64,000 nt of DNA, from assembly GCA_963969365.1 (NCBI GenBank), contig OZ017747.1, positions 4,092,001 to 4,156,000 on the forward strand, in the 5' to 3' direction. Position numbers and translations under genes: made by a program. The stretch is from Asterochloris sp. CNOR1. Taxonomy: Eukaryota; Chlorophyta; Trebouxiophyceae; Trebouxiales; Trebouxiaceae. The notes under the pieces are model-generated. The model did no database searches. It was not told where the DNA came from and saw only the letters and a list, made by a program, of their open reading frames with translations. Below, in pieces: positions 1 through 64,000 of the stretch (position 1 is its first letter; every line of letters begins with the position of its first letter).

Positions 1-515
1 TGCCCATTGCTATGATCCAGGTCGGCCTGCCATACAGCAGGTCAGCCCCTGCAGGTATAGATTATGGCAGCCGGGGTATGGCACACCTCTGCCTGCAAGC
101 CCTGGGGCTGACACCCTGAAGGTCAATCTCACCAGCTGCACAGTCACTCCTGAGTCTTCTGACTGATCCAGGTGCTTGCGCCACGCCCGCCAACTGGCAG
201 GTCGTCATGTCTCCTGCCTGCTTCCACCTGCTCCCCAAGATGCTTTCGCAGCAGCAGTACAGGTAGCACCCTGGATTGCAATGCGCCCTTACCTGCAGGA
301 AGGTCATTTTTTGCGGCAGCTGGCCCGCAACCATTCCCCTCAGCCATTTGTTCTCAGCAGCTCCCAGAGCTGTGTCTGTTGTCACTTGCCGATGCGACAT
401 CGTAGCCCGCCCTGCAGATGCAAAATGTTTCAGACAGCTCTCTGGTTGTGGGCCTTGACACACTGCTGTGAGGCAGCTGGCTGGTTGCTGTACTCTTCAC
501 CGGCACCTGCTGCAG
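1..515. other. No resolvable exon
   Basis: This stretch may hold introns or earlier exons of the + strand gene that ends at 720, but I could not join any segment to it with consistent splice sites and frame. No RNA gene or repeat was recognised. Confidence 0.4.
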
Positions 516-720
516 GGAGGCCATGTCAGGCGCGCCTGGCACCATCATAGTCAGCCACGACCTGCGCCGTTTTGAGGCTGCCCACAAGGATGGCAGCCTG
601 TACAGGACCGACTTGCCCCGGCGCCCCCGTCCAGTGTTCAAAGTGGACTCGCCGGGCATTGGGGCCACCATTGCAGCCAACCTGGCGCTCATAGGGGTCC
701 TGTTCACCATCAGGGTCTGA
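516..720 (+). CDS. Terminal exon of an unknown protein with a C-terminal membrane helix
   Basis: An open exon follows a good acceptor (ending CTGCAG at 515) and stops at 718-720. The reading frame enters two codons before an ATG at 523, so the exon may be internal to a longer gene rather than its start. It encodes a basic, polar segment (HDLRRFEAAHKDG, then PRRPRPVFKV) followed by a hydrophobic stretch of about 18 residues (IGATIAANLALIGVLFTI) that ends two residues before the stop. This suggests a tail-anchored or single-pass membrane protein. I do not recognise the family. The rest of the gene probably lies to the left. Confidence 0.45.
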
Positions 721-2235
721 GTGGGCCTTTGTCCTTACCTTGAGATGAATGTGTGGTGCCAGAGACGCAAAGCAACCAACTTCCCTTTCCCTCCTCGCCC
801 CGCCCCCCCCGTCTGATACTTATAGGTCAGCAAAGACAGCCATATTGAGCCCCATGCTGATGCTGGCAGCATGTTGACATGCCATGCCTTGTTGGACCCC
901 GGAATTGCCTTCAGTCTCACATAAACTTACTCTTCAAGGCTCACAGAGCAGCTAATCTACAAGTAGTTCAATGTTTTGAATTTCAACTCGCAGGCCTCTA
1001 AACAACTGCCTGCACTCTGCACGGTGCCTCAGTACACTCATCAGGAGATAACTTGATGCCCAGGTGATCTGGGCAGAACCGTCGGGGAAGGGCTATGCAG
1101 CCAAAATTGGAAAGGAGATACCAATGATGTGGCAAGGCAAAGGGAGGGAGAGCTGGCTGTGTGTCCTGTTGGTGGACAGAAAACTGCTGCCGAGGAATGC
1201 CTCAGCATAAGCATGGTAATAGACCTGGGGCTGGAAGCAGTGGTTCTGGGCTGCTGCTGCAAGACTTTGGCACATAGAATTGTGGCACAGGGTGCAAAAA
1301 CTTCAAAAGTGGCATACAGCTCAGAACACTCTCACAGTGCGCGAGAGGGCGGCACCTGCACACATAAGAGTCACACAGTCAGTCAAAGATCAAGCTGCGC
1401 ACCGATGAGTGCATGGACTGTGAGGCTGTGGCAGGCAGCAAGACTGCACTCTGCTTGCGCAACATGACATGGCGGGCACCAAAATGACATTGTTCGATGT
1501 TACCTCACAGCTGGGAAACCTGTAAGCATGCTCAATGAATTTTGAGGGTCGGCAAGATGCAGCGACCAGTCAGGCTAAGCTGGCCGACCATGCGTTAGAC
1601 ATTCCACGCCTAGCACTTGCGTGTTTGCCAGGTTTAGATATAACCCAAGCTTTATGCAAGTGCGGAGCAAGTGCAAACCTGCTTGCGACGCCTGGACCCC
1701 TGAGGGCGCTCAGTCTGGCTGTCGCTGCTGCTCTCGCCAACAACGGCGTGCAGCAGGGCCAATGTGTTGACATGGAACTCATCTCCCTGCACAACATCTC
1801 CAGCAACGTCAAGCATTGCTGTGGAGCTTTCATCAGAGGCAGCCACAGCTGTCAGGGTGTGAGGGCAGCCCAGAACCCTGCTCCAAGAGGGACAGCCTGC
1901 CACGCGGCAGAAACCTTGGAGCGACGCTGCATTCTGACTGCATTGGTGATTGCATCTCACATTGCATTCGAGTGATCTGATGAGAGCAGAGTACACCACT
2001 GCGCTGCCAGCAAACAGCACAACCTCAGGAGCTCACAGTCTGGCAGCAGAGGAGTGCTCCTGGCACCAGGCAGCCTCCCTTGTGCCATGGGGCCACACTC
2101 AGGGTCCTGCACCGCCCTCCACATTAGCGCAAATTCTGTAGCTACAGAGCCTATGCCACAAAGACATGCTGCTCCCTCACATGCAAAGAGTTCAGGGCGT
2201 CATGTAAGCAGAGCGCCCGAGTACCAACCCCTCAC
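721..2235. other. Intergenic region, possibly with 3' exons of the GATA gene
   Basis: No + strand gene was found. On the minus strand an open stretch around 1650-1850 follows a possible acceptor near 1851 and encodes an acidic Ser/Glu-rich segment. It could be the last exon of the GATA gene, but the frame does not fit a direct junction with the exon ending at 2236, so I leave it unassigned. No repeats or RNA genes were noticed. Confidence 0.35.
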
Positions 2236-4374
2236 CTCATCGGAGCTGCCAGCGACAGGGCTCAGGCTGAAGTTGCACTGCACAGCCTTGTCGGCAACGT
2301 CCACGTACTGCACTCGCGCTCTCTTGGTGTAGGGGCCACTCATCTGCTCGCTGTCGCTGGAGATATAGCCAACATCCCACAGGTAGGCATCGTCGTCAGC
2401 AAATCTGCAGACAGGTCAGGCTGCGGGATTAGCAAATGAGTTCTGCTGCAGATCTCAATCAGCAGATGCAGAGGTCCTGGCAAGTATGACTACCAGGCAG
2501 GCAACGCAAGTCATGCCCCACCAACAGGCTCTGCCCCACAAACGGGCTGCATGCTTGGATACCTGCTTGCAGCAGGGCCAAGCCAAGCAAGAACTGTTGA
2601 GCTGCTGCAGGCTTGGTGGGCCTACAAGGCCAGGTCGCTGCAGCAGGCAGGCAGTCTGAGATAGACATCTGGGGGACCCACCTCTTAGTGACCTTACGCC
2701 GGCGCTTGCTGTCCTCAAAGCCCTTGCTGGAGGGGACGATGTTGATGACCTTAGAGGCCGGCTTCAGAGCGGGCACCTTCCTACGGGGCTTGGCACCTGC
2801 AGATGGAAAGGCTGCAGTGAGCAGGTGGAGCATGCAGCGGCAGGCATGATTGAGCTTGGCACCTGCATACAGGGCGGCTGCAGAGAGCGAGGACAAGGTG
2901 CAGGAGCAGGAGGGAGCTTGATACCTGCATACAGGGAGGCTGCAATGAGTCGATGCGGTATGCAGCAGCAGGCATGAGTGAGCTTGGCACCTGCGTACAG
3001 GGAGGCTGCAGTGCATGGACAACAAATGCAGCAGCATGCATGACGACAGCTGGCACCTACAGACAGGGAGACTGCTCAGGGTGAGTGCAGTGCGCAGCAG
3101 CAAAGAGCGGTTGCATGGACAGCACCTGAGCAATGAGCACTGCCAGCGAGCGGCTTTTCACCACGCAGACACACATGCTCAGAGGCAGGGTGCCGCAACA
3201 ACGGTGTGGCATCCAGCATGCCTGCCACAGCAGGGATGCGGGGGGCCAATGCTGAGCAACAGGCTCTGCCAGCACACCGTGTGCTGCAAAACACTCAGGA
3301 CAGATTGGTAGGCCGCGAAGAGCAAGAGCATCATGCAGCAGACAGTGGCTCAGCACCTGACCAGAGGGACACTGCCACCACACAGTGTTTCCCAACACGC
3401 AGCAATATGTTATATGCTGCATGATCACACTGTTCAGGGGTGGGGCTGTGTTGATGCAGCAAGCACACAGTGCCAGCCCAGGAGCTCGCCGTCAAGCCTC
3501 CAAGACAAGATGAAGTGCCCTTTGGCTGGAACAAGAACCCCAGATCTCAGCAGATCACCCTGTTTGTGAACAGCAGGCGATGGCAACCAAGCCAAGCCGC
3601 AATGCTCAGTGCTGAGCGCTCTGCGCTACTGGGGCGAGGTAGCCTTACCAGGCAGGTATCCAGCCAGATCGCCCTTCACCAGGAATCTGACACCACAAGC
3701 ATTGCACAGGATGTGCTTCTCCGCGGGGCCCTTGCGCCAGCAGGGCGTCTGGAAAGTCCCACAGTGGCTGCAGGACAGAAGAGGCAAGGATTGGCTGACA
3801 CACAGTCAAGTGACGGGCCGCCACCACCTGCTGACCTGTCATCAGCAGGATCTTGCAGGAATCGGACCATTGACTGACGTGGCAGGCGTGGTGCATGCTC
3901 GATCAGGCTGGGTGAGGGGCAATCGGCGTGAGGGACACACATTGGCAAGCGATCAGGGTAGTAAGGCCAAGGAAGCTGCCTGGGGTGCTGCGGCGGCTGG
4001 CTGATTGCTGCATGGCGCAGCTTGGTATTGAGTACAAAGCGCTTGCTGCTCAGAGACCGCGTTACAGCCTACCAGCATGGGCCGCCCTTTGCCGGAGGCT
4101 TGGAGTGCTTGGGACTGTCCATCAAGGTCCTGCAGAATGCATGTGAGTCAGCTCAGGCTGCAGCTCAAGCTGGAGGTGCTGCTCTGCATGAGTGCACAGA
4201 AAGACCTCACCTCTGGGGCAGATCAGGATCGAACACACTCTGCACAGCAGCAAGCGGCTCCTGTTCTGAAGTCAGGCGGGCACGGAAGGCCTGATCAGGT
4301 GCCGGAAGATGGAAAGCACCTGTTGGTGGAGGTTGCTGCAAGATTTGCTGTCGGCTGCAACTACGGAACCGCCT
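2236..4374 (-). CDS. GATA-type zinc-finger transcription factor (5' and 3' ends unresolved)
   Basis: Joined exons: about 4211-4374 (start uncertain), 4073-4129, 3649-3767, 2682-2796 and 2236-2404; the frame runs through all junctions. The 3649-3767 exon completes a plant-type GATA finger. It has C-x2-C (CCHC), TPCWRKGP, then LCNACGVRF after an 18-residue loop, which is the type IV Cys4 pattern with the conserved Trp-Arg-x-Gly-Pro. GATA factors bind WGATAR DNA in the nucleus. Before the finger there is a Gln/Pro-rich segment and after it a strongly basic one (DSKRRRKVTK) that could serve as a nuclear localisation signal. The next exon is acidic and aromatic (FADDDAYLWDVGYISSD). No ATG is in frame in the first exon found, so either an upstream exon is missing or translation starts at the Met at about 4120. 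The stop codon was not found; more exons probably follow towards 1650. The target genes cannot be guessed. Confidence 0.8.
2785..3070 (-). repeat. Tandem copies of an acceptor-side splice junction (about 65 bp period)
   Basis: The acceptor of the GATA gene exon 2682-2796 (plus-strand text GGCACCTGCAG at 2792) recurs as GGCACCTGC at 2858, GATACCTGC at 2920, GGCACCTGC at 2986 and GGCACCTAC at 3052. Spacings are 62-66 bp. Each copy is followed by related text (ACAGGGAGGCTGCA). All four extra copies lie in the intron upstream of the exon. Confidence 0.85.
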
Positions 4375-4599
4375 GTAAGGTTCCGGGACACTTGATCAAG
4401 CCGATGTGCTGGTATTCAGCGCGGCTGGTATACTATCGACTTCGCATCTGGCCTAACTGACAACTGACCTACTCAAAACATCTGACATCGGACTTTCTGC
4501 CTGCTCTGGATTTGCACTCTGCAACTTTACATTATTGGACACTTCAAGAAGTGTGGCCAGGAGTTGAATGATGGATGGTCAGTCCAATGTGCGGTGCGG

Positions 4600-6923
4600 T
4601 CAGCCCTGGTCCATTGCCAGGGCCTCATCCCCACCAGCCACTGCGGTGCCATTGGCCTGCGGCTGCTGGGCAAGGGCCGCCTTCTGCTGCTCTATCTGAG
4701 CCGTGATCTCTGAGGGCATCTGGCCCTGGGCCAGCGATGCTTCAAGTCGGCTAGCCTCCTCAAGGCTGTTCAGGTTTGCGACCGCCGCCTTGATTGCCAG
4801 CAGCTGCTCAGCTGAGGGCTGCTTGGGCGCCTGCTCCTGCTCCACAGGCTGCAGCATAGGCAGTCGCCCGGTCAGCATGGCAAGTGAGGAGCGCATCTGC
4901 ACTGGCTGCAGCATACGCAGTCGCCCGGTCAGCATGCCAAAAAGTAATAAAATAAGGCACTGGGATTGGGTCTCCAGTCTTGATCCAATCGCAGGGTGCT
5001 GCCTTGAGGCAGAGCTGCATCCACAACCTGACCCACAGCTCCTTGGGCTGCTGCTGGCATGGAGTGGTACTTGACAGCTGTTCAGGCAGCCCCTCCTGGC
5101 ACCCTCCCAACACTGAGCAAACGGCAAGCCTGACCAGGTCGGCCTCTGTCATCCCCAGCAACACCAAGATCACCTGCCTAGAGCCGGCCACTGCCTGCCG
5201 GCTGCTGATTCCACTTGCAGGATTTGCAGCACCAGATGCCCCTTCTGGCCACCAGCAACTGCCTGCTTCTATGAGGACACTGCAAGGTTTCACAGCAGCC
5301 CCTCTCACCAGCACTCTGCCTCCTAAAATAAAGGGGACCGCATGCACCTCCCTGATGGCCTGCTATACAAGAGGGCAAGTACCAGCAGCAGGAAGACCCA
5401 GCCCACCCACTGGCAGCTGGCCCCCTTCAAGCAATGCCACTCTATGACACCTGGCTCATCTTCAGATGGCTTGCCTCTGCCTGGTGGCAATCAGACCGCT
5501 TACTCCACCACTTATTCCACACTCCATGCCAGCAGATCTGCTATTGCAACACCAGGCCCACCTGCTGGCGGCTCGCCTCCGCTTGCTGCAGCTCCTCATC
5601 TGGCTCAAAGGTGGCCGCAGTGCCGTCCGCAGCAGCCTCCCCGGACGCATACTTAGCGGCGGCTGCTTCCCGCTCCTTCTGCTTGACCTTCTTGAAGTCC
5701 AGCTGCTTGAGGTGCTTGCAGCGGTAAATCACATAGAGCCTACAGCCGCATTGTGAGGACTCAGCAGCTGGGCAGCCTGTGCTTTGTCCCGAACCTCATC
5801 TCTCTGCTGGCCCTGTCCAACAGTAGATGAATAAGCCTGGTCAGGCAGGGGTGCTGTGTTGCAGCAGGTGTTGCCACAGCCCACAGCAACCAACCTGTAG
5901 TCAGCTTTGAGGGCAACAGGATTGTCCTTCAAGCTCAAATGGGACAACTTGGGAAGCGTGGCCAGCGGGTCCAAGTCCTGCAGCAGTGATGTCTCAGCAC
6001 ACGAGCGGAGGCAGGGCCACCAACGGCAATGGCAAGCAGATGCCTCACCTGAGTGTCACAGCTGCTACCAGCCACTCAGAGAGTGCTCACCTGCAGGTTT
6101 CCCAGGCGATTGTTCGTGAGGATCAGCCACTCTATGTTGGGCGTCGCCTCTGTAGGCACCCAGCCCAGGTTGCTTAGTCACATGGGTGGCACGAAATGCA
6201 AGCCAGCACAGCAGTAATCTACGGGCTCTGCAAGGCCAGGGACAGCTCCTGTGCCTCCTTGATGCAGAGCTCAGCTTGACTCTTGGGCACAGTGTCCGCA
6301 CACAGCTAAGATATTGCTCTGTGACGCTGCTCTGCCATGCAGCTGTGCTGATGGCTTGGTGGAAAGCAACCCCATGCTGGCCTGAACTGCACAAAAGCGC
6401 CCACAGAAATGGGGTGCAGCGCCTGAAGTTCACCTTCAAGGTGGCGTCCCACACGGACAATGCGATTGTTGTTGAGCAGCAATGTTTTGAGGCGTGGCAG
6501 CTTTGGGAAGCCCTCAAGGCGAACAATCATGTTGTCAGATAGGTCTATGCTGTCAAATTGGTTCTGCAGGTGAGCAGGGATCCAATTGAGGAAATGGGGT
6601 GGCTGGGCAGGACGAGCAGGCAGCTGCTCGCAGTCAGGCCGCCAACTCACCTCAGTGGCTCCCAGATTCTCGATGGTCGTGATCTTGTTGCCTGCAAAAT
6701 GGAGCAGCGCCAAGACAACATGAATTGTTTTTGACCAACCACAGCAGCAGTGTGATGCACCAGTGCTGCAGCAAGTCGCAGGCTTGCACTCACCCCTGAG
6801 GTCAATCTCATAGTCCTTCACAGCGCTCATATACTGGGGGCTCCGCAGGATCAGCTCTGCTGTGAGCCTTCCTGCCAGTCTAGCCCCCAGGGCCCCCGCG
6901 CCTTGGCTCAAGCGAGTATCCAT
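4600..6923 (-). CDS. U2 small nuclear ribonucleoprotein A' (leucine-rich repeat)
   Basis: Seven exons: 6794-6923, 6651-6691, 6434-6563, 6091-6149, 5895-5977, 5562-5739 and 4600-4848. They sum to 870 nt, so 289 aa, in frame throughout. The protein has the U2A' layout. LTAELILRSPQY opens the first cap, DYEIDLRG and IENLGATE the first repeat, DSIDLSDNMI and LKTLLLNNNRI the next repeats, then WLILTNNRL, LDPLATLPKL and the C-terminal cap YRLYVIYRCKHLKQLDFKK. A charged tail ends in DEALAMDQG. U2A' binds the first RRM of U2B'' and helps anchor it on U2 snRNA stem-loop IV in the spliceosome. The ATG at 6923 gives about 18 more residues before the family's usual start than in animals; a shorter start is not available in frame. 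The last intron ends in a duplicated acceptor. The length is close to the family's usual 240-280 aa. Confidence 0.94.
4846..4940 (-). repeat. Duplicated acceptor region of the U2A' last exon (57 bp apart)
   Basis: The acceptor text CTGCAGCATAGGCAGTCGC at 4849 recurs as CTGCAGCATACGCAGTCGC at 4906, followed by a matching CCGGTCAGCATG in both. Use of the upstream copy would add 57 nt to the exon in frame (19 codons), so both acceptors could be used without a frameshift. The inner acceptor gives the family-like junction. Confidence 0.8.
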
Positions 6924-7408
6924 GCTCCTGCTCAGCAGGGGCAGCTGCCCCTCGCTCTGATGCTCAGGCCAAGGCAGCAGGTGCCATGAAGAGCTGCGAT
7001 CTCAGGGTCAAGTCGCACTGGTGGAGACCTGGTGATTCTCAAGCTCTAGAGCGAGCTTGAGCAAGCGATGAGTGCTTCACTGCCGGCAAAGGTACAAACG
7101 ATCGAAGCGTGGTCAACTGTTGCAGGCCCGATCCCACTTCCAGGTGCCCAACCCACTTCAACTTCATCTGTCCTTTGTGCTGGCCATGCAGCAATTCTGC
7201 ATGCGAGCAGGACAAAGTCAAAATGCCAGCCATCATACATTATATGTCTGGCGAAACAGCCTCTCAGTGCCCAGGAAGGCTTCAGCACGGGCCAGACAAC
7301 ACAGGCATGAGAAGCACAATGCAAGAAGGCCCCTGAGACATCCTCCAGTGGCTGCAAAAGCTCCCAATTTCAACCCCCAAAACACCCCCAATCCAAAGGT
7401 GGGCAGAG
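6924..7408. other. Intergenic, divergent promoter region
   Basis: This lies between the start of U2A' (-) and the tentative start of the next + strand gene. No exon with consistent splicing was found. A 5' exon carrying a plastid transit peptide for the 7409-8224 gene could be hidden here. Confidence 0.35.
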
Positions 7409-8224
7409 ATGCAGCTCAACCATCCTGTTTCTTCAGGCTCACAGGAGTGTCGTTTGGAAGCTCAGGTAATGCCAGCACAAGAGTGGTCAGCAGTGCAGGC
7501 TGTGGAGGCACAGCTCGAAGCGCTCAAACACAATGACGAGCCCTGGTGAGCCAGTGAAGACAGCTGCTCACCCATACAACTGCCAGAACTCAGCTGGCGC
7601 CCACTGAGTCGGTGCTGCTGCAGAAGTGCAGGCCCAACCATGCGATTCAGGTGAGAAAGTGTGGTGATGCAACCCAGCTGCCTAACACGTGGGTTGACTT
7701 ATATGTTCAAGGCCCTGACAGCAGCGATGTCTGTGGTGGCGACCATGGCCCTGGACATGTGTCCTGTCTGTGATCCTGGCCATGCCCGGCAAACTAGCAG
7801 GGCGAGCTGTGCACCAACCCCATATGCAGGTCATGTATGGGTTTGGAGAGACCATTGGCAGCCTAGACAGATCTATGTACTTCAATGTGCCACGGTGAGA
7901 CCTGCCTCCAAGCTTGTGCTGCTGCCTTGGTAGACTCCGTCTCTCTGACTCCTCTGCCCCTTACTGCTCAGCGATTTATATCATTTTGACCACTTCATGG
8001 GCTGCTTTGCCAGCCTGCTACCAGAGCTGCTCAACCTGCAAAGATTTGAGGTCCTGGAGCACAAGGAGGAGGAGGGGGTGGTCAAAGTGCTGGTCCAGAT
8101 CGTCCCTCAACCTGCGCAGGGTAGCGGCCAGCCATGCCGCTGCGTCTTCATCATGGCGCGCAAAGGAGAAGGCACTGGGAAAGCTAATTGCTGGATGACT
8201 CGCACGCTTTTCAAGCTGCTGTGA
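7409..8224 (+). CDS. Small conserved plant/algal protein, DUF4864/SnoaL-like (tentative family)
   Basis: Exons 7409-7465, 7499-7545, 7632-7650, 7830-7894 and 7972-8224 sum to 441 nt, so 146 aa, all in frame. The middle exon is only 19 nt (7632-7650) and carries PNHAIQ; without it the frame is lost. The order of motifs is an amphipathic start (EAQLEALKHNDEPWPNH), QVMYGFGE, RSMYF, YHFDHFMGCF, a hydrophobic core (LLPELLNLQRFEVLEH), then the beta-strand rich end CRCVFIMARK and NCWMTRTLF. This resembles uncharacterised plant proteins with a 'QLxALxxND...GxxxxYxF...CWMT' pattern, often predicted to be plastid proteins with an NTF2/SnoaL-like fold; that is recalled, not searched. The start at 7409 is the first in-frame ATG, but a transit-peptide exon upstream is possible. 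No catalytic residues can be named and the function is unknown. Confidence 0.6.
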
Positions 8225-8474
8225 GACACAGGATGTGCTTCCTGGTCCAAAATGACATGCCACCTGACCACTCCACCTGACAAGCTGAGAGCAATCTGAA
8301 GCTGAGACTCGTTCCAGCTGCTGCCTTATGAAAGTTCGGGCCTGCTGCTTCAAGCTGCCAGAATCTGGAATGAGATTTTGTATTTTGCCTTCTATATCCT
8401 GCTCAGCAACTTCTGCACTGCCTCAATCGCCGCCAAGTCTGCTGTCTGCACATCCTCCTTCCACACCGAAAGCC

Positions 8475-9901
8475 ATGTTTGGGCTCGGTATTGAAAAGTG
8501 CCTGCCGCAATGGGGAACAAGCCTGCCGCTCTGCGCTCTCAATCATATCAGCAGAGTTTGCACTGATGTTACCCAGTCCAAGCTGTTCTACAGTCAAGTG
8601 CTGGGGTTTGTCGAGATCAAGAGACCCCAGTCCCTGGCCTGCCAGGGGGCCTGGTGAGGCTTGTCAGCATGCAGTGCATCCCAGCGGCCAGCTCACCTGC
8701 CCTGGCTGCCCAATGTGTGCCATGCATGGATGTGGTGCACCATCCTCTTGTCTGATGACCTTCCCCCCTCGCTGCAGGTTGTTCAATTACGGGGTGGGCA
8801 TTCACCTCATCTCAGGCCAGCCTCAGCGTAGGAGCAGGGACATCAACCCTGAAGACGACCACCTCAGTTTTCAAGTGCGCTCCTGCCACTGCCGCCTGCA
8901 TCATCGTCACCTGCCTTACCTGCTGCTTGGCAGCACACCCATGCCCCAAGCTGCAGTGCAATTTGATGCTCACAATGTGCAGAGCACCAACATCGTCGGC
9001 ATGAGCTCAGCTGTCAGGTGCTAGGTGTTGCTTACTTGACAGGCGCTGACGCGGTTGTGCAGGCAGACTCCCTGAATGAGGTCCAGGAGCGGCTGGACCA
9101 GCTGGGCATCCCATTCAGGCGCCAGGAAGTTGTGGAAGGCGGCATCACCATACAGCAGGTGACTGTGCTCCACTGCTGCAAGCTCGCACCGCCTTATCAT
9201 CAGATGCATGCACAGTCCGGGCATGCATGCCGCACACCGGCCGCGCCTCTTCATCTCATGCTACAGATGATTGTTGACGAGTCATTTATGGTGCCTGACC
9301 TTCCCCAGCCGCCGCATGACTTTGCATGTGCCAGCGCTGGTCACCCTCAGGGTGCTCGTCTGAAGCTGGCCCAGATGCGTTTCTGCCTGAACGTCTGAGC
9401 TGCCTTGACACTCTGCTGCAGACGCCCTGACATGTTCGTGCTCTTGCTGCAGATCTTTTTCCATGACCCAGACTGCAACATGATAGGTGGGTGCCTGCAT
9501 AGGCTGCTCACCTGCAGCGGAGGGGATGTATGCCCTGAGGACCGGCTTGTGTAATTAAAGCATTTCCTGGAAGAGCTGCAGCTCTTGACCCTCAGTCACT
9601 CTATTGCATATCTCAAATCAAAGGTGGTTTCGGATTGGTGTAAGCTCCCCTGGTGTGCTATCGTGCAGAGGTCTGCAACTGCGACTGCCTGCCCATTCAG
9701 CCTCTGGGAGCTGCGCCCATGCCCACCTCCTGTGCCAGAAGCAAGCAGCAGCTGACCTCAGCTCAGCCTGTGCCACCTCAGTCGCCAGCCAGCTCAGGGC
9801 TTCAGATCAAGGCAGTCAGGGCCCCATCTCGCACACTGCCCACGGCAGCAGCACCTGCCATTCCAGTGTCGGCTGGGAGCCAGAAGTCGCTTGCAGCGTA
9901 G
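8475..9901 (+). CDS. Glyoxalase I-like VOC-fold protein
   Basis: Five exons (8475-8653, 8778-8874, 9063-9158, 9453-9486, 9669-9901) total 639 nt, so 212 aa. One exon is 34 nt. The core follows the plant glyoxalase/bleomycin-resistance (vicinal oxygen chelate) family: ALNHISRVCTDV, then FYSQVLGFVEIKRP, FNYGVGIHL, DDHLSFQ, LGIPFRRQEV, IFFHDPDCNMIEVCNC and LPIQPLG. In VOC enzymes paired beta-alpha-beta-beta-beta modules build a metal site. Here His in LNHIS, His in DDHLSF and Glu in MIEV occupy the places expected of metal ligands. The plant relatives (GLYI-type single-module proteins) have mostly unproven substrates, so lactoylglutathione lyase activity is not claimed. The roughly 65-residue C-terminal tail is Ala/Pro/Ser-rich and low in complexity. 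The ATG at 8475 leaves about 20 residues before the domain, with no clear targeting signal. Confidence 0.9.
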
Positions 9902-10351
9902 AGATCCCTGCAGTGCAGTACATGCAATTCCAAGTAGCATGTTGCAGCACAAGATTTTGCAAGGCCTTGTGCCAGCAATCATGCCAAATAAAGTAGGCTG
10001 CACAACCACCATGAGTGCAACTATCCCCCCTGCCATTTCATGCTGCCTAGTCACATGCCAAGTATGGCATGGAGACTTGAAACATGCCGCCCATGACTGG
10101 GTAGCTATGCCCCTTCGAGAAGAAAACCCATGCCCGTATATCTGAGCAGGCAACTTTGTAGCATGTAAAGACATCCTGTACGTCGTGTGACACTGGTGCA
10201 TTCTGGGGGTTGGGAGGTACAGAAAGGGGGGCCAGCACTAACGATATGGCAGGCTGTGGGCAAGCAGATGCATGTAAGGGATTGCAAAACTCAAGGGCAG
10301 TGCAAAAGAGGGGCCATTCGTTTCTGTGTAGTTCAGATTCAAATCTTTGGT
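9902..10351. other. Convergent 3' intergenic region
   Basis: This lies between the stop of the VOC gene (+) and the stop of the formin (-) and should hold both 3' UTRs. A TGTAA, the usual chlorophyte poly(A) signal, occurs on the + strand near 10274. No further coding segment was supported. Confidence 0.4.
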
Positions 10352-13300
10352 TCAATCCTCATCTGAAGAGGCTTCGAGCAGCAACTTGTCCACAGCATTG
10401 CGGTGGGTGTCTGCTTGCTGATTCTGGTGCTGCATGTGGTCATGGTGCTCAGCAACAAGCTCGTCCAGCCGGCTGGAACGGCGCTCATGGGCTGTGCCAG
10501 CCGGCAGCCCAGCAACAACCCCATTAGCACTCGTTGCCACCATGGCAGGGGACTGGCTGCTTTGAGCCCCCCCCTGGTGCCCATTTACAGCAGCCACCAG
10601 AGGCTGTTGCACAGCAGGCTCAGCGGGCAGGGCTTGCGGCCCAGCAGGTGACTGCTGGGTGCCCACAGCCCTCTGGCGGTGGGCCACCACCATGTTGTGC
10701 GAGCCAGGCTTGGCCAGGCCTAGCTGGGATGGCGCAGACTGAGACGAAGTGCTGGGGCTCGGCGGTTTGTAGAGGTGTCGGGAGTTCAAAGAATGATGCC
10801 CCGCCTGCTGCTGCAAGCCGGAGGCAGCAGATTGGGGGCCGTCAGCCAGCGGCGCCCAACCCCAGCTCATGTGAGGGTGGGAGCCGCCAGGCTGGCGCTG
10901 AGCGGCGGTCTCAGTTTGGGGCAGCGGGGCAGCCTGCCGTGCTGAGCTGCGATCCTGATCTGTTGCAGCCACAGCAGCTGCAGCCTCTGGCCTGCCAGCA
11001 CCTTGAGATGCTGCTGGCGCCACGCCCTGCACAAGTGGTGCCTGCCTGGCTTCAGCAGGCAGCCCACCAGGGGGGCCAAGCTGAGCTGTCTGCAGCTGCT
11101 GATGATGCCCAGCCTCAGGAAGCGCAGCATCGCCACCTGCCCTGGTCACCCTCTGCAGCTGGTTGGAGGCGTAGGGCGAGGAAGGAACCGGGACAGAGTC
11201 TCCATCCAGCGGGTGCCTCTCCGGTGAGGACATGACTGGCGCCTGCAGCGAGGCGCACAGTTCAAGCATGCGACCGACCTGTGCTGTCTTGCCTTGGCCA
11301 CAGCTCACCAGAGATTGCAGACGCCTGAAGTGTGTGCACAGGCAAAGTGTCACCTGCATTGTTGCCACATCATGCTGTCATGCATCACGCTCTCGACTGG
11401 CATCGGTCGAAGAGATGCGCCCCACACCACATCAGACAGCCGTCCACACCCCCCTTTACAAGCGAGACACCGACAATGCACAGCCTAAAAGCTACCTCAC
11501 AATCATTGTGCCATTCACCACATCACAAGCCCAGCTAACTAGGCCCAGCCCTGCACCCCATCACCCTGCCCTGCTTGCATCCATTTAGCGCCATGACGTG
11601 AGCACATGCACACGAGCACAGCCAACTGTCGCATACTGGGAAACCTGGCACCAAGAAGGACACATGAAGGACACTCTGCCACTTGCAGATCCGTCTTGAG
11701 CCAATGGCAGCTGAAGAAGTATTTGCATGTGCCCTATAAGCCCACCTGTGCGGGTGGCCGCTGGGGCGAGCCAGCTGGGAGGGTGTGCGGCTGCTGCAGC
11801 GGCCCCTGGGCGGCTGGACTGCCAGGGGTGGAGCGCGGCAGCCCCGCAGAGCGGCTGGGCGAGGCTGCCGCGCCAGACAGGCTGCGCCGTGCCTCGCGAC
11901 GCCTGGCCATGTCCTCCTGCTCCTGCAGGGCGACGTGATGCACTGTAAACACTGACATCTCGGCCTATTCACTGCACGTAGTCGGGACGCCAGGCCCCAC
12001 TCCAGCTCCTGCTGTGCACTACGCAATCTGCACAGCATGGGCATGTGAGCAGCACCTGTTCTGTTCCCCTCTGTTGTGCTGTCCTGCAGCAGTCTGCCCT
12101 GCAGTAGTCAGTGCACAATATATGTGCAGGCTCTGGTCTCCCCCTCGGGTGCCCGCGTGGCAGACCTGCCAGGGCCCTGTGCCGTGCAGGGCTCACCAGC
12201 TTCCGACCCTGCAGCTGGCGGCGGCTGGACGTTTTAGGCTGCACAGATAGCCATTGCGAGCTTGACAGGGCAGCTCTCCAGCTTGCAATTATGCAGCTGG
12301 CGCTGACAAGCCCTGGAGGGCTGAACCAACAGACAGTGCATGCTCAAATCAAACACAGGGCAGCTGACCAGGTTCTGATGATGCAGCTGGCGTGTGCAGG
12401 TCCCATATGGCTGCACACACAGCCAGTGCAAGCCCGAAAACAGCAGGGCAGGTTGCCAGCTTCCCCTCATGCTGGCGTTGGCAGGCCTTTAACTGCTGCA
12501 CAAGCAGCCAATGCAGCCTGGGCCAGAGCGCAGGGCAGCTCACCAGCTTCTGCTTGCGCAGCTGACGCTGGCAGCTGCTGAAGCGCTGCACGAACAGCGA
12601 GACCTCGCTCCAGAAGTCGGCGTCGCTGGCCAGCGCCTGCGGGTTCTCCCCAAAGAAGGACACCAGGTGGGCAAAGGAGTCCTGTGCCTGCCGCTGCAGG
12701 CGCCGCAGAGCCTTCAGCTGAGCCTCCCCCTCCTGCAGGCAGAGAACACAGAATGAAAATAGGCGATGCTGCAGTTTGAACACCAGGAATGAGCTGCAGG
12801 CGTCGCACGGCCTCCAGCTGAGCCTTCCCGCTGCAGGTAGAGAAGTGGAGGATGGTGGTAGGCCATGCAGCACTTTAAGAAACCCGAAAGATCTGCAGGG
12901 TTGCTGGGCCTCAGCCCTTGCAGAGAGACTGTGCAGGCATTGGGCAGCCCATGAATGGTTACGTTGGGACCTGGCTACTGCAGGCCAGGTCTGTTGCAGG
13001 TTGTCCACATGAGCTACGGGTCTGCAGGCAAGGAAAGAAGAGTCAAACATGGCGCTCCGGAGCGCTGTGAACCATGGTCAAGGCTGAGTGGGGGTGCTGC
13101 GCTGGGACATGCAGAGGCACGCACAAGAGCCAGACCTTCGTGCAGGCCAGCTTGAAGCAGGTCTAGCATGCAAACTGCTGGCAGCCCAACACCTGGCACA
13201 GCACCCCTACATTGCCGCAATCTAAGCGCCTCAGAACTAGCTTCAGCGGCGAGCACCCACCTTGAGCATGGAGGACATTGTGTCCATGTAGTTGTCAGAC

Positions 13301-16300
13301 AAGATGTCCAGCACGACACAGTCCTCCACTGCACCCTGCCCCTGTCCTAAACCCAGAGGGTCTGCAGGCAGCGCTGGAGCAGGCTGCCCTGGCTGCACCC
13401 TCAACTTCACGGTCACGCTGAGAGCGCTACGCTTGAGCTCCAGCTTGATGCTCTGCATGGCTGCCTGCACCCTGTCGGCCGTCTCCGCAATGTCCTGCAT
13501 AGCAGGGCGACATTTGTCACTGACTTGCCTGAGCGGACAGGCGAGTGCGCACTACAGCCAGCACCAATGAGATGCTGCTGCCTATAAGGTATTGCCGTCT
13601 GCGTGCCAGCCGTCTCCCCCACGTCCTGCATGGGGAGTGAGTCTGCTCTGATGGGCAGACAACATCTTAGCTGCCTCACCACTTTCTGCAGGAGACCACA
13701 GCAGCTGGGGAGGGGATCACTGATGCTGCCAGCCTGCTGAACTGCAGGGGCCCCTGCGCAAGCAAAAAGCTGCTTGTGGCCCACCAGTAGCAGTCGCATG
13801 CACACATGAAGCTGATTGGCACCCTGCAAGCGTCTGTGCAGCTTTTATTTGTAAACTGCTCTGATGTTGGTGAGCTGCCTTGGGCTCCCTACATGTGGCT
13901 CTTCCCCAGTGCACTGCTGCAAAGCACACAATGGAGCCTGGGGTGGAAATACCTGAAGGGTGGTCTTGATGCCCGTCCCCATGACATGGGGCACCTCCTC
14001 TGCCAAGATAGCATGAGGTGGCTGCCTCGCACTCAGCTGATGTGCGATGTAGAGCAGCAGGTTCATCTTGCCATCCAGAGACCTGGTGTCCTGTAGGGGA
14101 TGCAGGCAACAAGTCAGGCAAAGCGCTGCAGCACAGGAAGGTGAACATTTTGCAGAGGACTCTGGTAGCAGTTGACACGCTGGATCATGCAGGGGGCAAG
14201 GCTGCTTCACTGCACACCCTGCTGTTGAGAGCTGGTGCATTGGGAAACAAACATGAATGTGCTGCATGGTGACAAGGCAGCCTGCGTCAGCTGTCGGTGG
14301 GCAGCTGAGGAGTGCAGAGAGAATTAGAGCAGTGTGCCAGGGGCTGCAGCCAACTTGAGCATCCTACCGTCAGTTGAGAAGGCCCGCTCAGAGTCTGACC
14401 TGCAGCTTTGGGAGGTTCTTCAAGCGAAATCCTGCCGCCTGCCCCAGCCTGGTCCCCCAGTTCATGAAATTCCCGATCGCCAGCGCCAGCTGCAGGGCCG
14501 CAGCAAAGCAGGGGCTGGCCCGCAGCTCTGCCTGTGCCGCCAGGTGCTGGCGCAGCACCGCCTCAGCATCGCCCAGCTGGGTGGAGGTCTCAAAGCGGGC
14601 GGCAAAGGTGGTCAGGCGCTGCAGCACCCGCGGCACCTGCAGCCCCGGCAAGGCGACCTCTCAGAGGTCTTGCAAAGTAAGTGGGAACAGGCTGTCGCAC
14701 CCACAGCACCTGCATACACAGCATGTCTGGACTTGCTAACAAGTCCAGAGAACACAGCCCCATTGGCAATCTCCACAGTACACCTCCCCACCGGCTGGAG
14801 TGCACATCCTCACTGGCAGCTTGTCCGGAGTATCATTTGCACTGGCCGGAGTTCACACCCCCACTGGCAACTTGTGGGTTAGGCTTTAGGGTCTAGGTCT
14901 AGGGCGCGCGAGCACTGGGCAGCGCAGCTCTGCGGCGTCTGAGGAGTCCGGAGACTGCCAGTCTGGCTTGGAACAGCATGGACAGGTGGCACTGATAGCA
15001 CAGCCTGAGGGCTGGGGTACTGGACAACAGTCAATCCACACAGGCAGGCCAGCCTCCAAAGGCAGCCTAGTTGGTCACAGTCAGCTGTGTCTGCAAGGGC
15101 AAAAGCTTCCAGGCATCAGCCCGCCCTGGCTGGGAAACCAATCAATGCTGCACGTGGTGACCCAGCAAGAGCAGAGCTGCCATCTCAGTCCACACCAGTA
15201 CTGAGGCCCCCGGGCTGACCTTCATGAGGTCCAAACAAAACACCTCAGCCGTGCTGAGCACCTCCGCTGTACCCCCCTGACTGCACATCAGAGCTTGGCA
15301 GGGTCATTACATGGTCGCAAAGGGTGACAATTCTCCAGGCCTGACCTTCATGAGGTCCAGACAGAACAGCTCAGCCGTGCTGAGCGCCTCTGCCTTGCCC
15401 CCTGACTGCACATAGGACTGCAGCAGCTTCTGCTCATCCTCTGTGGGCACACACTGCAGCACAGTCTCCACATCCTCCAGCGAGTGGAATACGGCAGGGT
15501 CCAGGCGGATGATGGCCTGCTCCACCTGCTGCCAGGGCACCCTGCAGCAAGAGGCTTGTTGTCCTGCCTGAACACCAATGCTGGGCTCCTGTATGTCTCA
15601 ACATGTGACCCGCGGGGATGCTGCACCCTGCAATGCAGGGGTGGACCACATGAGAATGGCAGTCTTAAGACTCAGGGTCAGGCATTGTGAGAGAAGGAAA
15701 GCCTGATCCTCATGCCGCCAAGGCACCCTGCAGTGCACGGCAGGCCACAACAGAACATAAGGCCTCAGGATCAAGCGTTGAGAGACAAGGAAAGCCTGCT
15801 CCTCCTGCCGCCAGGGCAGTCTGCAATGAGGGTCAAGGCGCGAGCGTGACATAGGCCCTCGAGTGGTCATAAAAACCTGGCCTGTGCCAACTGCAGCAGG
15901 GCACTGTGCAGCACATGGTAAATCCAGCCCGAGTAAGATCACCACCCTCAACCACTTTCTTGTGACGCAACGAGCTTGCCTGACGACAAAGCTGCACCTG
16001 CACAGTGTGCAGCTCCATGAAGGCCATGGGGCTCTCCCATCCCCCAGCACTGCTGGAGTTGCAGGATGTTGTGCTGAGGCTCTCCCATTCACAGCCTGAG
16101 GAACGCTATTTCAACAGCTCACAAGGTCTCCCTGGCAGATGACATGCTTGCTGATTATGATCAGTCACAGACCAGCCTGCAAGATCCCATGGCAGCTACA
16201 CAGGAAGGCGCTCACCTGAGGCGCGACATGCGGATGCCAATGTTCTCAGCGCGCTTCAACTCCAGGACAGCCAGCTTCCTGCGAGGGCCAACCCCCTTGC

Positions 16301-19300
16301 GCGGGCCCCGCTGCCGCTGCAGCGCCTGGAAGAGCTCCTCTACCTGCAGCAGCGCATCGCCTAACATGTGGATAGATAGGCCGCGGCGGCAGGGCCATTA
16401 GGGCAGTGCGAGGGCCCTCAAGGAGAACTGTGCGGGGCCGCCGCAGCGCTGGAAGAGCTCCTCTACCTGCAGCAGCGCATCGTCTGACATGTGGACAGAA
16501 CAGCTGCAGCGGCAGGGCCATTTGGGCGGTGCTAGGCCACTCAAGGAGGAGTGCGGGGCCGCCTGAAACAGCTCCTCCAATGCAGAAGTGTGGCGCTGCT
16601 GCAGCGCCGGCAACAACGCCTTGCCTACAGCGGCGCTGAGCGCTGACATGAGGACGGAGTCGCTGCTGCTGCAGAGCCATCAGCTTGGTGGCTGACCAGC
16701 AAGCATCAAGGGTCTCATGTGGTTTCACTCACCTCCGCAGTCGGCATGTTGGGCAGGCTCCACCATTGTCAAATCTGTAAGGGTTTTTGGTGTCAAAGGG
16801 ATGCAGTGTACTAAGCCCACCTCTGCCGTTGGCATGTCGCTGTAGGCAGGGCCGTGGCCCTCCCAGAAGGTGCCATCTATGCGAGCATCTGGCAGCTTGT
16901 CCCAGAAGAAGCTCTTCATTTTCTTGCTGGGCTTGGGGCCGACAGGCACGCGGGGTTTCAGGGGGTTCATGAGGGGGGGCGGGGCCCGCTTCAGCCCTGC
17001 GCAGCAGGTGGTGGCAATCATCAAGCAGACAAGCTGCAGCCAGGTCAGGCTGCACCCTCATGGCAGGAAAGGGAGGCCACTGATGCCGAGCAGTGGTCTT
17101 CAAGTGTGGCAGCGGCACAGGCAGCTCAGCAGGGCTGCAGGTGCGGCAAGCTGGTGCCAGCCTGTCAGATTTGAACCCCCTGCCAGGCAGTGTGGCAGGG
17201 CTGGTGCAGTGTCCTCCGCTGCCAATGTCTCAAGTTCAGCCCCACCAGGTGGGGGCGGGGGTGGTGCCTTAGGAGGAGCTGGCGGCGGCGCAGGAGGGGC
17301 AGCTGCTGTTGCCGGCGACGGCTTGACAGGTGACTTGGGTGGCGCAATGACATGGCGGATTGCATCCCGCATGTACTCAAGATCCTGCAGGCGGCAGGGC
17401 AGCTTTGTGGTAAGAGGGTTGCAGCAAACACACGTACACACGGCTAGCCCCACAGTCAATTGTGTGTAAGTTCGCAGCAACTCACTGCTGTCAGCAAATG
17501 TCCAATGCAGATGAGGGCATCCACCTACTTCAGCGCCCAGCTGGGCAGCTACCAGTTGTGCGCCAGCTGCAGTAAAGTGATGCATTGCTGCAAAAATTAC
17601 AGGCATTGCAGAGCCCAAAAGCCAGGCAAGAAGACTCACCCCAAAGAGATTATCCTCAACAGTGTCCTGCAGTTCTGTGACCACTTTGAGCAGCCCCGTC
17701 TCCAACAAAATGTTTACAAACTGCCGGCGCACAGCCAGGCAGCGGACATCTGATTCGTGGCAAGCTTCTGGAGCAACCAGCACCTGCATGGAGATGCTCT
17801 CAGTCAACAACATTGTAGGGAAGCCAGGTCAGAATGTAGACTGAGAGATGCCGCCTTCTGATGATGGTGCCTGGGCAACCCATGTGCTATTCATGTCAAA
17901 CACAGATTAGCCAGTTGACAACCTGGACAACAAGAGCTTTGAAGACAGCGGGGCATGGTCACATATCTTACCTGATTTATGAACATGACGACATGGGCAC
18001 AAAGGTCCATGTCAATGCCGCTGTAGCGGTTTACCGTCAGCAGCGATAGCAGCTGAGTGCAAAAGTCGGGCAGGTGCGCCTTTGACGCGGCTTGCGCTGG
18101 CTGACTGCTCATATTCTGAGGGGTCTGAGACTGGGACTTGACTCCTGCCGCCTGCAGGCCTGCACGGAAAGACAAGGGCACCTTGTCAGAGGCCGCCAGT
18201 GAAAGGAGTTGAGCACATGGGGCAAACTTTTTGTTGGCTGCCTAGCAAAGGTGCCCTGCCGACCATCTTTGCAGCATCAATCCTGTCAGATCCTGAGCTC
18301 AGAGGTGGATGGAGCCGTTGTCTGCACTATACCACTCTGAATGCATATAGTGACATGAGCCGCAGTCCGCACTGCCCATACGACCCTGAGCTACAGGAGT
18401 GATTTTAGCCGCAGTAGCCCGTGCTGCCCATCCACAGCTGATGCAGCAACACTGCAGAAGCTTGGCAGGGCTGCCTTCCTGACTCACCTGCTGCCTCTGC
18501 TGCAGCAGTGATGTGCACAGCCTCAGTGTGGGAGTCTGCCTTCCCCGGCTTCTCATCCTGCTGCGCCTCACCGCCACGCAGCATGCTGCCTTGCAGTGGG
18601 ACAGCGGCCTGACTCTGGGTTGCAGCGGAGAAGCCTGGCAGGCCGCTTGGGGTGGCAGCACCTGCTGCAGACTCTGGTGCACTGCTGCCAGCAGCGTCTG
18701 GACTCTCAAGGTGGGCCCCTACAACAATGTCAGTCTGCAGGTCAGAGCATCAAGAAGCCAAAAGAGCACAAGGCGGCCATTGACTTATCTCAGGCACTGA
18801 GGCGACTCGTCTGGTGCCTTGGTGGCTACCCAAGCAGATGAAAGTGGTGTGGTCACACAGTCTTTGCTAAGTGTGTGGTTATCTGCCCCTTTGGCCTGCA
18901 GGGAGCTTGCGCTTACCTGCCGCCTTGGCCTGCAACAGAGCCTGCAGGGACCTGTGCGGCACAGAGTGTGTGCTTACCTGCCCCTTTGGCCTGCAACAGG
19001 GCCTGCAGGGAGCCTGCGCTGCTGCGTGTGCTGGCCCCTGCTGCAGATGTGGAGCTGCTGCTGGTGCCCTTTGATGAGGCCGGTGGCGGGGGTGGAGGCA
19101 GTGGTGGGGGTGCGCCAGACAGGGAGGGGGATCTGCAGCAAACAATACAGCAGTCTTCATAGAGGTGGCACCATGGCTTGGGGCAGACACTGTACCCAGA
19201 TGGACCTGCAGCGCAGCATCATGCGTTCCACAGGCTACTGTCTCCACACTTGTCAGCAGAATGCTGAGACCGCTATGCAGAGAAAGACGCCACAGAAGGG

Positions 19301-22300
19301 CACATGCTGGCAATGCATGCCAATTGTTGAAGCACACTGCCACAAGCCCGATTGAGGTCGGGGCGACCTCCTGTGATGCGAACGATGTACATTGGTGGGT
19401 TCAGGCTAGATGAGCAGGGACACCGCAAATAACAAGTAGGGTCCCCAAGCACCTACCCTTCACAGACAGGAGGTTGTGCCTTGAACAGATGCGCCCTATA
19501 GTTATGGTGCATGCACAAACAGCTAGCGGCAGGGGGCGTGCCTCGATGCAGATGAAGGCATGCAGGAATCCCTGCAGTGCATTGGAGGCGAATTGGTTTT
19601 GCCAAGCATGATGCACCTGCTGATCCTGGGAGGTGGGGGTGGCGGTGGTGGCGGCGGCGCTGCCGGGCTGGTAGACCTGCTCTGTACTGGAGGTGGAGGC
19701 GGCGGTGGTGGTGCCGGGCTGGGTGCCCGGCTCTGTGCTGGAGGCGGAGGCGGCGGTGGTGATGCCGGGCTGGGCGCCCGACTGCGAGCTCCAGGAGGAG
19801 GCGGCGGCGGGGGCGGCGCTGGGGACGCAGCTCTGCATCCAGCCAGATGCACAGTGAGGCTGCATACCTGCAGCTCTAACTTTGAGAGTGTAGGTCTGTG
19901 ACCACATGTCACAGTATGTTCTGCAAGCAGGACTCAACTGCCACGCTTCCAGCAGCACCAGCTCATCCCCTGTCAGGCTGTGCAGATGAGTCCCCAGGGC
20001 ACAACAATGCTGTCCATGCAGACAGCCCCTTGGATGAGCAGAGACGCCTGGCAGGCTGAATGCAATGCAGCCCAAAGGCAGTGTGCAGGCAGCCTGCCTC
20101 GCCTGCCTGGAGGTGGTGGCGGCGGTGGCGGAGCAGGAGATGCACATTGCATCAAGCAGCAGAAATGCGTTGTGCTTGCGCATCTTAGAGTGGCCAGCAT
20201 GCCTAGCCATTGAGTGGGCAGCTCCAGCACGCCCCCACCCCTTGCAGAACATTGGCCTGGAGAGCACGCGCCATGGCGAAGCACGACTTCCCAGGCTGTC
20301 TGCTTTCACATTACAGCCTGACGCTGTCAGCAGATAGTGCTGTGTCAGGCTCTTCAGGGTTTGCACTTGCAGTGCATCTGGAGATGAGCTTCAACCCCTG
20401 AAACACATTGGCACAATGGGCTGCTTCAGGGATTGCAGCAAATCACGCGGCCTTGCCTGCTGCCTGTGGGAGGCGGGGGTGGCGGTGGGGCTGGACCTTT
20501 GCTGCCTGGTGGCCCTTGTGGTGCGGCAGGACGCAGCGGTGGTGCTGATGCTGGGGCTGCATTGAAGTCCACCTGCTGCGGCCCCAAACATGTCTGCACA
20601 ACAAGAGCACAGTCCTGCTCTTGCAACCTACCAGAACCTGGTGCAGCGGCTCTGGACAACAGGAGGACCTCTGCATTGGAAATCAGCTGGACTTGGTGTT
20701 TCACGAGCCAAGTTATACAGACATCAGCGGGTGGGCGGCCAGACATCAGGCTGCAGTGCACGAGCAGACCTAGAAACACAGCTGCTGCCTGCTCTGCAGA
20801 CACAACCACCAATGTGCAGCCTGATGCGAAAAGAGACACGCCGCTAGTGTCAAGAAGAGTCACACTGTGCGGTGCACACATGAGCTTATCCACAGCCCAG
20901 AACCCTCCACACTTGTACACAAACGAGCTGACCTCAGAAGAATGCCCACCTCATCCAGCAGAAGGCACACTGAGCTGCACCCACAGAGCCACCCCTCACC
21001 TGCAGCACGCTGCAGTACCCGCGATCCGAAAAGAGGCACAGCGTGGTCAGCATCTCCACAACTAAACGGCTGGCATCGGAGTCATCGGGGTCCAGCAGGG
21101 CCATCAGGTGCTGCAGCGCGTCCCCGGTCTGCATGAGCGTCTCCATGCCGGGCCCGCTGCTGGTCAGCGCGTGCAGGCACTGCAGCACGCCCAGCACTGC
21201 GTCGTGGGCCTCTGAGGTGCCGTCCTGGGCGCCCTCTCTGTGCAGCTCCAGAGCCTGCAACAAGGGCTTTCAAATTCAGCACTGCAATGTGAGCCTCTGA
21301 GGCGCCATCCTCAGCGCTTTCTGTGTGCAGTCTAGGGCCTGCAGGAAGGGCCTGTTTTCTTAGCACTGCATGGGCCTCTGAGGCCCCGTCCCAGGCGCTG
21401 ACCCTGAGCAGATCCAGAGCCTGCAGGAGGAGCTGACAAACCACAACAAGTGTGTCGTCGGCCTCTGAGGCACCGTCCTGGACGCCTTCTCTGTGCAGTT
21501 TGCCTGGACAGGCAGCGTGGACCTGAGAGTCAACTGCACAGCACCAGCTTCACAGTGATAACGCTGCACAACATCTGCTTGCTGTGCAGAGCAGGCTCCC
21601 GCTGCCAAGTGAGCTCTGCATCACGCTCTGCATTGTAACTTTTGGTGCTTGAAATGCTGCCCCCGCAGCCTCTGGCGCAGCCTGAGGCGCTGCACAAGGC
21701 GCGACTCAGCACTGGCAGAGTGAGTGCTCTGATGTGTCTTTGATGAGGTGTGTGCAGGTGGAGTGCCTGCGAGCCCATATGACATGCCAAAAGCATTCCA
21801 CCATCTGGAGCAGCGACCCCCAACAGGTGATGGAGGGGCTTGCTTGGGCTGCAAAGCAGCAGATTCTGAGGACTGTCCTGGCCAAGGCTTGTGTCCCCAC
21901 CTCCAGCAGGTGCCTGGCCCCGCACAGGCGGCAGCAACCCACATATTGCAGAGCACTCGACAGCAAAGGCTGCTATGCTCCCATCTTCAGGAGCAGGCCA
22001 GCCCTGCCCAGGCGGAACATCACTGAATCCTGCAAAGCACTCATTTGCAAAGGCTGCAGCAGCGCACCTCCAGCAGCAGGCCAGCCCCGCCCAGGCGGCA
22101 GAACAGCGCCACCCAGGATGTGTTGCTGTAGGCCAGGCACTCCTTCAGGTAGTCCAGCGTGTGGCGGCTGGGCCAGCGCTGCACCTCCGTCACCATTGCC
22201 TCAGGACTGCAGGCAGGCACATCATGGCTGGCATCAGTGCTGGGTTTTTTGGGTCTTCTGGGTGCAGCCAGGCAGCAGGGATTGCATCAATGCTGGGGAT

Positions 22301-25300
22301 CAGGAGGGCATGGCATCAGTGCTGCAAGTTTCAGGCGTGAATCATGCAGTCAGGCAAGCAGAGCGTGGAAGGATGCTACAGGCAGGGCACGGTGGCAATA
22401 ATGCAGGCAGGCAGGGCATGGCGTCACAGCCGCTCTGAACACGCAGTGCGATGCAGGCAGCTGTTGCTCCTTGTGCCTCTGCCCCCAGCCCGGTTTGCGG
22501 GCAGGGCACAACACCGATGCTGCATGTTTCAAGGATCATGGCTTCAGAGCTGCAGATACTGTATGGCATCAGGGCCATGAGCTTTAAGCCAGCTGGTGCA
22601 AACCTGAAGGCACACAGCTGCCGAGACTTTGGACTCCTGTGAGACAGGGGCAGTGAGTGGCTGCCCTCTTGTGTTTGAGATGCTGTAGGCCTACTGCACG
22701 AGCTCTGGGTTGGGTGACCAGACGCCACAACAATGCCTACACCGTGTCATGGTAACCTGCTCAGCTTTGCCAGTGCACCATTTTTCAGCGGCCCTTGCAG
22801 GAGCATTGACCTGACGAAGGTGGTGTCCCCGGCGCTCCAGCTGCCCCACTCGTCGTTGGTGCGCGTCACCTCCAAGATATACATCGCTGCCGCAGCCAGC
22901 GATGCGGCTGGGTTGCTCTGCTTGCAGCGCGCTGCCACGCTGCGCCACCCCTGCACGGCAGAGCTCAGCTGGCCCCAGCACCCATGGGCACAGCACACAG
23001 TGATTCTGGAATCCATGAATGTGGACATGCAGCCTTTCCCCAAGCACACTCGAGTAGGCTGCAATGGCTGCCTTCATCTACAGACATCCAGCGCCTGTGC
23101 CGCCCGGATGCAGCGCACAGGGTTGGCTGCCGGCATTTTGCCCTTTCAGAGGTGCCATCCGCCTTCAGGCTGCTCCTCGCTGCCCCACTGGCTGCTCAGA
23201 GAGGCCACCACCAGCACCTGGTACAACTCACTGCTAAGTCTAGAATTTCTCTACACTGAGCAGTGAGTTGTACCACACCATGCACTCCCAGCAGCCGAGC
23301 AGGTGGGGGCTGCTGCTTCATGAAGCAACAAATGAGGCAGGCTCACCTCCAGGCTGTCCTGCTGCTCCTGCGAGAACTCCTCCACGTTGCGCTCCACGTA
23401 CTGCTGCGCGCGGTCAAACTGTTCGGTCAGCGCCTCCGAGGGCAGCGCGGCATCCCCTGCAGCGGCGCTCTCCACCAGCAGCTTGGCAGTGGTGCGCCTG
23501 TTCAGGGGCCGCAAGCCAGCGCTGTAGCCTGTGGGGCCTGTGCTGGAGTCCTCTGTGTCCTCTGACACCCAGGAGGCGTTCTCTGAGGGGCTGGTGCCAA
23601 TGATCACGTCCCTGCAGAAGGCTGTCTGGGTCAGCACATAATGGCTGCCAAACGCAAGACTTGCCGTGTCACAGGCCAGTGCGGGAGTCCTCTGAGCCCT
23701 TGGCAACCCAGGACGCACTTACAGAGGGGCTGTAGCAGATGGCTACATCCCTCCAGGGGGCAAGATCGACAGCAACAGCTCAGAAACGGCAGCTGCACCA
23801 TCGGCATCCACAGCAAGGAACCAGATGGACAGCCAAGGCTGACACAAGCCTCAATGTGCAAATTTCAGCAGCGTGCCCCAACAAGAATCAGAGGCAGGTG
23901 CATTCAAGCTTTCACCAGACATACCAGCCAGTGTGCAGTGCCAGGCAAAGTGCCCATATGACCACTGGCTCTCCAAGAATCTCGCCATCCATGGCGATGG
24001 CAGGGGTGTTGGGAGAAGCATCTCAAGCAGCAGGGCCCAGTGGCAACCATGGCTGTGCAGCATGGACGCCAGCAACGTTTGCAGGCCTGGCTGGAGCAGC
24101 ATGGCAGGCTCAGCAATGTATGCAGCGCGACACTCAGCAGGTGCTGCAGCCCGGGCTCACTGAGGATGGACATAGGCGACATTTTGCTTGTGAGCTGAGC
24201 AACTTGCTCAGCACTCTCTACAGCATCCACCAGCACATGTCAGCTGCTGCAGCCCCGGCTCGCTTGGCGCCATTGAGCATGGGACATCAGCAACCGTTCT
24301 TCCTGAGCTGCGCAGCTTTCTGAGCAATATCCACAGTGTTCAGCAGCACAAAGCGGGTGCTGCAGGCCAGGCTCACTTGACGGCGCTGAGCATAGACATG
24401 AGGGACCTCTTCTTCCCCAGCTGGGGCATCGTGGCAGGCGCAGCCGCCGGCCAGCTGCCGCTGCCAGCCCTCCCCCCGCGGCTGCTTGCACTGGTGCTAC
24501 CCATAGATCCGCTCTTCTTCAGCTGGGGGTGCGTGGCGGGGGCCTGGGGCAGGCTGTTCATGTCTGTGGTGGTGCGGCGCATGGCCTGGCGTGGGGGGGT
24601 ATTGAATCCATCCTGCATGTGCAGGCACGGCTGCACTGACAAGCCCAAATAATTCCAGCAAGCCTTGAAGAGGCACACTCACAGCTGCAGCTGCAGGCAC
24701 AGGCACTCATGTCATGAAGATGGGTCTCTTTGCCAGCAATATATGATTGTCTGTAGCAGCATCTAGACTAAAATAGCATGCACCGGGTGGACAAGACCCG
24801 GTGCATCTTCTGTGACACAGCCCTGTTCTTTGCCAGCCTCATAGGAGGCTTTTCTACAGTGTTGCATGATGTTTGCCACCTGTGCCTCCAGACCTGCAGA
24901 CCCACCTCTGAGGCGCCATTCCCCGCTTCCTTCATTGGAGAACGGCCAGGGGTGGCATCTCCGGAGGCCAACCCGCTCTGCCCGTTGGCCCGCCGCGGCT
25001 GGCGCACAGCGCCCCCGCTGGTGACGAGAGCTGCAGCCGCTGCCACGGCAGCCTCGCTGGAGGACGAGGCCCCCGCACTGCTGCGCTGCACGATGGCAGC
25101 TGACAGGGCATCCAGCCACTCGCGGCGGTCCTGCTGGGTGTTGGCGGCCAGATGGTACCTGCACGCCAGAGGGTGTGGGAACTGGTTTTGATTTTGCCAG
25201 ACGTATCTGCAAAATTGGCTGACTTGAGAGTGCCTGCTCATGTGAGCGCTTTTATCCTTGCTGCCAGTTGTCATGGCGGGCTGCCTGTGGTGGCTGCAGT

Positions 25301-26168
25301 GTGCACATGGGTGCCGGCGGAGGGTCAGGCATAGTGCCTGTGAAGCTGGCATGGGTGGTCGCCTGCTCTTGTGGAAGATGCCGCTCCTGGCAGGCTTGAT
25401 CAACCAAGCATGTGGGTGCAAGCTGCAGTGCAAGCAAGCTTGCTGCAACAGGAACATGTTCTCATAGAGCAGGCTTACCTCTTTCCACCAGCAACCTCCA
25501 GATTGAGGCGGTACAGCCGGGTGCCCACCATGCCTGCGGCCTGCAGCATGCAGTGCATCTGCTTGGGCACCGCCCCCAGCACTGCTGGGGTTCTGTGATC
25601 CTGAGCGTGCCCAATGCCAACTTCCAAGGCCCATGCAGCCAGGCCAGTGACAGCAGGAGGCAGCCACTATGCTGTCAGCCGCTGTCTTCAATGACAGCCA
25701 CCATGGGTGAATGACGGTAACATCAGCTGGCCACCAAAGCATGCCCAGTGTGAATCTGACGCAGCTTTTCGTCCATGACATGGCATGCTGGTCAATGTGG
25801 GGTGCAGATCTCTGCGCCAGTGCCCCTTCCCAGGCCTGTCTTCAGCATGCCATATGCCCCTCCTGCTGGTTCTGCAGGCTGAACGCCAAGATGCGAGATC
25901 CCCACCTGCACTCGAGCTCCATCCAGGGGCAGCTCCCCTGCAGGGCCTTCCCCAGTCTCAAGGGCTCTGTAGTAGCACAGCCTCGGCTCAGGCAGCACCT
26001 CAAGAACAAAGTAGCGAGCCCGCCAGTCCTTCAGGACATCTCCTGCAGGGCGGCAAAGGCTTTCTTGCCAAAACATGAAGACTGTAGTGCCCAGGGGGAG
26101 GCAATGCCTGCCGGGCTCAGCAACACACCTCTCTTGTAGAGGAAGCCCTCCTTCATGGTGTTTGGCAT
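10352..26168 (-). CDS. Formin with PH, FH3, FH1 and FH2 domains
   Basis: Twenty-six exons sum to 5292 nt (about 1763 aa): 26129-26168, 25906-26042, 25479-25600, 24906-25158, 24377-24612, 23347-23611, 22811-22950, 22068-22206, 21000-21254, 20457-20572, 20103-20183, 19617-19832, 18978-19132, 18488-18718, 17972-18159, 17640-17783, 17177-17384, 16821-16996, 16216-16343, 15346-15541, 14400-14636, 13953-14090, 13261-13494, 12544-12732, 11746-11922 and 10352-11242. Residues about 5-125 form a PH domain (KEGFLYKR, LKDWRARYFVLE, RREWLDAL), which binds phosphoinositides in other proteins. Residues about 398-529 (WVALFCRLGGAGLLLE, MLTTLCLFSDRGY) and 796-906 (FVNILLETGLLKVV) form an armadillo-like FH3 split by proline-rich exons. 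FH1 lies near 907-975. FH2, about 976-1408, has SFFWDKLPD, KRAENIGIRMSRLR, GNFMNWGTRLGQAAGF and VSFFGENP. FH2 nucleates and processively caps actin filaments. The 355-residue tail is low complexity and ends in LLLEASSDED. The junctions of exons 10-11 need GC donors and are tentative. Confidence 0.9.
12290..12575 (-). repeat. Tandem copies of a donor-side junction in the formin (about 88 bp period)
   Basis: The 3' end of the formin exon 12544-12732 plus its donor recurs at spacings of 87-90 bp: plus-strand GCAGCTGAC at 12558 (true exon), then GCTGGCG near 12470, GCAGCTGGCG at 12383 and at 12293. At the true junction the donor reads GTGAGC. At the copies the same place reads GGCAAC, GTCAGC and GAGAGC, so most have lost a usable donor. 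Confidence 0.85.
15212..15425 (-). repeat. Duplicated donor-side junction in the formin FH2 region (126 bp apart)
   Basis: The end of the exon 15346-15541 and its donor (plus text CTGACCTTCATGAGGTCCA at 15341) is repeated at 15215 with the same 19 bases. Similarity continues for about 80 nt into the exon copy. The downstream copy keeps a GTCAG donor and lies inside the intron. Confidence 0.85.
16326..16600 (-). repeat. Tandem copies of an FH2 exon start (123 and 114 bp apart)
   Basis: The first part of the exon 16216-16343 and its acceptor recurs upstream. The first 34 bases starting CTGGAAGAGCTCC at 16326 are identical at 16449, and a more diverged copy begins near 16563. The 16449 copy also keeps a CTGCAG acceptor. 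This is the youngest-looking example in the window. Confidence 0.88.
18875..18995 (-). repeat. Duplicated donor junctions in the formin proline-rich region
   Basis: The end of the exon 18978-19132 and its GTAAGC donor (plus text CTTACCTGCCCCTTTGG at 18973) recurs at 18912 with an intact GTAAGC donor and at 18879 with a decayed one (GATAAC). Reading on to the 18912 donor would lengthen the exon by 61 nt and shift the frame. Confidence 0.82.
21236..21510 (-). repeat. Tandem copies of an acceptor-side junction before the FH3 exon (82-86 bp period)
   Basis: The text around the acceptor of the exon 21000-21254 (CTGTGCAGCTCCAGAGCC near 21238) recurs near 21322, 21404 and 21490. Flanking GCCTCTGAGG-like and CCGTCC-like text is shared by the copies. 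All extra copies lie in the upstream intron. Confidence 0.82.
21890..22110 (-). repeat. Decayed copies of the FH3 exon 3' end
   Basis: The donor side of the exon 22068-22206 (plus text CACCTCCAGCAGCAGGCCAG near 22046) has two related copies in the downstream intron, near 21898 (CCACCTCCAGCAGGTGCC) and near 21980 (CATCTTCAGGAGCAGGCC). Each is followed by a CGCCCAGGCGG-like block and preceded by a CAAAGGCT-like block. Confidence 0.75.
23219..23275. repeat. Perfect 17-bp inverted repeat with a 23-nt loop
   Basis: TGGTACAACTCACTGCT at 23219-23235 is the exact reverse complement of 23259-23275. The hairpin lies in a formin intron between the exons 22811-22950 and 23347-23611. The pairing does not extend beyond 17 bp on either side. 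Confidence 0.9.
24120..24400 (-). repeat. Tandem copies of a formin donor-side junction (102-114 bp period)
   Basis: The donor side of the exon 24377-24612 (plus text GCTGCAGGCCAGGCTCAC at 24360) recurs at 24246 (GCTGCAGCCCCGGCTCGC) and 24144 (GCTGCAGCCCGGGCTCAC). The donor reads GTGAGC at the true junction and at the far copy, and GCGAGC at the middle one. Confidence 0.8.
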
Positions 26169-27005
26169 TGTCCAGATGTTACTTTACGCTCAACACTCAT
26201 TCCGGAGTTGTGACCAGCAGTTGGCTCCCCAGGCAAATGTCCTCACTCCCAGGCCTCATGCTGGTGGAAGATTTGATGTCTGGGCGCAATTTGGTGACCC
26301 AATGAAATCCAGCCAGACTTCATCTGCTCGTACCGGAATTGTGCCCTGACCTGCCTGCTCTCACTTGTCGCTGAGATACCAAACATGGACAAGAAAGCAG
26401 AGAAGGCTATTCCGAAAGAAAGAGAAGAAAAGGACTCATGATTGGTTGGAGAGGAGGTTCTGTGGTCTGTGTTCTCACTTGAAAAAGACCGTTGTGCAGG
26501 GACACATTGTCTGTCAGCAACTATCTGAGCCCCCAGTCGACAGCATTTCAGGCTGTGAGGCGTTACTAGCATTTATACTGCATGCTGGTCCAGCTGCATG
26601 AGGACCACTGAAGCCAGGACACAACACTTGATCTGCACCTTGATCTACAGTATACATGCTAGTCTGGCCCATGCATGACCGCCCACGCCGGAAAAGAAAT
26701 CGCTATGCCATCGATCGCGATATTGCCTGACCTGTCCTGCAAAAGCTGGCACTCGTCTTCTAAGTCGTCGGCCAGCACGAGAAGGGTTGACAAGACATCT
26801 TGTCAAACTCACAGTGCACCCAACAAGCATGCCAGGCCTATGCTGCCCTCTAAAGACAGGATATCTAGGCAATGACAGGCCTGAGGTGGGCAGTCAGCCT
26901 CGATGCGCACCTTGCTCCTCCTTGGATGCAGTATGGCAACATCCGACCTGGTTCTGCTGCAGGCCGGCAAGGCAGGGTCCCCTTGAGGCTGAGGGCAGCC
27001 AAGAC
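26169..27005. other. Divergent intergenic region between formin and DUF3431 gene
   Basis: The region should hold both promoters and 5' UTRs. An open frame continues upstream of 27006 to an ATG at 26787, but the added residues are Cys-rich and unlike a conserved domain. No TATA element was clear. Confidence 0.4.
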
Positions 27006-28134
27006 ATGCTGCCAGGAACAGGCTCAGTATGGCTCCTGCTAGCACTGCTACTGGGCATGATTGTGCTAAGCCTCGGCATCGCCATGCTGCCAGCAGGCCG
27101 CAGCACAGCCTCGCTGCAGCGCCTGGCGGGCTCCCACACTCCTGGAAGGTTACTGCAGCGCACGGTGTCACCCGCACCGTTCATGCAGCAGCACGAGGAA
27201 CGCCACATTGTGGTGGCGGCCTACAGGGAGGACCTCAGCTGGCTACAGCAGCTCCACATCCCTCAGACCATCTACACCTCGCACAACGCCTCAGCTGAAC
27301 ACCCTATGTGGATCGAGCAGGCCGAGGCGGGCGTGTACCTGCAGTTCATCCTTGAGAGGTATGAAGACCTCCCAGATGCAACACTCTTCATTCAGGCACA
27401 CCAGGCAGCAGAGCACATGCCAGACAAGGCGCCGCTGCTCAAGAGGGTGAGGTGGCGGCAGTGGCCCTATGCCAACCTGCGGTACCAGGGCATCACATCA
27501 GACAAGTGGGGCAACTGGACTGGGGACTGGCTCAACTTGGAGAGTCCTGAGGAGGCACCTCCAGCTCATGAAGTAGTCTGGGACAAGCTGCGCGTTGAGC
27601 AGTCCCGCCTATACGCTGAAGTCTGGCACACACTGATGGAGTCTGAGTTTGGCCCCCTCCCCCGCTTGGTGCATGCCCCCTGCTGCGCTGAGATGCTGGT
27701 CAGTAAACAGCGCATTCTCGCCCACCCCAAGGCGTTTTACCAGGCTGTTTTTGACTGGCTGAGTACACGGACGGAGGAAATCTGGGAGAGTAACAGGTGG
27801 GCCTGCTGCTGGCTGCTGCACCAGCATGTGCCGCTGCCCCACGGCTGTCTGCAATGCGCCTCTCAGGTGCTGCAGCCGTCAGGTGCTGCAGCCATTCTGC
27901 TGCCTGCCATGTGCTGCAGCCTGCAGCCTGCGGAAGACATGTGCCTCTGCCCTTCTGCCGCCTGCTATGTACTGCAGCCTGTGCAAGCCATGCCAGCAAG
28001 CAGCTCAGCGAGCCTCACGAGTGCCTCTGTTTGGCTGCAGATATGCAACCACTCTCGAGTACATGTGGCACATCATGTTTGGCGAGGACCCTATCTATTA
28101 TGCTCCTACTGAGTGCGAGCTCCTCCACTGCTGA
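27006..28134 (+). CDS. DUF3431 protein, type II membrane protein
   Basis: Two exons, 27006-27796 and 28041-28134, give 294 aa. A hydrophobic segment near the N-terminus (residues about 9-30, VWLLLALLLGMIVLSLGIAM) is a signal anchor, so the rest would face the Golgi or ER lumen. The body matches the DUF3431 family: HIVVAAYREDLSWL, then IYTSHN, AGVYLQFILERYEDLPDATL, FIQAHQ, LRYQGI, and the C-terminal EYMWHIMFGEDP encoded by the second exon. The family is widespread in fungi, algae and protists and is thought to be related to glycosyltransferases because of its 'VVxxYxEDLxWL' start and acidic residues, but no activity has been shown. The start at 27006 was chosen because it places the anchor at the N-terminus. 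The intron contains CTGCAGCC-rich short repeats. It is close upstream of the kinesin gene (244 bp) on the same strand. Confidence 0.85.
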
Positions 28135-28378
28135 ACAGCAGCTCCTAGCCCCACAATATTCAATGTATGCCAGTCTCCCTCTCGGCCATATAGCCCCTGC
28201 TGCCATTCAAGTATTAAACTAGCTTTCAGAGAACTCATGAGTACGCTGGCCAGCATCAATACGCTGGGTTGAACTCTGACAGAGAGCAGTTGGCCTGCGT
28301 TGAGCCACTTCCCTTCGAGCTTTTGACTCGGTCAAGGCTGCTGCCTGGGCTCACAGCAAGCTCTGGTATTGCGAGGCC

Positions 28379-31300
28379 ATGAACTCCCTGCTCCAGGGGT
28401 TGTCTGCCCTGCGCACCAGGAGCGCCACAGGCAAAATTAGCCACAGACGTCTGTCTGAGCAATCCGATCAGAGTTTTGGCGATGAGAATGCTGAGCCCAC
28501 AGGTGGTGGGATTTTTGCCATCCCAGACTCAGCAGATCAGGAGTCACTGCCCCTAAAGGATAGCAATGTGCCCGGCAGCACTGGGAAGGCGCTGGACCAT
28601 AAGCAGAAATTGTACAGGAGTGGCTCCCAGAGGCAGAAAGCGCTGCAGGCCCTCACACACATCACAAATGGGGCTCTGCTGGACCCGGTGCGTCACCTCC
28701 TGAGGGTCGCCACATGTGCACAATTTCATTGCTGTGCTTGCACGCAAGGCCGCCCTTGCCATGCAGCTGGGCAAGATGATGGTGATGCTACATTTACTGC
28801 AGCATGCCACGTGGAGGCAGGTTGTACCAGCCCCTGTTGTACCGACCCTGCTCTGCTGTGCAGTCCATGGGCTCTCCAGCGGGCGGCCCTGCTCCCATCT
28901 CGCCCTTCGCAATCCCCAACTCTCGACGAACAGCGCTGGTGGCTTCCCCAGCCCCCAGGCCTCCCATCACCAACACCCGGGCCGATCCAGATGCTGCCTC
29001 GGGGCAATTCGCGGTGCCGCCGCCGCCCACACGGCGCGAGAGGGGGCCAGGCTCAGCCACCAGGGCAGCCCTGGGCAGTCTGCAGGCTGCCAGCTTCACG
29101 CAGCAGCTGCGCCACCTGCAGGTACCATCATCTGGCTCCTTCAGGGAGGCTTGTCAAGGCTCCTAACGCAACACGCACGCTGGCTCCCTCCCATGCCTGG
29201 CGTGCCTGTGCTGGTCATTGTTTTGTGCCTCTGAGTATGTAGGTCTGCATTGCTTGATGGTCTGTGCTTGCATGTGTTCTTATGTGTGTAAGTGCATTGT
29301 ATTCTCTCTGTGGACCAGCAGCATGTAAGTCGATGCTGCTCTGTTTGCCACAATGCAGGACCCCCTGACCACGCCTGCTCGGGGGAGGTGTACAGACCGC
29401 AGCCTGCCGGGCACCCCCAGCGGCGGCAGCGCCCGCAAGCGGGGCACTCCCAAGCCCCTGGCAGCTTCCTTCCAAGGGAGCCTGCTGGCAGCTGCAGCAG
29501 CCGAGCGGGCTGAGCGGGCAGGGAACAATGTGAAGGTGAGACAGGTCTTGACAGCTGCAGCCACAGCCGTGCCCTGTTGCAGGCTGCTGGTGTTATCGTG
29601 GCTGCGTACTCAGGGTGACTTGAGGTGGTGCAGCTCAGCACAGTTCGCCTAAAGAGACGGCTAGCAGCTGCACTTGGGACCATGAGCTGTGGTCAGCGTT
29701 GTCGTAGCCACACTGGGATTTGAGGGCTCTTGTACTGCCTTGTTGTCGAGGCCAGTCTGCACTGCAGTCTCAGGCACAGTCCCCTTGCTGCAGGTGTTTG
29801 TGCGCATCCGGCCCATCAGCGATCTAGAGGCAGCTGCAGGTGGTCTTGCTGTCTGATGTGACTGTGCCGGTCAGATCTGCTGCACTGAGGGCCAACAAGC
29901 TGCTGTCGCCTGCTGCATGGCCTGTACAAAAATGCAGGGTGCCTCATCGACGAGCTGTATTCTGCAGGCAGCGAGTTGTGCCTGCAGCAGCCAACCCCCT
30001 CAAGCCTGTCCATTGCATCAGGCTGTGACTGCCACACCTTCAGCTTTGACAGCATCGCGAGTCCAGATGTGGAGCAGGAGGGCATCTTTCAGCGTGAGCT
30101 TGAGTGAGGTCCTCCGTGTGCCTGTATGTGTCAAGCAAATGAGCAGGCTGGCTCCCAGGCTTCGCTCAGCAACCTGCAGAGCAGTGAGTGCCTGGCTGAC
30201 AGTCTACAGCCTGCAGAAGCTTGTAACTCTTGCCCATCTCTGCCCATCTTTTTCTGCACTCTGCACTGCAGGGGTGGGGCGCCCCATTGTGGAGAACTGC
30301 CTGGCCGGCTACAACAGCTGTGTGTTCGCCTATGGCCAGACCGGCAGCGGCAAGACCTTCACCATGCTGGGCAGGCTGCCTAAGGGAGACATCAGCATCG
30401 CTGCATCCTTCAACGATGTGAGTCTGCCTTGTGCTTGCTGCACAGAGCCAACAGGCAGGAGGGGGAGCACTGGCCATCATTGCGACGCTGAGGTAGCCTG
30501 CATGTGGTCCAGGAGGGGTTGCGTTGCTGCTGGGTAGCAGTGTGCAAAGGCTGAACTTGCCTAATAGAGTGGAAGGTGCAAGGTGCAAGACATGCTGTGT
30601 TGTGGTTGAACCAGTCCTGGAATCATACTGCAGGGCTTGTCAAGCCTTGCAAAGGTCCTTGTGACTGTGCAGGGACGGGGCCTCATCCCGCGCTTGTTTG
30701 AGGAACTGTTCACCCAGATCACGGAGCGGCAGCAGCCCAAGGTGTGGCTTGCTGAATGGCGAGCATGCTCCTGCACACAGCCTTGGGTCAGCAAGCGTAG
30801 CTCCCGTCCACCACACCTGCCGACAGCTGGAGGCGGGCAGGCTCTTTGCATCCGCGGCTAAGCTGTCAGCTGGGCTCATGAGGGCAGGAGCGAGTCTAGG
30901 GCAGGCCAAGCCCAGCAAGGCCGCACACTGCTCTGCAGCAAGTCACTGACACAGCTTGGCCGCCGCAAGGCTCAAGCACATCGTAAACAGAGTTGCCCTT
31001 TGCAGGATGGCATGCACACAGAGTCCATGTGCACCTGCAGCATACTGTTTCGCAGCAGGCCTCTTTCCTGCAGCATGCCCCTGCACGCCAGCTTAAGCAC
31101 AGGCACACCAGCGCCTGCAGTGTGCCTGAGAGGCTCTGCAGGCACAAGAGAGTCAGGTGACGTCACCAAATGAGTGGCCTGCAGGACCGCATGCGCACGG
31201 AGTATACATGCACTTGCAGTGTGCTTGAGATCTACAACGAGGTCATCACAGACCTCTTGGTGGGCACAGGGGACCCCCTCTCCCTGCATCAGCGCCCTCA

Positions 31301-34300
31301 AAGCTCAGAGGTGTACGTGGAGGGCCTGCACGACGAGGTGGTTCACACAGGTGAGCTGTGAAGCTGCATGGAAAGGGGTCCCAATTTTAGTCGAGTGCAG
31401 ACGACCATCTGCCCTCTGCCACTGGCAGGTGTTCCTCGTACCAGCCAGACTGCCATGGCGCAGTCAGGTCAGGCATGGTGCAATGGCTGTTGCACCCCAG
31501 GGCAGCTGTGTCCGCTTCGTTCAATGAGCTGGCGCTTATGCACTGCAGCAGCCACTGCGGTGTACTCCGTGCTGGGCTGGCCAGGGCAGGGTCCCAAGGA
31601 ACCCTGTGAGAGCCACCACTGACACCTGCTGTGGCCTGCCTGCCCTGCAGTGGAGGACGTCTGCCGCTTGCTGGTCCTGTCAGCACGCCACCGGCACACA
31701 GGGCAGACCCGGATGAACCGCGAGTCTTCCAGATCGCACTCCGTCTTCACCTGCGTCATCCAGAGCAAGACGATTGACCAGGCAGGCATCATCACCACGC
31801 TGACGTCGCGGCTGAACCTGGTTGATCTGGCAGGTGAAGACCTTGCGCACTACCATGATACTTGGCCAGGTTTGCAGCTATGCTGCTCTGCAAAGGCCCC
31901 AGGGGCTGGCCTCAACCTCGCCAGTCGCTTTGTGCTGCCCTGCTTTGTAGGCCGCTCAGATGAAAGGGCCAACAGCCCTTCTGTTCTAGCCTGCTGCAGC
32001 ACATGCGTATAGCTTGCTGCACACTGGCACTGGTGTCCTGCGCTTTGCAGTGAGCAGAGTGCCTTACCTGACAATAAGAACTCAGAGTGACTCCTTATGA
32101 CCAGCTGCCACATACACCTCCTGACGTGAGTGCTGTCACCTGCAGGCAGCGAGAACCAGAAGACCTCTGGCGCTGTGGGGGACCAGCTGAAGGAGGCCAG
32201 CAACATCAACAAGTCGCTGAGTGCGCTGGGACACGTGATCCTGCGCCTGGAGGAGGCCCAGATCGCCAGCAGTGGGCGCAGCATGCATGTGCCCTACCGG
32301 GACTCACGGCTGACCTTCCTGCTCAAGGTGAGTCACTGGACCAACTAATCAGCGATCATCAGCTGGCACATGCTGGACATTGCCAAGCCTTGTCGTAGCC
32401 TCAGAGGACCCAGGAGCCTGCTTAGTGAGGATCGCCGTTGACATGGCCTGAATGACTCACAGCTCTGCCCTTGTTCGGGGAAGCCCAGCCACAGCCACAG
32501 CTGAGCTGCCTGGCTTGTCCTAGGGCGCAGCATGCACGCTTGCTGCTGCAGCAGTGATGATGCAGATTCACCTCGACGGCATGCAGCAGGCATATGCGTT
32601 GGAACTTTCCTCAGGGTGGGGGCAGCAACTGTGGGTGCAGCAGCACCAGCGCATCCAGCATACTCAGAGAGAGTTTGCAGCACAGGACCCGACATGCACC
32701 TGCTGAAAGGGGGACTGCCAGCGGAGGGCGTGCCCTGTCGGGATGATGGTGTGGCTGACCTGCACCTTGCGGTACAGCCTGTGTGTGCCCCACTGCGACT
32801 CAGGGCTGCCTTCCTGGCCCAGAGGGGGGCCAGGCCTGGCGGGGGCAGTATGCATCTGCTGATGGCCGTCTCACCTGGTCACGGTGAGGCAGCACCTGCG
32901 CAGCCCCTCGTAGTGTTCCTGGGCACCCTGGCTCCCATGGCAATGGTGCGGTCACATACATGCAACAGACCTCTTGTGCACCTTGCTGGTAAAAACACTG
33001 GGAGCGGGAAAGGGAGGAACTTGGCAGACCGTCTTGAACTCCCTGGCCTTGCATGCAGGACTCGCTGGGAGGGAACTCCAAGACGTTCATGATTGCCAAT
33101 ATCAGCCCGTGCATGGTCAACTACAGCCAGACGCTCAGCACCCTGCGCTTTGCACAAAGGGCCAAGAGAGTCAGGAACCAGGTAGGCATATGCCATGAGT
33201 TGATGCCTTCATGATGAATATTGCAGGTCCCAATGCGTGTGACTCCTGTTTGTGACAAGATGCAAGCAGCATGGCTGCCTCAGGCCTGCCACTGTACTTG
33301 CCTGTTCCACCATAGAAGGCTGGTGCATTCAGCACACTGCATAGCCAGCAGGTGTGACAGCCTGCAGGTCTGCGCATGTGGCTATGCAGCGTTGTCAGTA
33401 CAGGGGTTGGCCAGCTTGAGTCGGACAGCTACTTTATCTGGGGGCTGTGCAAGCTAATCCTGCATGCCTGCTGCAGGCAGTGGTCAACCAGGCTGCAGCT
33501 GGGGAGAATGCAGCCCTGCGGGCAGAAGTGCAGCGCCTGCGTGCGGAGAATGCGCAGCTGCTGGAGAGGCAGGGGCCGCATCCCGGGGGCAGGCCCAGCT
33601 TCGGCAGCGAAGCGGGCACGCCCGCCACCAGTAGGAGGCCCCAGGTACCATTGGTGCTGTGACCTTTGAGGTGTCTGCACAGCTGCTCTGCCCGCTGCAG
33701 GAGTCCCAGCCGTCAACCATGGCGGCAGCTGGCAGTCCTTGTGACGCCTGCTCAGCTGAGGCTGTGCCTTGTGGTGACTTCATCTGGTTTCTGGGCCATC
33801 CCAGGCACACTTGATCCCCAATACACCCATCTGCACACACCCAAGCGGTGGCACTGCTGGAACGAAGCTTGATTGGATGCGCTTCTGGCAGGCCCTTTCC
33901 ACTGCTCACCTGCCTTGCAGGCCGCAGGGCACGCAGCTCACTTCGCTGGCTCGCCCTGAGCCGCAAGGGAGCTGCAGAGGCCCCTTGCGAGGCGCTGCCT
34001 GAGTGCTTACTGCTCACCTGCAGGGGAGCCAGGAGGCTCTGCTGGGCGCACTGCGTCGTGAGGCGGCTGCAGAGGCCCGCTGCCAAGCCCTGCAGGCAGA
34101 GCTGGCAGGGGTGCACCAGCTGGCTCGCGGGCGGGAGCAGGAGCTGCAGCAGAATGCCATGGTGCTGAAGCTGCGCGCAGGGCAGATAGAGCGTCTGCAG
34201 GTGCCAGTTTTGAGATTGCATGATTTTAGCATCAGCCTCACGGGCGGCCCTGTGCTGCTGCTGATGTTGGGGTTGCAGCCCACCCAGACATGGGACTGGT

Positions 34301-37300
34301 GCTCACTCAGGTGGGCAAGCCACTGCCCCTCCCTGTGTTTGCTGTGGCTCATGCCCCTCAGTGGTGCACAGCTGCAACTACCAGGGTGCTGCTCTGTAAG
34401 CATTGGTTGTATTGAATTCAGGTTCGTGACCATGCTCCTCAACAGTTTGTGACTGCCTGCAGAAACTGGCTGAGTCCGGCAGCGCGGCTGGGGACCACTG
34501 GGATGCGCTGCAAGCTGCCAGGCAGGAGGTGCAGATTCTCAGCGACAGGCTGCAGGCGCACCCTGAGGTGCACCGCTTTGCAGGTGTGCACCGGGCAGGG
34601 GGCCTTGATCAGAAGCACATGAAGAATGAGTACACAGCAGACATGTGGGCAGGCCTGAAGCAAGAGCACCCTGAGTTTTTGGTCAGACGGTTGCCGTCAG
34701 GGTGTCTGGCCAGGAGATGCCAGTGCGGCCAACCACCACATGCCACATTGTGGGGCCGAGGCGTGCCAAATGTCTGCTCATTTGCGGTGGGGAGGCAGCT
34801 GATGATTGGAGAGTCTGCCTCTTATGCACTGCTGTCTGTTGCTGTTGCAGTGGAAAACCTGCGCCTGACGGACACCGTGCAGCTGCTCAAGCGCCAGATT
34901 GACGGGCAGGAGGTGGCCACCCTTCAGCGGGAGGTGGCCACCCTCCGCACAGAGCTGCTGGCAGTGGCTGAGCAGCTGGAGCAGCTGAGGGGCAGCCCCC
35001 AGAGGCAGGCCTCACAGGACAGCTCCCTGCGACAGCAGCACGCCGTGCACCAGGCACAGCAGGAGACTGAGCGGGTACGGCAGGACATGCAGCTGCAAGT
35101 GAGTTTGCAAACTTCTTCCATGGTACACCACTTGAAGCTGTGCTGAAGGGGAAAGTTGAGGCAGCAGCGGGCAGCTGCAGGTGAATCAATGCTTTGGTCC
35201 TCTGCCATGCACAATGTTGTTCTGCTGCATCAGCAGTAGCATGGGTGCTGCGGGACGCGCAGCTACCGATGGGGCATGCATACTGCCGGACTGCCTGGGA
35301 TGCTGCTATTTGGTGCCGACACAGAAGGGCTTGGGCTGGGGGCGGCAGAGGGCAGCTGATGGCCTTCTGCTCGACATCAAGGAATGCGCCATTACAGGCA
35401 TGATGGGGTCTGCCAGCACCTGACTGGCTGAGTGGCACTCAGGCTCACTTGAACGCACATTGGGTTGCAGCGGCTGTCAAGACGACACCCTTCTGCTCAT
35501 CACATGCAGAGGTGCCTGTTTAAAAAGGTGTAGGGACAGCGCATGCTGCAAGCTCGGATTGAGGCAGTGACAAATCTGCCGCATGTCTTGCAGAGGCAGG
35601 CAGCTGTTGACTGCTTCATGGCTGCACCCCCTTGCATGCGTGTTGAAGCAGGCGCAATGTGTGCTGTGCAGGCTCTGGAGGTTCTGGAGCTGAGGGACCA
35701 GCTCCAGGAGCAGCAGGCAGAGGCTGCCGAGCGCCAGGTCGAGCTGCAGGGGGCACGGGAGCTGGCTGCTCAGCTGGAGGCCAGGCAGCTGGAGCTGGAG
35801 GAGCAGCTGGCAGAGGCGAACAGGTCAGTGAGCGCATCGGGAAAGTGAAGACCGTGCAGCCGTCAAATGTAGGCACTGTAGCCAGTTGCAAATGTCAGTG
35901 GCCACCAGGTCACTATCTGGGAGGCACTCTGACTGCACAGCATACATGGCGATGTCCAGGCTCAGCACGCTGACGCATGCTGATTGAAGGGGTGCAAAAC
36001 AGCTTGCGTCTGTCATTGCATCCTGTTGGCTGGCGTTGTCATGACATGCTCCAGTTGCTGAAGTCTGCCAAGGGCCCCGCTTTGCTTGAAGGTTTCTGAA
36101 TGGTTGTGTGCGAAGGGTCAGGCGTGTTTTCTTGCTTGTGGCAGAGCATGCAAAGTCTGATGCTTCTTGTTGCAGCAGCCACAGCCACTGTGCTTGCTTC
36201 CATTGCTATGCAGTTGCGGACCCAATGACAGTTTAGCATGGCACCCTGCAGCTCCCTAGGCCTTTCACAGTGCAACGATGTGTCCATGTTCTGCGCCCCA
36301 TGTGCTGATGCGCAGCATGGTGCCCTGCAGCTCGCTTGGGCAGTACCAGCTGGAAACGCCGCGTCCACAGCGCATGAGCAGGAGTGAGGCGTCTATGCTG
36401 CAGGTAGGGCCTGCTGTGCCACAGGGCTGCTGCTTTACAAGACCCATGTGAAGTCAGCCAGGACTCCTTGTAAGGACGACCTTGCATGTCCTGCAGAATG
36501 ATTGAATCCGCAGCCAATGATCACTATCTGCTGTGCAGGCACAGGTTGTGGAGCTGAGGAGCCAGCTGCAGGCTGCAGAGTCCCACCGCTTTGCAGAAGC
36601 TGAAGCTCAGGTGTCCCTGGAGACGGAGCTGCAGAGATGTCAGGCAGCTGCTGCAGAGGAATCAGCAGCGGCGGCCGTGCAGCTGCAGCAGGTGCAGGCA
36701 GATGCAGAGGGCGTCAGGTGAGCCCAAAGCTTTGTGCTCAGCTGCCCAGGCTTCTGCCAGAACGCTGCAGCCTTGCCAATTTATGAGTTTGGGGTGGTAC
36801 ATGCAGGCATGCTGTGAAAGGGCCAGCGCCAGCAGCGGGATGGCCTTGTGAGCGCTGCCCAGCAGTGCGCAGCAGCCTGCTCAGGCACTGCGCAGCGTAA
36901 TAGCCAACAAGCTCGCTGCTCACCGATGCAGCACACCGTGCTGCAGGGTCCAGCTGCAGGAATCGCAGCAGGTGTGCCAGGACCTGCAGGAGCAGCTGGA
37001 TGTGGCCCAGGCAACGCTGGACCAGAAGGAGCATGACATGCTGCTGGTTAGTCAGGGGCGCACCCTGTCAAGTGTCAGGTTTTTTCATTTTTTTTAAACC
37101 TGCTGCATTATGGCAGAAGCCTCTGAAGTTGGCCTGCCTGTTGCACTCCTGGACTGCGCCCCTGCAAGGCCAAGCCACCAGCCCAGCAACAGATTCCTGC
37201 AGCTTGCTCGTGCTTTGTGACATACAGTGCCGCGGCAGCCCTTTGGCATGCCTGTCTTTCTGGCAGCTTCTGCTGCTCCACAGCTGACTGCTTCCCACCA

Positions 37301-40300
37301 GTTGGGTGTCACCACTGCCCTGCAGTACCGCTCTGAGGTGACCCACAGCATTGAGTTCGCCCAAAGGGAGGCCAATAACCTGTGGACCAGCATCGAGAGC
37401 AAAGCGGCTGACAACTGCGCTCTGCGGCAGGAGGTGCAGGACCTGCAGGCTGCGCGGGACGCTGCTCACATCAGCCTGATGGAGCGCCAGGTGGGTTCTG
37501 CAAATGACAGGGTATTGTATCAGGGGGCAGGCAGGCCATGCGGGATGCTGCTGATATCAGCCGCACACAACGCCAGGTGGGTGTTGGGAGACGACAGGGC
37601 AGTGAGAGGTAGTGCTGTAGTGGTACTGCATCAGAGCAAGCATGTTGTGCGGGATGCACGTCAGCCTCATGGAGTGCAAGACCAGGATGGGCAGTTCTCA
37701 GGTGGGTTTTGTGCATCAGGTCAAGCAGGCTGTGCGCACTACGGTCCACATTATACTCATGCAGCGCCAGACAAGTGTGGGCGGGTGCCAGCATGAAATG
37801 TTGGGATCAAGGGAAGGCTGAGTGTTTGCAGACTGAGCTGCTGAAAGGAGAGGCCCTAAACAGCTGCAGCACCAGATCTGTGCATGAGCTGGTCAGCTGA
37901 GTTGCAGAGATGACAGCAAAGGGAGGCCCTGTGGTTGCAGGCTGAGCTGCTGGAGGCGCAGGCCACCCTGAGGCAGCTGCAGCGGGCAGCCAGCCACGAG
38001 GAGGAGGGGGTGGCTGCCACCTCAGCCCAGCTGGCAGAAGCACAGGAGCAGGCAGAGCAGCAGGGGGCTCGCATTGCTGTGCTGGAGGCAGAGGCAGCGC
38101 AGGGGCAAGCTGCTCTGGCAGCCGCTCAGGGGGAGCTGGCCAGGCAGGGGGCCGAGATGGAGTCGCTCAGGTGGGCGTGACTAGGTCTGGATGGGTTTGC
38201 TTGCAACCCTGTGGGATCAAGCAAGTGGTGGTGAATCTGCTTAGGTCTTCGGTGCCCTGAGATGCCTGAGGCGGCCAACCTGGAAGCCCCAGATAGTCAA
38301 GCTGGTCCACCCTCGCCCTGCCTGCAGGCACGCGCTGTCACAGCTCAGTGTGTCCCAGGCTGCCACCCTGGTTGGCTGTAACTGTTATGCTGGTCAGCAG
38401 AATTGAGCACCCTCCTGCTGCCTGTAGTCACCAGCTGTCACAGCTCGAAGTGTCCCAGGCCGCCGACCTGGCAGGCTCTGACTATCAAGCTGCTCAGCAG
38501 AGTTGAATATCCTCGTCGTGCCTGCAGGCACCAGCTGTCACAGCTCAGTGTGTCCCAGGCCGCCGACCTGGCAGGAGCCCTGCAGGCACGCCAAGCCGCC
38601 ACTGCCCACGAACAAATCGTGGCTATGGTGGCAGAGCGCCGCCAATGGGTTGCCGACCTGCAGCGGCACCAGGCTGCTGCAGATCAGGCGCTTGGGGCCG
38701 TGCAGGTGGGTTTGCAGGGCTGCTGAGCCTGGCGCAATGCGCCGCACTGGATGTGGGTTGGTGCCTTTGCGCACAGCTGCGAGGCTTTCTGGAATGGGCG
38801 CACAGACCTTCAACTAGGTTGATTCCATTGTTGCGGGCCTGGCCCAGGCAAGCAAGCATGTAGTGGTGATCAGGACACTGCAACAAGTGTGCAAGCAGGT
38901 TGTGGCAGGCAGGGCGTCGCACCAGGTGTGCATGCCTGTTGGGGTAGGCAGGACCCTAATGCCATGCAAATGCGCAATTTCAAGGCAGACGTCTTGCTGT
39001 GCTCTGTGGGCAGTTTGAGCCTCCAGGCAGCGCAGCAGTTAAGGGGCCCTTCACAAAGACCTCCTGCTGCCTGGCTGCAGGTGCTGGAGCGGCAGGTGGG
39101 GACCTTGCAGGCAGCCCAGACAGCCACCCAGGGGGAGCTGGCGGCCAGCCAGAAGCGCGCAGCCGACCTGGAGGGCCAAGTAACCAGCCTCATTGGTAAG
39201 CCGCCCGTCCTCAGACAGAGTGCGCTGGCCGAAGCATGGGGGCCTTGTCCAGCGATGCCATCAGCCTCATCGACAAGCTGTGGAAAGGGCACTGTTTCAG
39301 CAGGCAACACACTGTCCCCTCAGCATCTGTGCTGCCTCCAACATTTCTTCAAGGCCACTATGGTGCTTCATGCTGTCGGGCTGAGGTCTGCCACTGTCTC
39401 CAGCCATGGGATGGGCTTGGGACGTTCCCTTTCTGTCTTTCTGCCTGCTGACCTGCTCAGCTGTGCCTGCAGGGCAGCAGAACGTGAACCAGCGCATCCA
39501 GCACCACCAGCGCACCAAGGACGAAAACGTGCGCCTGGCCGGGCAGCTCAGGGCGCTGCATGAGGAGCAGCTGAAGCTGAGCAGCAGGCAAGCTCGCTTG
39601 TGGTCTCTGCCTGCTTGGCACCTGCCAAACAGTTCATTTGGATGTCTCTGTGGCTTGAGAGGCTACGCCCATTGCAAGGTACCCAGCACGCAACATGCAT
39701 ACGCTCCTTGAGTAGCAAGCAGCAATGCAGGGAGTGGCCACGATGAACTTGTGAATGCGAATGCGCGGCACACAGACACTCTGCAGGCTGGTGCATGCCC
39801 TTAGCTCAGCCGAAGCAGCAACAAACGCTTGGATCCTCGTAGGCATTTGTTTCTCTCATCTTCAATCACAAACCACACCAGTCCTACCACCTGCAGGCAT
39901 GAGCGTGCCTTAGCTGAGCTGGCACAGCACCGCAGCGCAGCCGGCTTACCAGCCCAGCCCGACTTTGACCTGGAGCAGCAGCTCAGTGAGGAGCTGCAGC
40001 AGTTGCAGGTCAGCCACAGTCAGCTACTGAGAGGGTGCCAGGCCCTCGCAGGCCAGGCTATGCAGCTCTCAGCCACTGCAGGTCTGGACGGCGGCAGCGG
40101 CTTCCAGGTCTCACAGCTGCAGCAGCCCTCCAGCTCTGACCGTGCAGAGGCTGCTGGAGCACCCGAGGTGACGATGGCCACTGCAGCCAGCAGCCTGCTG
40201 GCTGAGGCTGAGACGGCCCTCAAGTCTGTGCAGGCACAGTGGGACCAGGCGCAGCGCATCAGAGGGGCTGAGCGCCAGGAGCTCCAGCTCCTGCGCGAGA

Positions 40301-40353
40301 CGCAGCTGCTGCAGCAGCTCCAGGGCACCCTGGGGCAGCAGGCTGACTGCTAG
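28379..40353 (+). CDS. Kinesin-12 family motor protein
   Basis: Twenty-five exons sum to 4308 nt (1435 aa): 28379-28687, 28864-29121, 29359-29535, 29794-29839, 29938-30093, 30272-30417, 30673-30741, 31185-31350, 31651-31833, 32146-32327, 33059-33181, 33477-33644, 34024-34200, 34463-34583, 34851-35098, 35672-35827, 36344-36403, 36539-36717, 36947-37046, 37302-37490, 37941-38170, 38528-38705, 39081-39195, 39473-39587 and 39897-40353. Residues 1-248 are a Ser/Pro/Arg-rich, probably disordered extension. The motor (about 249-605) starts VFVRIRPI and has the P-loop GQTGSGKT at 337-344, switch I NRESSRSH, switch II LVDLAGSE and NKSLSALG. The neck [15 protein letters not shown] and the later [17 protein letters not shown] are typical of kinesin-12 (KIF15/PAKRP). 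The rest is long coiled coil with Gln/Ala/Leu heptads. Kinesin-12s are plus-end microtubule motors of spindles and, in plants, of the cell-division plane. The 39587 donor appears to be GC. Confidence 0.92.
31006..31226 (+). repeat. Decayed copy of a kinesin exon start in the upstream intron
   Basis: The exon beginning at 31185 has a copy beginning at 31006, also right after TGCAG, 179 bp upstream. Over 42 nt I count 29 matches. Translated, the copy reads [14 protein letters not shown] against [14 protein letters not shown] in the exon. A shorter third remnant lies near 31115-31135. Confidence 0.75.
32785..32819 (+). repeat. Decayed copy of the kinesin exon 32146-32327 end
   Basis: GTGCCCCACTGCGACTCAGG at 32785 and the following CTGCCTTCCTG match the exon's 32290-32322 region (GTGCCCTACCGGGACTCACG, then CTGACCTTCCTG) at roughly 28 of 33 positions. 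The copy is about 495 bp downstream, inside the 731-nt intron, so it is no longer in tandem. Confidence 0.65.
33921..34095 (+). repeat. Copy of a kinesin coiled-coil exon start, 100 bp apart
   Basis: The exon 34024-34200 has a related copy of its first part about 100 bp upstream: GCTGCAGAGGCCC occurs at 33970 and 34070. The copy also follows a TTGCAG acceptor at 33920. Its frame does not fit the neighbouring exons, so I treat it as intronic. Confidence 0.65.
37454..37775 (+). repeat. Three decayed copies of a kinesin donor-side junction
   Basis: The last 37 nt of the exon 37302-37490 (GCGGGACGCTGCTCACATCA...GCGCCAG then GTGGG) recur ending near 37576, 37685 and 37771. Spacings are 86, 109 and 86 bp. 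The first copy keeps CGCCAG|GTGGGT. The others have lost or shifted the donor. Confidence 0.8.
37815..37865 (+). repeat. Decayed copy of a kinesin acceptor-side junction
   Basis: TTTGCAGACTGAGCTGCTG near 37825 resembles the true acceptor and exon start GGTTGCAGGCTGAGCTGCTG near 37933, about 108 bp downstream. Both continue into GGAG..GCAGGCC-like and CAGCTGCAGC text. Confidence 0.7.
38328..38575 (+). repeat. Three tandem copies of a kinesin exon start, exact 100 bp period
   Basis: The exon start at 38528 (GCACCAGCTGTCACAGCTC) recurs at 38428 and 38328, each right after CCTGCAG or CCTGTAG. Over the first 48 nt the 38428 copy differs from the exon at about three positions. Each unit has about 48 nt of exon-like and 52 nt of intron-like sequence. 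The two upstream copies run into an in-frame stop. Confidence 0.92.
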
Positions 40354-40716
40354 CTGCGTCGACCTTTATAATTCCTATCCAAACTCAACCTGTCACAGGG
40401 TTTTGAAAGCCAGTGGTCTTGTCTGCTGCCCATTGCAACTTGTCTTCATTGACCTTTGATTCAAAGAATAGCAATTTAAACACAGACATCTTGTACAGGC
40501 AGTGTGCAGCTCAAGCAGGTTCTCCGAGCTGGGAACGGTTTGTAAGAGCCCTTTGGTGGCAAAGTACCATTTTATATGCATGGCAAACATTGGGGGCGCA
40601 GCCAAAGTTTGAGGCCACAGACATTTTTACCTCAATGCGCTGTGCCATGCGAGTGCCATTAACCACTCACAGATGTTGTCCAGCAACACTTTCGGTTGCG
40701 GCACAGCAGCTACATC
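40354..40716. other. Convergent 3' intergenic region
   Basis: This lies between the kinesin stop (+) and the nitroreductase stop (-). A TGTAA at 40541-40545 on the + strand is a likely poly(A) signal for the kinesin transcript. No coding segment or RNA gene was seen. Confidence 0.45.
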
Positions 40717-43071
40717 TCACTTCCAAATGATCTTATCAACCATTGGCCCTCGCCTGGGAGCTCTGTAGGCTGCAAGGGTTGAAGGCGATGCCCTGCCTGC
40801 CAGAAAGAAGCCTATCTGAATGTCGTCAGCGTGTATGCCCAGGAACTGCTTGAACTCTGGGTCATTGCAGACCTCAAAGGGCTGCCAGCTGCTCCAATAT
40901 CCTGCATATGGGGAACACAGCTGTGCCTGACACTTCCTGATTGCAGCCCCCTGCACGCTTGATGTTTGACATCACGACGACAAATGAGAATGACTGCACT
41001 GGCCCCCACATAGAGCGATGAGCATGTTCCTAGGGCGAACGGGCAGTGCAGCCCTGCTCCTTTGCAAGCCATCTCCAATGCTGAAGTGCTGGTCAGTGGT
41101 GTGGCTGGCAGTGTCGGAAGTTGCCTGCCTCACTCATGTGCGGGTTATGGTCTCACCTACTACACCAAGGGGCTGCGCCGCAAGCTGCAGGTTCTGGACG
41201 GCACATGAGGTGGCTGCAATCTCCTCCCACTCTGGCATCAGCTTATCTGGCTTGGCCTGCACAGCAGCTGTCGGCGTTTGGACCATTGACCATGAGGGGC
41301 CATGGAGTCCACAACAGCTGCTGGACTCTGCATTTGTTCATGCTGTGGGGCGCTTGCAATCTGCCCCTGCAAACAAATTGTGGATTTGGGTTGCGAGCAG
41401 TGCCCAGCAAGCTGAGCAGTGCACCTGTTTGCCTTTGCAGGACTCATGCCAACTTCCACTCTGGCCCCACCTGGCGCTTCACGTTCAGAGCAATGAAGGT
41501 GGCCTTCTGGAAGAGCTTCATCTTGCTTTCCAGCTTCCTTTTCTTCATGGCAAAACTTTCTGCGGCCAGCACCCTCTCCATGACCTGCAAACAAGCATCC
41601 ACATGATGAGAGGGTGGATAGGAATATCAAGCTTAAAGCCCAAGTACAGCAAGCCAGACCTGCTGCAGGCAGATGTCGCAAAGCATCAGCGGACTTGCTG
41701 CAGTGCCTCACAAGTGCTCACCCCAACACACTTTCACCTGCTTCCCCTCAGATCTGGCAGCACCAGATTGGCAGACGACCAATGAAGGGGTCAACCTCTT
41801 GAGGGTCAACACCTTTGAGGGCAGGCTTGCTCTGCTGTTGTGTCCACTGCAAATGCAGTAAGCCACTCACGCTGAGAGAGACAGCAATGAGCTGGTCCAG
41901 GCCCTCTGGGGACAGGACGGTGAAGCGCCACGGCTCTGTCTTGCCGTGGGTGGGCGCCCAGTTGGCGGCCTCCAGCACCTGCTCAAGCGTGGCCCTGCAG
42001 CATGAGGGATGCTGCTGAGGCTGCCTTGTTATATAGGCGGCAGGAGGCAAAAAGTTGAAACTCCAGTGCCTGCTCAAGTGCGGCCCTGCAGCATAAGGGA
42101 TGGTGCTGACGCTGCATTCTCATGTAGGCAGCAGGAGGCACTAGGTCCGAGCTGTGCAGCCAGCAGCCTCTTACACTAACGCTGTACTGCTGTGCAGGGA
42201 TGATAAAGCAGCAGTTGGCTCAGGCCAGGAGGGGAGTTGCAAGATGGGCAAACCCCACAATCACATGCAAACGTCACAATTGATGGTCCACTCTGCCAAA
42301 ACATCCTGTGCACCTCTCCCTGAGATATCTGGGGACCAGTCCCTTATGCTGTGCTGTGGGGGCACAACTGCTAGGGAGGCCACCCAAGTTGGGCATGCAT
42401 GCGTTCTTCAGGGAAGGCTGTGCCTCATCTGTGAGCCCTGAACTGTCATGCATGCAGCTGAAACAGCAGGCGGCCCCTGCCAGATGTATAGCCAGGCGAT
42501 GGGCACAATGTCTGTGCCTGGTCTTAGTCACTAAACCCCTATGCTGTGCTGGGTATGCTGACAGCATGACTGCTAGGAGAGCCAAGGCAGATTAGTCATG
42601 CATCAGTTGCCCCAGGGAGCAATCGTGCCGCACCTGTCCACCAGCTCCCCTGTGAAGTCCTTGGGGTAAATGCTGCGCCTCCCCTTGATGAGGTGCATGG
42701 CCTGCTCTGCACTCAGGGGCTCAGCCTGAACCTTGCCGTCGGGCTGTGCATCTCTGCTGCGTCCAGCCGCAGGCACTGCCTGGGGGCAGGGCAGATAGGG
42801 CTTTGTGGGAGCATGTGGCAGTGCTGACAGCCATGCTCAGGCAGCCAAGTTGGGTGAACCAGCTGCCAGAGCCCAGCAAGGAAGGACTGCTTGCACTTGC
42901 CTTGGCCGATGGGCTCCTCTTGAGTAGCTTTCTCAGTGCAAATGCTGCCCACGCCAGGGCAGGCACAGCCATTGTGCAATACAGCACCAGCAGCGTCCAC
43001 ACCAGGCGCATCGCGTCTGGGGAGCCAGGGTCCAGCAGGTGCTGTGCCCTATCTACCAGGGAGCTGCACAT
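40717..43071 (-). CDS. Nitroreductase-family flavoprotein with an N-terminal membrane anchor
   Basis: Six exons (42901-43071, 42634-42779, 41871-41994, 41471-41584, 41157-41256, 40717-40901) total 840 nt, so 279 aa. Residues about 21-43 (LVWTLLVLYCTMAVPALAWAAF) form a transmembrane helix or signal anchor followed by basic residues (LRKLLKR). The nitroreductase fold follows: GRRSIYPKDF (FMN phosphate site), ANWAPTHGKTEPWRF, ATFIALNV, then EWEEIAATSCAVQNLQLAAQPLG and the C-terminal IGFFLAGR. The family binds FMN and uses NAD(P)H to reduce nitro compounds, quinones or similar. Eukaryotic anchored members include iodotyrosine deiminase-like and bacterial YdjA-like types; 'ANWAPTHGKTEPWRF' is nearest to the YdjA-like subgroup. 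The substrate is unknown. The first intron uses a GC donor (CAAG|GCAAGT), and that choice alone keeps the frame. Upstream in-frame sequence continues, so a longer start cannot be excluded. Confidence 0.88.
41981..42140 (-). repeat. Duplicated acceptor-side junction in the nitroreductase gene (91 bp apart)
   Basis: GCTCAAGCGTGGCCCTGCAG at 41981 (the acceptor of the exon 41871-41994) recurs as GCTCAAGTGCGGCCCTGCAG at 42072. The following text (CATGAGGGATG.TGCTGA.GCTGC) and GGCAGCAGGAGGCA-like ends are also shared. The copy lies in the upstream intron and keeps a CTGCAG acceptor. Confidence 0.83.
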
Positions 43072-43515
43072 GGTGACTTTCTTATTCAGGACCTGCAATT
43101 TGCAGTTACAGATGTGCTTCGGGGTGAGGCCTGATGGGTAGGCAATGGCCAGGCAGTCAAGCTTGATGAGAGCTGCATCACAACAGACCCACCTTGGGCT
43201 GCACTGAAAAGCGGATTGTTGCACGATGGCATTGGGGAATTGATAAAAACTTCACTTGCGTTCTTCCCAAGCCATGGCTTTGGCAGCCGAGTCTCCGGCA
43301 TACCAAAGCTGGCATGTGTCAGACACAAGCCTTGCGTGTGCTGCGTGGCCTTTAGGTCTAAGCCTTTGCCAGACCTGTTGCTCTACTGGTTTACACCTTA
43401 AACATGCAACTGATGTGTATGTCAGCAGGACACTGAAGGAAACTTGCCTGCATACCTTGCACTGAAACTGTCACATCCCACTACCAGCCTGAATGTGGTG
43501 AGGTTGCACTGAAAA
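43072..43515. other. Intergenic region
   Basis: This region holds the promoter side of the nitroreductase and the 3' side of the next minus-strand gene. No supported exon, repeat or RNA gene. Confidence 0.4.
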
Positions 43516-45901
43516 TCATCTCTTGGCATATGTGATTGAAATGACATGTTGTGGGTCGACCTGGAAGTTCTGCAGCCCGCTCATGGCCTGCGTGGCCTGA
43601 GGCTCAGACTCATACTCCACAAATGCGATGCCGGGCCTGGCATCCACCAGCCGGACCTCCCTAAAGCCGAGGAACTGAGTGAACAGCATATTGATCATGC
43701 TGGCGCTTGCATCGGGGGGCAGGTTCTGGACAAAGAGGATGTTGTGGGGCACCATGCCAGCCATCGCATCGCCCTTGGCCTGCAGCAAAGCCAGAGACCA
43801 TTCAATTCGATGATGAAGGGACAGGGCCGAAAAGTTATTCATTCAATACAGTGGATACCATATCAGTCTGCTCGTCACCCATTGCCTGCATGACGCCAGC
43901 CCAGCCTGAGCAGCTGGATCTGTGTGGCTTATATACCCGTCCTGCCAGAGCTGCTTCATACGCTTCACTGATGCAGACAGGTGCAGCACTCGAAGAACAG
44001 GTGCACAGGTCGACAGCACAACAGCACACAGCCAACAGCTGAGGCTCACCGCTGCAGGGAGGCCAGCTGCTGCTGGTGCCTGAACTGTCGTCTTCTGCCG
44101 CTTCTGGAACGCCTCTGCAGCAGCACACATGAGGGTGGAGTGGCTGCAGGTAGTTGTGATAAAAGCAACAAGTGCGGCCAGAGATGGGGAACCGTTCCCA
44201 CTGCGCTGTTGCCGCTTGCCAAGCTGCAGCCAAGCACAGCAAGGGCAGCCCCTCAGGGTGCAGCTCTGCTGCCATGATCAGGGCGTGCTGTACCCCATTC
44301 CATGCCAACTGGCCCAGAGCACGTCCACAAGCAGCCTAGCACATGTTCACCATGCAAACCTCAGTCAGGCTGCACAGGAACTCACCTCTCGCCGCTGCGT
44401 TTTTCTTCTTGCGCCCTGCCTTGGCGCTGGTGTCAAAGTTGCCCTCCTCCTTGGCCACAGCATCCGACTTGGTCTTTGCATACTCCAGCACCTGCAGCGC
44501 AAAGGTCGACGCCTGAGCCGTTGAGTCATTGTTGGCAGGCAGCACATAACAGGGTGGGGCGCAGGGTTGAGGGTTGCCGGCCTGGTGGCCCGGCAGGCTG
44601 TGGGTGACGCATGCCAGTCAGTAGCTCTGCACGGCCAGCAGACAGCACAAGGGCTTCTATTAGGCACAAGGGTGACTTCTCAGCCGGTGCAAAGTGCTGT
44701 GGCCCTGTTGCCGGCAGGGCAGCAGGGAGAGCGAACTTGAGGGGACGTGCCTTGTGGGCCGGGGTACTGTGAGTGGCACATGCCATATTGAAGCTCTGCA
44801 CAGCGGCCTGCATCATGCCGAGAGGTCACAAAGCTGCATGGCAGTATCTGCAGCTGCCACGCACACGGAAGGGGTCTGGCAGACTGCTCATCAGGGTGCA
44901 AGGCGGGGCATGCATTCAAGCCCTGCCAGTGGTCTTGCGGGCTGCATCCCTGGGATGGCTTGCACAAAGCTGGGCACTGATTACTTGGGGGCCATGCGAC
45001 ATGACTTGCCAATGCTAGCGTACTCAGACAGACTGGCTGTCAGGAAGGCAGAACGAGCACCTTCAGGGGGAAAGTGGCCTCACAGGCTTGGATGAAGGGA
45101 CGGCTTAGGCTACCATTAGATAACGCAGACTGCCGAGCTCACCAGGGGCTTGTCGTAGAAAGGGAAGCCCTGCATGGCGTTACGGGCGTTGGTGGATGCC
45201 GCCACGTCCGCAAACACGATCCACGCTTGCCCGCGTAGTCTGTAGGTCTTCATCACTACGACGTCCAGGATCCTGGGAGGTGAGAGGTGCAGAGTCGGGT
45301 CCAAGACAGTGCCAAAGTTGGTGCCAGAACACGCAATCTAGCTCTGATGCAGGGCAATGTAAAACTCCTCTCACCTTCCAAATTGGGAGAACATTGTGTA
45401 GAGCGACTTTTTGAGCTCTGCAGGCAAGAGGACAAATTGAGAGGCAGATGCTGGCCGCCTCTGGCAGCTTCAGAGGCTCCAAATGCAGCATGTGACATGC
45501 TCAGGCCAGGGTACCTGCTTGCCATATGATTCCAGCAGCAGGGAGCTCAGCATTTGCAGGCATAGCAATTAGCTCCTTTTGCAGCACACTAAAGGGTAAT
45601 CACAGCGAGACCTGACTGCTGGTTGCCAGGCCTGACCAAGCTCACCATCCTTGCTGAGTTTCTCATGGACGTTTCGCGCATACAGCGTCTGCTGTGGTGG
45701 TGTGTCAGTAGTGTAAGAGGCCATAGCTCAAAGCTGAGGGACTGGCAAGGGCAGCAGTGGCCTCTGCTCACCCACCGTCAGGGGAACTGCAGATCCAGCA
45801 CTTGGTTGTGTCAGTGAGCTGGGCAAGGCCAGTGCTGTTGGCAGCCCATAGCCTGAGCACTGAGAGCCACACATCAAAGCTGAAGCCCAGCTTTGGGTCA
45901 T
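43516..45901 (-). CDS. U1A/U2B''-type spliceosomal RNA-binding protein (two RRMs)
   Basis: Seven exons (45776-45901 tentative, 45646-45691, 45375-45417, 45143-45272, 44386-44491, 44050-44114, 43516-43779) total 780 nt, so 259 aa. RRM1 has [24 protein letters not shown]1-like RGQAWIVF and ends [16 protein letters not shown] Lys-rich linker ([17 protein letters not shown]) leads to RRM2, with [35 protein letters not shown] and the C-terminal SITYAKR. This is the U1A/U2B''/SNF family. RRM1 binds the loop of U1 stem-loop II or U2 stem-loop IV; U2B'' does so together with U2A'. Many lineages have one dual-use protein, and I cannot tell which of the two this is. The first exon was chosen because its frame and phase fit (VPLTQTLYARN). 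Its N-terminal 36 or so residues are not conserved, so the start is the least certain part. Confidence 0.9.
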
Positions 45902-47210
45902 GTCACTCGCCACGCGCCTGCAAAGCTACTAGTCAGGCTTGTCAGCAAGGCCTGCGGAAGGGCACTGAATGCACATCTCAACATGTTGCACTGCGACATG
46001 AAAGCTGCAGTGCCTTGAGGAGAGGATGAATTTACTTTCCTCAACAGGATGCCTGATCCTGCAAAGCCATCTGCAATGTCTGTTGGACTGTGCTGCTGTT
46101 GTCTGCTCAGTGTGCTGTGCTGCTGCATCATTGGCAAGCCTGCAGTAACGATGTCAATGCTACTTTGGGTTCATGCACATTGGGGTCCTTGCTTCATTGG
46201 GCTCCATGGTCTCCCAGGCTTACAAAGGGAGCTGCAAGCAGACACATACATGATGCTGTGCCGAGGTGGCGTGAGGGGACGACTATGGAGGGGACACTGG
46301 GCCCGCAACTGTGCACAGCAGCAGCAGATCAGGGTGTGAGGCCTGCAGCAGGCCAGAGGAGCTGCAGCCGACACTGCAGAAGGAGCGGTCCTGCGCCTCT
46401 GGCTTGCAGAAACGAGAGGTGCACAAGGTGCGAAGCCAGGTCAGAGGTTGTCCAGACAGTGTGCAGGTCATGACAGGCCGTCTGCTGCTGCAAATGCACA
46501 GCAGCGGCCCCATGGCGCCAGCTATAGTCCTAATGGCAGGACCCTTCTGTGACGTGGCAGAACTGAGCCAGACCCTGCAGTGGCGCTAAGATTTGCACCC
46601 ACACGACCTCATGGCGAACAGAAGGCAGGCTTCAGCAGCATGTCCATGCACTGGCAGGACGTTTGTAAAGTGGCAGCAAGTGTACACAGAGGAGCTGCCC
46701 AGGCAGAATGCTGCTGTTTGGAGAACTGTGCGCTGTGTGTGGCCTCGCGCCACCCATCACCCGGCTGTGCAGCAGTCAGCTTGCTGTCTGCTACAAAAAG
46801 TAGCAGCCTGGCTTATGAGCAGCAGGTGTGCTTGCCTCTTCTCTGATCAGCCCCTCGAACAGATGCTCCTTGAGCTTAACCTGGGCTGGAGGAGTCTGGC
46901 ACAGAGGAGCTGCGCGAGTGATGCCGCCCCTTGTGCTTCGAGGGCCCAAAAGCTGACTCCAGCAGCAGATCGGGGCTTGAGTGTGCCCACACTGCCTCAG
47001 ACTGTGCTCCAGTTGGCTAGCAGGTCAGGAACACTAAAATTCTTTCAGGTCCACAGCCCAAGACTGTCTTCAGCATCTGCATCGGGCAGTCTCCTGCCAG
47101 GCAGGCTGATTTGTGACTGAGACCATTTTTGTTGGACTCCCTGGCTCTGATGGCACGAAAGGCTCCAGCCAGGTCTTGATCCCGGGCACCTCTGCAGTGC
47201 TCTGCGAGAC
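45902..47210. other. Divergent intergenic region, 1.3 kb
   Basis: This lies between the U2B''-type gene (-) and the metallo-hydrolase gene (+). It may include the 5' UTR or an earlier exon of the former. Open frames here show no domain and do not join to either gene. No repeats or RNA genes were recognised. Confidence 0.4.
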
Positions 47211-48361
47211 ATGTTCGAATTGCTGCAAGACCGTTCGCCCTGGGCTAGGCCAGAAAGAATAACAGCTGGGCAAGGGCCGAAACAGCCCATCATGAGGCCT
47301 GCAGTGCTGGGACTGCTCGCTGGTCCAGTGGCTGTTGCTCTGCTTGCGCTGCTGCTGGGCACCAGAAGACCCTTGCAGACAGACCCAAGCTTTGCAGAAG
47401 GTGCTCCTCAGATCTTCAGGCACAACTTCGAGATGAATGTGGGCATCATCATGCCTGTCGCTTCCTTCCTGCTTCAGCTGCAGCAGAGTAGCTGGGTCCT
47501 GGTCGATACAGGCACAGGATCAGAGCAGCACTGCAAGTCCCTGATAAAAGGCGTCAAAGCCAAGCTTAGCTCCGCAGATGACAAGCTGGCACTCATCCTG
47601 CGTGAGCTGCGATGGCCAAGCATGCATGGCCTGCTTGGCTGAGCTGCATGGCGTCAGGCTTGTTGCTGTTGCGCAAATCCTCTCAGCCCACACGGCACAT
47701 GCACAGCATGTGGTATCCCCAAGCCATGCAATGCAATGCAGCTCTGCCGCACCCAGAGCTTTTCTTCTGGACGCATCACTGGATCCACTGCCTGCCTGCA
47801 GTCACGCACTGGCACGGCGACCACACTGGGTGCCTGCAGCAGGTCGTGGAGGGCTTCCCTGACGCAGCTGTGGGCATGCACGAGCTGGACGCTCCCTACA
47901 TTGTGGGCGGGGCCGATGGTCGCGCCCTCAAGGGTGACAGTCTTGGCAATCTTGCCCTGCGCCACATGCTGACCCTGCCCAACTCCACCGCCTACCCAGA
48001 GAGCAAGGCTCTGCTGCTCAAGGGCAGCGCAGGCGATGTGGCAGACTTGTTCCCGTACAGCAGCTGGCTGTCCAGGGGCAGACTAGAGTTCCAGCATCTT
48101 CCAGGACATACACTTGGGCAGGTGGCCTTTGTGCACCGACCCTTCAGCTCCGTGTTAGCTGCAGACTCTGTCGTGAACATAAACGCGCTGTCACGGCACC
48201 CTCACTTAGCATGGCCTGTGCCAGGCAGCAGCCTCAACCTGTCTGCAACTGGGGCGAGCATCAAGACCCTTGCAGACATAGATGCTCAGCGCTTCTTCCC
48301 CTCACATGACAATGCCACTGGCGTCACTGGCAAGCAGCTCAAATTGTTTGCCATGGCCTGA
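47211..48361 (+). CDS. Metallo-beta-lactamase-fold hydrolase with N-terminal membrane anchor
   Basis: Two exons, 47211-47601 and 47802-48361. The first in-frame ATG is 47211 (316 aa); an ATG at 47292 gives 289 aa. A hydrophobic helix (LGLLAGPVAVALLALLLG) follows the second Met, so both forms are anchored or secreted. The fold's metal motifs are all present: THWHGDHTG across the exon junction (HxHxDH), GHTLGQVAF (third His), LAADSVVN (bridging Asp) and FFPSHDN (last His). VLVDTGTG matches the usual first strand. These enzymes hydrolyse esters, thioesters, lactones or phosphodiesters with two zinc or iron ions. The substrate cannot be read from sequence. Nearest in style are the secreted or ER-type 'SoxH/quorum-quenching-like' MBL proteins, an inference only. 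Overall length is normal for a single MBL domain. Confidence 0.87.
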
Positions 48362-49343
48362 GCAACTGCTTTGATTGAGCACATCAATGCTAGGAACACA
48401 AGCTTTCCTGCAACGTCAAGATCCCCTAAACATCATGGCTGGGGCGTCTGCAGTGCCATAGCAATGAGGACCTGGTCCTTCTCTGTACTTGAGCACAACC
48501 ACATGGTGGCTGGTTTTGCAGAGTGCCTGCAACTCAAACAGAGCTTGCAGTAGCAGATACTGTATCAGTAGCTCTCTCAGATAATCCACCTTCACTTCAT
48601 AGCTGGTCGAGACCGAACTGCCATGAATGAGGATGCAACAGCACAGGCCAGTAGCTTACACAGCGGATGCAGGCATCAGGAGTCACATGCTACCTGCTGT
48701 GCTGAATATGAACATGCAAGGGATGACTGCATGGCAACGTCTACCACAAAGAGCTTGTGTGCAGCTTGACAAGATAGACAATTACTCCAGAGTCTCACCA
48801 CCAGCTCAACAACCGCTGGAAGTATGCAGGCTTTGGAAAGGCTGTGCCAGCATGGCTACCTCAGTGGCATGGACCACGCTACCCTGTCAGCTAATGTGGC
48901 TTGGAGCTGACTGAGCCATAGTTCAGGTAACCAGCTCTTAAACTGCTACTGACCAGATGGAACACTGGCAGCAAGGCACCATGCTGGGGAGGTCAGCACA
49001 CCAGTGACAAGGGCCAGCAGACTGAGGCTGAGTGCACCTGCCAAGTCTGCTCATCGAATGGTCAATGCCCTCCCCCAGCGCCAGGCACCCCCGGTGCACT
49101 GCAGGCTAGTCGCCCATGAACACATGCCAGAAGACATGACCATTGCCAGGTATGCTGTCCAGCTCCTCTATGGCCCTGCCAGGCTTTGCTAAAATTTGCC
49201 CACACGCCAACGCTTCTCTGCCCAATCAGCCCCTGCTTTGCATCTGTGTGCTCCCCTGCCCTGTTCATTGCTACATAGCCAGCAGAAGACAGTTATACCC
49301 TTGATAGGTTTTCGGCTTCGGCTTCTGGCGCCAAAAGGCTGAG
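48362..49343. other. Intergenic region, about 1 kb
   Basis: Short open frames near 48627-48914 and 49004-49192 have no recognisable domain and no supporting splice context. I see nothing else here. Confidence 0.4.
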
Positions 49344-49432
49344 CCACGTCTTACACTGCTTGCGGCAGCCCACGTAGTGGGCTACACGACTTCTCATCAG
49401 CCCACGTATATGATAAGTCCGACCATATATAA
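49344..49432 (+). promoter_or_regulatory. Putative light-responsive promoter: ACGT elements, palindrome and TATA box
   Basis: TATATAA at 49426-49432 lies 85 bp before the ATG of the ELIP-like gene. Upstream are three CCACGT elements at about 49344, 49370 and 49402. The middle one sits in a 17-bp palindrome (AGCCCAC-GTA-GTGGGCT, 49367-49383). ACGT cores bind bZIP factors in plants and are common in light-regulated promoters; the role here is inferred. Confidence 0.55.
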
Positions 49433-49516
49433 TGCAAGATGCAGATTCAGCCACATCACTCCCACACAACAGCCTCCCCAATCGCCAATTTCTGCATCTA
49501 GCAACCAAACATCAAC

Positions 49517-50820
49517 ATGCAGCAGACACTCATGCAGCGCTCCCTGTGCCAAAGCCTCAGGCCTGTGGCAGCTCAGAGGCAGACCCCCAGCCGCACACAC
49601 ACCACTCTGGTGAGGGCAGAGACTCGGCAGACTGATGGTGAGAAGGTGGCTCGCTCCAAAGACAGCTATGAGAAGATTGAGGAGCCAGTGCGCAAGAACT
49701 GGCCCGAGGGCAGCAACATTGTGAGTGCTCAAAACTTTTCAGATTGAGCTGCCGTCCTACCGTTGGTCACACTGCGGGCTCCATGTTCAGTTGCGCATGC
49801 ACACTGACTGGGGTTAGCTTCATGGTCCATGGTTTGGCTGCCTACCAGCCATTGGTTGCTTGGCTGCCTCTGTCACTTGTGTTTTGCCTCTGTCAGCCAT
49901 GCCATCAGGTGTCTGCATGTGTATCTCAACACCCTTCTCATGATGCTCAGCTCCACTCACAAATGCACACCTCAATGTTGCAGGGCTCACAGAACTTTGC
50001 CCCCTCCCAGTCAGAGGCAGATGACTTCCTGAAGAGCCCTGAAGCCAACCCTGACACCCGTGTGCTTGGCACCGAAGTGGGTGTGGTTGATGCCATGCGC
50101 TTCAAGGGCGCAGCCCCAGAGGTTATCAACTCCCGCCTGGCCATGGTTGGTTTTGTCCTGGCCCTGCTGGGAGAGCAGCTGTACAACAAGTGAGTAGGCC
50201 TGATTGGATAGGCAGTCCTGGCTTGAGAGAAGCTCTGTTGCTTGTAGCCATTGCAAGTGCTGCGCAGCTACCAGGGGGTTTTGCTTTTGCATATTTGTAG
50301 TTTATCTCACTGTTGGCTGGCCAGTTCACTGCGGCTTTTGGTGCCTTCATTGCAGTGTCTGGCACCTGCTGCTTGGCACCTGCTGCCAAGTGTATGGTTT
50401 GTAAATGACTGGTTGTAGAGGTGCCACCTCACTTCTAATGCTACGTACATTGGTGCAGGAACATCATTGAGCAGGCCACCTCATGGCCAGCAGCTGTTGC
50501 AGCTGTGGTGCTCACCATCACCGTGGCGACCCTGGTGCCAATCACCAAAGGCGTACCGCGTACTGGCAACAATGTGTTCAGCCCCACTGCAGAGTTGATC
50601 AACGGCCGCCTTGGTGAGGGTTCTACTGTCATTGTGCCTGCACCCTTCTGCAGTCCACCTGTTGCAATGCTGCAGCTCTCTGCCTCACATGCATCGTTGT
50701 GCCCCCATTGTCTAGTTGTGGTTGTTGTGGTCACGTTGTGGTCACCCTTTTAACTTTCCTTTGTCTGCTGCAGCCATGCTGGGCATTGCTGCACTCTTCT
50801 GGAATGCATGGATCAGCTAG
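49517..50820 (+). CDS. ELIP-like / light-harvesting-like chlorophyll-binding protein
   Basis: Four exons (49517-49720, 49984-50189, 50459-50613, 50774-50820) total 612 nt, so 203 aa. The first ~35 residues are rich in Ser, Arg, Gln and Thr with few acids (QSLRPVAAQRQTPSRTHTT), which fits a plastid transit peptide. Two LHC chlorophyll-binding helices follow: EVINSRLAMVGFVLALLGE near residues 114-132 and ELINGRLAMLGIAALFWNAW near 182-201. A central hydrophobic helix (AAVAAVVLTITVATLVPI) lies between them. Three helices with paired ExxxxR motifs are the early light-induced protein plan. ELIPs sit in thylakoids, bind pigments transiently and protect against high light. The last helix runs to the end with only WIS after it. 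A TATA box and ACGT elements upstream fit light control. It could also be another light-harvesting-like (LIL) type; the three-helix plan favours ELIP. Confidence 0.93.
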
Positions 50821-50991
50821 ATGGGTACTCATCAGCTCCACAAGTGTTAGCCAGCAACCAGCTCTGCCGAATTGTTATTCCAGAAGAGAGTTCAGCTTTA
50901 GTCATTTGATGCTATTGTTTAAAAACCATGTGTGTTATGAACACCAATCATTGTCTTCAGATATGGAACATACACATCCATGATCATTCCT

Positions 50992-50996
50992 TGTAA
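50992..50996 (+). terminator. Likely poly(A) signal TGTAA
   Basis: TGTAA, the common chlorophyte polyadenylation signal, lies 172 bp after the stop of the ELIP-like gene. It is 10 bp before the stop codon of the convergent PPR gene, so the two 3' ends probably overlap. Confidence 0.5.
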
Positions 50997-51005
50997 CATA
51001 CTAGA

Positions 51006-54000
51006 CTATAATTCACTTGGTTTGCAGTCACGAACTTTCCTCACCCACTGTAGCAAGGAACTACACTCCACTGCTAACCTGCCTGGATTCAATACAAGCC
51101 GCCTTGAAGAACCCACACATGATCTGCCAGTTCCACGACACAAGGGTTCTAGATACTGTCTGAGAGGGTCTGTTGCAGACGATACATTGGATGTATCAGT
51201 CCTTGATGGCAGTTGTGCACCATCAATGACATTCATGTGCAGCTCCCCACGCAACAGGTGCACCACCGCCTCCCGCAGCTTGGGCAGCCCCTGGGTGTGC
51301 TGGCCCTTGCCTACGATGAACACTAACAGGGAGGGCAACTTCCACCCCCGCCTGAAGCTTTCCTGCAGCACCGCAGGGGACCTTTTCAAACGTAATCTGC
51401 CAGGCCCCACTTCCCTGGCAATACGTGCACACAGATCTGCACAGTAGTCCAAATGTTTTGGCAGCTTGACTTGACACAGGTCATGTCGTTCACGGCTTTG
51501 ATCAAACTGCCTCACATAGACCAGAATCCCAGCCAGTCTCACCTGCATGGAGGCCAGCATGCACAGCACGGCTGCCCGCGCCTCGCTGGCACTCAGACTG
51601 TGCAGGTCAGCCAGCAGACAGTCCCCCTGCCAGTGCACCCTCAGCAGGAGCTGCTGGACCTGCACAGGGACAGCAGCAGAGTGTTCAGACGCTTCACAAA
51701 CAGGCAGACAGCAAGCAGGGCCCAGGTTGTGCTTGCAACAAGATCTCGCTGGAGAGCACTGTGCCTTGCACCAACAGATCAGATCGGCAGGTGAGCTTGC
51801 TATGTCCTTCAGCATGCGCAACACGCCGCCTCCGCACACACAGAGTGCCACACAGTGTGTCCAGGAGTTGTTGATTACTGAACAGCAATGACAGTCTCCT
51901 GGCTCGGCACAAATTACTGCGGGACGGTCAAGCCATCCACACTGACAAGTCTGACCTGCTCTCGAAGGCGGACATCCCCTGTGTGCAGCGCCTGCTCTGC
52001 GCAGCGGCCCACCAGCTTCTGGAATGCCTCGTTGCTAGGCGCCACACCTGCAGGCAGGACGCTGCTGGTGGGGGAAACAGCAGAGCACCACAGCTGTGGC
52101 ATCATGTCTTCTGGGACGTGTGGCCCCTTCAGCGGAAGGTTGCAGCAGCAACAGCACCGCCAGAGACACCAGCAAGTCCACAGGTAATTTTCTTGCATTG
52201 AGCTTTTAGCTTGTTGCTTGAGCACCAGCTTGGAATACACTTCATACGCACGACACGCAATGACGCTGCAAACTCCAGGTTCTGCAATGCTTATGCAACT
52301 GCTGGACCTGGGGTGGAGGCAGGACAGGGGTACATGTATAGAGGCTGGACAGAGGCACCTGGAGTGGAGGCAGGATAGAGGTCAGGGACCCATGAACGGT
52401 AGCCAGCAGCGGCTTTGCAAAGGCTTGTTTGCTAGGAATGTCGTGCTCATGCAATCGTCAGGCATTGTCTGCCCTCACCAACGCGCCGCATATCAGTATA
52501 GACCTGCAGGGCCTCCTGCAGGCAGCCAGCCTGCAGGAAGATGCCCATCATGAGCCTGAAGGTGTGGCGGTCCGGCTGCATGCGGCGGCTGCCTGCCGCC
52601 ATCCTTCTGTAGGCCGCTCGTGCCTGGTCCACATCCCTGACACTGCTGCATGCCTGCAAGCGCAGCAGCTGCCCTCAGCTTGGGCTTGAGGCATTCTAAA
52701 ACCCTCTGAATGCTTTGCTCAGGATGATGAGCACGCCATGTCCCTGCCTGGGCACCCTAGCAGTTCAAAAGCCCATGCTGACTGGCATTCACATGGTGGT
52801 AGCTGCACTGTGCCAATTGGTAAGCTTCAGACAGCACATGATGCAGAGTACACATTTTCCAGCGCATGGCAGGCTCCACGGATCACTTGGACTCTTTGAG
52901 CTGACCCCACCTTGAGGAAAGCATTGTACACAGTAGTTGTCATCTTGAACTGCTTGGCATCAAGTGCCTGCAAGCCAGCAGAATGTGCACGCTTGCCTGC
53001 AGCCCGTGCCTGGCAGGAGTCATGCAGGGCTGCTGCCAAACGTGGCACGGTGCATGAAAAGCAGCAGTCCGATGCATCTCCTCGCTCCCTCAAACAAAGG
53101 CAGAGGCAGTGCAGGCAGTGTGTGAGCTGAACAGCAGGAACAGCCACCAGCCCAGCAGGAAGCAACTGTGCACCTGCATGAGCGCCACTGCCCTGTTGCG
53201 ATCCTTGGCCAGGGCAAAAGTGGTCAGCATGCTGCTGTAGATTTCAGCGTCTGGCTCCATGCTCTGGCGCCTCATGGACTCGCGGATGCCTGCCACTGTC
53301 TTGGCAGCTTCGTCCTGTGGGAAGGGGAGCTGGGTTGCTGACATCACAGCCACGTGCAGAAGGCAGGGTGGCAAAGGGTCTTGGGGATACAGGAAATAGC
53401 ACAGGGACCTTCACATGCAACACGGCACACACAGCAGCACAAGTCCCCCTGGCAGCAGCTGCCAGTGAGGGCATTGGTAGCCTGCGGGGGTGCGAGTTGA
53501 AGCGAGGCCCGCAAGCAGAGGCCCTGCATGGGCCTAGCACGACAGCAGCTTGGCTGCTTCCCCTCGCAACCAGCAGCACTGGACTTGCAGCGGAGTGCTG
53601 CACATTGCTGCCTTGCCCAGCGCGCACCACAACAACTCCATCTGGGCTATGGATGAAAAGGCCCATGGCCTGATGATATGTCCTCAGCGGGATGAAAACG
53701 CCCGACTGCTGTAGGTCAGACAGCACCCGCAGGCCCCGTTGGGGTTGCCCACAGCGGCTGCAGGCATACAGCAGGCCCTGCATGGCAACAACAACATCTG
53801 CTGTACAGCAGCACAGCAACCTGTGCAGTCGCAGGCCGGGGTGTTGCAGGACAGCCAGCAGTCAGCAGGCCCTTTCCATGGTGCTGTAGTGTGTGCCCTG
53901 TGCAGTGGCAGGCAGGCGTGTCGCAGGGCAGTCAGCAGGCAACAGGCCCTGTCTGTGGTGCTGCAGCACATGATATGTGCCGTAACAAGAAGGGATGTCG

Positions 54001-56820
54001 CAGCACTGGCAGCTGGCAGTGTGCGCTGCCTGTGCTGCTGCAGCCAACCAGTGGAGATGCACACAAAGAGGGGACCGGCAGCAGATGTGAAGAGCAGCAA
54101 ACACCGTTGATGTGGCAGCACTGGGCATCCCTTGTGCCTCCCATTCATGGGGGCTCGATGGCTGCACTGCAACAGACTCACAGCAATGACAGACTCTGCA
54201 TGCTGGGTGGTGCCCTGCTGCTGCAGCTCACTCCATAGCGTGAAGGCAGCCTCCAGCTGGCCAGCCTTGCCGCAGGCAATCAGCAGAGAGGTGCACACTT
54301 CGTCTGACAGGGGCACCCCAGCCACAGCCATGCGGTCTCTGATCTGCAGAAGCACAGGCGGTGGATCAAGGGGTTTGACAGGGACAACCTGCACATCTCG
54401 GTCATCAATTGGATGGGCGGGCCATAGAAGCTGTTTGCAGACCTCATCACCCATAAGCAGGACACTGGCAAGGCTGAGCTCCAGCACACCCTTGCTGTGC
54501 GCTAGCTTCCCGGTGACGGAGAGGCATGCTCAGCTGCAACCGTGCGCCCCTATGCTTGCATGACCACAAGCAGCCAGGGGCTTATGGCCAACTGCACCCC
54601 CGCAATTTGTGATCTGCACAAGCGCATATAGCGAGTGACTTGAATGCAGGCCGAACAGCAGCCATGCAAGCCCTGGTCTGGACAAATACAGATGCCGGAG
54701 ACTGAGCGGCATGCTCAGCTGCAGCACAAGGGGATGCGGCCTGCCATGGTCACCCATACTGGGCAAAGAATGCACTTCCCTGATGAGCAGCAACGCAGCA
54801 CGGAGTACATCAACAGCAGCCAGCCGTTGAGAATCTTTGGATTGGGTGCCACCTGAAAATACCCTGCCCCGTCTGGTGGAGCTGCCATGCCCTTAGAACA
54901 TCGAGCCCACTTACCTTTAGAGCACCATCCACGTCTCCGGCATAGTCGTAGACCTTCAGCAGAGTGTGGAAGGAGACCTCATCTGCCTGCACCCAGTCAG
55001 GGAAAGGCAGTGCCTGGTGAGGCTTTGCACATCGGCAGCTGCAGCAGTACCAGAGCGGCAGCAGACAGCTGCCTTCTTCAGCGGCATCGAGGCGTGCTTT
55101 TCTGCCAAGACCAGCATGGCAGGGATGTGAACCCCTGTAGGGCATGCACACACCTGCAGCCCTGCATCGCCGATCTGCTGCATGACGCCCTCAGCCCTTG
55201 AGACATCCCTGGTGATCATGCAATTCTTCAGCAGGACATTGAAGTTACTGACGGTGGGACTGAACCCAGTGTTCATCAGCTTGATCAGCCTGCAGGCAGC
55301 AATGTGGATTGAGTGGACGGTGCATCCTGTCACACTGTGTTTGCTGCATGTCATCAAGCTGACAATCATCTATGGTCCGTGATGCCTGGCTGGCTTCACT
55401 TGGTGCTGTGACACGCACAACTCTAGGCGCACCTGAGCAAGGGATGCTCACAATGCTGTAGGATGCTCACCTGGCATGCAGGCGGGCAGCGTCTGCGGAC
55501 AGTGCATTCAGCAGGTAGCCAACTGTCAGAGAGTCTGTGGGATGCCAGATGCCTGCCTGCTGCATGCGCGCAAAGGCTGCATCTGCAGCGTCCAGCTCAC
55601 GCAGCTGGCCGAGCTGCAGGATGACTGCACGCCTGCATGTGCAGCAAGGTCACATGCACTGAGCCTACAGAAGAGACTGCAGAGGCACGGTGATGGAGCC
55701 CATCATGTCACAGCACACAGCCCACAACTGGGACTTGCCCAAGCTGCAGACTCATGGCAGTGCGACTCATCGTGGTGCCGGCCAGACGTGAAGGACGCAC
55801 TGCGAGTGCAGACAGCTGTTGGTACTTCTCAGCTGGAAGCTGAGCAGGTGGCAGCACTTGCGCCCCCCGGCTGCATGGACCGTGGCTGAGCATAGCACTT
55901 GAGCAAGGTTTGCTCACCACGCCCTTGCAGCACTGGAGTTTTCGGCGGCCTGCAGGCGTGTATCTTCCAGCAGGACTCCCTGGATGGCCAGCAAGCCCCC
56001 TGTGGCACCGTACTTGCCCATCTGGTAGATGGCTGCAATGTAGGGCTTGGCCTTGTCCAGGGGAAGGATTTGCAGAGCACGAAACAGATAAGCGGGCTCG
56101 CTCACAGGTTGGGGCCTCCTAGTGCTTGGCGGTCTGGGTGTCCTGAAGCTCTGCATGCATCCAGGGAAGAATTTCAAAAATATTCTTGCAGGAGACAAGC
56201 TTTCAACTGCTGTGGCAGGTGGGGAATTTCAGATGCTGGGCTACCTGGACGCTATGAGGCCCTCCTCAAAAGTGCTGACATGCTCAAGCATTTGCATGGG
56301 CGGTCCACCTTGCTTGCTCCGGCTCTGGGCAGGTTGCACCAGCCATCTGCTCATACGCCTCAGTTACCCGGCAAGTGATGTGTCTCAAGCTCACCCTCAG
56401 CAGGCGCTCCCGGGTGGCCTGAGTAAGCACCTCTGGGCTGGCCACAGCCTTCTTCAGCACCTCCAGAGCCTCCTCTGGCTGTCCGCTACCAGCCAGAGCC
56501 ATGCACTTTTGGTAGAGGGATGGAGTGGCGTCATTACTGGCAGTCTTTTCACTGCCATGCGATTTCATAGGTGCTGCATGCATAACATTCCTTTTGGCGT
56601 CAGCAGAGGGGGCGCGCACGGCATCGTTGTCAGCAGGGTGATCAGCAGGGCTCAGATGCTGAGTGGGGTGGCGGCGGCCGCTGGGCATGCTTTCATGCTG
56701 TTTGCCTGTTGCCTGCCGGCTGCAGCGGCTGCTGCGCCTGCTGTCCCCCAGAGATGGCTGTACTGCCAGGGAGGTCAGGCACTGTGGCCAGCGGCCGCAG
56801 CTCAGTCTGGCTGGGAGCAT
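51006..56820 (-). CDS. PPR-SMR protein, probably plastid or mitochondrial
   Basis: Thirteen exons (56309-56820, 55918-56142, 55471-55632, 55154-55289, 54915-54986, 54182-54343, 53628-53777, 53174-53314, 52911-52967, 52479-52653, 51956-52047, 51543-51659, 51006-51362) total 2358 nt, so 785 aa, in frame. The N-terminus is Arg/Ser-rich with few acids, like an organelle transit peptide. Repeats of about 35 residues follow, for example TVSNFNVLLKNCMITRDVS, ADEVSFHTLLKVYDYAGDVD, DEVCTSLLIACGKAGQLEAA, PDAEIYSSMLTTFALAKDRN and PDRHTFRLMMGIFLQAGCLQ: pentatricopeptide repeats. The C-terminus holds an SMR domain: LLADLHSLSASEARAAVLCM with the DLH motif, then LVFIVGKGQHTQGLPKLREAV. PPR-SMR proteins such as GUN1, SVR7 and ATP4 act on plastid RNA processing, translation or signalling. 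Some SMR domains are nucleases. The RNA target is unknown. The acceptor of the second exon has a nearby in-frame alternative at about 56116. Confidence 0.88.
53775..54010 (-). repeat. Short degenerate tandem repeats in a PPR-gene intron
   Basis: Blocks like GTCGCAGG...GTGTTGCAGGACAGCCAGCAGTCAGCAGGCCCT recur about 85 bp apart (near 53826, 53911 and 53990) between the exons 53628-53777 and 54182-54343. GCAGGCCCTGCATGG at the true acceptor resembles the GCAGGCCCTTTCCATGG copy, so at least part derives from that acceptor. Confidence 0.65.
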
Positions 56821-56868
56821 ATCAACTGATGCAACCGAGAGCCTGGAAGCCAGCTGCTGGGGAGCAGA

Positions 56869-57861
56869 TCAGATTGTCAGGCCAGCAATCTGAGCATTTG
56901 GCACTGCAGGGGTGGCCTCCATTGCAGTGGGCCTCTGCACGGCCGCCGGCGCGGTCCTGGGCTTGCCGTTGTCCGGAGCTCCCATGCCGCCAGATTTGTC
57001 TGCAGCAGCAGCACTTCTTCGAACAGGCCAGGTTTGATTGCTAGTCCAATAAACAATGGTGTCTGAGCTGTCAGGCAGCAAATGCCTTTGAAACAACAGG
57101 TCAGGGCTTGCAACACCCTGATCAGGAGTTGAGCTAGCAGGCGCATCGTACAGCACAGGTGGTCACACCCTGCTAAGCAGGTTGATGAGTAGATGCTTGC
57201 AGGTTGCTGCACTGCCAAGCCTCAGAGGGCTTACTTGCGTCCTTCTGGGTGTGAGGCTTGTCTCCGACCAGCAATTTGACCCTGCGTTTGTGAGCCTTGG
57301 TCTTGCTGTGATCCTGGAGGACCTGGTCTGACACAAAGTAGCGGCTGCAGGGCACATGACCTCGCCTCAGCTCCCAGACTGCAGTGTCAGGCTCTGCGCA
57401 GCAACTGACTGGCTGCTGCAGGAATGTCTGGGTGTACTTCCTGATCAGCTGCTGCGGAGACTGCATTGGCTTACCTGCAGGGGAGGCAGTAGTGTGCACC
57501 CTGTGCTGGCAAGTCTGTGTCCAGCTCAACCCTGCAGCAAGACACAGCAGCTCAGCAGTTACAACTGTGCCCAGACAGATCCTGTTCAGCAGAGGGCAGC
57601 GCAGGCAGACGCTCACGAGCTGTTGCCAACAGGCCCCTTCTTGTCAGCAGAGCTGTGCACTGCCTCCTTCCGGATGTCCTCCCAGATCAGGTCCAGGTGC
57701 CTTGCTTCAAACGTGCGCCTGCAGGTGCTTTCTGACAGGTAAGACTGTCATCTGCTCCAATGTGCACAAAGCAATTTACAAGCAGTGTACCTGCGCAGGA
57801 CCTTGGTCTTCTTAGTCTGTGCGTTGCCGGATCCCACTTTGCGCTTTCCAACACCTCCCAT
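56869..57861 (-). CDS. Bud20/ZNF593-type C2H2 zinc-finger protein
   Basis: Five exons (57791-57861, 57617-57718, 57475-57531, 57235-57344, 56869-56999) total 471 nt, so 156 aa. The N-terminus is basic (GKRKVGSG, KKTKVLRRR), followed by LDLIWEDIRKE and LDTDLPAQG. The single C2H2 finger is CLPCSRYFVSDQVLQDHSKT with the second His in KAHKRR, split by an intron. The order 'basic N-terminus, DLDxI, DxDLPGxG, CxxCxRYFxxxxxLxxHxxxKxHKRR' is that of Bud20 (yeast) and ZNF593 (human). Bud20 is a shuttling factor that binds the pre-60S ribosomal subunit and helps its export from the nucleus. The C-terminal tail is Ala/Pro-rich. The stop codon is only 48 bp before the ATG of the next minus-strand gene, and the gene shares a 185-bp divergent promoter with the Aha1-type gene. 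Confidence 0.92.
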
Positions 57862-58046
57862 AGTGCATCTGGCAACTGCAAGAAGACGGACTGGAACATA
57901 GGTCAGTCCACAGCTGTGGCCATGAACTGCAATAATACAGCTGTGCATGCCACATTTCAGGTCTGCTATCATGTGCAGGGCGTGAACGTACAACTGTTGG
58001 TGCATAGCCGAACCCTCAAAAGGATCTGAGTGCCGTGCCGTGACAG
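57862..58046. promoter_or_regulatory. Divergent (bidirectional) promoter, 185 bp
   Basis: This is the whole space between the start codons of the Bud20-type gene (-) and the Aha1-type gene (+). It must hold both 5' UTRs and start sites. No TATA box was seen. Shared control of a ribosome-export factor and an Hsp90 co-chaperone would be plausible but is inferred. Confidence 0.55.
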
Positions 58047-59325
58047 ATGGCAACCTGGGATGAGAAGGATCCCAGGTGAGACCTTGTCTGTACTACAGAC
58101 GATCATTGAATGTGCTGTCAGAACATAGCCTGATTGCTGGCTGTCAATGACATTGAGGCTGCTAGCATGTGCTGCCTGCAGGTGGTTGGTGTCCGACAGG
58201 AAGGATGGGGCAAATGTGAATGGCTGGCATTGGGAAGAGAGGAATATGATGGGGTGGAGTCGGGACAAACTGACAGAGCTGCTGGTGGGCCTGGTGGCAG
58301 ACATCAGCCCAGACCAGGGCGCTGCAGAGCTCACAGAGCTGAAAGACCTGAAGGGCGAGGTGAGGTTGTGGGCAAGTTGCCAGAGGGAGTTGGTGGGTCC
58401 TGCATTGCAGGTAATTTTGCGAAAGGGCTTGTACGCTATGCACCGCCATGCCCTGTGCCAGATGTCTCACCCGTATGGGTGTGCCCCTGCAGGCGCTGCT
58501 GACCCGTCGGAAGTCCAGCAAGAAGTTCTGCATGTACGACCTCACAGTGACAGTCGTCTGGAAAGGTCACTGGGTGGACGACGAAAGCAAAAAGGTGAAG
58601 GCCGGGGCTGGCATCTGGTGGGGGGCGTGGCTGTGGGACTGGCTCTGGAAGTGGCTGTGGCCTGCTGGGCTGCCAGCAGCGCGGTCTGCACACAGGGTGC
58701 GCACGGGGCGATGGGTGCAATCCCCAGGTTCTGCGTCATGCACTGTTCTGGATGGGGTGCTCCCTCAGGGCAGCTGCTTGGCATGCTGTGCTGCGCTAAC
58801 ATGCACTTGTTCTGAAGTGGAAAGTCTCCTTGGGGCAGCTGCCCAAGTTGCCATGTAGCTCATTCGTGGGTGCAGTAGGTTGTCACCACAGATGTGGACA
58901 GGTTGAGGAGCCTGTGGGACATGCACCCATACCTGCGGATTCATGCTCGCCTGGCACTTGCAGCAGGCTGTTTGTGCAGATCATGCATGCTGGCCTGGCA
59001 CTAGCTGCTGCTTGTGACTGCAGCAGTGGCTGTGTGCCATCAGAAACTGAAGGCTGCTGCTCCTGCACTAGCCGCCTGAGATGGAGCGTACGCTGCCTGC
59101 AGGCTATGCCCAGTGACCACAGTTATGCCTTGCCTGCTGCAGGTGACCGGGCAGCTCATCATCAAGGAGTTTGCATCAACAAACGACCCGGACGAGTACG
59201 AGCTGGAGTGCACAGCAGATGGCTCTGGCACGGCGCAGGATCAGCTGAAAGGGCGTGTTGCGGGTCTGAAGCCCCAGATCTGGAAGCAGCTGCAGCAGTA
59301 TGCTGATGCCATTGCACAGCAATAA
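58047..59325 (+). CDS. Aha1 N-terminal-domain protein (Hsp90 ATPase activator, Hch1-like)
   Basis: Four exons (58047-58075, 58182-58359, 58493-58594, 59143-59325) total 492 nt, so 163 aa. The first coding exon is 29 nt. The sequence follows the Aha1_N domain: WLVSDRKDGANVNGWHWEER, then WSRDKLTELL, ELTELKDLKGE, KKFCMYDLTVTVVWKG, GQLIIKEFASTND and WKQLQQYADAI. Aha1_N binds the Hsp90 middle domain and speeds ATP hydrolysis; NVNGWHWEER sits where the conserved NxNNWHW motif does. Full Aha1 has a second C-terminal AHSA1 domain of about 150 residues. Here the stop comes directly after Aha1_N, so the protein resembles yeast Hch1 or plant single-domain forms. No intron or frame suggests a lost second domain downstream. 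Confidence 0.93.
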
Positions 59326-59603
59326 CACCAAGCGGGGGTGCATGCGCCTCCTTGAACCATCAGAGCTGTGTTTCACTATCTGAAGCACTGCTCACCACTG
59401 ATTGATGGACAGCAGATGAGCAAGTTCAAATTGTAGACAATTTGGATACTGCATGCGCTTGTCCTAGTCTGCAGTGTCAGTCCTGACAGCATGAGACGAA
59501 CTTAAACTGGAAGGAGGGGCCTGGGGCTGCAGTACTACACTCATTAACATGCATTTTCATGGGTGCGAGTGCTGGAGGAATGCTCGGGCCTTGCTCTGTG
59601 AGA
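59326..59603. other. Convergent 3' intergenic region
   Basis: 278 bp between the stops of the Aha1-type gene (+) and arginine deiminase (-). Nothing else was seen. Confidence 0.45.
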
Positions 59604-62600
59604 CTATGAGGAGGGGTTGAGTGCCACTGATCCTCTTTCTGCCAGGAATCTGCTGGCCAGCTTGGAGGAAGTGGAGGGATATTTCCTCAGGCCATGCTGG
59701 GCCCCGTGCTGCTCAGATCGCCTGGGTATACGCTTGACCACCTGACTGCTGCAGTGCACGGCCCCGTACATGGAAGTGATGGGACTGTAGTCAATGACTT
59801 GCACATCGCCAGTGAAGTGCTGATCCCTCACAATTTGGCGAGCGCTGTCAGCGTGCACAGCAATGATGCGGCTGTTGCCCAGGTTCAGGATGTTGCACCC
59901 ATACAGCTGCAGTAGAGAGGGTTGGCACACTGAAGGTCAAGCTGTTGTGTAATATTTTTGATTTGAAGCCAAAAGGCAGGACATAAAGGACTGCTGCGCC
60001 TGAGCACGGCGTGCTTGTGCACAAGAAAGTTCCCCAAACCGTTTGCTGGAGCAGGGTACCAAGCTGCCAGTCTGTGCCCAGCCGAATGCAGCTACTTTGC
60101 AGGTAGAGGCTCACCAGCTGGTGCTTAGCTGAAATCTTTATGATGTGGTACCCCTCGTCCTCCATGTACTTGCTGAACTCGACCTGCTGCTTGCTCAGCT
60201 TGTATTTCCCTACAGACGCACAGAAGCAGTGGGCAACCCAGGTCAAGTGCAGGGGATAGGCGTGTTGCTCAGATTGCACTTCCCTTCAGGCTTGAGCGCC
60301 AGTGGGGCGTCTCTTTGACAAGGCACTGTGTCGGGACAGCCCTGTTGCGGCAGCCCAGAGGCAATTGGGGAAAGCAAGCAAAATTAGGTGCTGGACCAGC
60401 TGAGAACAGTAGAAGCAGTGGCTGGCACGAAGTGCAGCTTCCCAACATGGTAACATGCAGAACGATGCTTTGTGTACAGACGTCGAACACATGCCATGAA
60501 GGGCGGCCACCAAAAGCATCCCCTGTGCTTGATGACATAAGGCGCATGACCCCTGCCAGTGACATGCAAACAACACAAGACCAGGAAGAGTGGTGCTTGT
60601 GCTCAGCACAGGCATCTCGTGCAATGTGAGGACATGAGGCGCTGGGACAGTGCGAGTGACAGACAATGAACACACCACCATCAGGAAGGGTGTTCACCAA
60701 AGGCATCGCGTGTGTACTCATCCACAAAGCGTGCCGTCTTGCTTCCCTCGCCAATCATCTCCTCAAGCATGAGGCAGCAGCGGTCTCCCAGAATGCTGAA
60801 CACGCAGTCCAGGTGCATGCGGTCCTGCAGGGGACGGGAGCCAGGGTGTCTGAAAAGCCCTCTTGGCACTAAAGAAAGATAGCTGCAAGCACAGTCCAGG
60901 TGCATGCGGTCCTGCAGGAGAGGGCAACTAGTCTACAGCTCTATGAGCAATGGTGGATACACAGCTTGATACCAAGTCCAGAAACATGCAGCCCTGCAGG
61001 GGGAAGGGGTCGGCTCCTGAACATCTCTCTGAGCGCTGATGGGTTGAACAGCTTTGGTTGGATGGCGCCACAGGTGGCAAGGCAACAGCGCACAAGAGCT
61101 CTCTGAGCGCTGAAGTGGGGTGAGTGGCTGGTGATGCGGTTTGGGTGCTTGTGATCCTCAAAGGAAAGGGAGGCCTGTTGGGGCACATCAAGATGGTTCC
61201 TGGGGGGCCGTCATGACCGTGCATCATGTCGAGAGGCAGTGTCGGCCTTCCTCTCTCATTTGCAGTCTGCAGCGTTGGTCCAGTACGCTCTGCAGACCCC
61301 TGTTGATCAAGAGTCAGAAGATCAGCAATGCAGGAGTGCGATGTTCGGGCTTGTCAGGGTTTTGCATGCACCTTGAGCTGTGCACACCGATCTTGCCAAT
61401 TTGGGCAGCATACGCTGACCTGGCAGCAAACGCTCTCTCCTTCGATCCCGCCCTGAGCTGCCATACCCAGACATGCAAGAGAGCTGACCTGACAGCTAGC
61501 ACTAGCATCATACGAGGTGCCTACCTGGTGGCACTCGTTTTCGTCCTTGACGATGGCCAGGCGGTGTGTACCCAGCAGGTCGCGGTCCATCAGCTGCTGG
61601 CAGGCCACAAAGTTGGAGCGCAGCCCAATGCCCACCAGGGCCAGGTCCTCTCCAGCAGCAAAGAAGTCGCCGCCCTCCAGGAAGCCACCCTCCTCAATGG
61701 CCCCAATAACGCGAAGGCCTGCAGCTCCGTGGACATGCATCAGGATCCAGGACAACACTCAGCTTGAAGACCTGCTGAGGTGCTTCTCTCCACAGCAGAA
61801 CCCCCTCCCCGGCGCCGATCACGAGCAGGCCAGCAGGTTATAACAGGTGCATCAGCCTGTGGGACAGGCGTCACAACCTGCGGAGTGCAACTCTGCAGGG
61901 AACTGCCCTCCTTGATGTTGTCAACCACTTGCAGGCCTGCATGCCCATATTTGACCTTGCATTGGTGAAATGGCAGCATGCAATGGCAGCAGGCGTCCTC
62001 TGCAGCAGGTGGCTGCATGCCTCGATGCTGCTGACCATGACTGCACAGACCTGCAGGTCAACAGTTGTGCAGCACGATGCAGGAGGTAAAAGTTGCAACG
62101 ACTTTTTTGTCCGCTTGCAGCCTGCAGCATCAGATGACCATGTTATGTTGTGCTGCAAAACATTTTGATGCAGTAGGGGCGCTGCTCTCCAGGACGCAGG
62201 CCTCCCCAATGCGGCATGCATTGATCTGTCTGCATCGATGGTGCACAACTCTGAGGAGTTGGCACGGTGCACCGTCGGCTGCTTGCGCAGCTGCACAGGC
62301 AGCAACCGTGCTGCCCTGCAGCAGCACAGCCGCACAGGACAAGCAGGGCCCACAACCTGGCCACCCACCAAGCTCCTGAAAGCAGCACCGCATGACCGAC
62401 AACCTCCTCAGAGGATGCCTTTACGACTAACAATATGTTGCGCCTCATAGGCACACAGGACTGGCCCAGAACCTGGCCACGCTCGCTCTGCTGACGACAT
62501 GCAGGCCACCACTGTCTACATGCACCCCCCATGTCTGCAGTACCCTTATTGTTCGGGACCGCACTCGTTCAAGGAGCTCCTGTTCAGCGGGGGACCCACC

Positions 62601-63830
62601 CAGCTTCTCGAAGCAGAAGCGCATGACCTCCACCTCCAGCTGGCGCTGGCTGCTCCGCAGGCGCCCCATGACAATGCCCTTGCACGTGGTGACCTGCTGG
62701 TCCCGCGTGTACACCAGGTTCGACAGGGGCTGGAAGGTGTAGGATGCGCTCAACCCGGTGTCCCTGTAGGAGGAGGGCATCAGAACATAAGAGGCTCAGT
62801 TGGGGTTGTGGCCAGACAGAAGCTGGGGTCAGTGTGATGTGGTCAGGTACCCCTGCAAGTGCCCTGTGCAGCTCAACTTCCGGGGCTCAACTGGTCAGCC
62901 TGTGCTGGTGGTGCAGATTGGACCTCCACACAGCATCACGAGCACAGGCTTGCCATTTTCAGAAGGTCCAGACAGGACCTGCAGTCATCACTTTCGCACA
63001 CACTGTGGTCTTGGGCCTTTGACCTGGTCAAGCCTTGCCATGACACAGCACACCACATTACTGAGGCTGCCCTGAAGCCTCAGCCAGACCCCATGGCAGT
63101 ACAGCTGCACAGCTGGGATCAGACAGCAAGGATGACGCAAAAGGCTACTCATGCCGGTAGCTGGCGTGCAGTCCAGTTGTACTGCACCAAGGCTGGCAGA
63201 TGTCAGCCCAGGTGCACTGCAGGCCCTGGCACCACCTGTAGCTGGGGCTGATGTGGACAGTGGGGTTGATCATGATGGTGTCGATGAGCTGAGCAATGCT
63301 CATGTGCTCCAGCACCTCACGCTTGTAGCGCTCCCCAAGGTAGTGCTGGTCCTCGGGACGCACCTGGTCGTTGGCCACCCCCTCCACCAGCTCATACCTG
63401 CAGAAGGCGTCAGCTCATCACTGCTGGCTCTGTTGCCCGGATGTCGGGCTGCAGGAAGTGGTGTCGCACAACAGTTTGTTTGTCCAGTGGCTGTGGCATT
63501 GGAGTCCCCCAGCAGTGCACCGATTGGGTCCCCCACTTGGCGAGCCAAGGCTTGCCTGTGCGCCTGAACCAAGCATTCCTGGACCTGCCACACTGGACCT
63601 GCCACACAGGCAATCTGCTGCATGCAGCAGCGCACTGTTCTTCAGACCCTCATGGCCAGAACCCAATCTGTAAGCCAGTCAGGCTGTCAAGCCAGCAGCC
63701 CTGACTAAGAATGCCTAGAGAAGTGGCCCTGCCAAGCAAGCCCTTGCTGCTGCCCTACTTTTACAGCTGAAGCTTCCTGAGCTCCTCCGTGGCCATCTTC
63801 AGCAAGCAGATTTTCCAGTCCCAGCCAGCT
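59604..63830 (-). CDS. Arginine deiminase (5' end unresolved near the window edge)
   Basis: Exons 63765 to about 63830 (start unclear), 63236-63397, 62600-62763, 61525-61718, 60698-60824, 60115-60209 and 59604-59906; the frame is continuous across them. The enzyme hydrolyses L-arginine to citrulline and ammonia. Visible signatures: QPLSNLVYTRDQQVTT and KGIVMGRLRSSQRQ, then GFLEGGDFF with the substrate-binding Asp, GIGLRSNFVACQQLMD, HLDCVFSILGD with the HxD pair, FSKYMEDEGYHIIKI and YGCNILNLGN. MYGAVHCSSQVVKR carries the catalytic Cys. A 38-residue tail after RIPRR is not conserved. Arginine deiminase is known from bacteria, Giardia-like protists and a few green algae such as Chlorella, but not from land plants. 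The exon at 63765 (KMATEELRKLQL) is the first I can place. One or more 5' exons probably lie between 63830 and beyond 64000. Confidence 0.9.
60810..60925 (-). repeat. Duplicated acceptor junction in arginine deiminase (87 bp apart)
   Basis: CAGGTGCATGCGGTCCTGCAG at the acceptor of the exon 60698-60824 (60810) is repeated exactly at 60897. The preceding CAGTC and GAAC/GCAC-like text also match. The copy lies in the upstream intron and keeps the CAG acceptor. A separate remnant of the exon's donor side is near 60498-60540. Confidence 0.85.
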
Positions 63831-64000
63831 GCCCCAGCGGTGCAGTGGCCCCTTCCTGACAGCAGGGCCTCCCTGGAGTGCATATATGGCTGTCCACAGC
63901 TGTCAGAGAGCTGGTTCTGCTCTCTCCTGCCAGAAAGGTAGTTATTGCACAAAAAGCCCCTTGCTCCAGCTTGCCTGAGTGCCTTCATGGCCATCTCTTC
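63765..64000 (-). repeat. Copy of an arginine deiminase donor-side exon end at the window edge
   Basis: The minus-strand text GATGGCCACGGAGGAGCTCA at about 63799-63780 is matched by GATGGCCATGAAGGCACTCA at about 63995-63976. Both continue GG(A/C)AAGCT. The copy is in the same orientation, about 196 bp upstream, and is cut off by the end of the window. Confidence 0.7.

Follow-up and report, generated by a model that had tools for sequence, protein, structure and literature searches.

Where does the sequence of introns come from, and why do some lineages have long introns? According to the available sections of one report, the source of most recent intron gains could not be found (PMC4974935). 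In the window analyzed here, a single 64-kb stretch of DNA to which all counts below refer, the source can still be read from many introns side by side: it is the intron's own edge and interior, copied in tandem. The locus raises the question of which process makes these copies and what becomes of the splice sites that they carry.

The window looks like part of a green-alga genome. Gene models with Pfam and PDB support were based on a gene-finder run with 140 exons (a 503-exon run, which over-predicted short exons, was set aside) and were edited by hand: 18 predicted exons were dropped, 21 marked as uncertain and two added, resulting in 103 confident exons and 84 confident introns. In the U2A' gene, the acceptor was moved from 4905 to 4848; the frame is open between both acceptors, and the real one was chosen by judgement. 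Five of the dropped exons lie within arrays (2863-2877, 2991-3005, 12197-12208, 12784-12830 and 21403-21420) and were removed because of their copy-like appearance, so that the junction calls there are partly judgement and partly circular. Searches with the kinesin and U2A' peptides against viral_contigs, and with kinesin against genome_contigs, found no related locus in these collections, which are without eukaryotes.

Comparison of the window with itself yields 62 repeats of at least 30 bits at offsets of 30–430 bp, versus 0.29 per equal control band, an approximately 200-fold excess. At E<1e-3, there are 37 HSPs, spaced by 39–867 bp in every case. A slightly stricter comparison gave 57 HSPs, which were merged into 32 local arrays (Table 1): 22 overlap a confident junction, two overlap uncertain junctions only, seven are intronic without a junction and one is exonic. 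The 22 junction arrays comprise 15 acceptor and seven donor arrays, confirming that both kinds occur, as had been proposed in an earlier sequence-only reading of this DNA. They are found in 19 introns of six genes (U2A', GATA, formin, kinesin, nitroreductase and arginine deiminase). That reading had counted at least 15 introns in seven genes; the number of introns is exceeded, and the PPR gene drops out, with three arrays and none crossing a junction at threshold. The smallest offsets of the junction arrays are 51–231 bp (57–139 bp in 19 of 22). HSP identity ranges from 64% to 95% and, therefore, the ages of the copies look mixed. The copies are arranged head to tail as repeats of one unit, which is the criterion for minisatellites. 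TRF reported 16 rows, some of which correspond to arrays described here (2788, 16313, 19641, 38308, 41970 and 53820); most of the 32 arrays are absent from them.

Table 1. Local tandem arrays of the window, listed first where they overlap a confident junction and then where they are intronic without a junction at threshold.
Feature	Gene	Coordinates	Strand	Offsets (bp)	Remarks
Acceptor array	GATA	2785..3102	-	66/128/194	real acceptor 2796/2797; AG kept in 3/3 compared copies
Acceptor copy	U2A'	4840..4940	-	57	91% identity
Donor array	formin	12191..12610	-	82/172/257	real donor 12544; three donor copies read GT, GA, GC
Acceptor copy	formin	12693..12912	-	100	with the preceding array, flanks opposite ends of exon 12544-12732
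Acceptor copy, weak	formin	13462..13631	-		31 bits
Donor copy	formin	15209..15413	-	126	86% identity over 80 bp; 46 bp unmatched between copies
Acceptor array	formin	15515..15860	-	100/186/279	real acceptor 15541
Acceptor array	formin	16313..16680	-	124/158	86%, 72% identity
Mostly in-frame coding 51-bp repeat	formin	19633..20157	-		junction 19832 overlapped via weaker HSPs only
Acceptor array	formin	21192..21499	-	85/166/253	
Donor array	formin	21881..22105	-	82/167	
Acceptor copy	formin	23535..23761	-	139	
Donor array	formin	24059..24444	-	113/216/330	
Acceptor copy, weak	kinesin	31001..31219	+		motor exon; 36 bits
Acceptor copy	kinesin	33924..34093	+	96	
Donor array	kinesin	37437..37791	+	85/86/280	
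Acceptor copies	kinesin	37808..38135	+	109/132	
Acceptor array	kinesin	38269..38575	+	100/188/200	74-89% identity
Acceptor copy	nitroreductase	41970..42140	-	91	85% identity; 11 bp between copies
Donor array	arginine deiminase	60495..60714	-	96/187	
Acceptor array	arginine deiminase	60790..61054	-	87/169	with the preceding array, flanks opposite ends of exon 60698-60824
Donor copy, weak	arginine deiminase	62363..62637	-	231	39 bits
Intron-internal array	formin	14748..14875	-	50	
Intron-internal array	kinesin	38852..38952	+	39	
Intron-internal pair	RRM	44580..44804	-	169	
Short intron-internal array	PPR	52306..52382	-	51	weakly resembles a flanking junction
Intron-internal array	PPR	53820..54044	-	77	weakly resembles both flanking junctions
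Intron-internal pair	PPR	54510..54723	-	185	weakly resembles one flanking junction
Short intron-internal array	Aha1	58939..59023	+	44	

The best explanation, to which we assign a probability of roughly 0.7, is recurrent local tandem duplication, tolerated inside introns and across their edges. Small tandem duplications of ~50–200 bp would arise again and again in these genes. Copies internal to exons would mostly be lost, being harmful to the protein; copies within an intron or over its edge would be tolerated, since one intact junction remains for the exon. The surplus copy, made of exon edge and intron, would then turn into intron, and each event would lengthen the intron by one unit, with a spare donor or acceptor whenever the unit extends over a junction. 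That spare sites are created in this way was already part of the sequence-only reading, and many copies do carry one. The copies could result either from fill-in and joining of staggered breaks or from slippage. Among seven inspected arrays, the HSP is at least as long as the period in four and shorter in three, with 11, 13 and 46 bp between the copies, and this unmatched sequence suggests a repair process. Patch-mediated repair duplications are known in rice, and paired-nick duplications in plants. Fill-in at DNA breaks generates small local tandem duplications like those seen here; in the available part of that work, the breaks were induced experimentally in cells and no link to introns was made (PMC8355091). 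The 6.7 kb of intergenic DNA contain no arrays, versus 5.4 expected (p 0.0045), which is not predicted by a gene-blind process.

The preservation of the spare acceptors also speaks against tolerated duplication as a full account. No decay is visible in the acceptor copies, 20 of 21 of which still have AG; spare acceptors lie, for instance, at 12830, 16466, 42085 and 60911. Core positions −5 to −1 of the acceptor copies are identical at 0.90–1.00, versus flank identities of 0.70 on the intron side and 0.78 on the exon side, in a comparison where 5/21 matches are edge-biased, starting no more than six bases from the junction, and where the copies are not mutually independent. Ten acceptor copies reach the strength of real acceptors; only 29 of 2256 intronic AGs score like real acceptors, and these ten, copies of the adjoining junction, are among them. 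By contrast, donor copies have kept GT in five of nine cases, so that the decay of spare sites anticipated from the sequence fits the donors and fails for the acceptors. It is conceivable, if rather unlikely, that the spare acceptors are kept by selection, either being used as alternative acceptors or aiding splicing. In line with this, TGCAG is kept in 32/55 intron-intron comparisons away from junctions versus 70/235 for its CpG-free anagrams, although TGCAG is common in the window sequence. The median relic score can be read both ways, as 7.4 is set beside, and yet lies below, the 8.8 of the real partners (p 0.007). When the splice core was masked before detection, the effect became weaker, with AG kept in 8/9 acceptor copies (p 0.066) and the five-base core in 6/9 (p 0.016); this test has low power (nine acceptor and five donor copies), and acceptor 12732, scored as lost, is an alignment-gap case that otherwise reads TGCAG. 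Use is also constrained by the reading frame. Only five of the 30 spare sites could serve without disturbing the frame or running into a stop, whereas use of the other 25 would do one or the other; new exons, which the sequence-only reading had raised as a possible product, are hypothetical on these numbers. Their spacing is a multiple of three in 12/30, near one third, and coding use is therefore not the driver. How a splice site is selected becomes a pressing question where acceptors are duplicated: among the 29 strong intronic AGs, ten are junction copies, yet use of 25/30 spare sites would bring a frameshift or a stop. The general excess of TGCAG in introns was also considered as a trace of relic acceptors and rejected, as the reverse complement is equally in excess and exons show the same.

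The second alternative is that duplication is directed to junctions, beginning at splice sites or close to them, perhaps at transcription- or splicing-linked breaks, so that junctions are copied above chance. Among the 28 arrays in confident introns, 21 cross a junction, versus an expectation of 10.3 for the particular introns hit (p 1.4e-5), and at ≥50 bits the ratio is 12/14 versus 4.95 expected. The former p value was taken at first sight as strong evidence, but simulation attributes much of the enrichment to detection bias and to the geometry of the introns. In simulations modeled on 45 introns free of arrays, with a single exon rate and five different ages, uniformly placed, tolerated duplications crossed a junction in 46–51% of cases because introns are short, and in 46–71% once detection bias was included (30-bit cut-off). 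Compared with these, 21/28 has p 0.011 at the age-averaged 0.52 (an average that reflects our own weighting), 0.09 at 0.61 and 0.40 at 0.71, where every copy is as old as the oldest simulated; for 12/14 at ≥50 bits, p is 0.017 at 0.55 and 0.11 at 0.67. Junction-crossing arrays thus somewhat exceed the simulated expectation, and much of their frequency is explained by short introns and by the fact that copies with an anchor in exons, which change slowly, are easier to detect; neutral placement with this bias may account for all of it. After masking of exons, 10 of 21 arrays stop no more than 5 bp from a junction, whereas chance abutment would give 0.89; this favors a directed process, as does the lack of arrays in intergenic DNA. 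The other 11 do not end so close, although four of them form part of arrays that do overlap a junction in the unmasked comparison. Weak similarity of intronic arrays to flanking junctions (P ≤0.015 in 4/14 tests) points the same way, and part of the arrays scored as intronic may have started out as junction arrays. However, the junction does not lie at a fixed point of the unit, with an exon share of 0.16–0.82 (mean 0.41, 20 arrays; KS p 0.24 versus uniform), and repeat coverage in the window is no greater at junctions than it is far inside introns. A process centered on the junction is not supported, and we consider junction-directed duplication improbable. Nor does the unit always include a splice junction, as had been claimed, given that 7/28 arrays fall short of one at threshold. 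What stands of the intron-growth engine envisaged from the sequence is that local tandem duplication lengthens introns.

Human introns that arose from tandem arrays are known. A related possibility, the gain of introns from an exonic AGGT stretch that is duplicated in tandem (the Rogers model, as given in the available text of PMC4974935), shares with our data a tandem duplication involving splice sites, and one array (18870-19022, in uncertain gene models) repeats an acceptor-donor pair. This is nevertheless very unlikely, because none of the 22 confident-junction arrays combines a confident donor with a confident acceptor, as a one-unit intron would, and in none of the 22 does the donor flank resemble its own acceptor flank one unit away.

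Introner elements form dispersed families and have expanded introns in algae. Such or other mobile elements are highly improbable here: we found no point in their favor, every repeat found in the 64-kb window is local, and at E<1e-3 none of the 37 HSPs pairs sites more than 1.5 kb apart and none is inverted, in agreement with the earlier view that the unit is local.

Single junction-crossing duplications are known. In the potato RdRp gene, as described in the accessible part of the report, a tandem duplication that spans the 3' end of an intron and the beginning of the following exon created a second acceptor, and the gene also contains an 83-bp purely intronic tandem duplication (PMC4974935). 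As in potato, the direct-repeat unit covers the intron-exon boundary in 22/32 arrays. The potato copy, according to the same part, constitutes a new, RNA-supported intron (PMC4974935), whereas the surplus copies here, known from sequence alone, appear to have been absorbed into old introns, in 19 introns of six genes. At novel intron positions in Drosophila, regional tandem duplication likewise supplies extra splice-like sites, judging from the relevant excerpt (PMC2891723). Recurrent junction-spanning tandem duplication as a mode of intron growth was not described among the matches listed from the open-access literature. The sequence-only reading had not seen this form described; as a single event, it is in print for potato (PMC4974935, in the part available). 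Less ordinary in the window are the density of arrays and the persistence of spare acceptors.

Long introns are known from green algae. In Chlamydomonas and its relatives, the median is 198–343 bp, the authors leave the cause open, and the available sections do not mention tandem duplication of intron edges (PMC8226300). That junction-spanning duplication is a main engine of intron growth in the lineage, with spare acceptors of real strength kept by selection or splicing dynamics, appears doubtful; if true, these introns would offer natural tests of the choice between near-identical acceptors some 57–139 bp apart. Introns with arrays are longer than those without, with medians of 596 and 255 bp, respectively (p 5e-11). 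They are still longer after subtraction of the surplus copies (423.5 bp, p 6e-6), which make up ~4.1 kb of the 29.4 kb of confident intron.

Within the 64 kb of the window the repeats are local duplications and do not form a dispersed family. In a self-comparison of the window, all 37 direct HSPs at E<1e-3 were spaced 39-867 bp apart, and neither direct HSPs beyond 867 bp nor inverted ones were found at this threshold. Offsets of 30-430 bp held 62 HSPs of at least 30 bits, versus a mean of 0.29 per equal-sized control band. The spacing and this contrast therefore point to local duplication, and the single dispersed element family that the sequence-only reading had named as contrary evidence did not appear in the window, where all HSPs are local. 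The similar starts of two kinesin exons (see table) may stem from an ancient exon duplication or from convergence between coiled coils.

Gene models were obtained with a simple gene finder trained on the window itself, after which predicted exons were joined; after hand editing, 103 exons and 84 introns count as confident, and these introns have a median length of 285.5 bp. Pfam domains were found in the U2A' (LRR_9) and formin (PH, Drf_GBD, FH2) genes, and further matches were to GATA, glyoxalase, DUF3431, kinesin, nitroreductase, RRM, metallo-beta-lactamase, chlorophyll a/b-binding, PPR, Aha1_N and ADI. KIF15 is the best alignment partner of the kinesin, and the arginine deiminase aligns weakly to solved arginine deiminases. 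The gene content suggests a green-algal source. For placement, 57 HSPs from a slightly stricter run (identity 64-95%) were merged into 32 arrays. A confident junction is overlapped by 22 of them (15 acceptor, 7 donor), located in 19 introns of six genes, with one of the 22 being chiefly a coding repeat; two others overlap uncertain junctions only, seven are intronic and stop short of a junction, and one is exonic. In the alignments, the intronic copy matches the real exon edge together with the adjoining intron. Of the seven intronic arrays, three weakly resemble a flanking junction (14 tests in all), and seven is thus an upper bound for junction-free arrays. Judged by its motifs, one repeat unit resembles a duplicated micro-exon (18870-19022 in the table).

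Arrays and related features in the window
Position	Strand	Feature	Observation
12544-12732		exon	arrays at both ends
15346-15541		exon	arrays at both ends
60698-60824		exon	arrays at both ends
18870-19022	-	repeat unit, gene model uncertain	acceptor-like TTGCAG and donor-like CAG/GTAAGC around 13 nt
19633-20157		array, chiefly coding repeat	counted among the 22
19638-19823	-	formin, in-frame coding minisatellite	51-bp (17-residue) repeats rich in Ala/Thr/Ser
35655-35708 and 36522-36572	+	kinesin, pair of coiled-coil exons	similar starts, 867 bp apart
52306		intronic array	weakly like one flanking junction, P 0.015
53820		intronic array	weakly like both flanking junctions, P 0.005
54510		intronic array	weakly like one flanking junction, 0/200 shuffles

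The junction test set comprised the 28 arrays in confident introns, leaving out three in uncertain introns and the exonic one. Under uniform placement in the same introns, 10.3 junction-crossing arrays are expected versus 21 observed (p 1.4e-5), with 15 of 21 versus 7.0 at 40 bits and 12 of 14 versus 4.95 at 50 bits. When introns are not fixed, 46-51% of simulated uniform tolerated duplications cross a junction, and the share among detected copies rises with age because exon-anchored copies remain detectable longer, being 0.61 and 0.71 (30 bits) or 0.67 and 0.83 (40 bits) at the two oldest of the five simulated ages. Both effects weaken the same-intron enrichment. Against simulated shares of 0.52 (like 0.536 below, our own weighting of the simulation table), 0.61 and 0.71, 21/28 gives p 0.011, 0.09 and 0.40, respectively, and 20/27, without the coding repeat, gives 0.016, 0.11 and 0.45. 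The corresponding values are 0.076 at 0.536 and 0.43 at 0.669 for 15/21, and 0.017 at 0.55 (an estimate) and 0.11 at 0.67 for 12/14. With exons masked, 21 intronic arrays remain, 10 of which stop no more than 5 bp from a junction versus 0.89 expected by chance abutment; among the other 11, four belong to junction-overlapping arrays once exons are included. The exon share of the unit ranges from 0.16 to 0.82 (20 arrays, values entered by hand). Although 21 of 28 arrays cross a junction, short introns and detection bias explain much of the proposed preference for junctions over other positions. Frequent junction copying is probably due mainly to short introns, and the leftover surplus is modest at most.

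Introns with arrays have a median of 596 bp (n=24) versus 255 bp without (n=60), and subtraction of surplus copies (~4.1 kb out of the 29.4 kb in confident introns) leaves 423.5 bp, still above array-free introns, all of these figures being approximate because one reduced length became negative when two exon-reaching arrays were subtracted whole. The residual excess fits older copies no longer visible, or larger targets. The intergenic DNA, 6656 bp altogether, contains no local arrays, versus 5.4 expected at the intron rate (p 0.0045).

Spare splice sites, the intronic copies of neighbouring real ones, had been proposed to decay, which acceptors do not follow: AG is retained in 20 of 21 copies, which are not independent and of which five have edge-biased matches starting within 6 bases of the junction, and core-position identity is 0.90-1.00 versus 0.70 for flanking intron and 0.78 for flanking exon sequence. 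Donor copies retain GT in 5 of 9 (acceptor versus donor, Fisher p 0.019). When splice cores were masked before detection, AG was retained in 8/9 (p 0.066), the five-base core in 6/9 (p 0.016) and donors in 1/5. Away from junctions, intronic copy comparisons retained TGCAG in 32/55, its reverse complement in 24/64 and CpG-free anagrams in 70/235. CTGCAG, also the acceptor core, exceeds its expected count both in introns (112 vs 75) and in exons (77 vs 36). The median acceptor score is 7.4 among relics, compared with 8.8 among the real partners (p 0.007) and 7.8 among the 91 modelled real acceptors. Of 2256 intronic AGs, 29 score ~7.6 or more, and 10 of these are relic copies; the 19 outside mapped copies (e.g. 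12098, 14125, 33701, 44223, 62315) could be relics of greater age or exons that the gene models lack. An in-frame, stop-free exon extension is possible at 5 of 30 spare sites, and spacing is a multiple of three in 12. At the real acceptors 16343/16344 and 2796/2797 (-), GT follows immediately (AG/GT), and their copies therefore resemble zero-length exons or recursive splice sites.

Junction-crossing tandem duplication is already known. A potato gene gained a new intron through tandem duplication across an intron-exon boundary, and it also carries an 83-bp intronic duplication (PMC4974935). In Drosophila, the origin of some introns is attributed to exonic proto-splice sites that were duplicated in tandem (PMC2891723); the passages on long introns in Chlamydomonas relatives give no cause (PMC8226300). 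Recurrent duplication of this kind as a route of intron growth has no account among the literature matches listed. The tandem copies could arise by end joining with fill-in or by slippage. Small tandem duplications that arise from fill-in at breaks have been described (PMC8355091). The copy joints would fit either route: in seven inspected arrays, match length is at least the period in four, and 11, 13 or 46 unmatched bp lie between copies in three.
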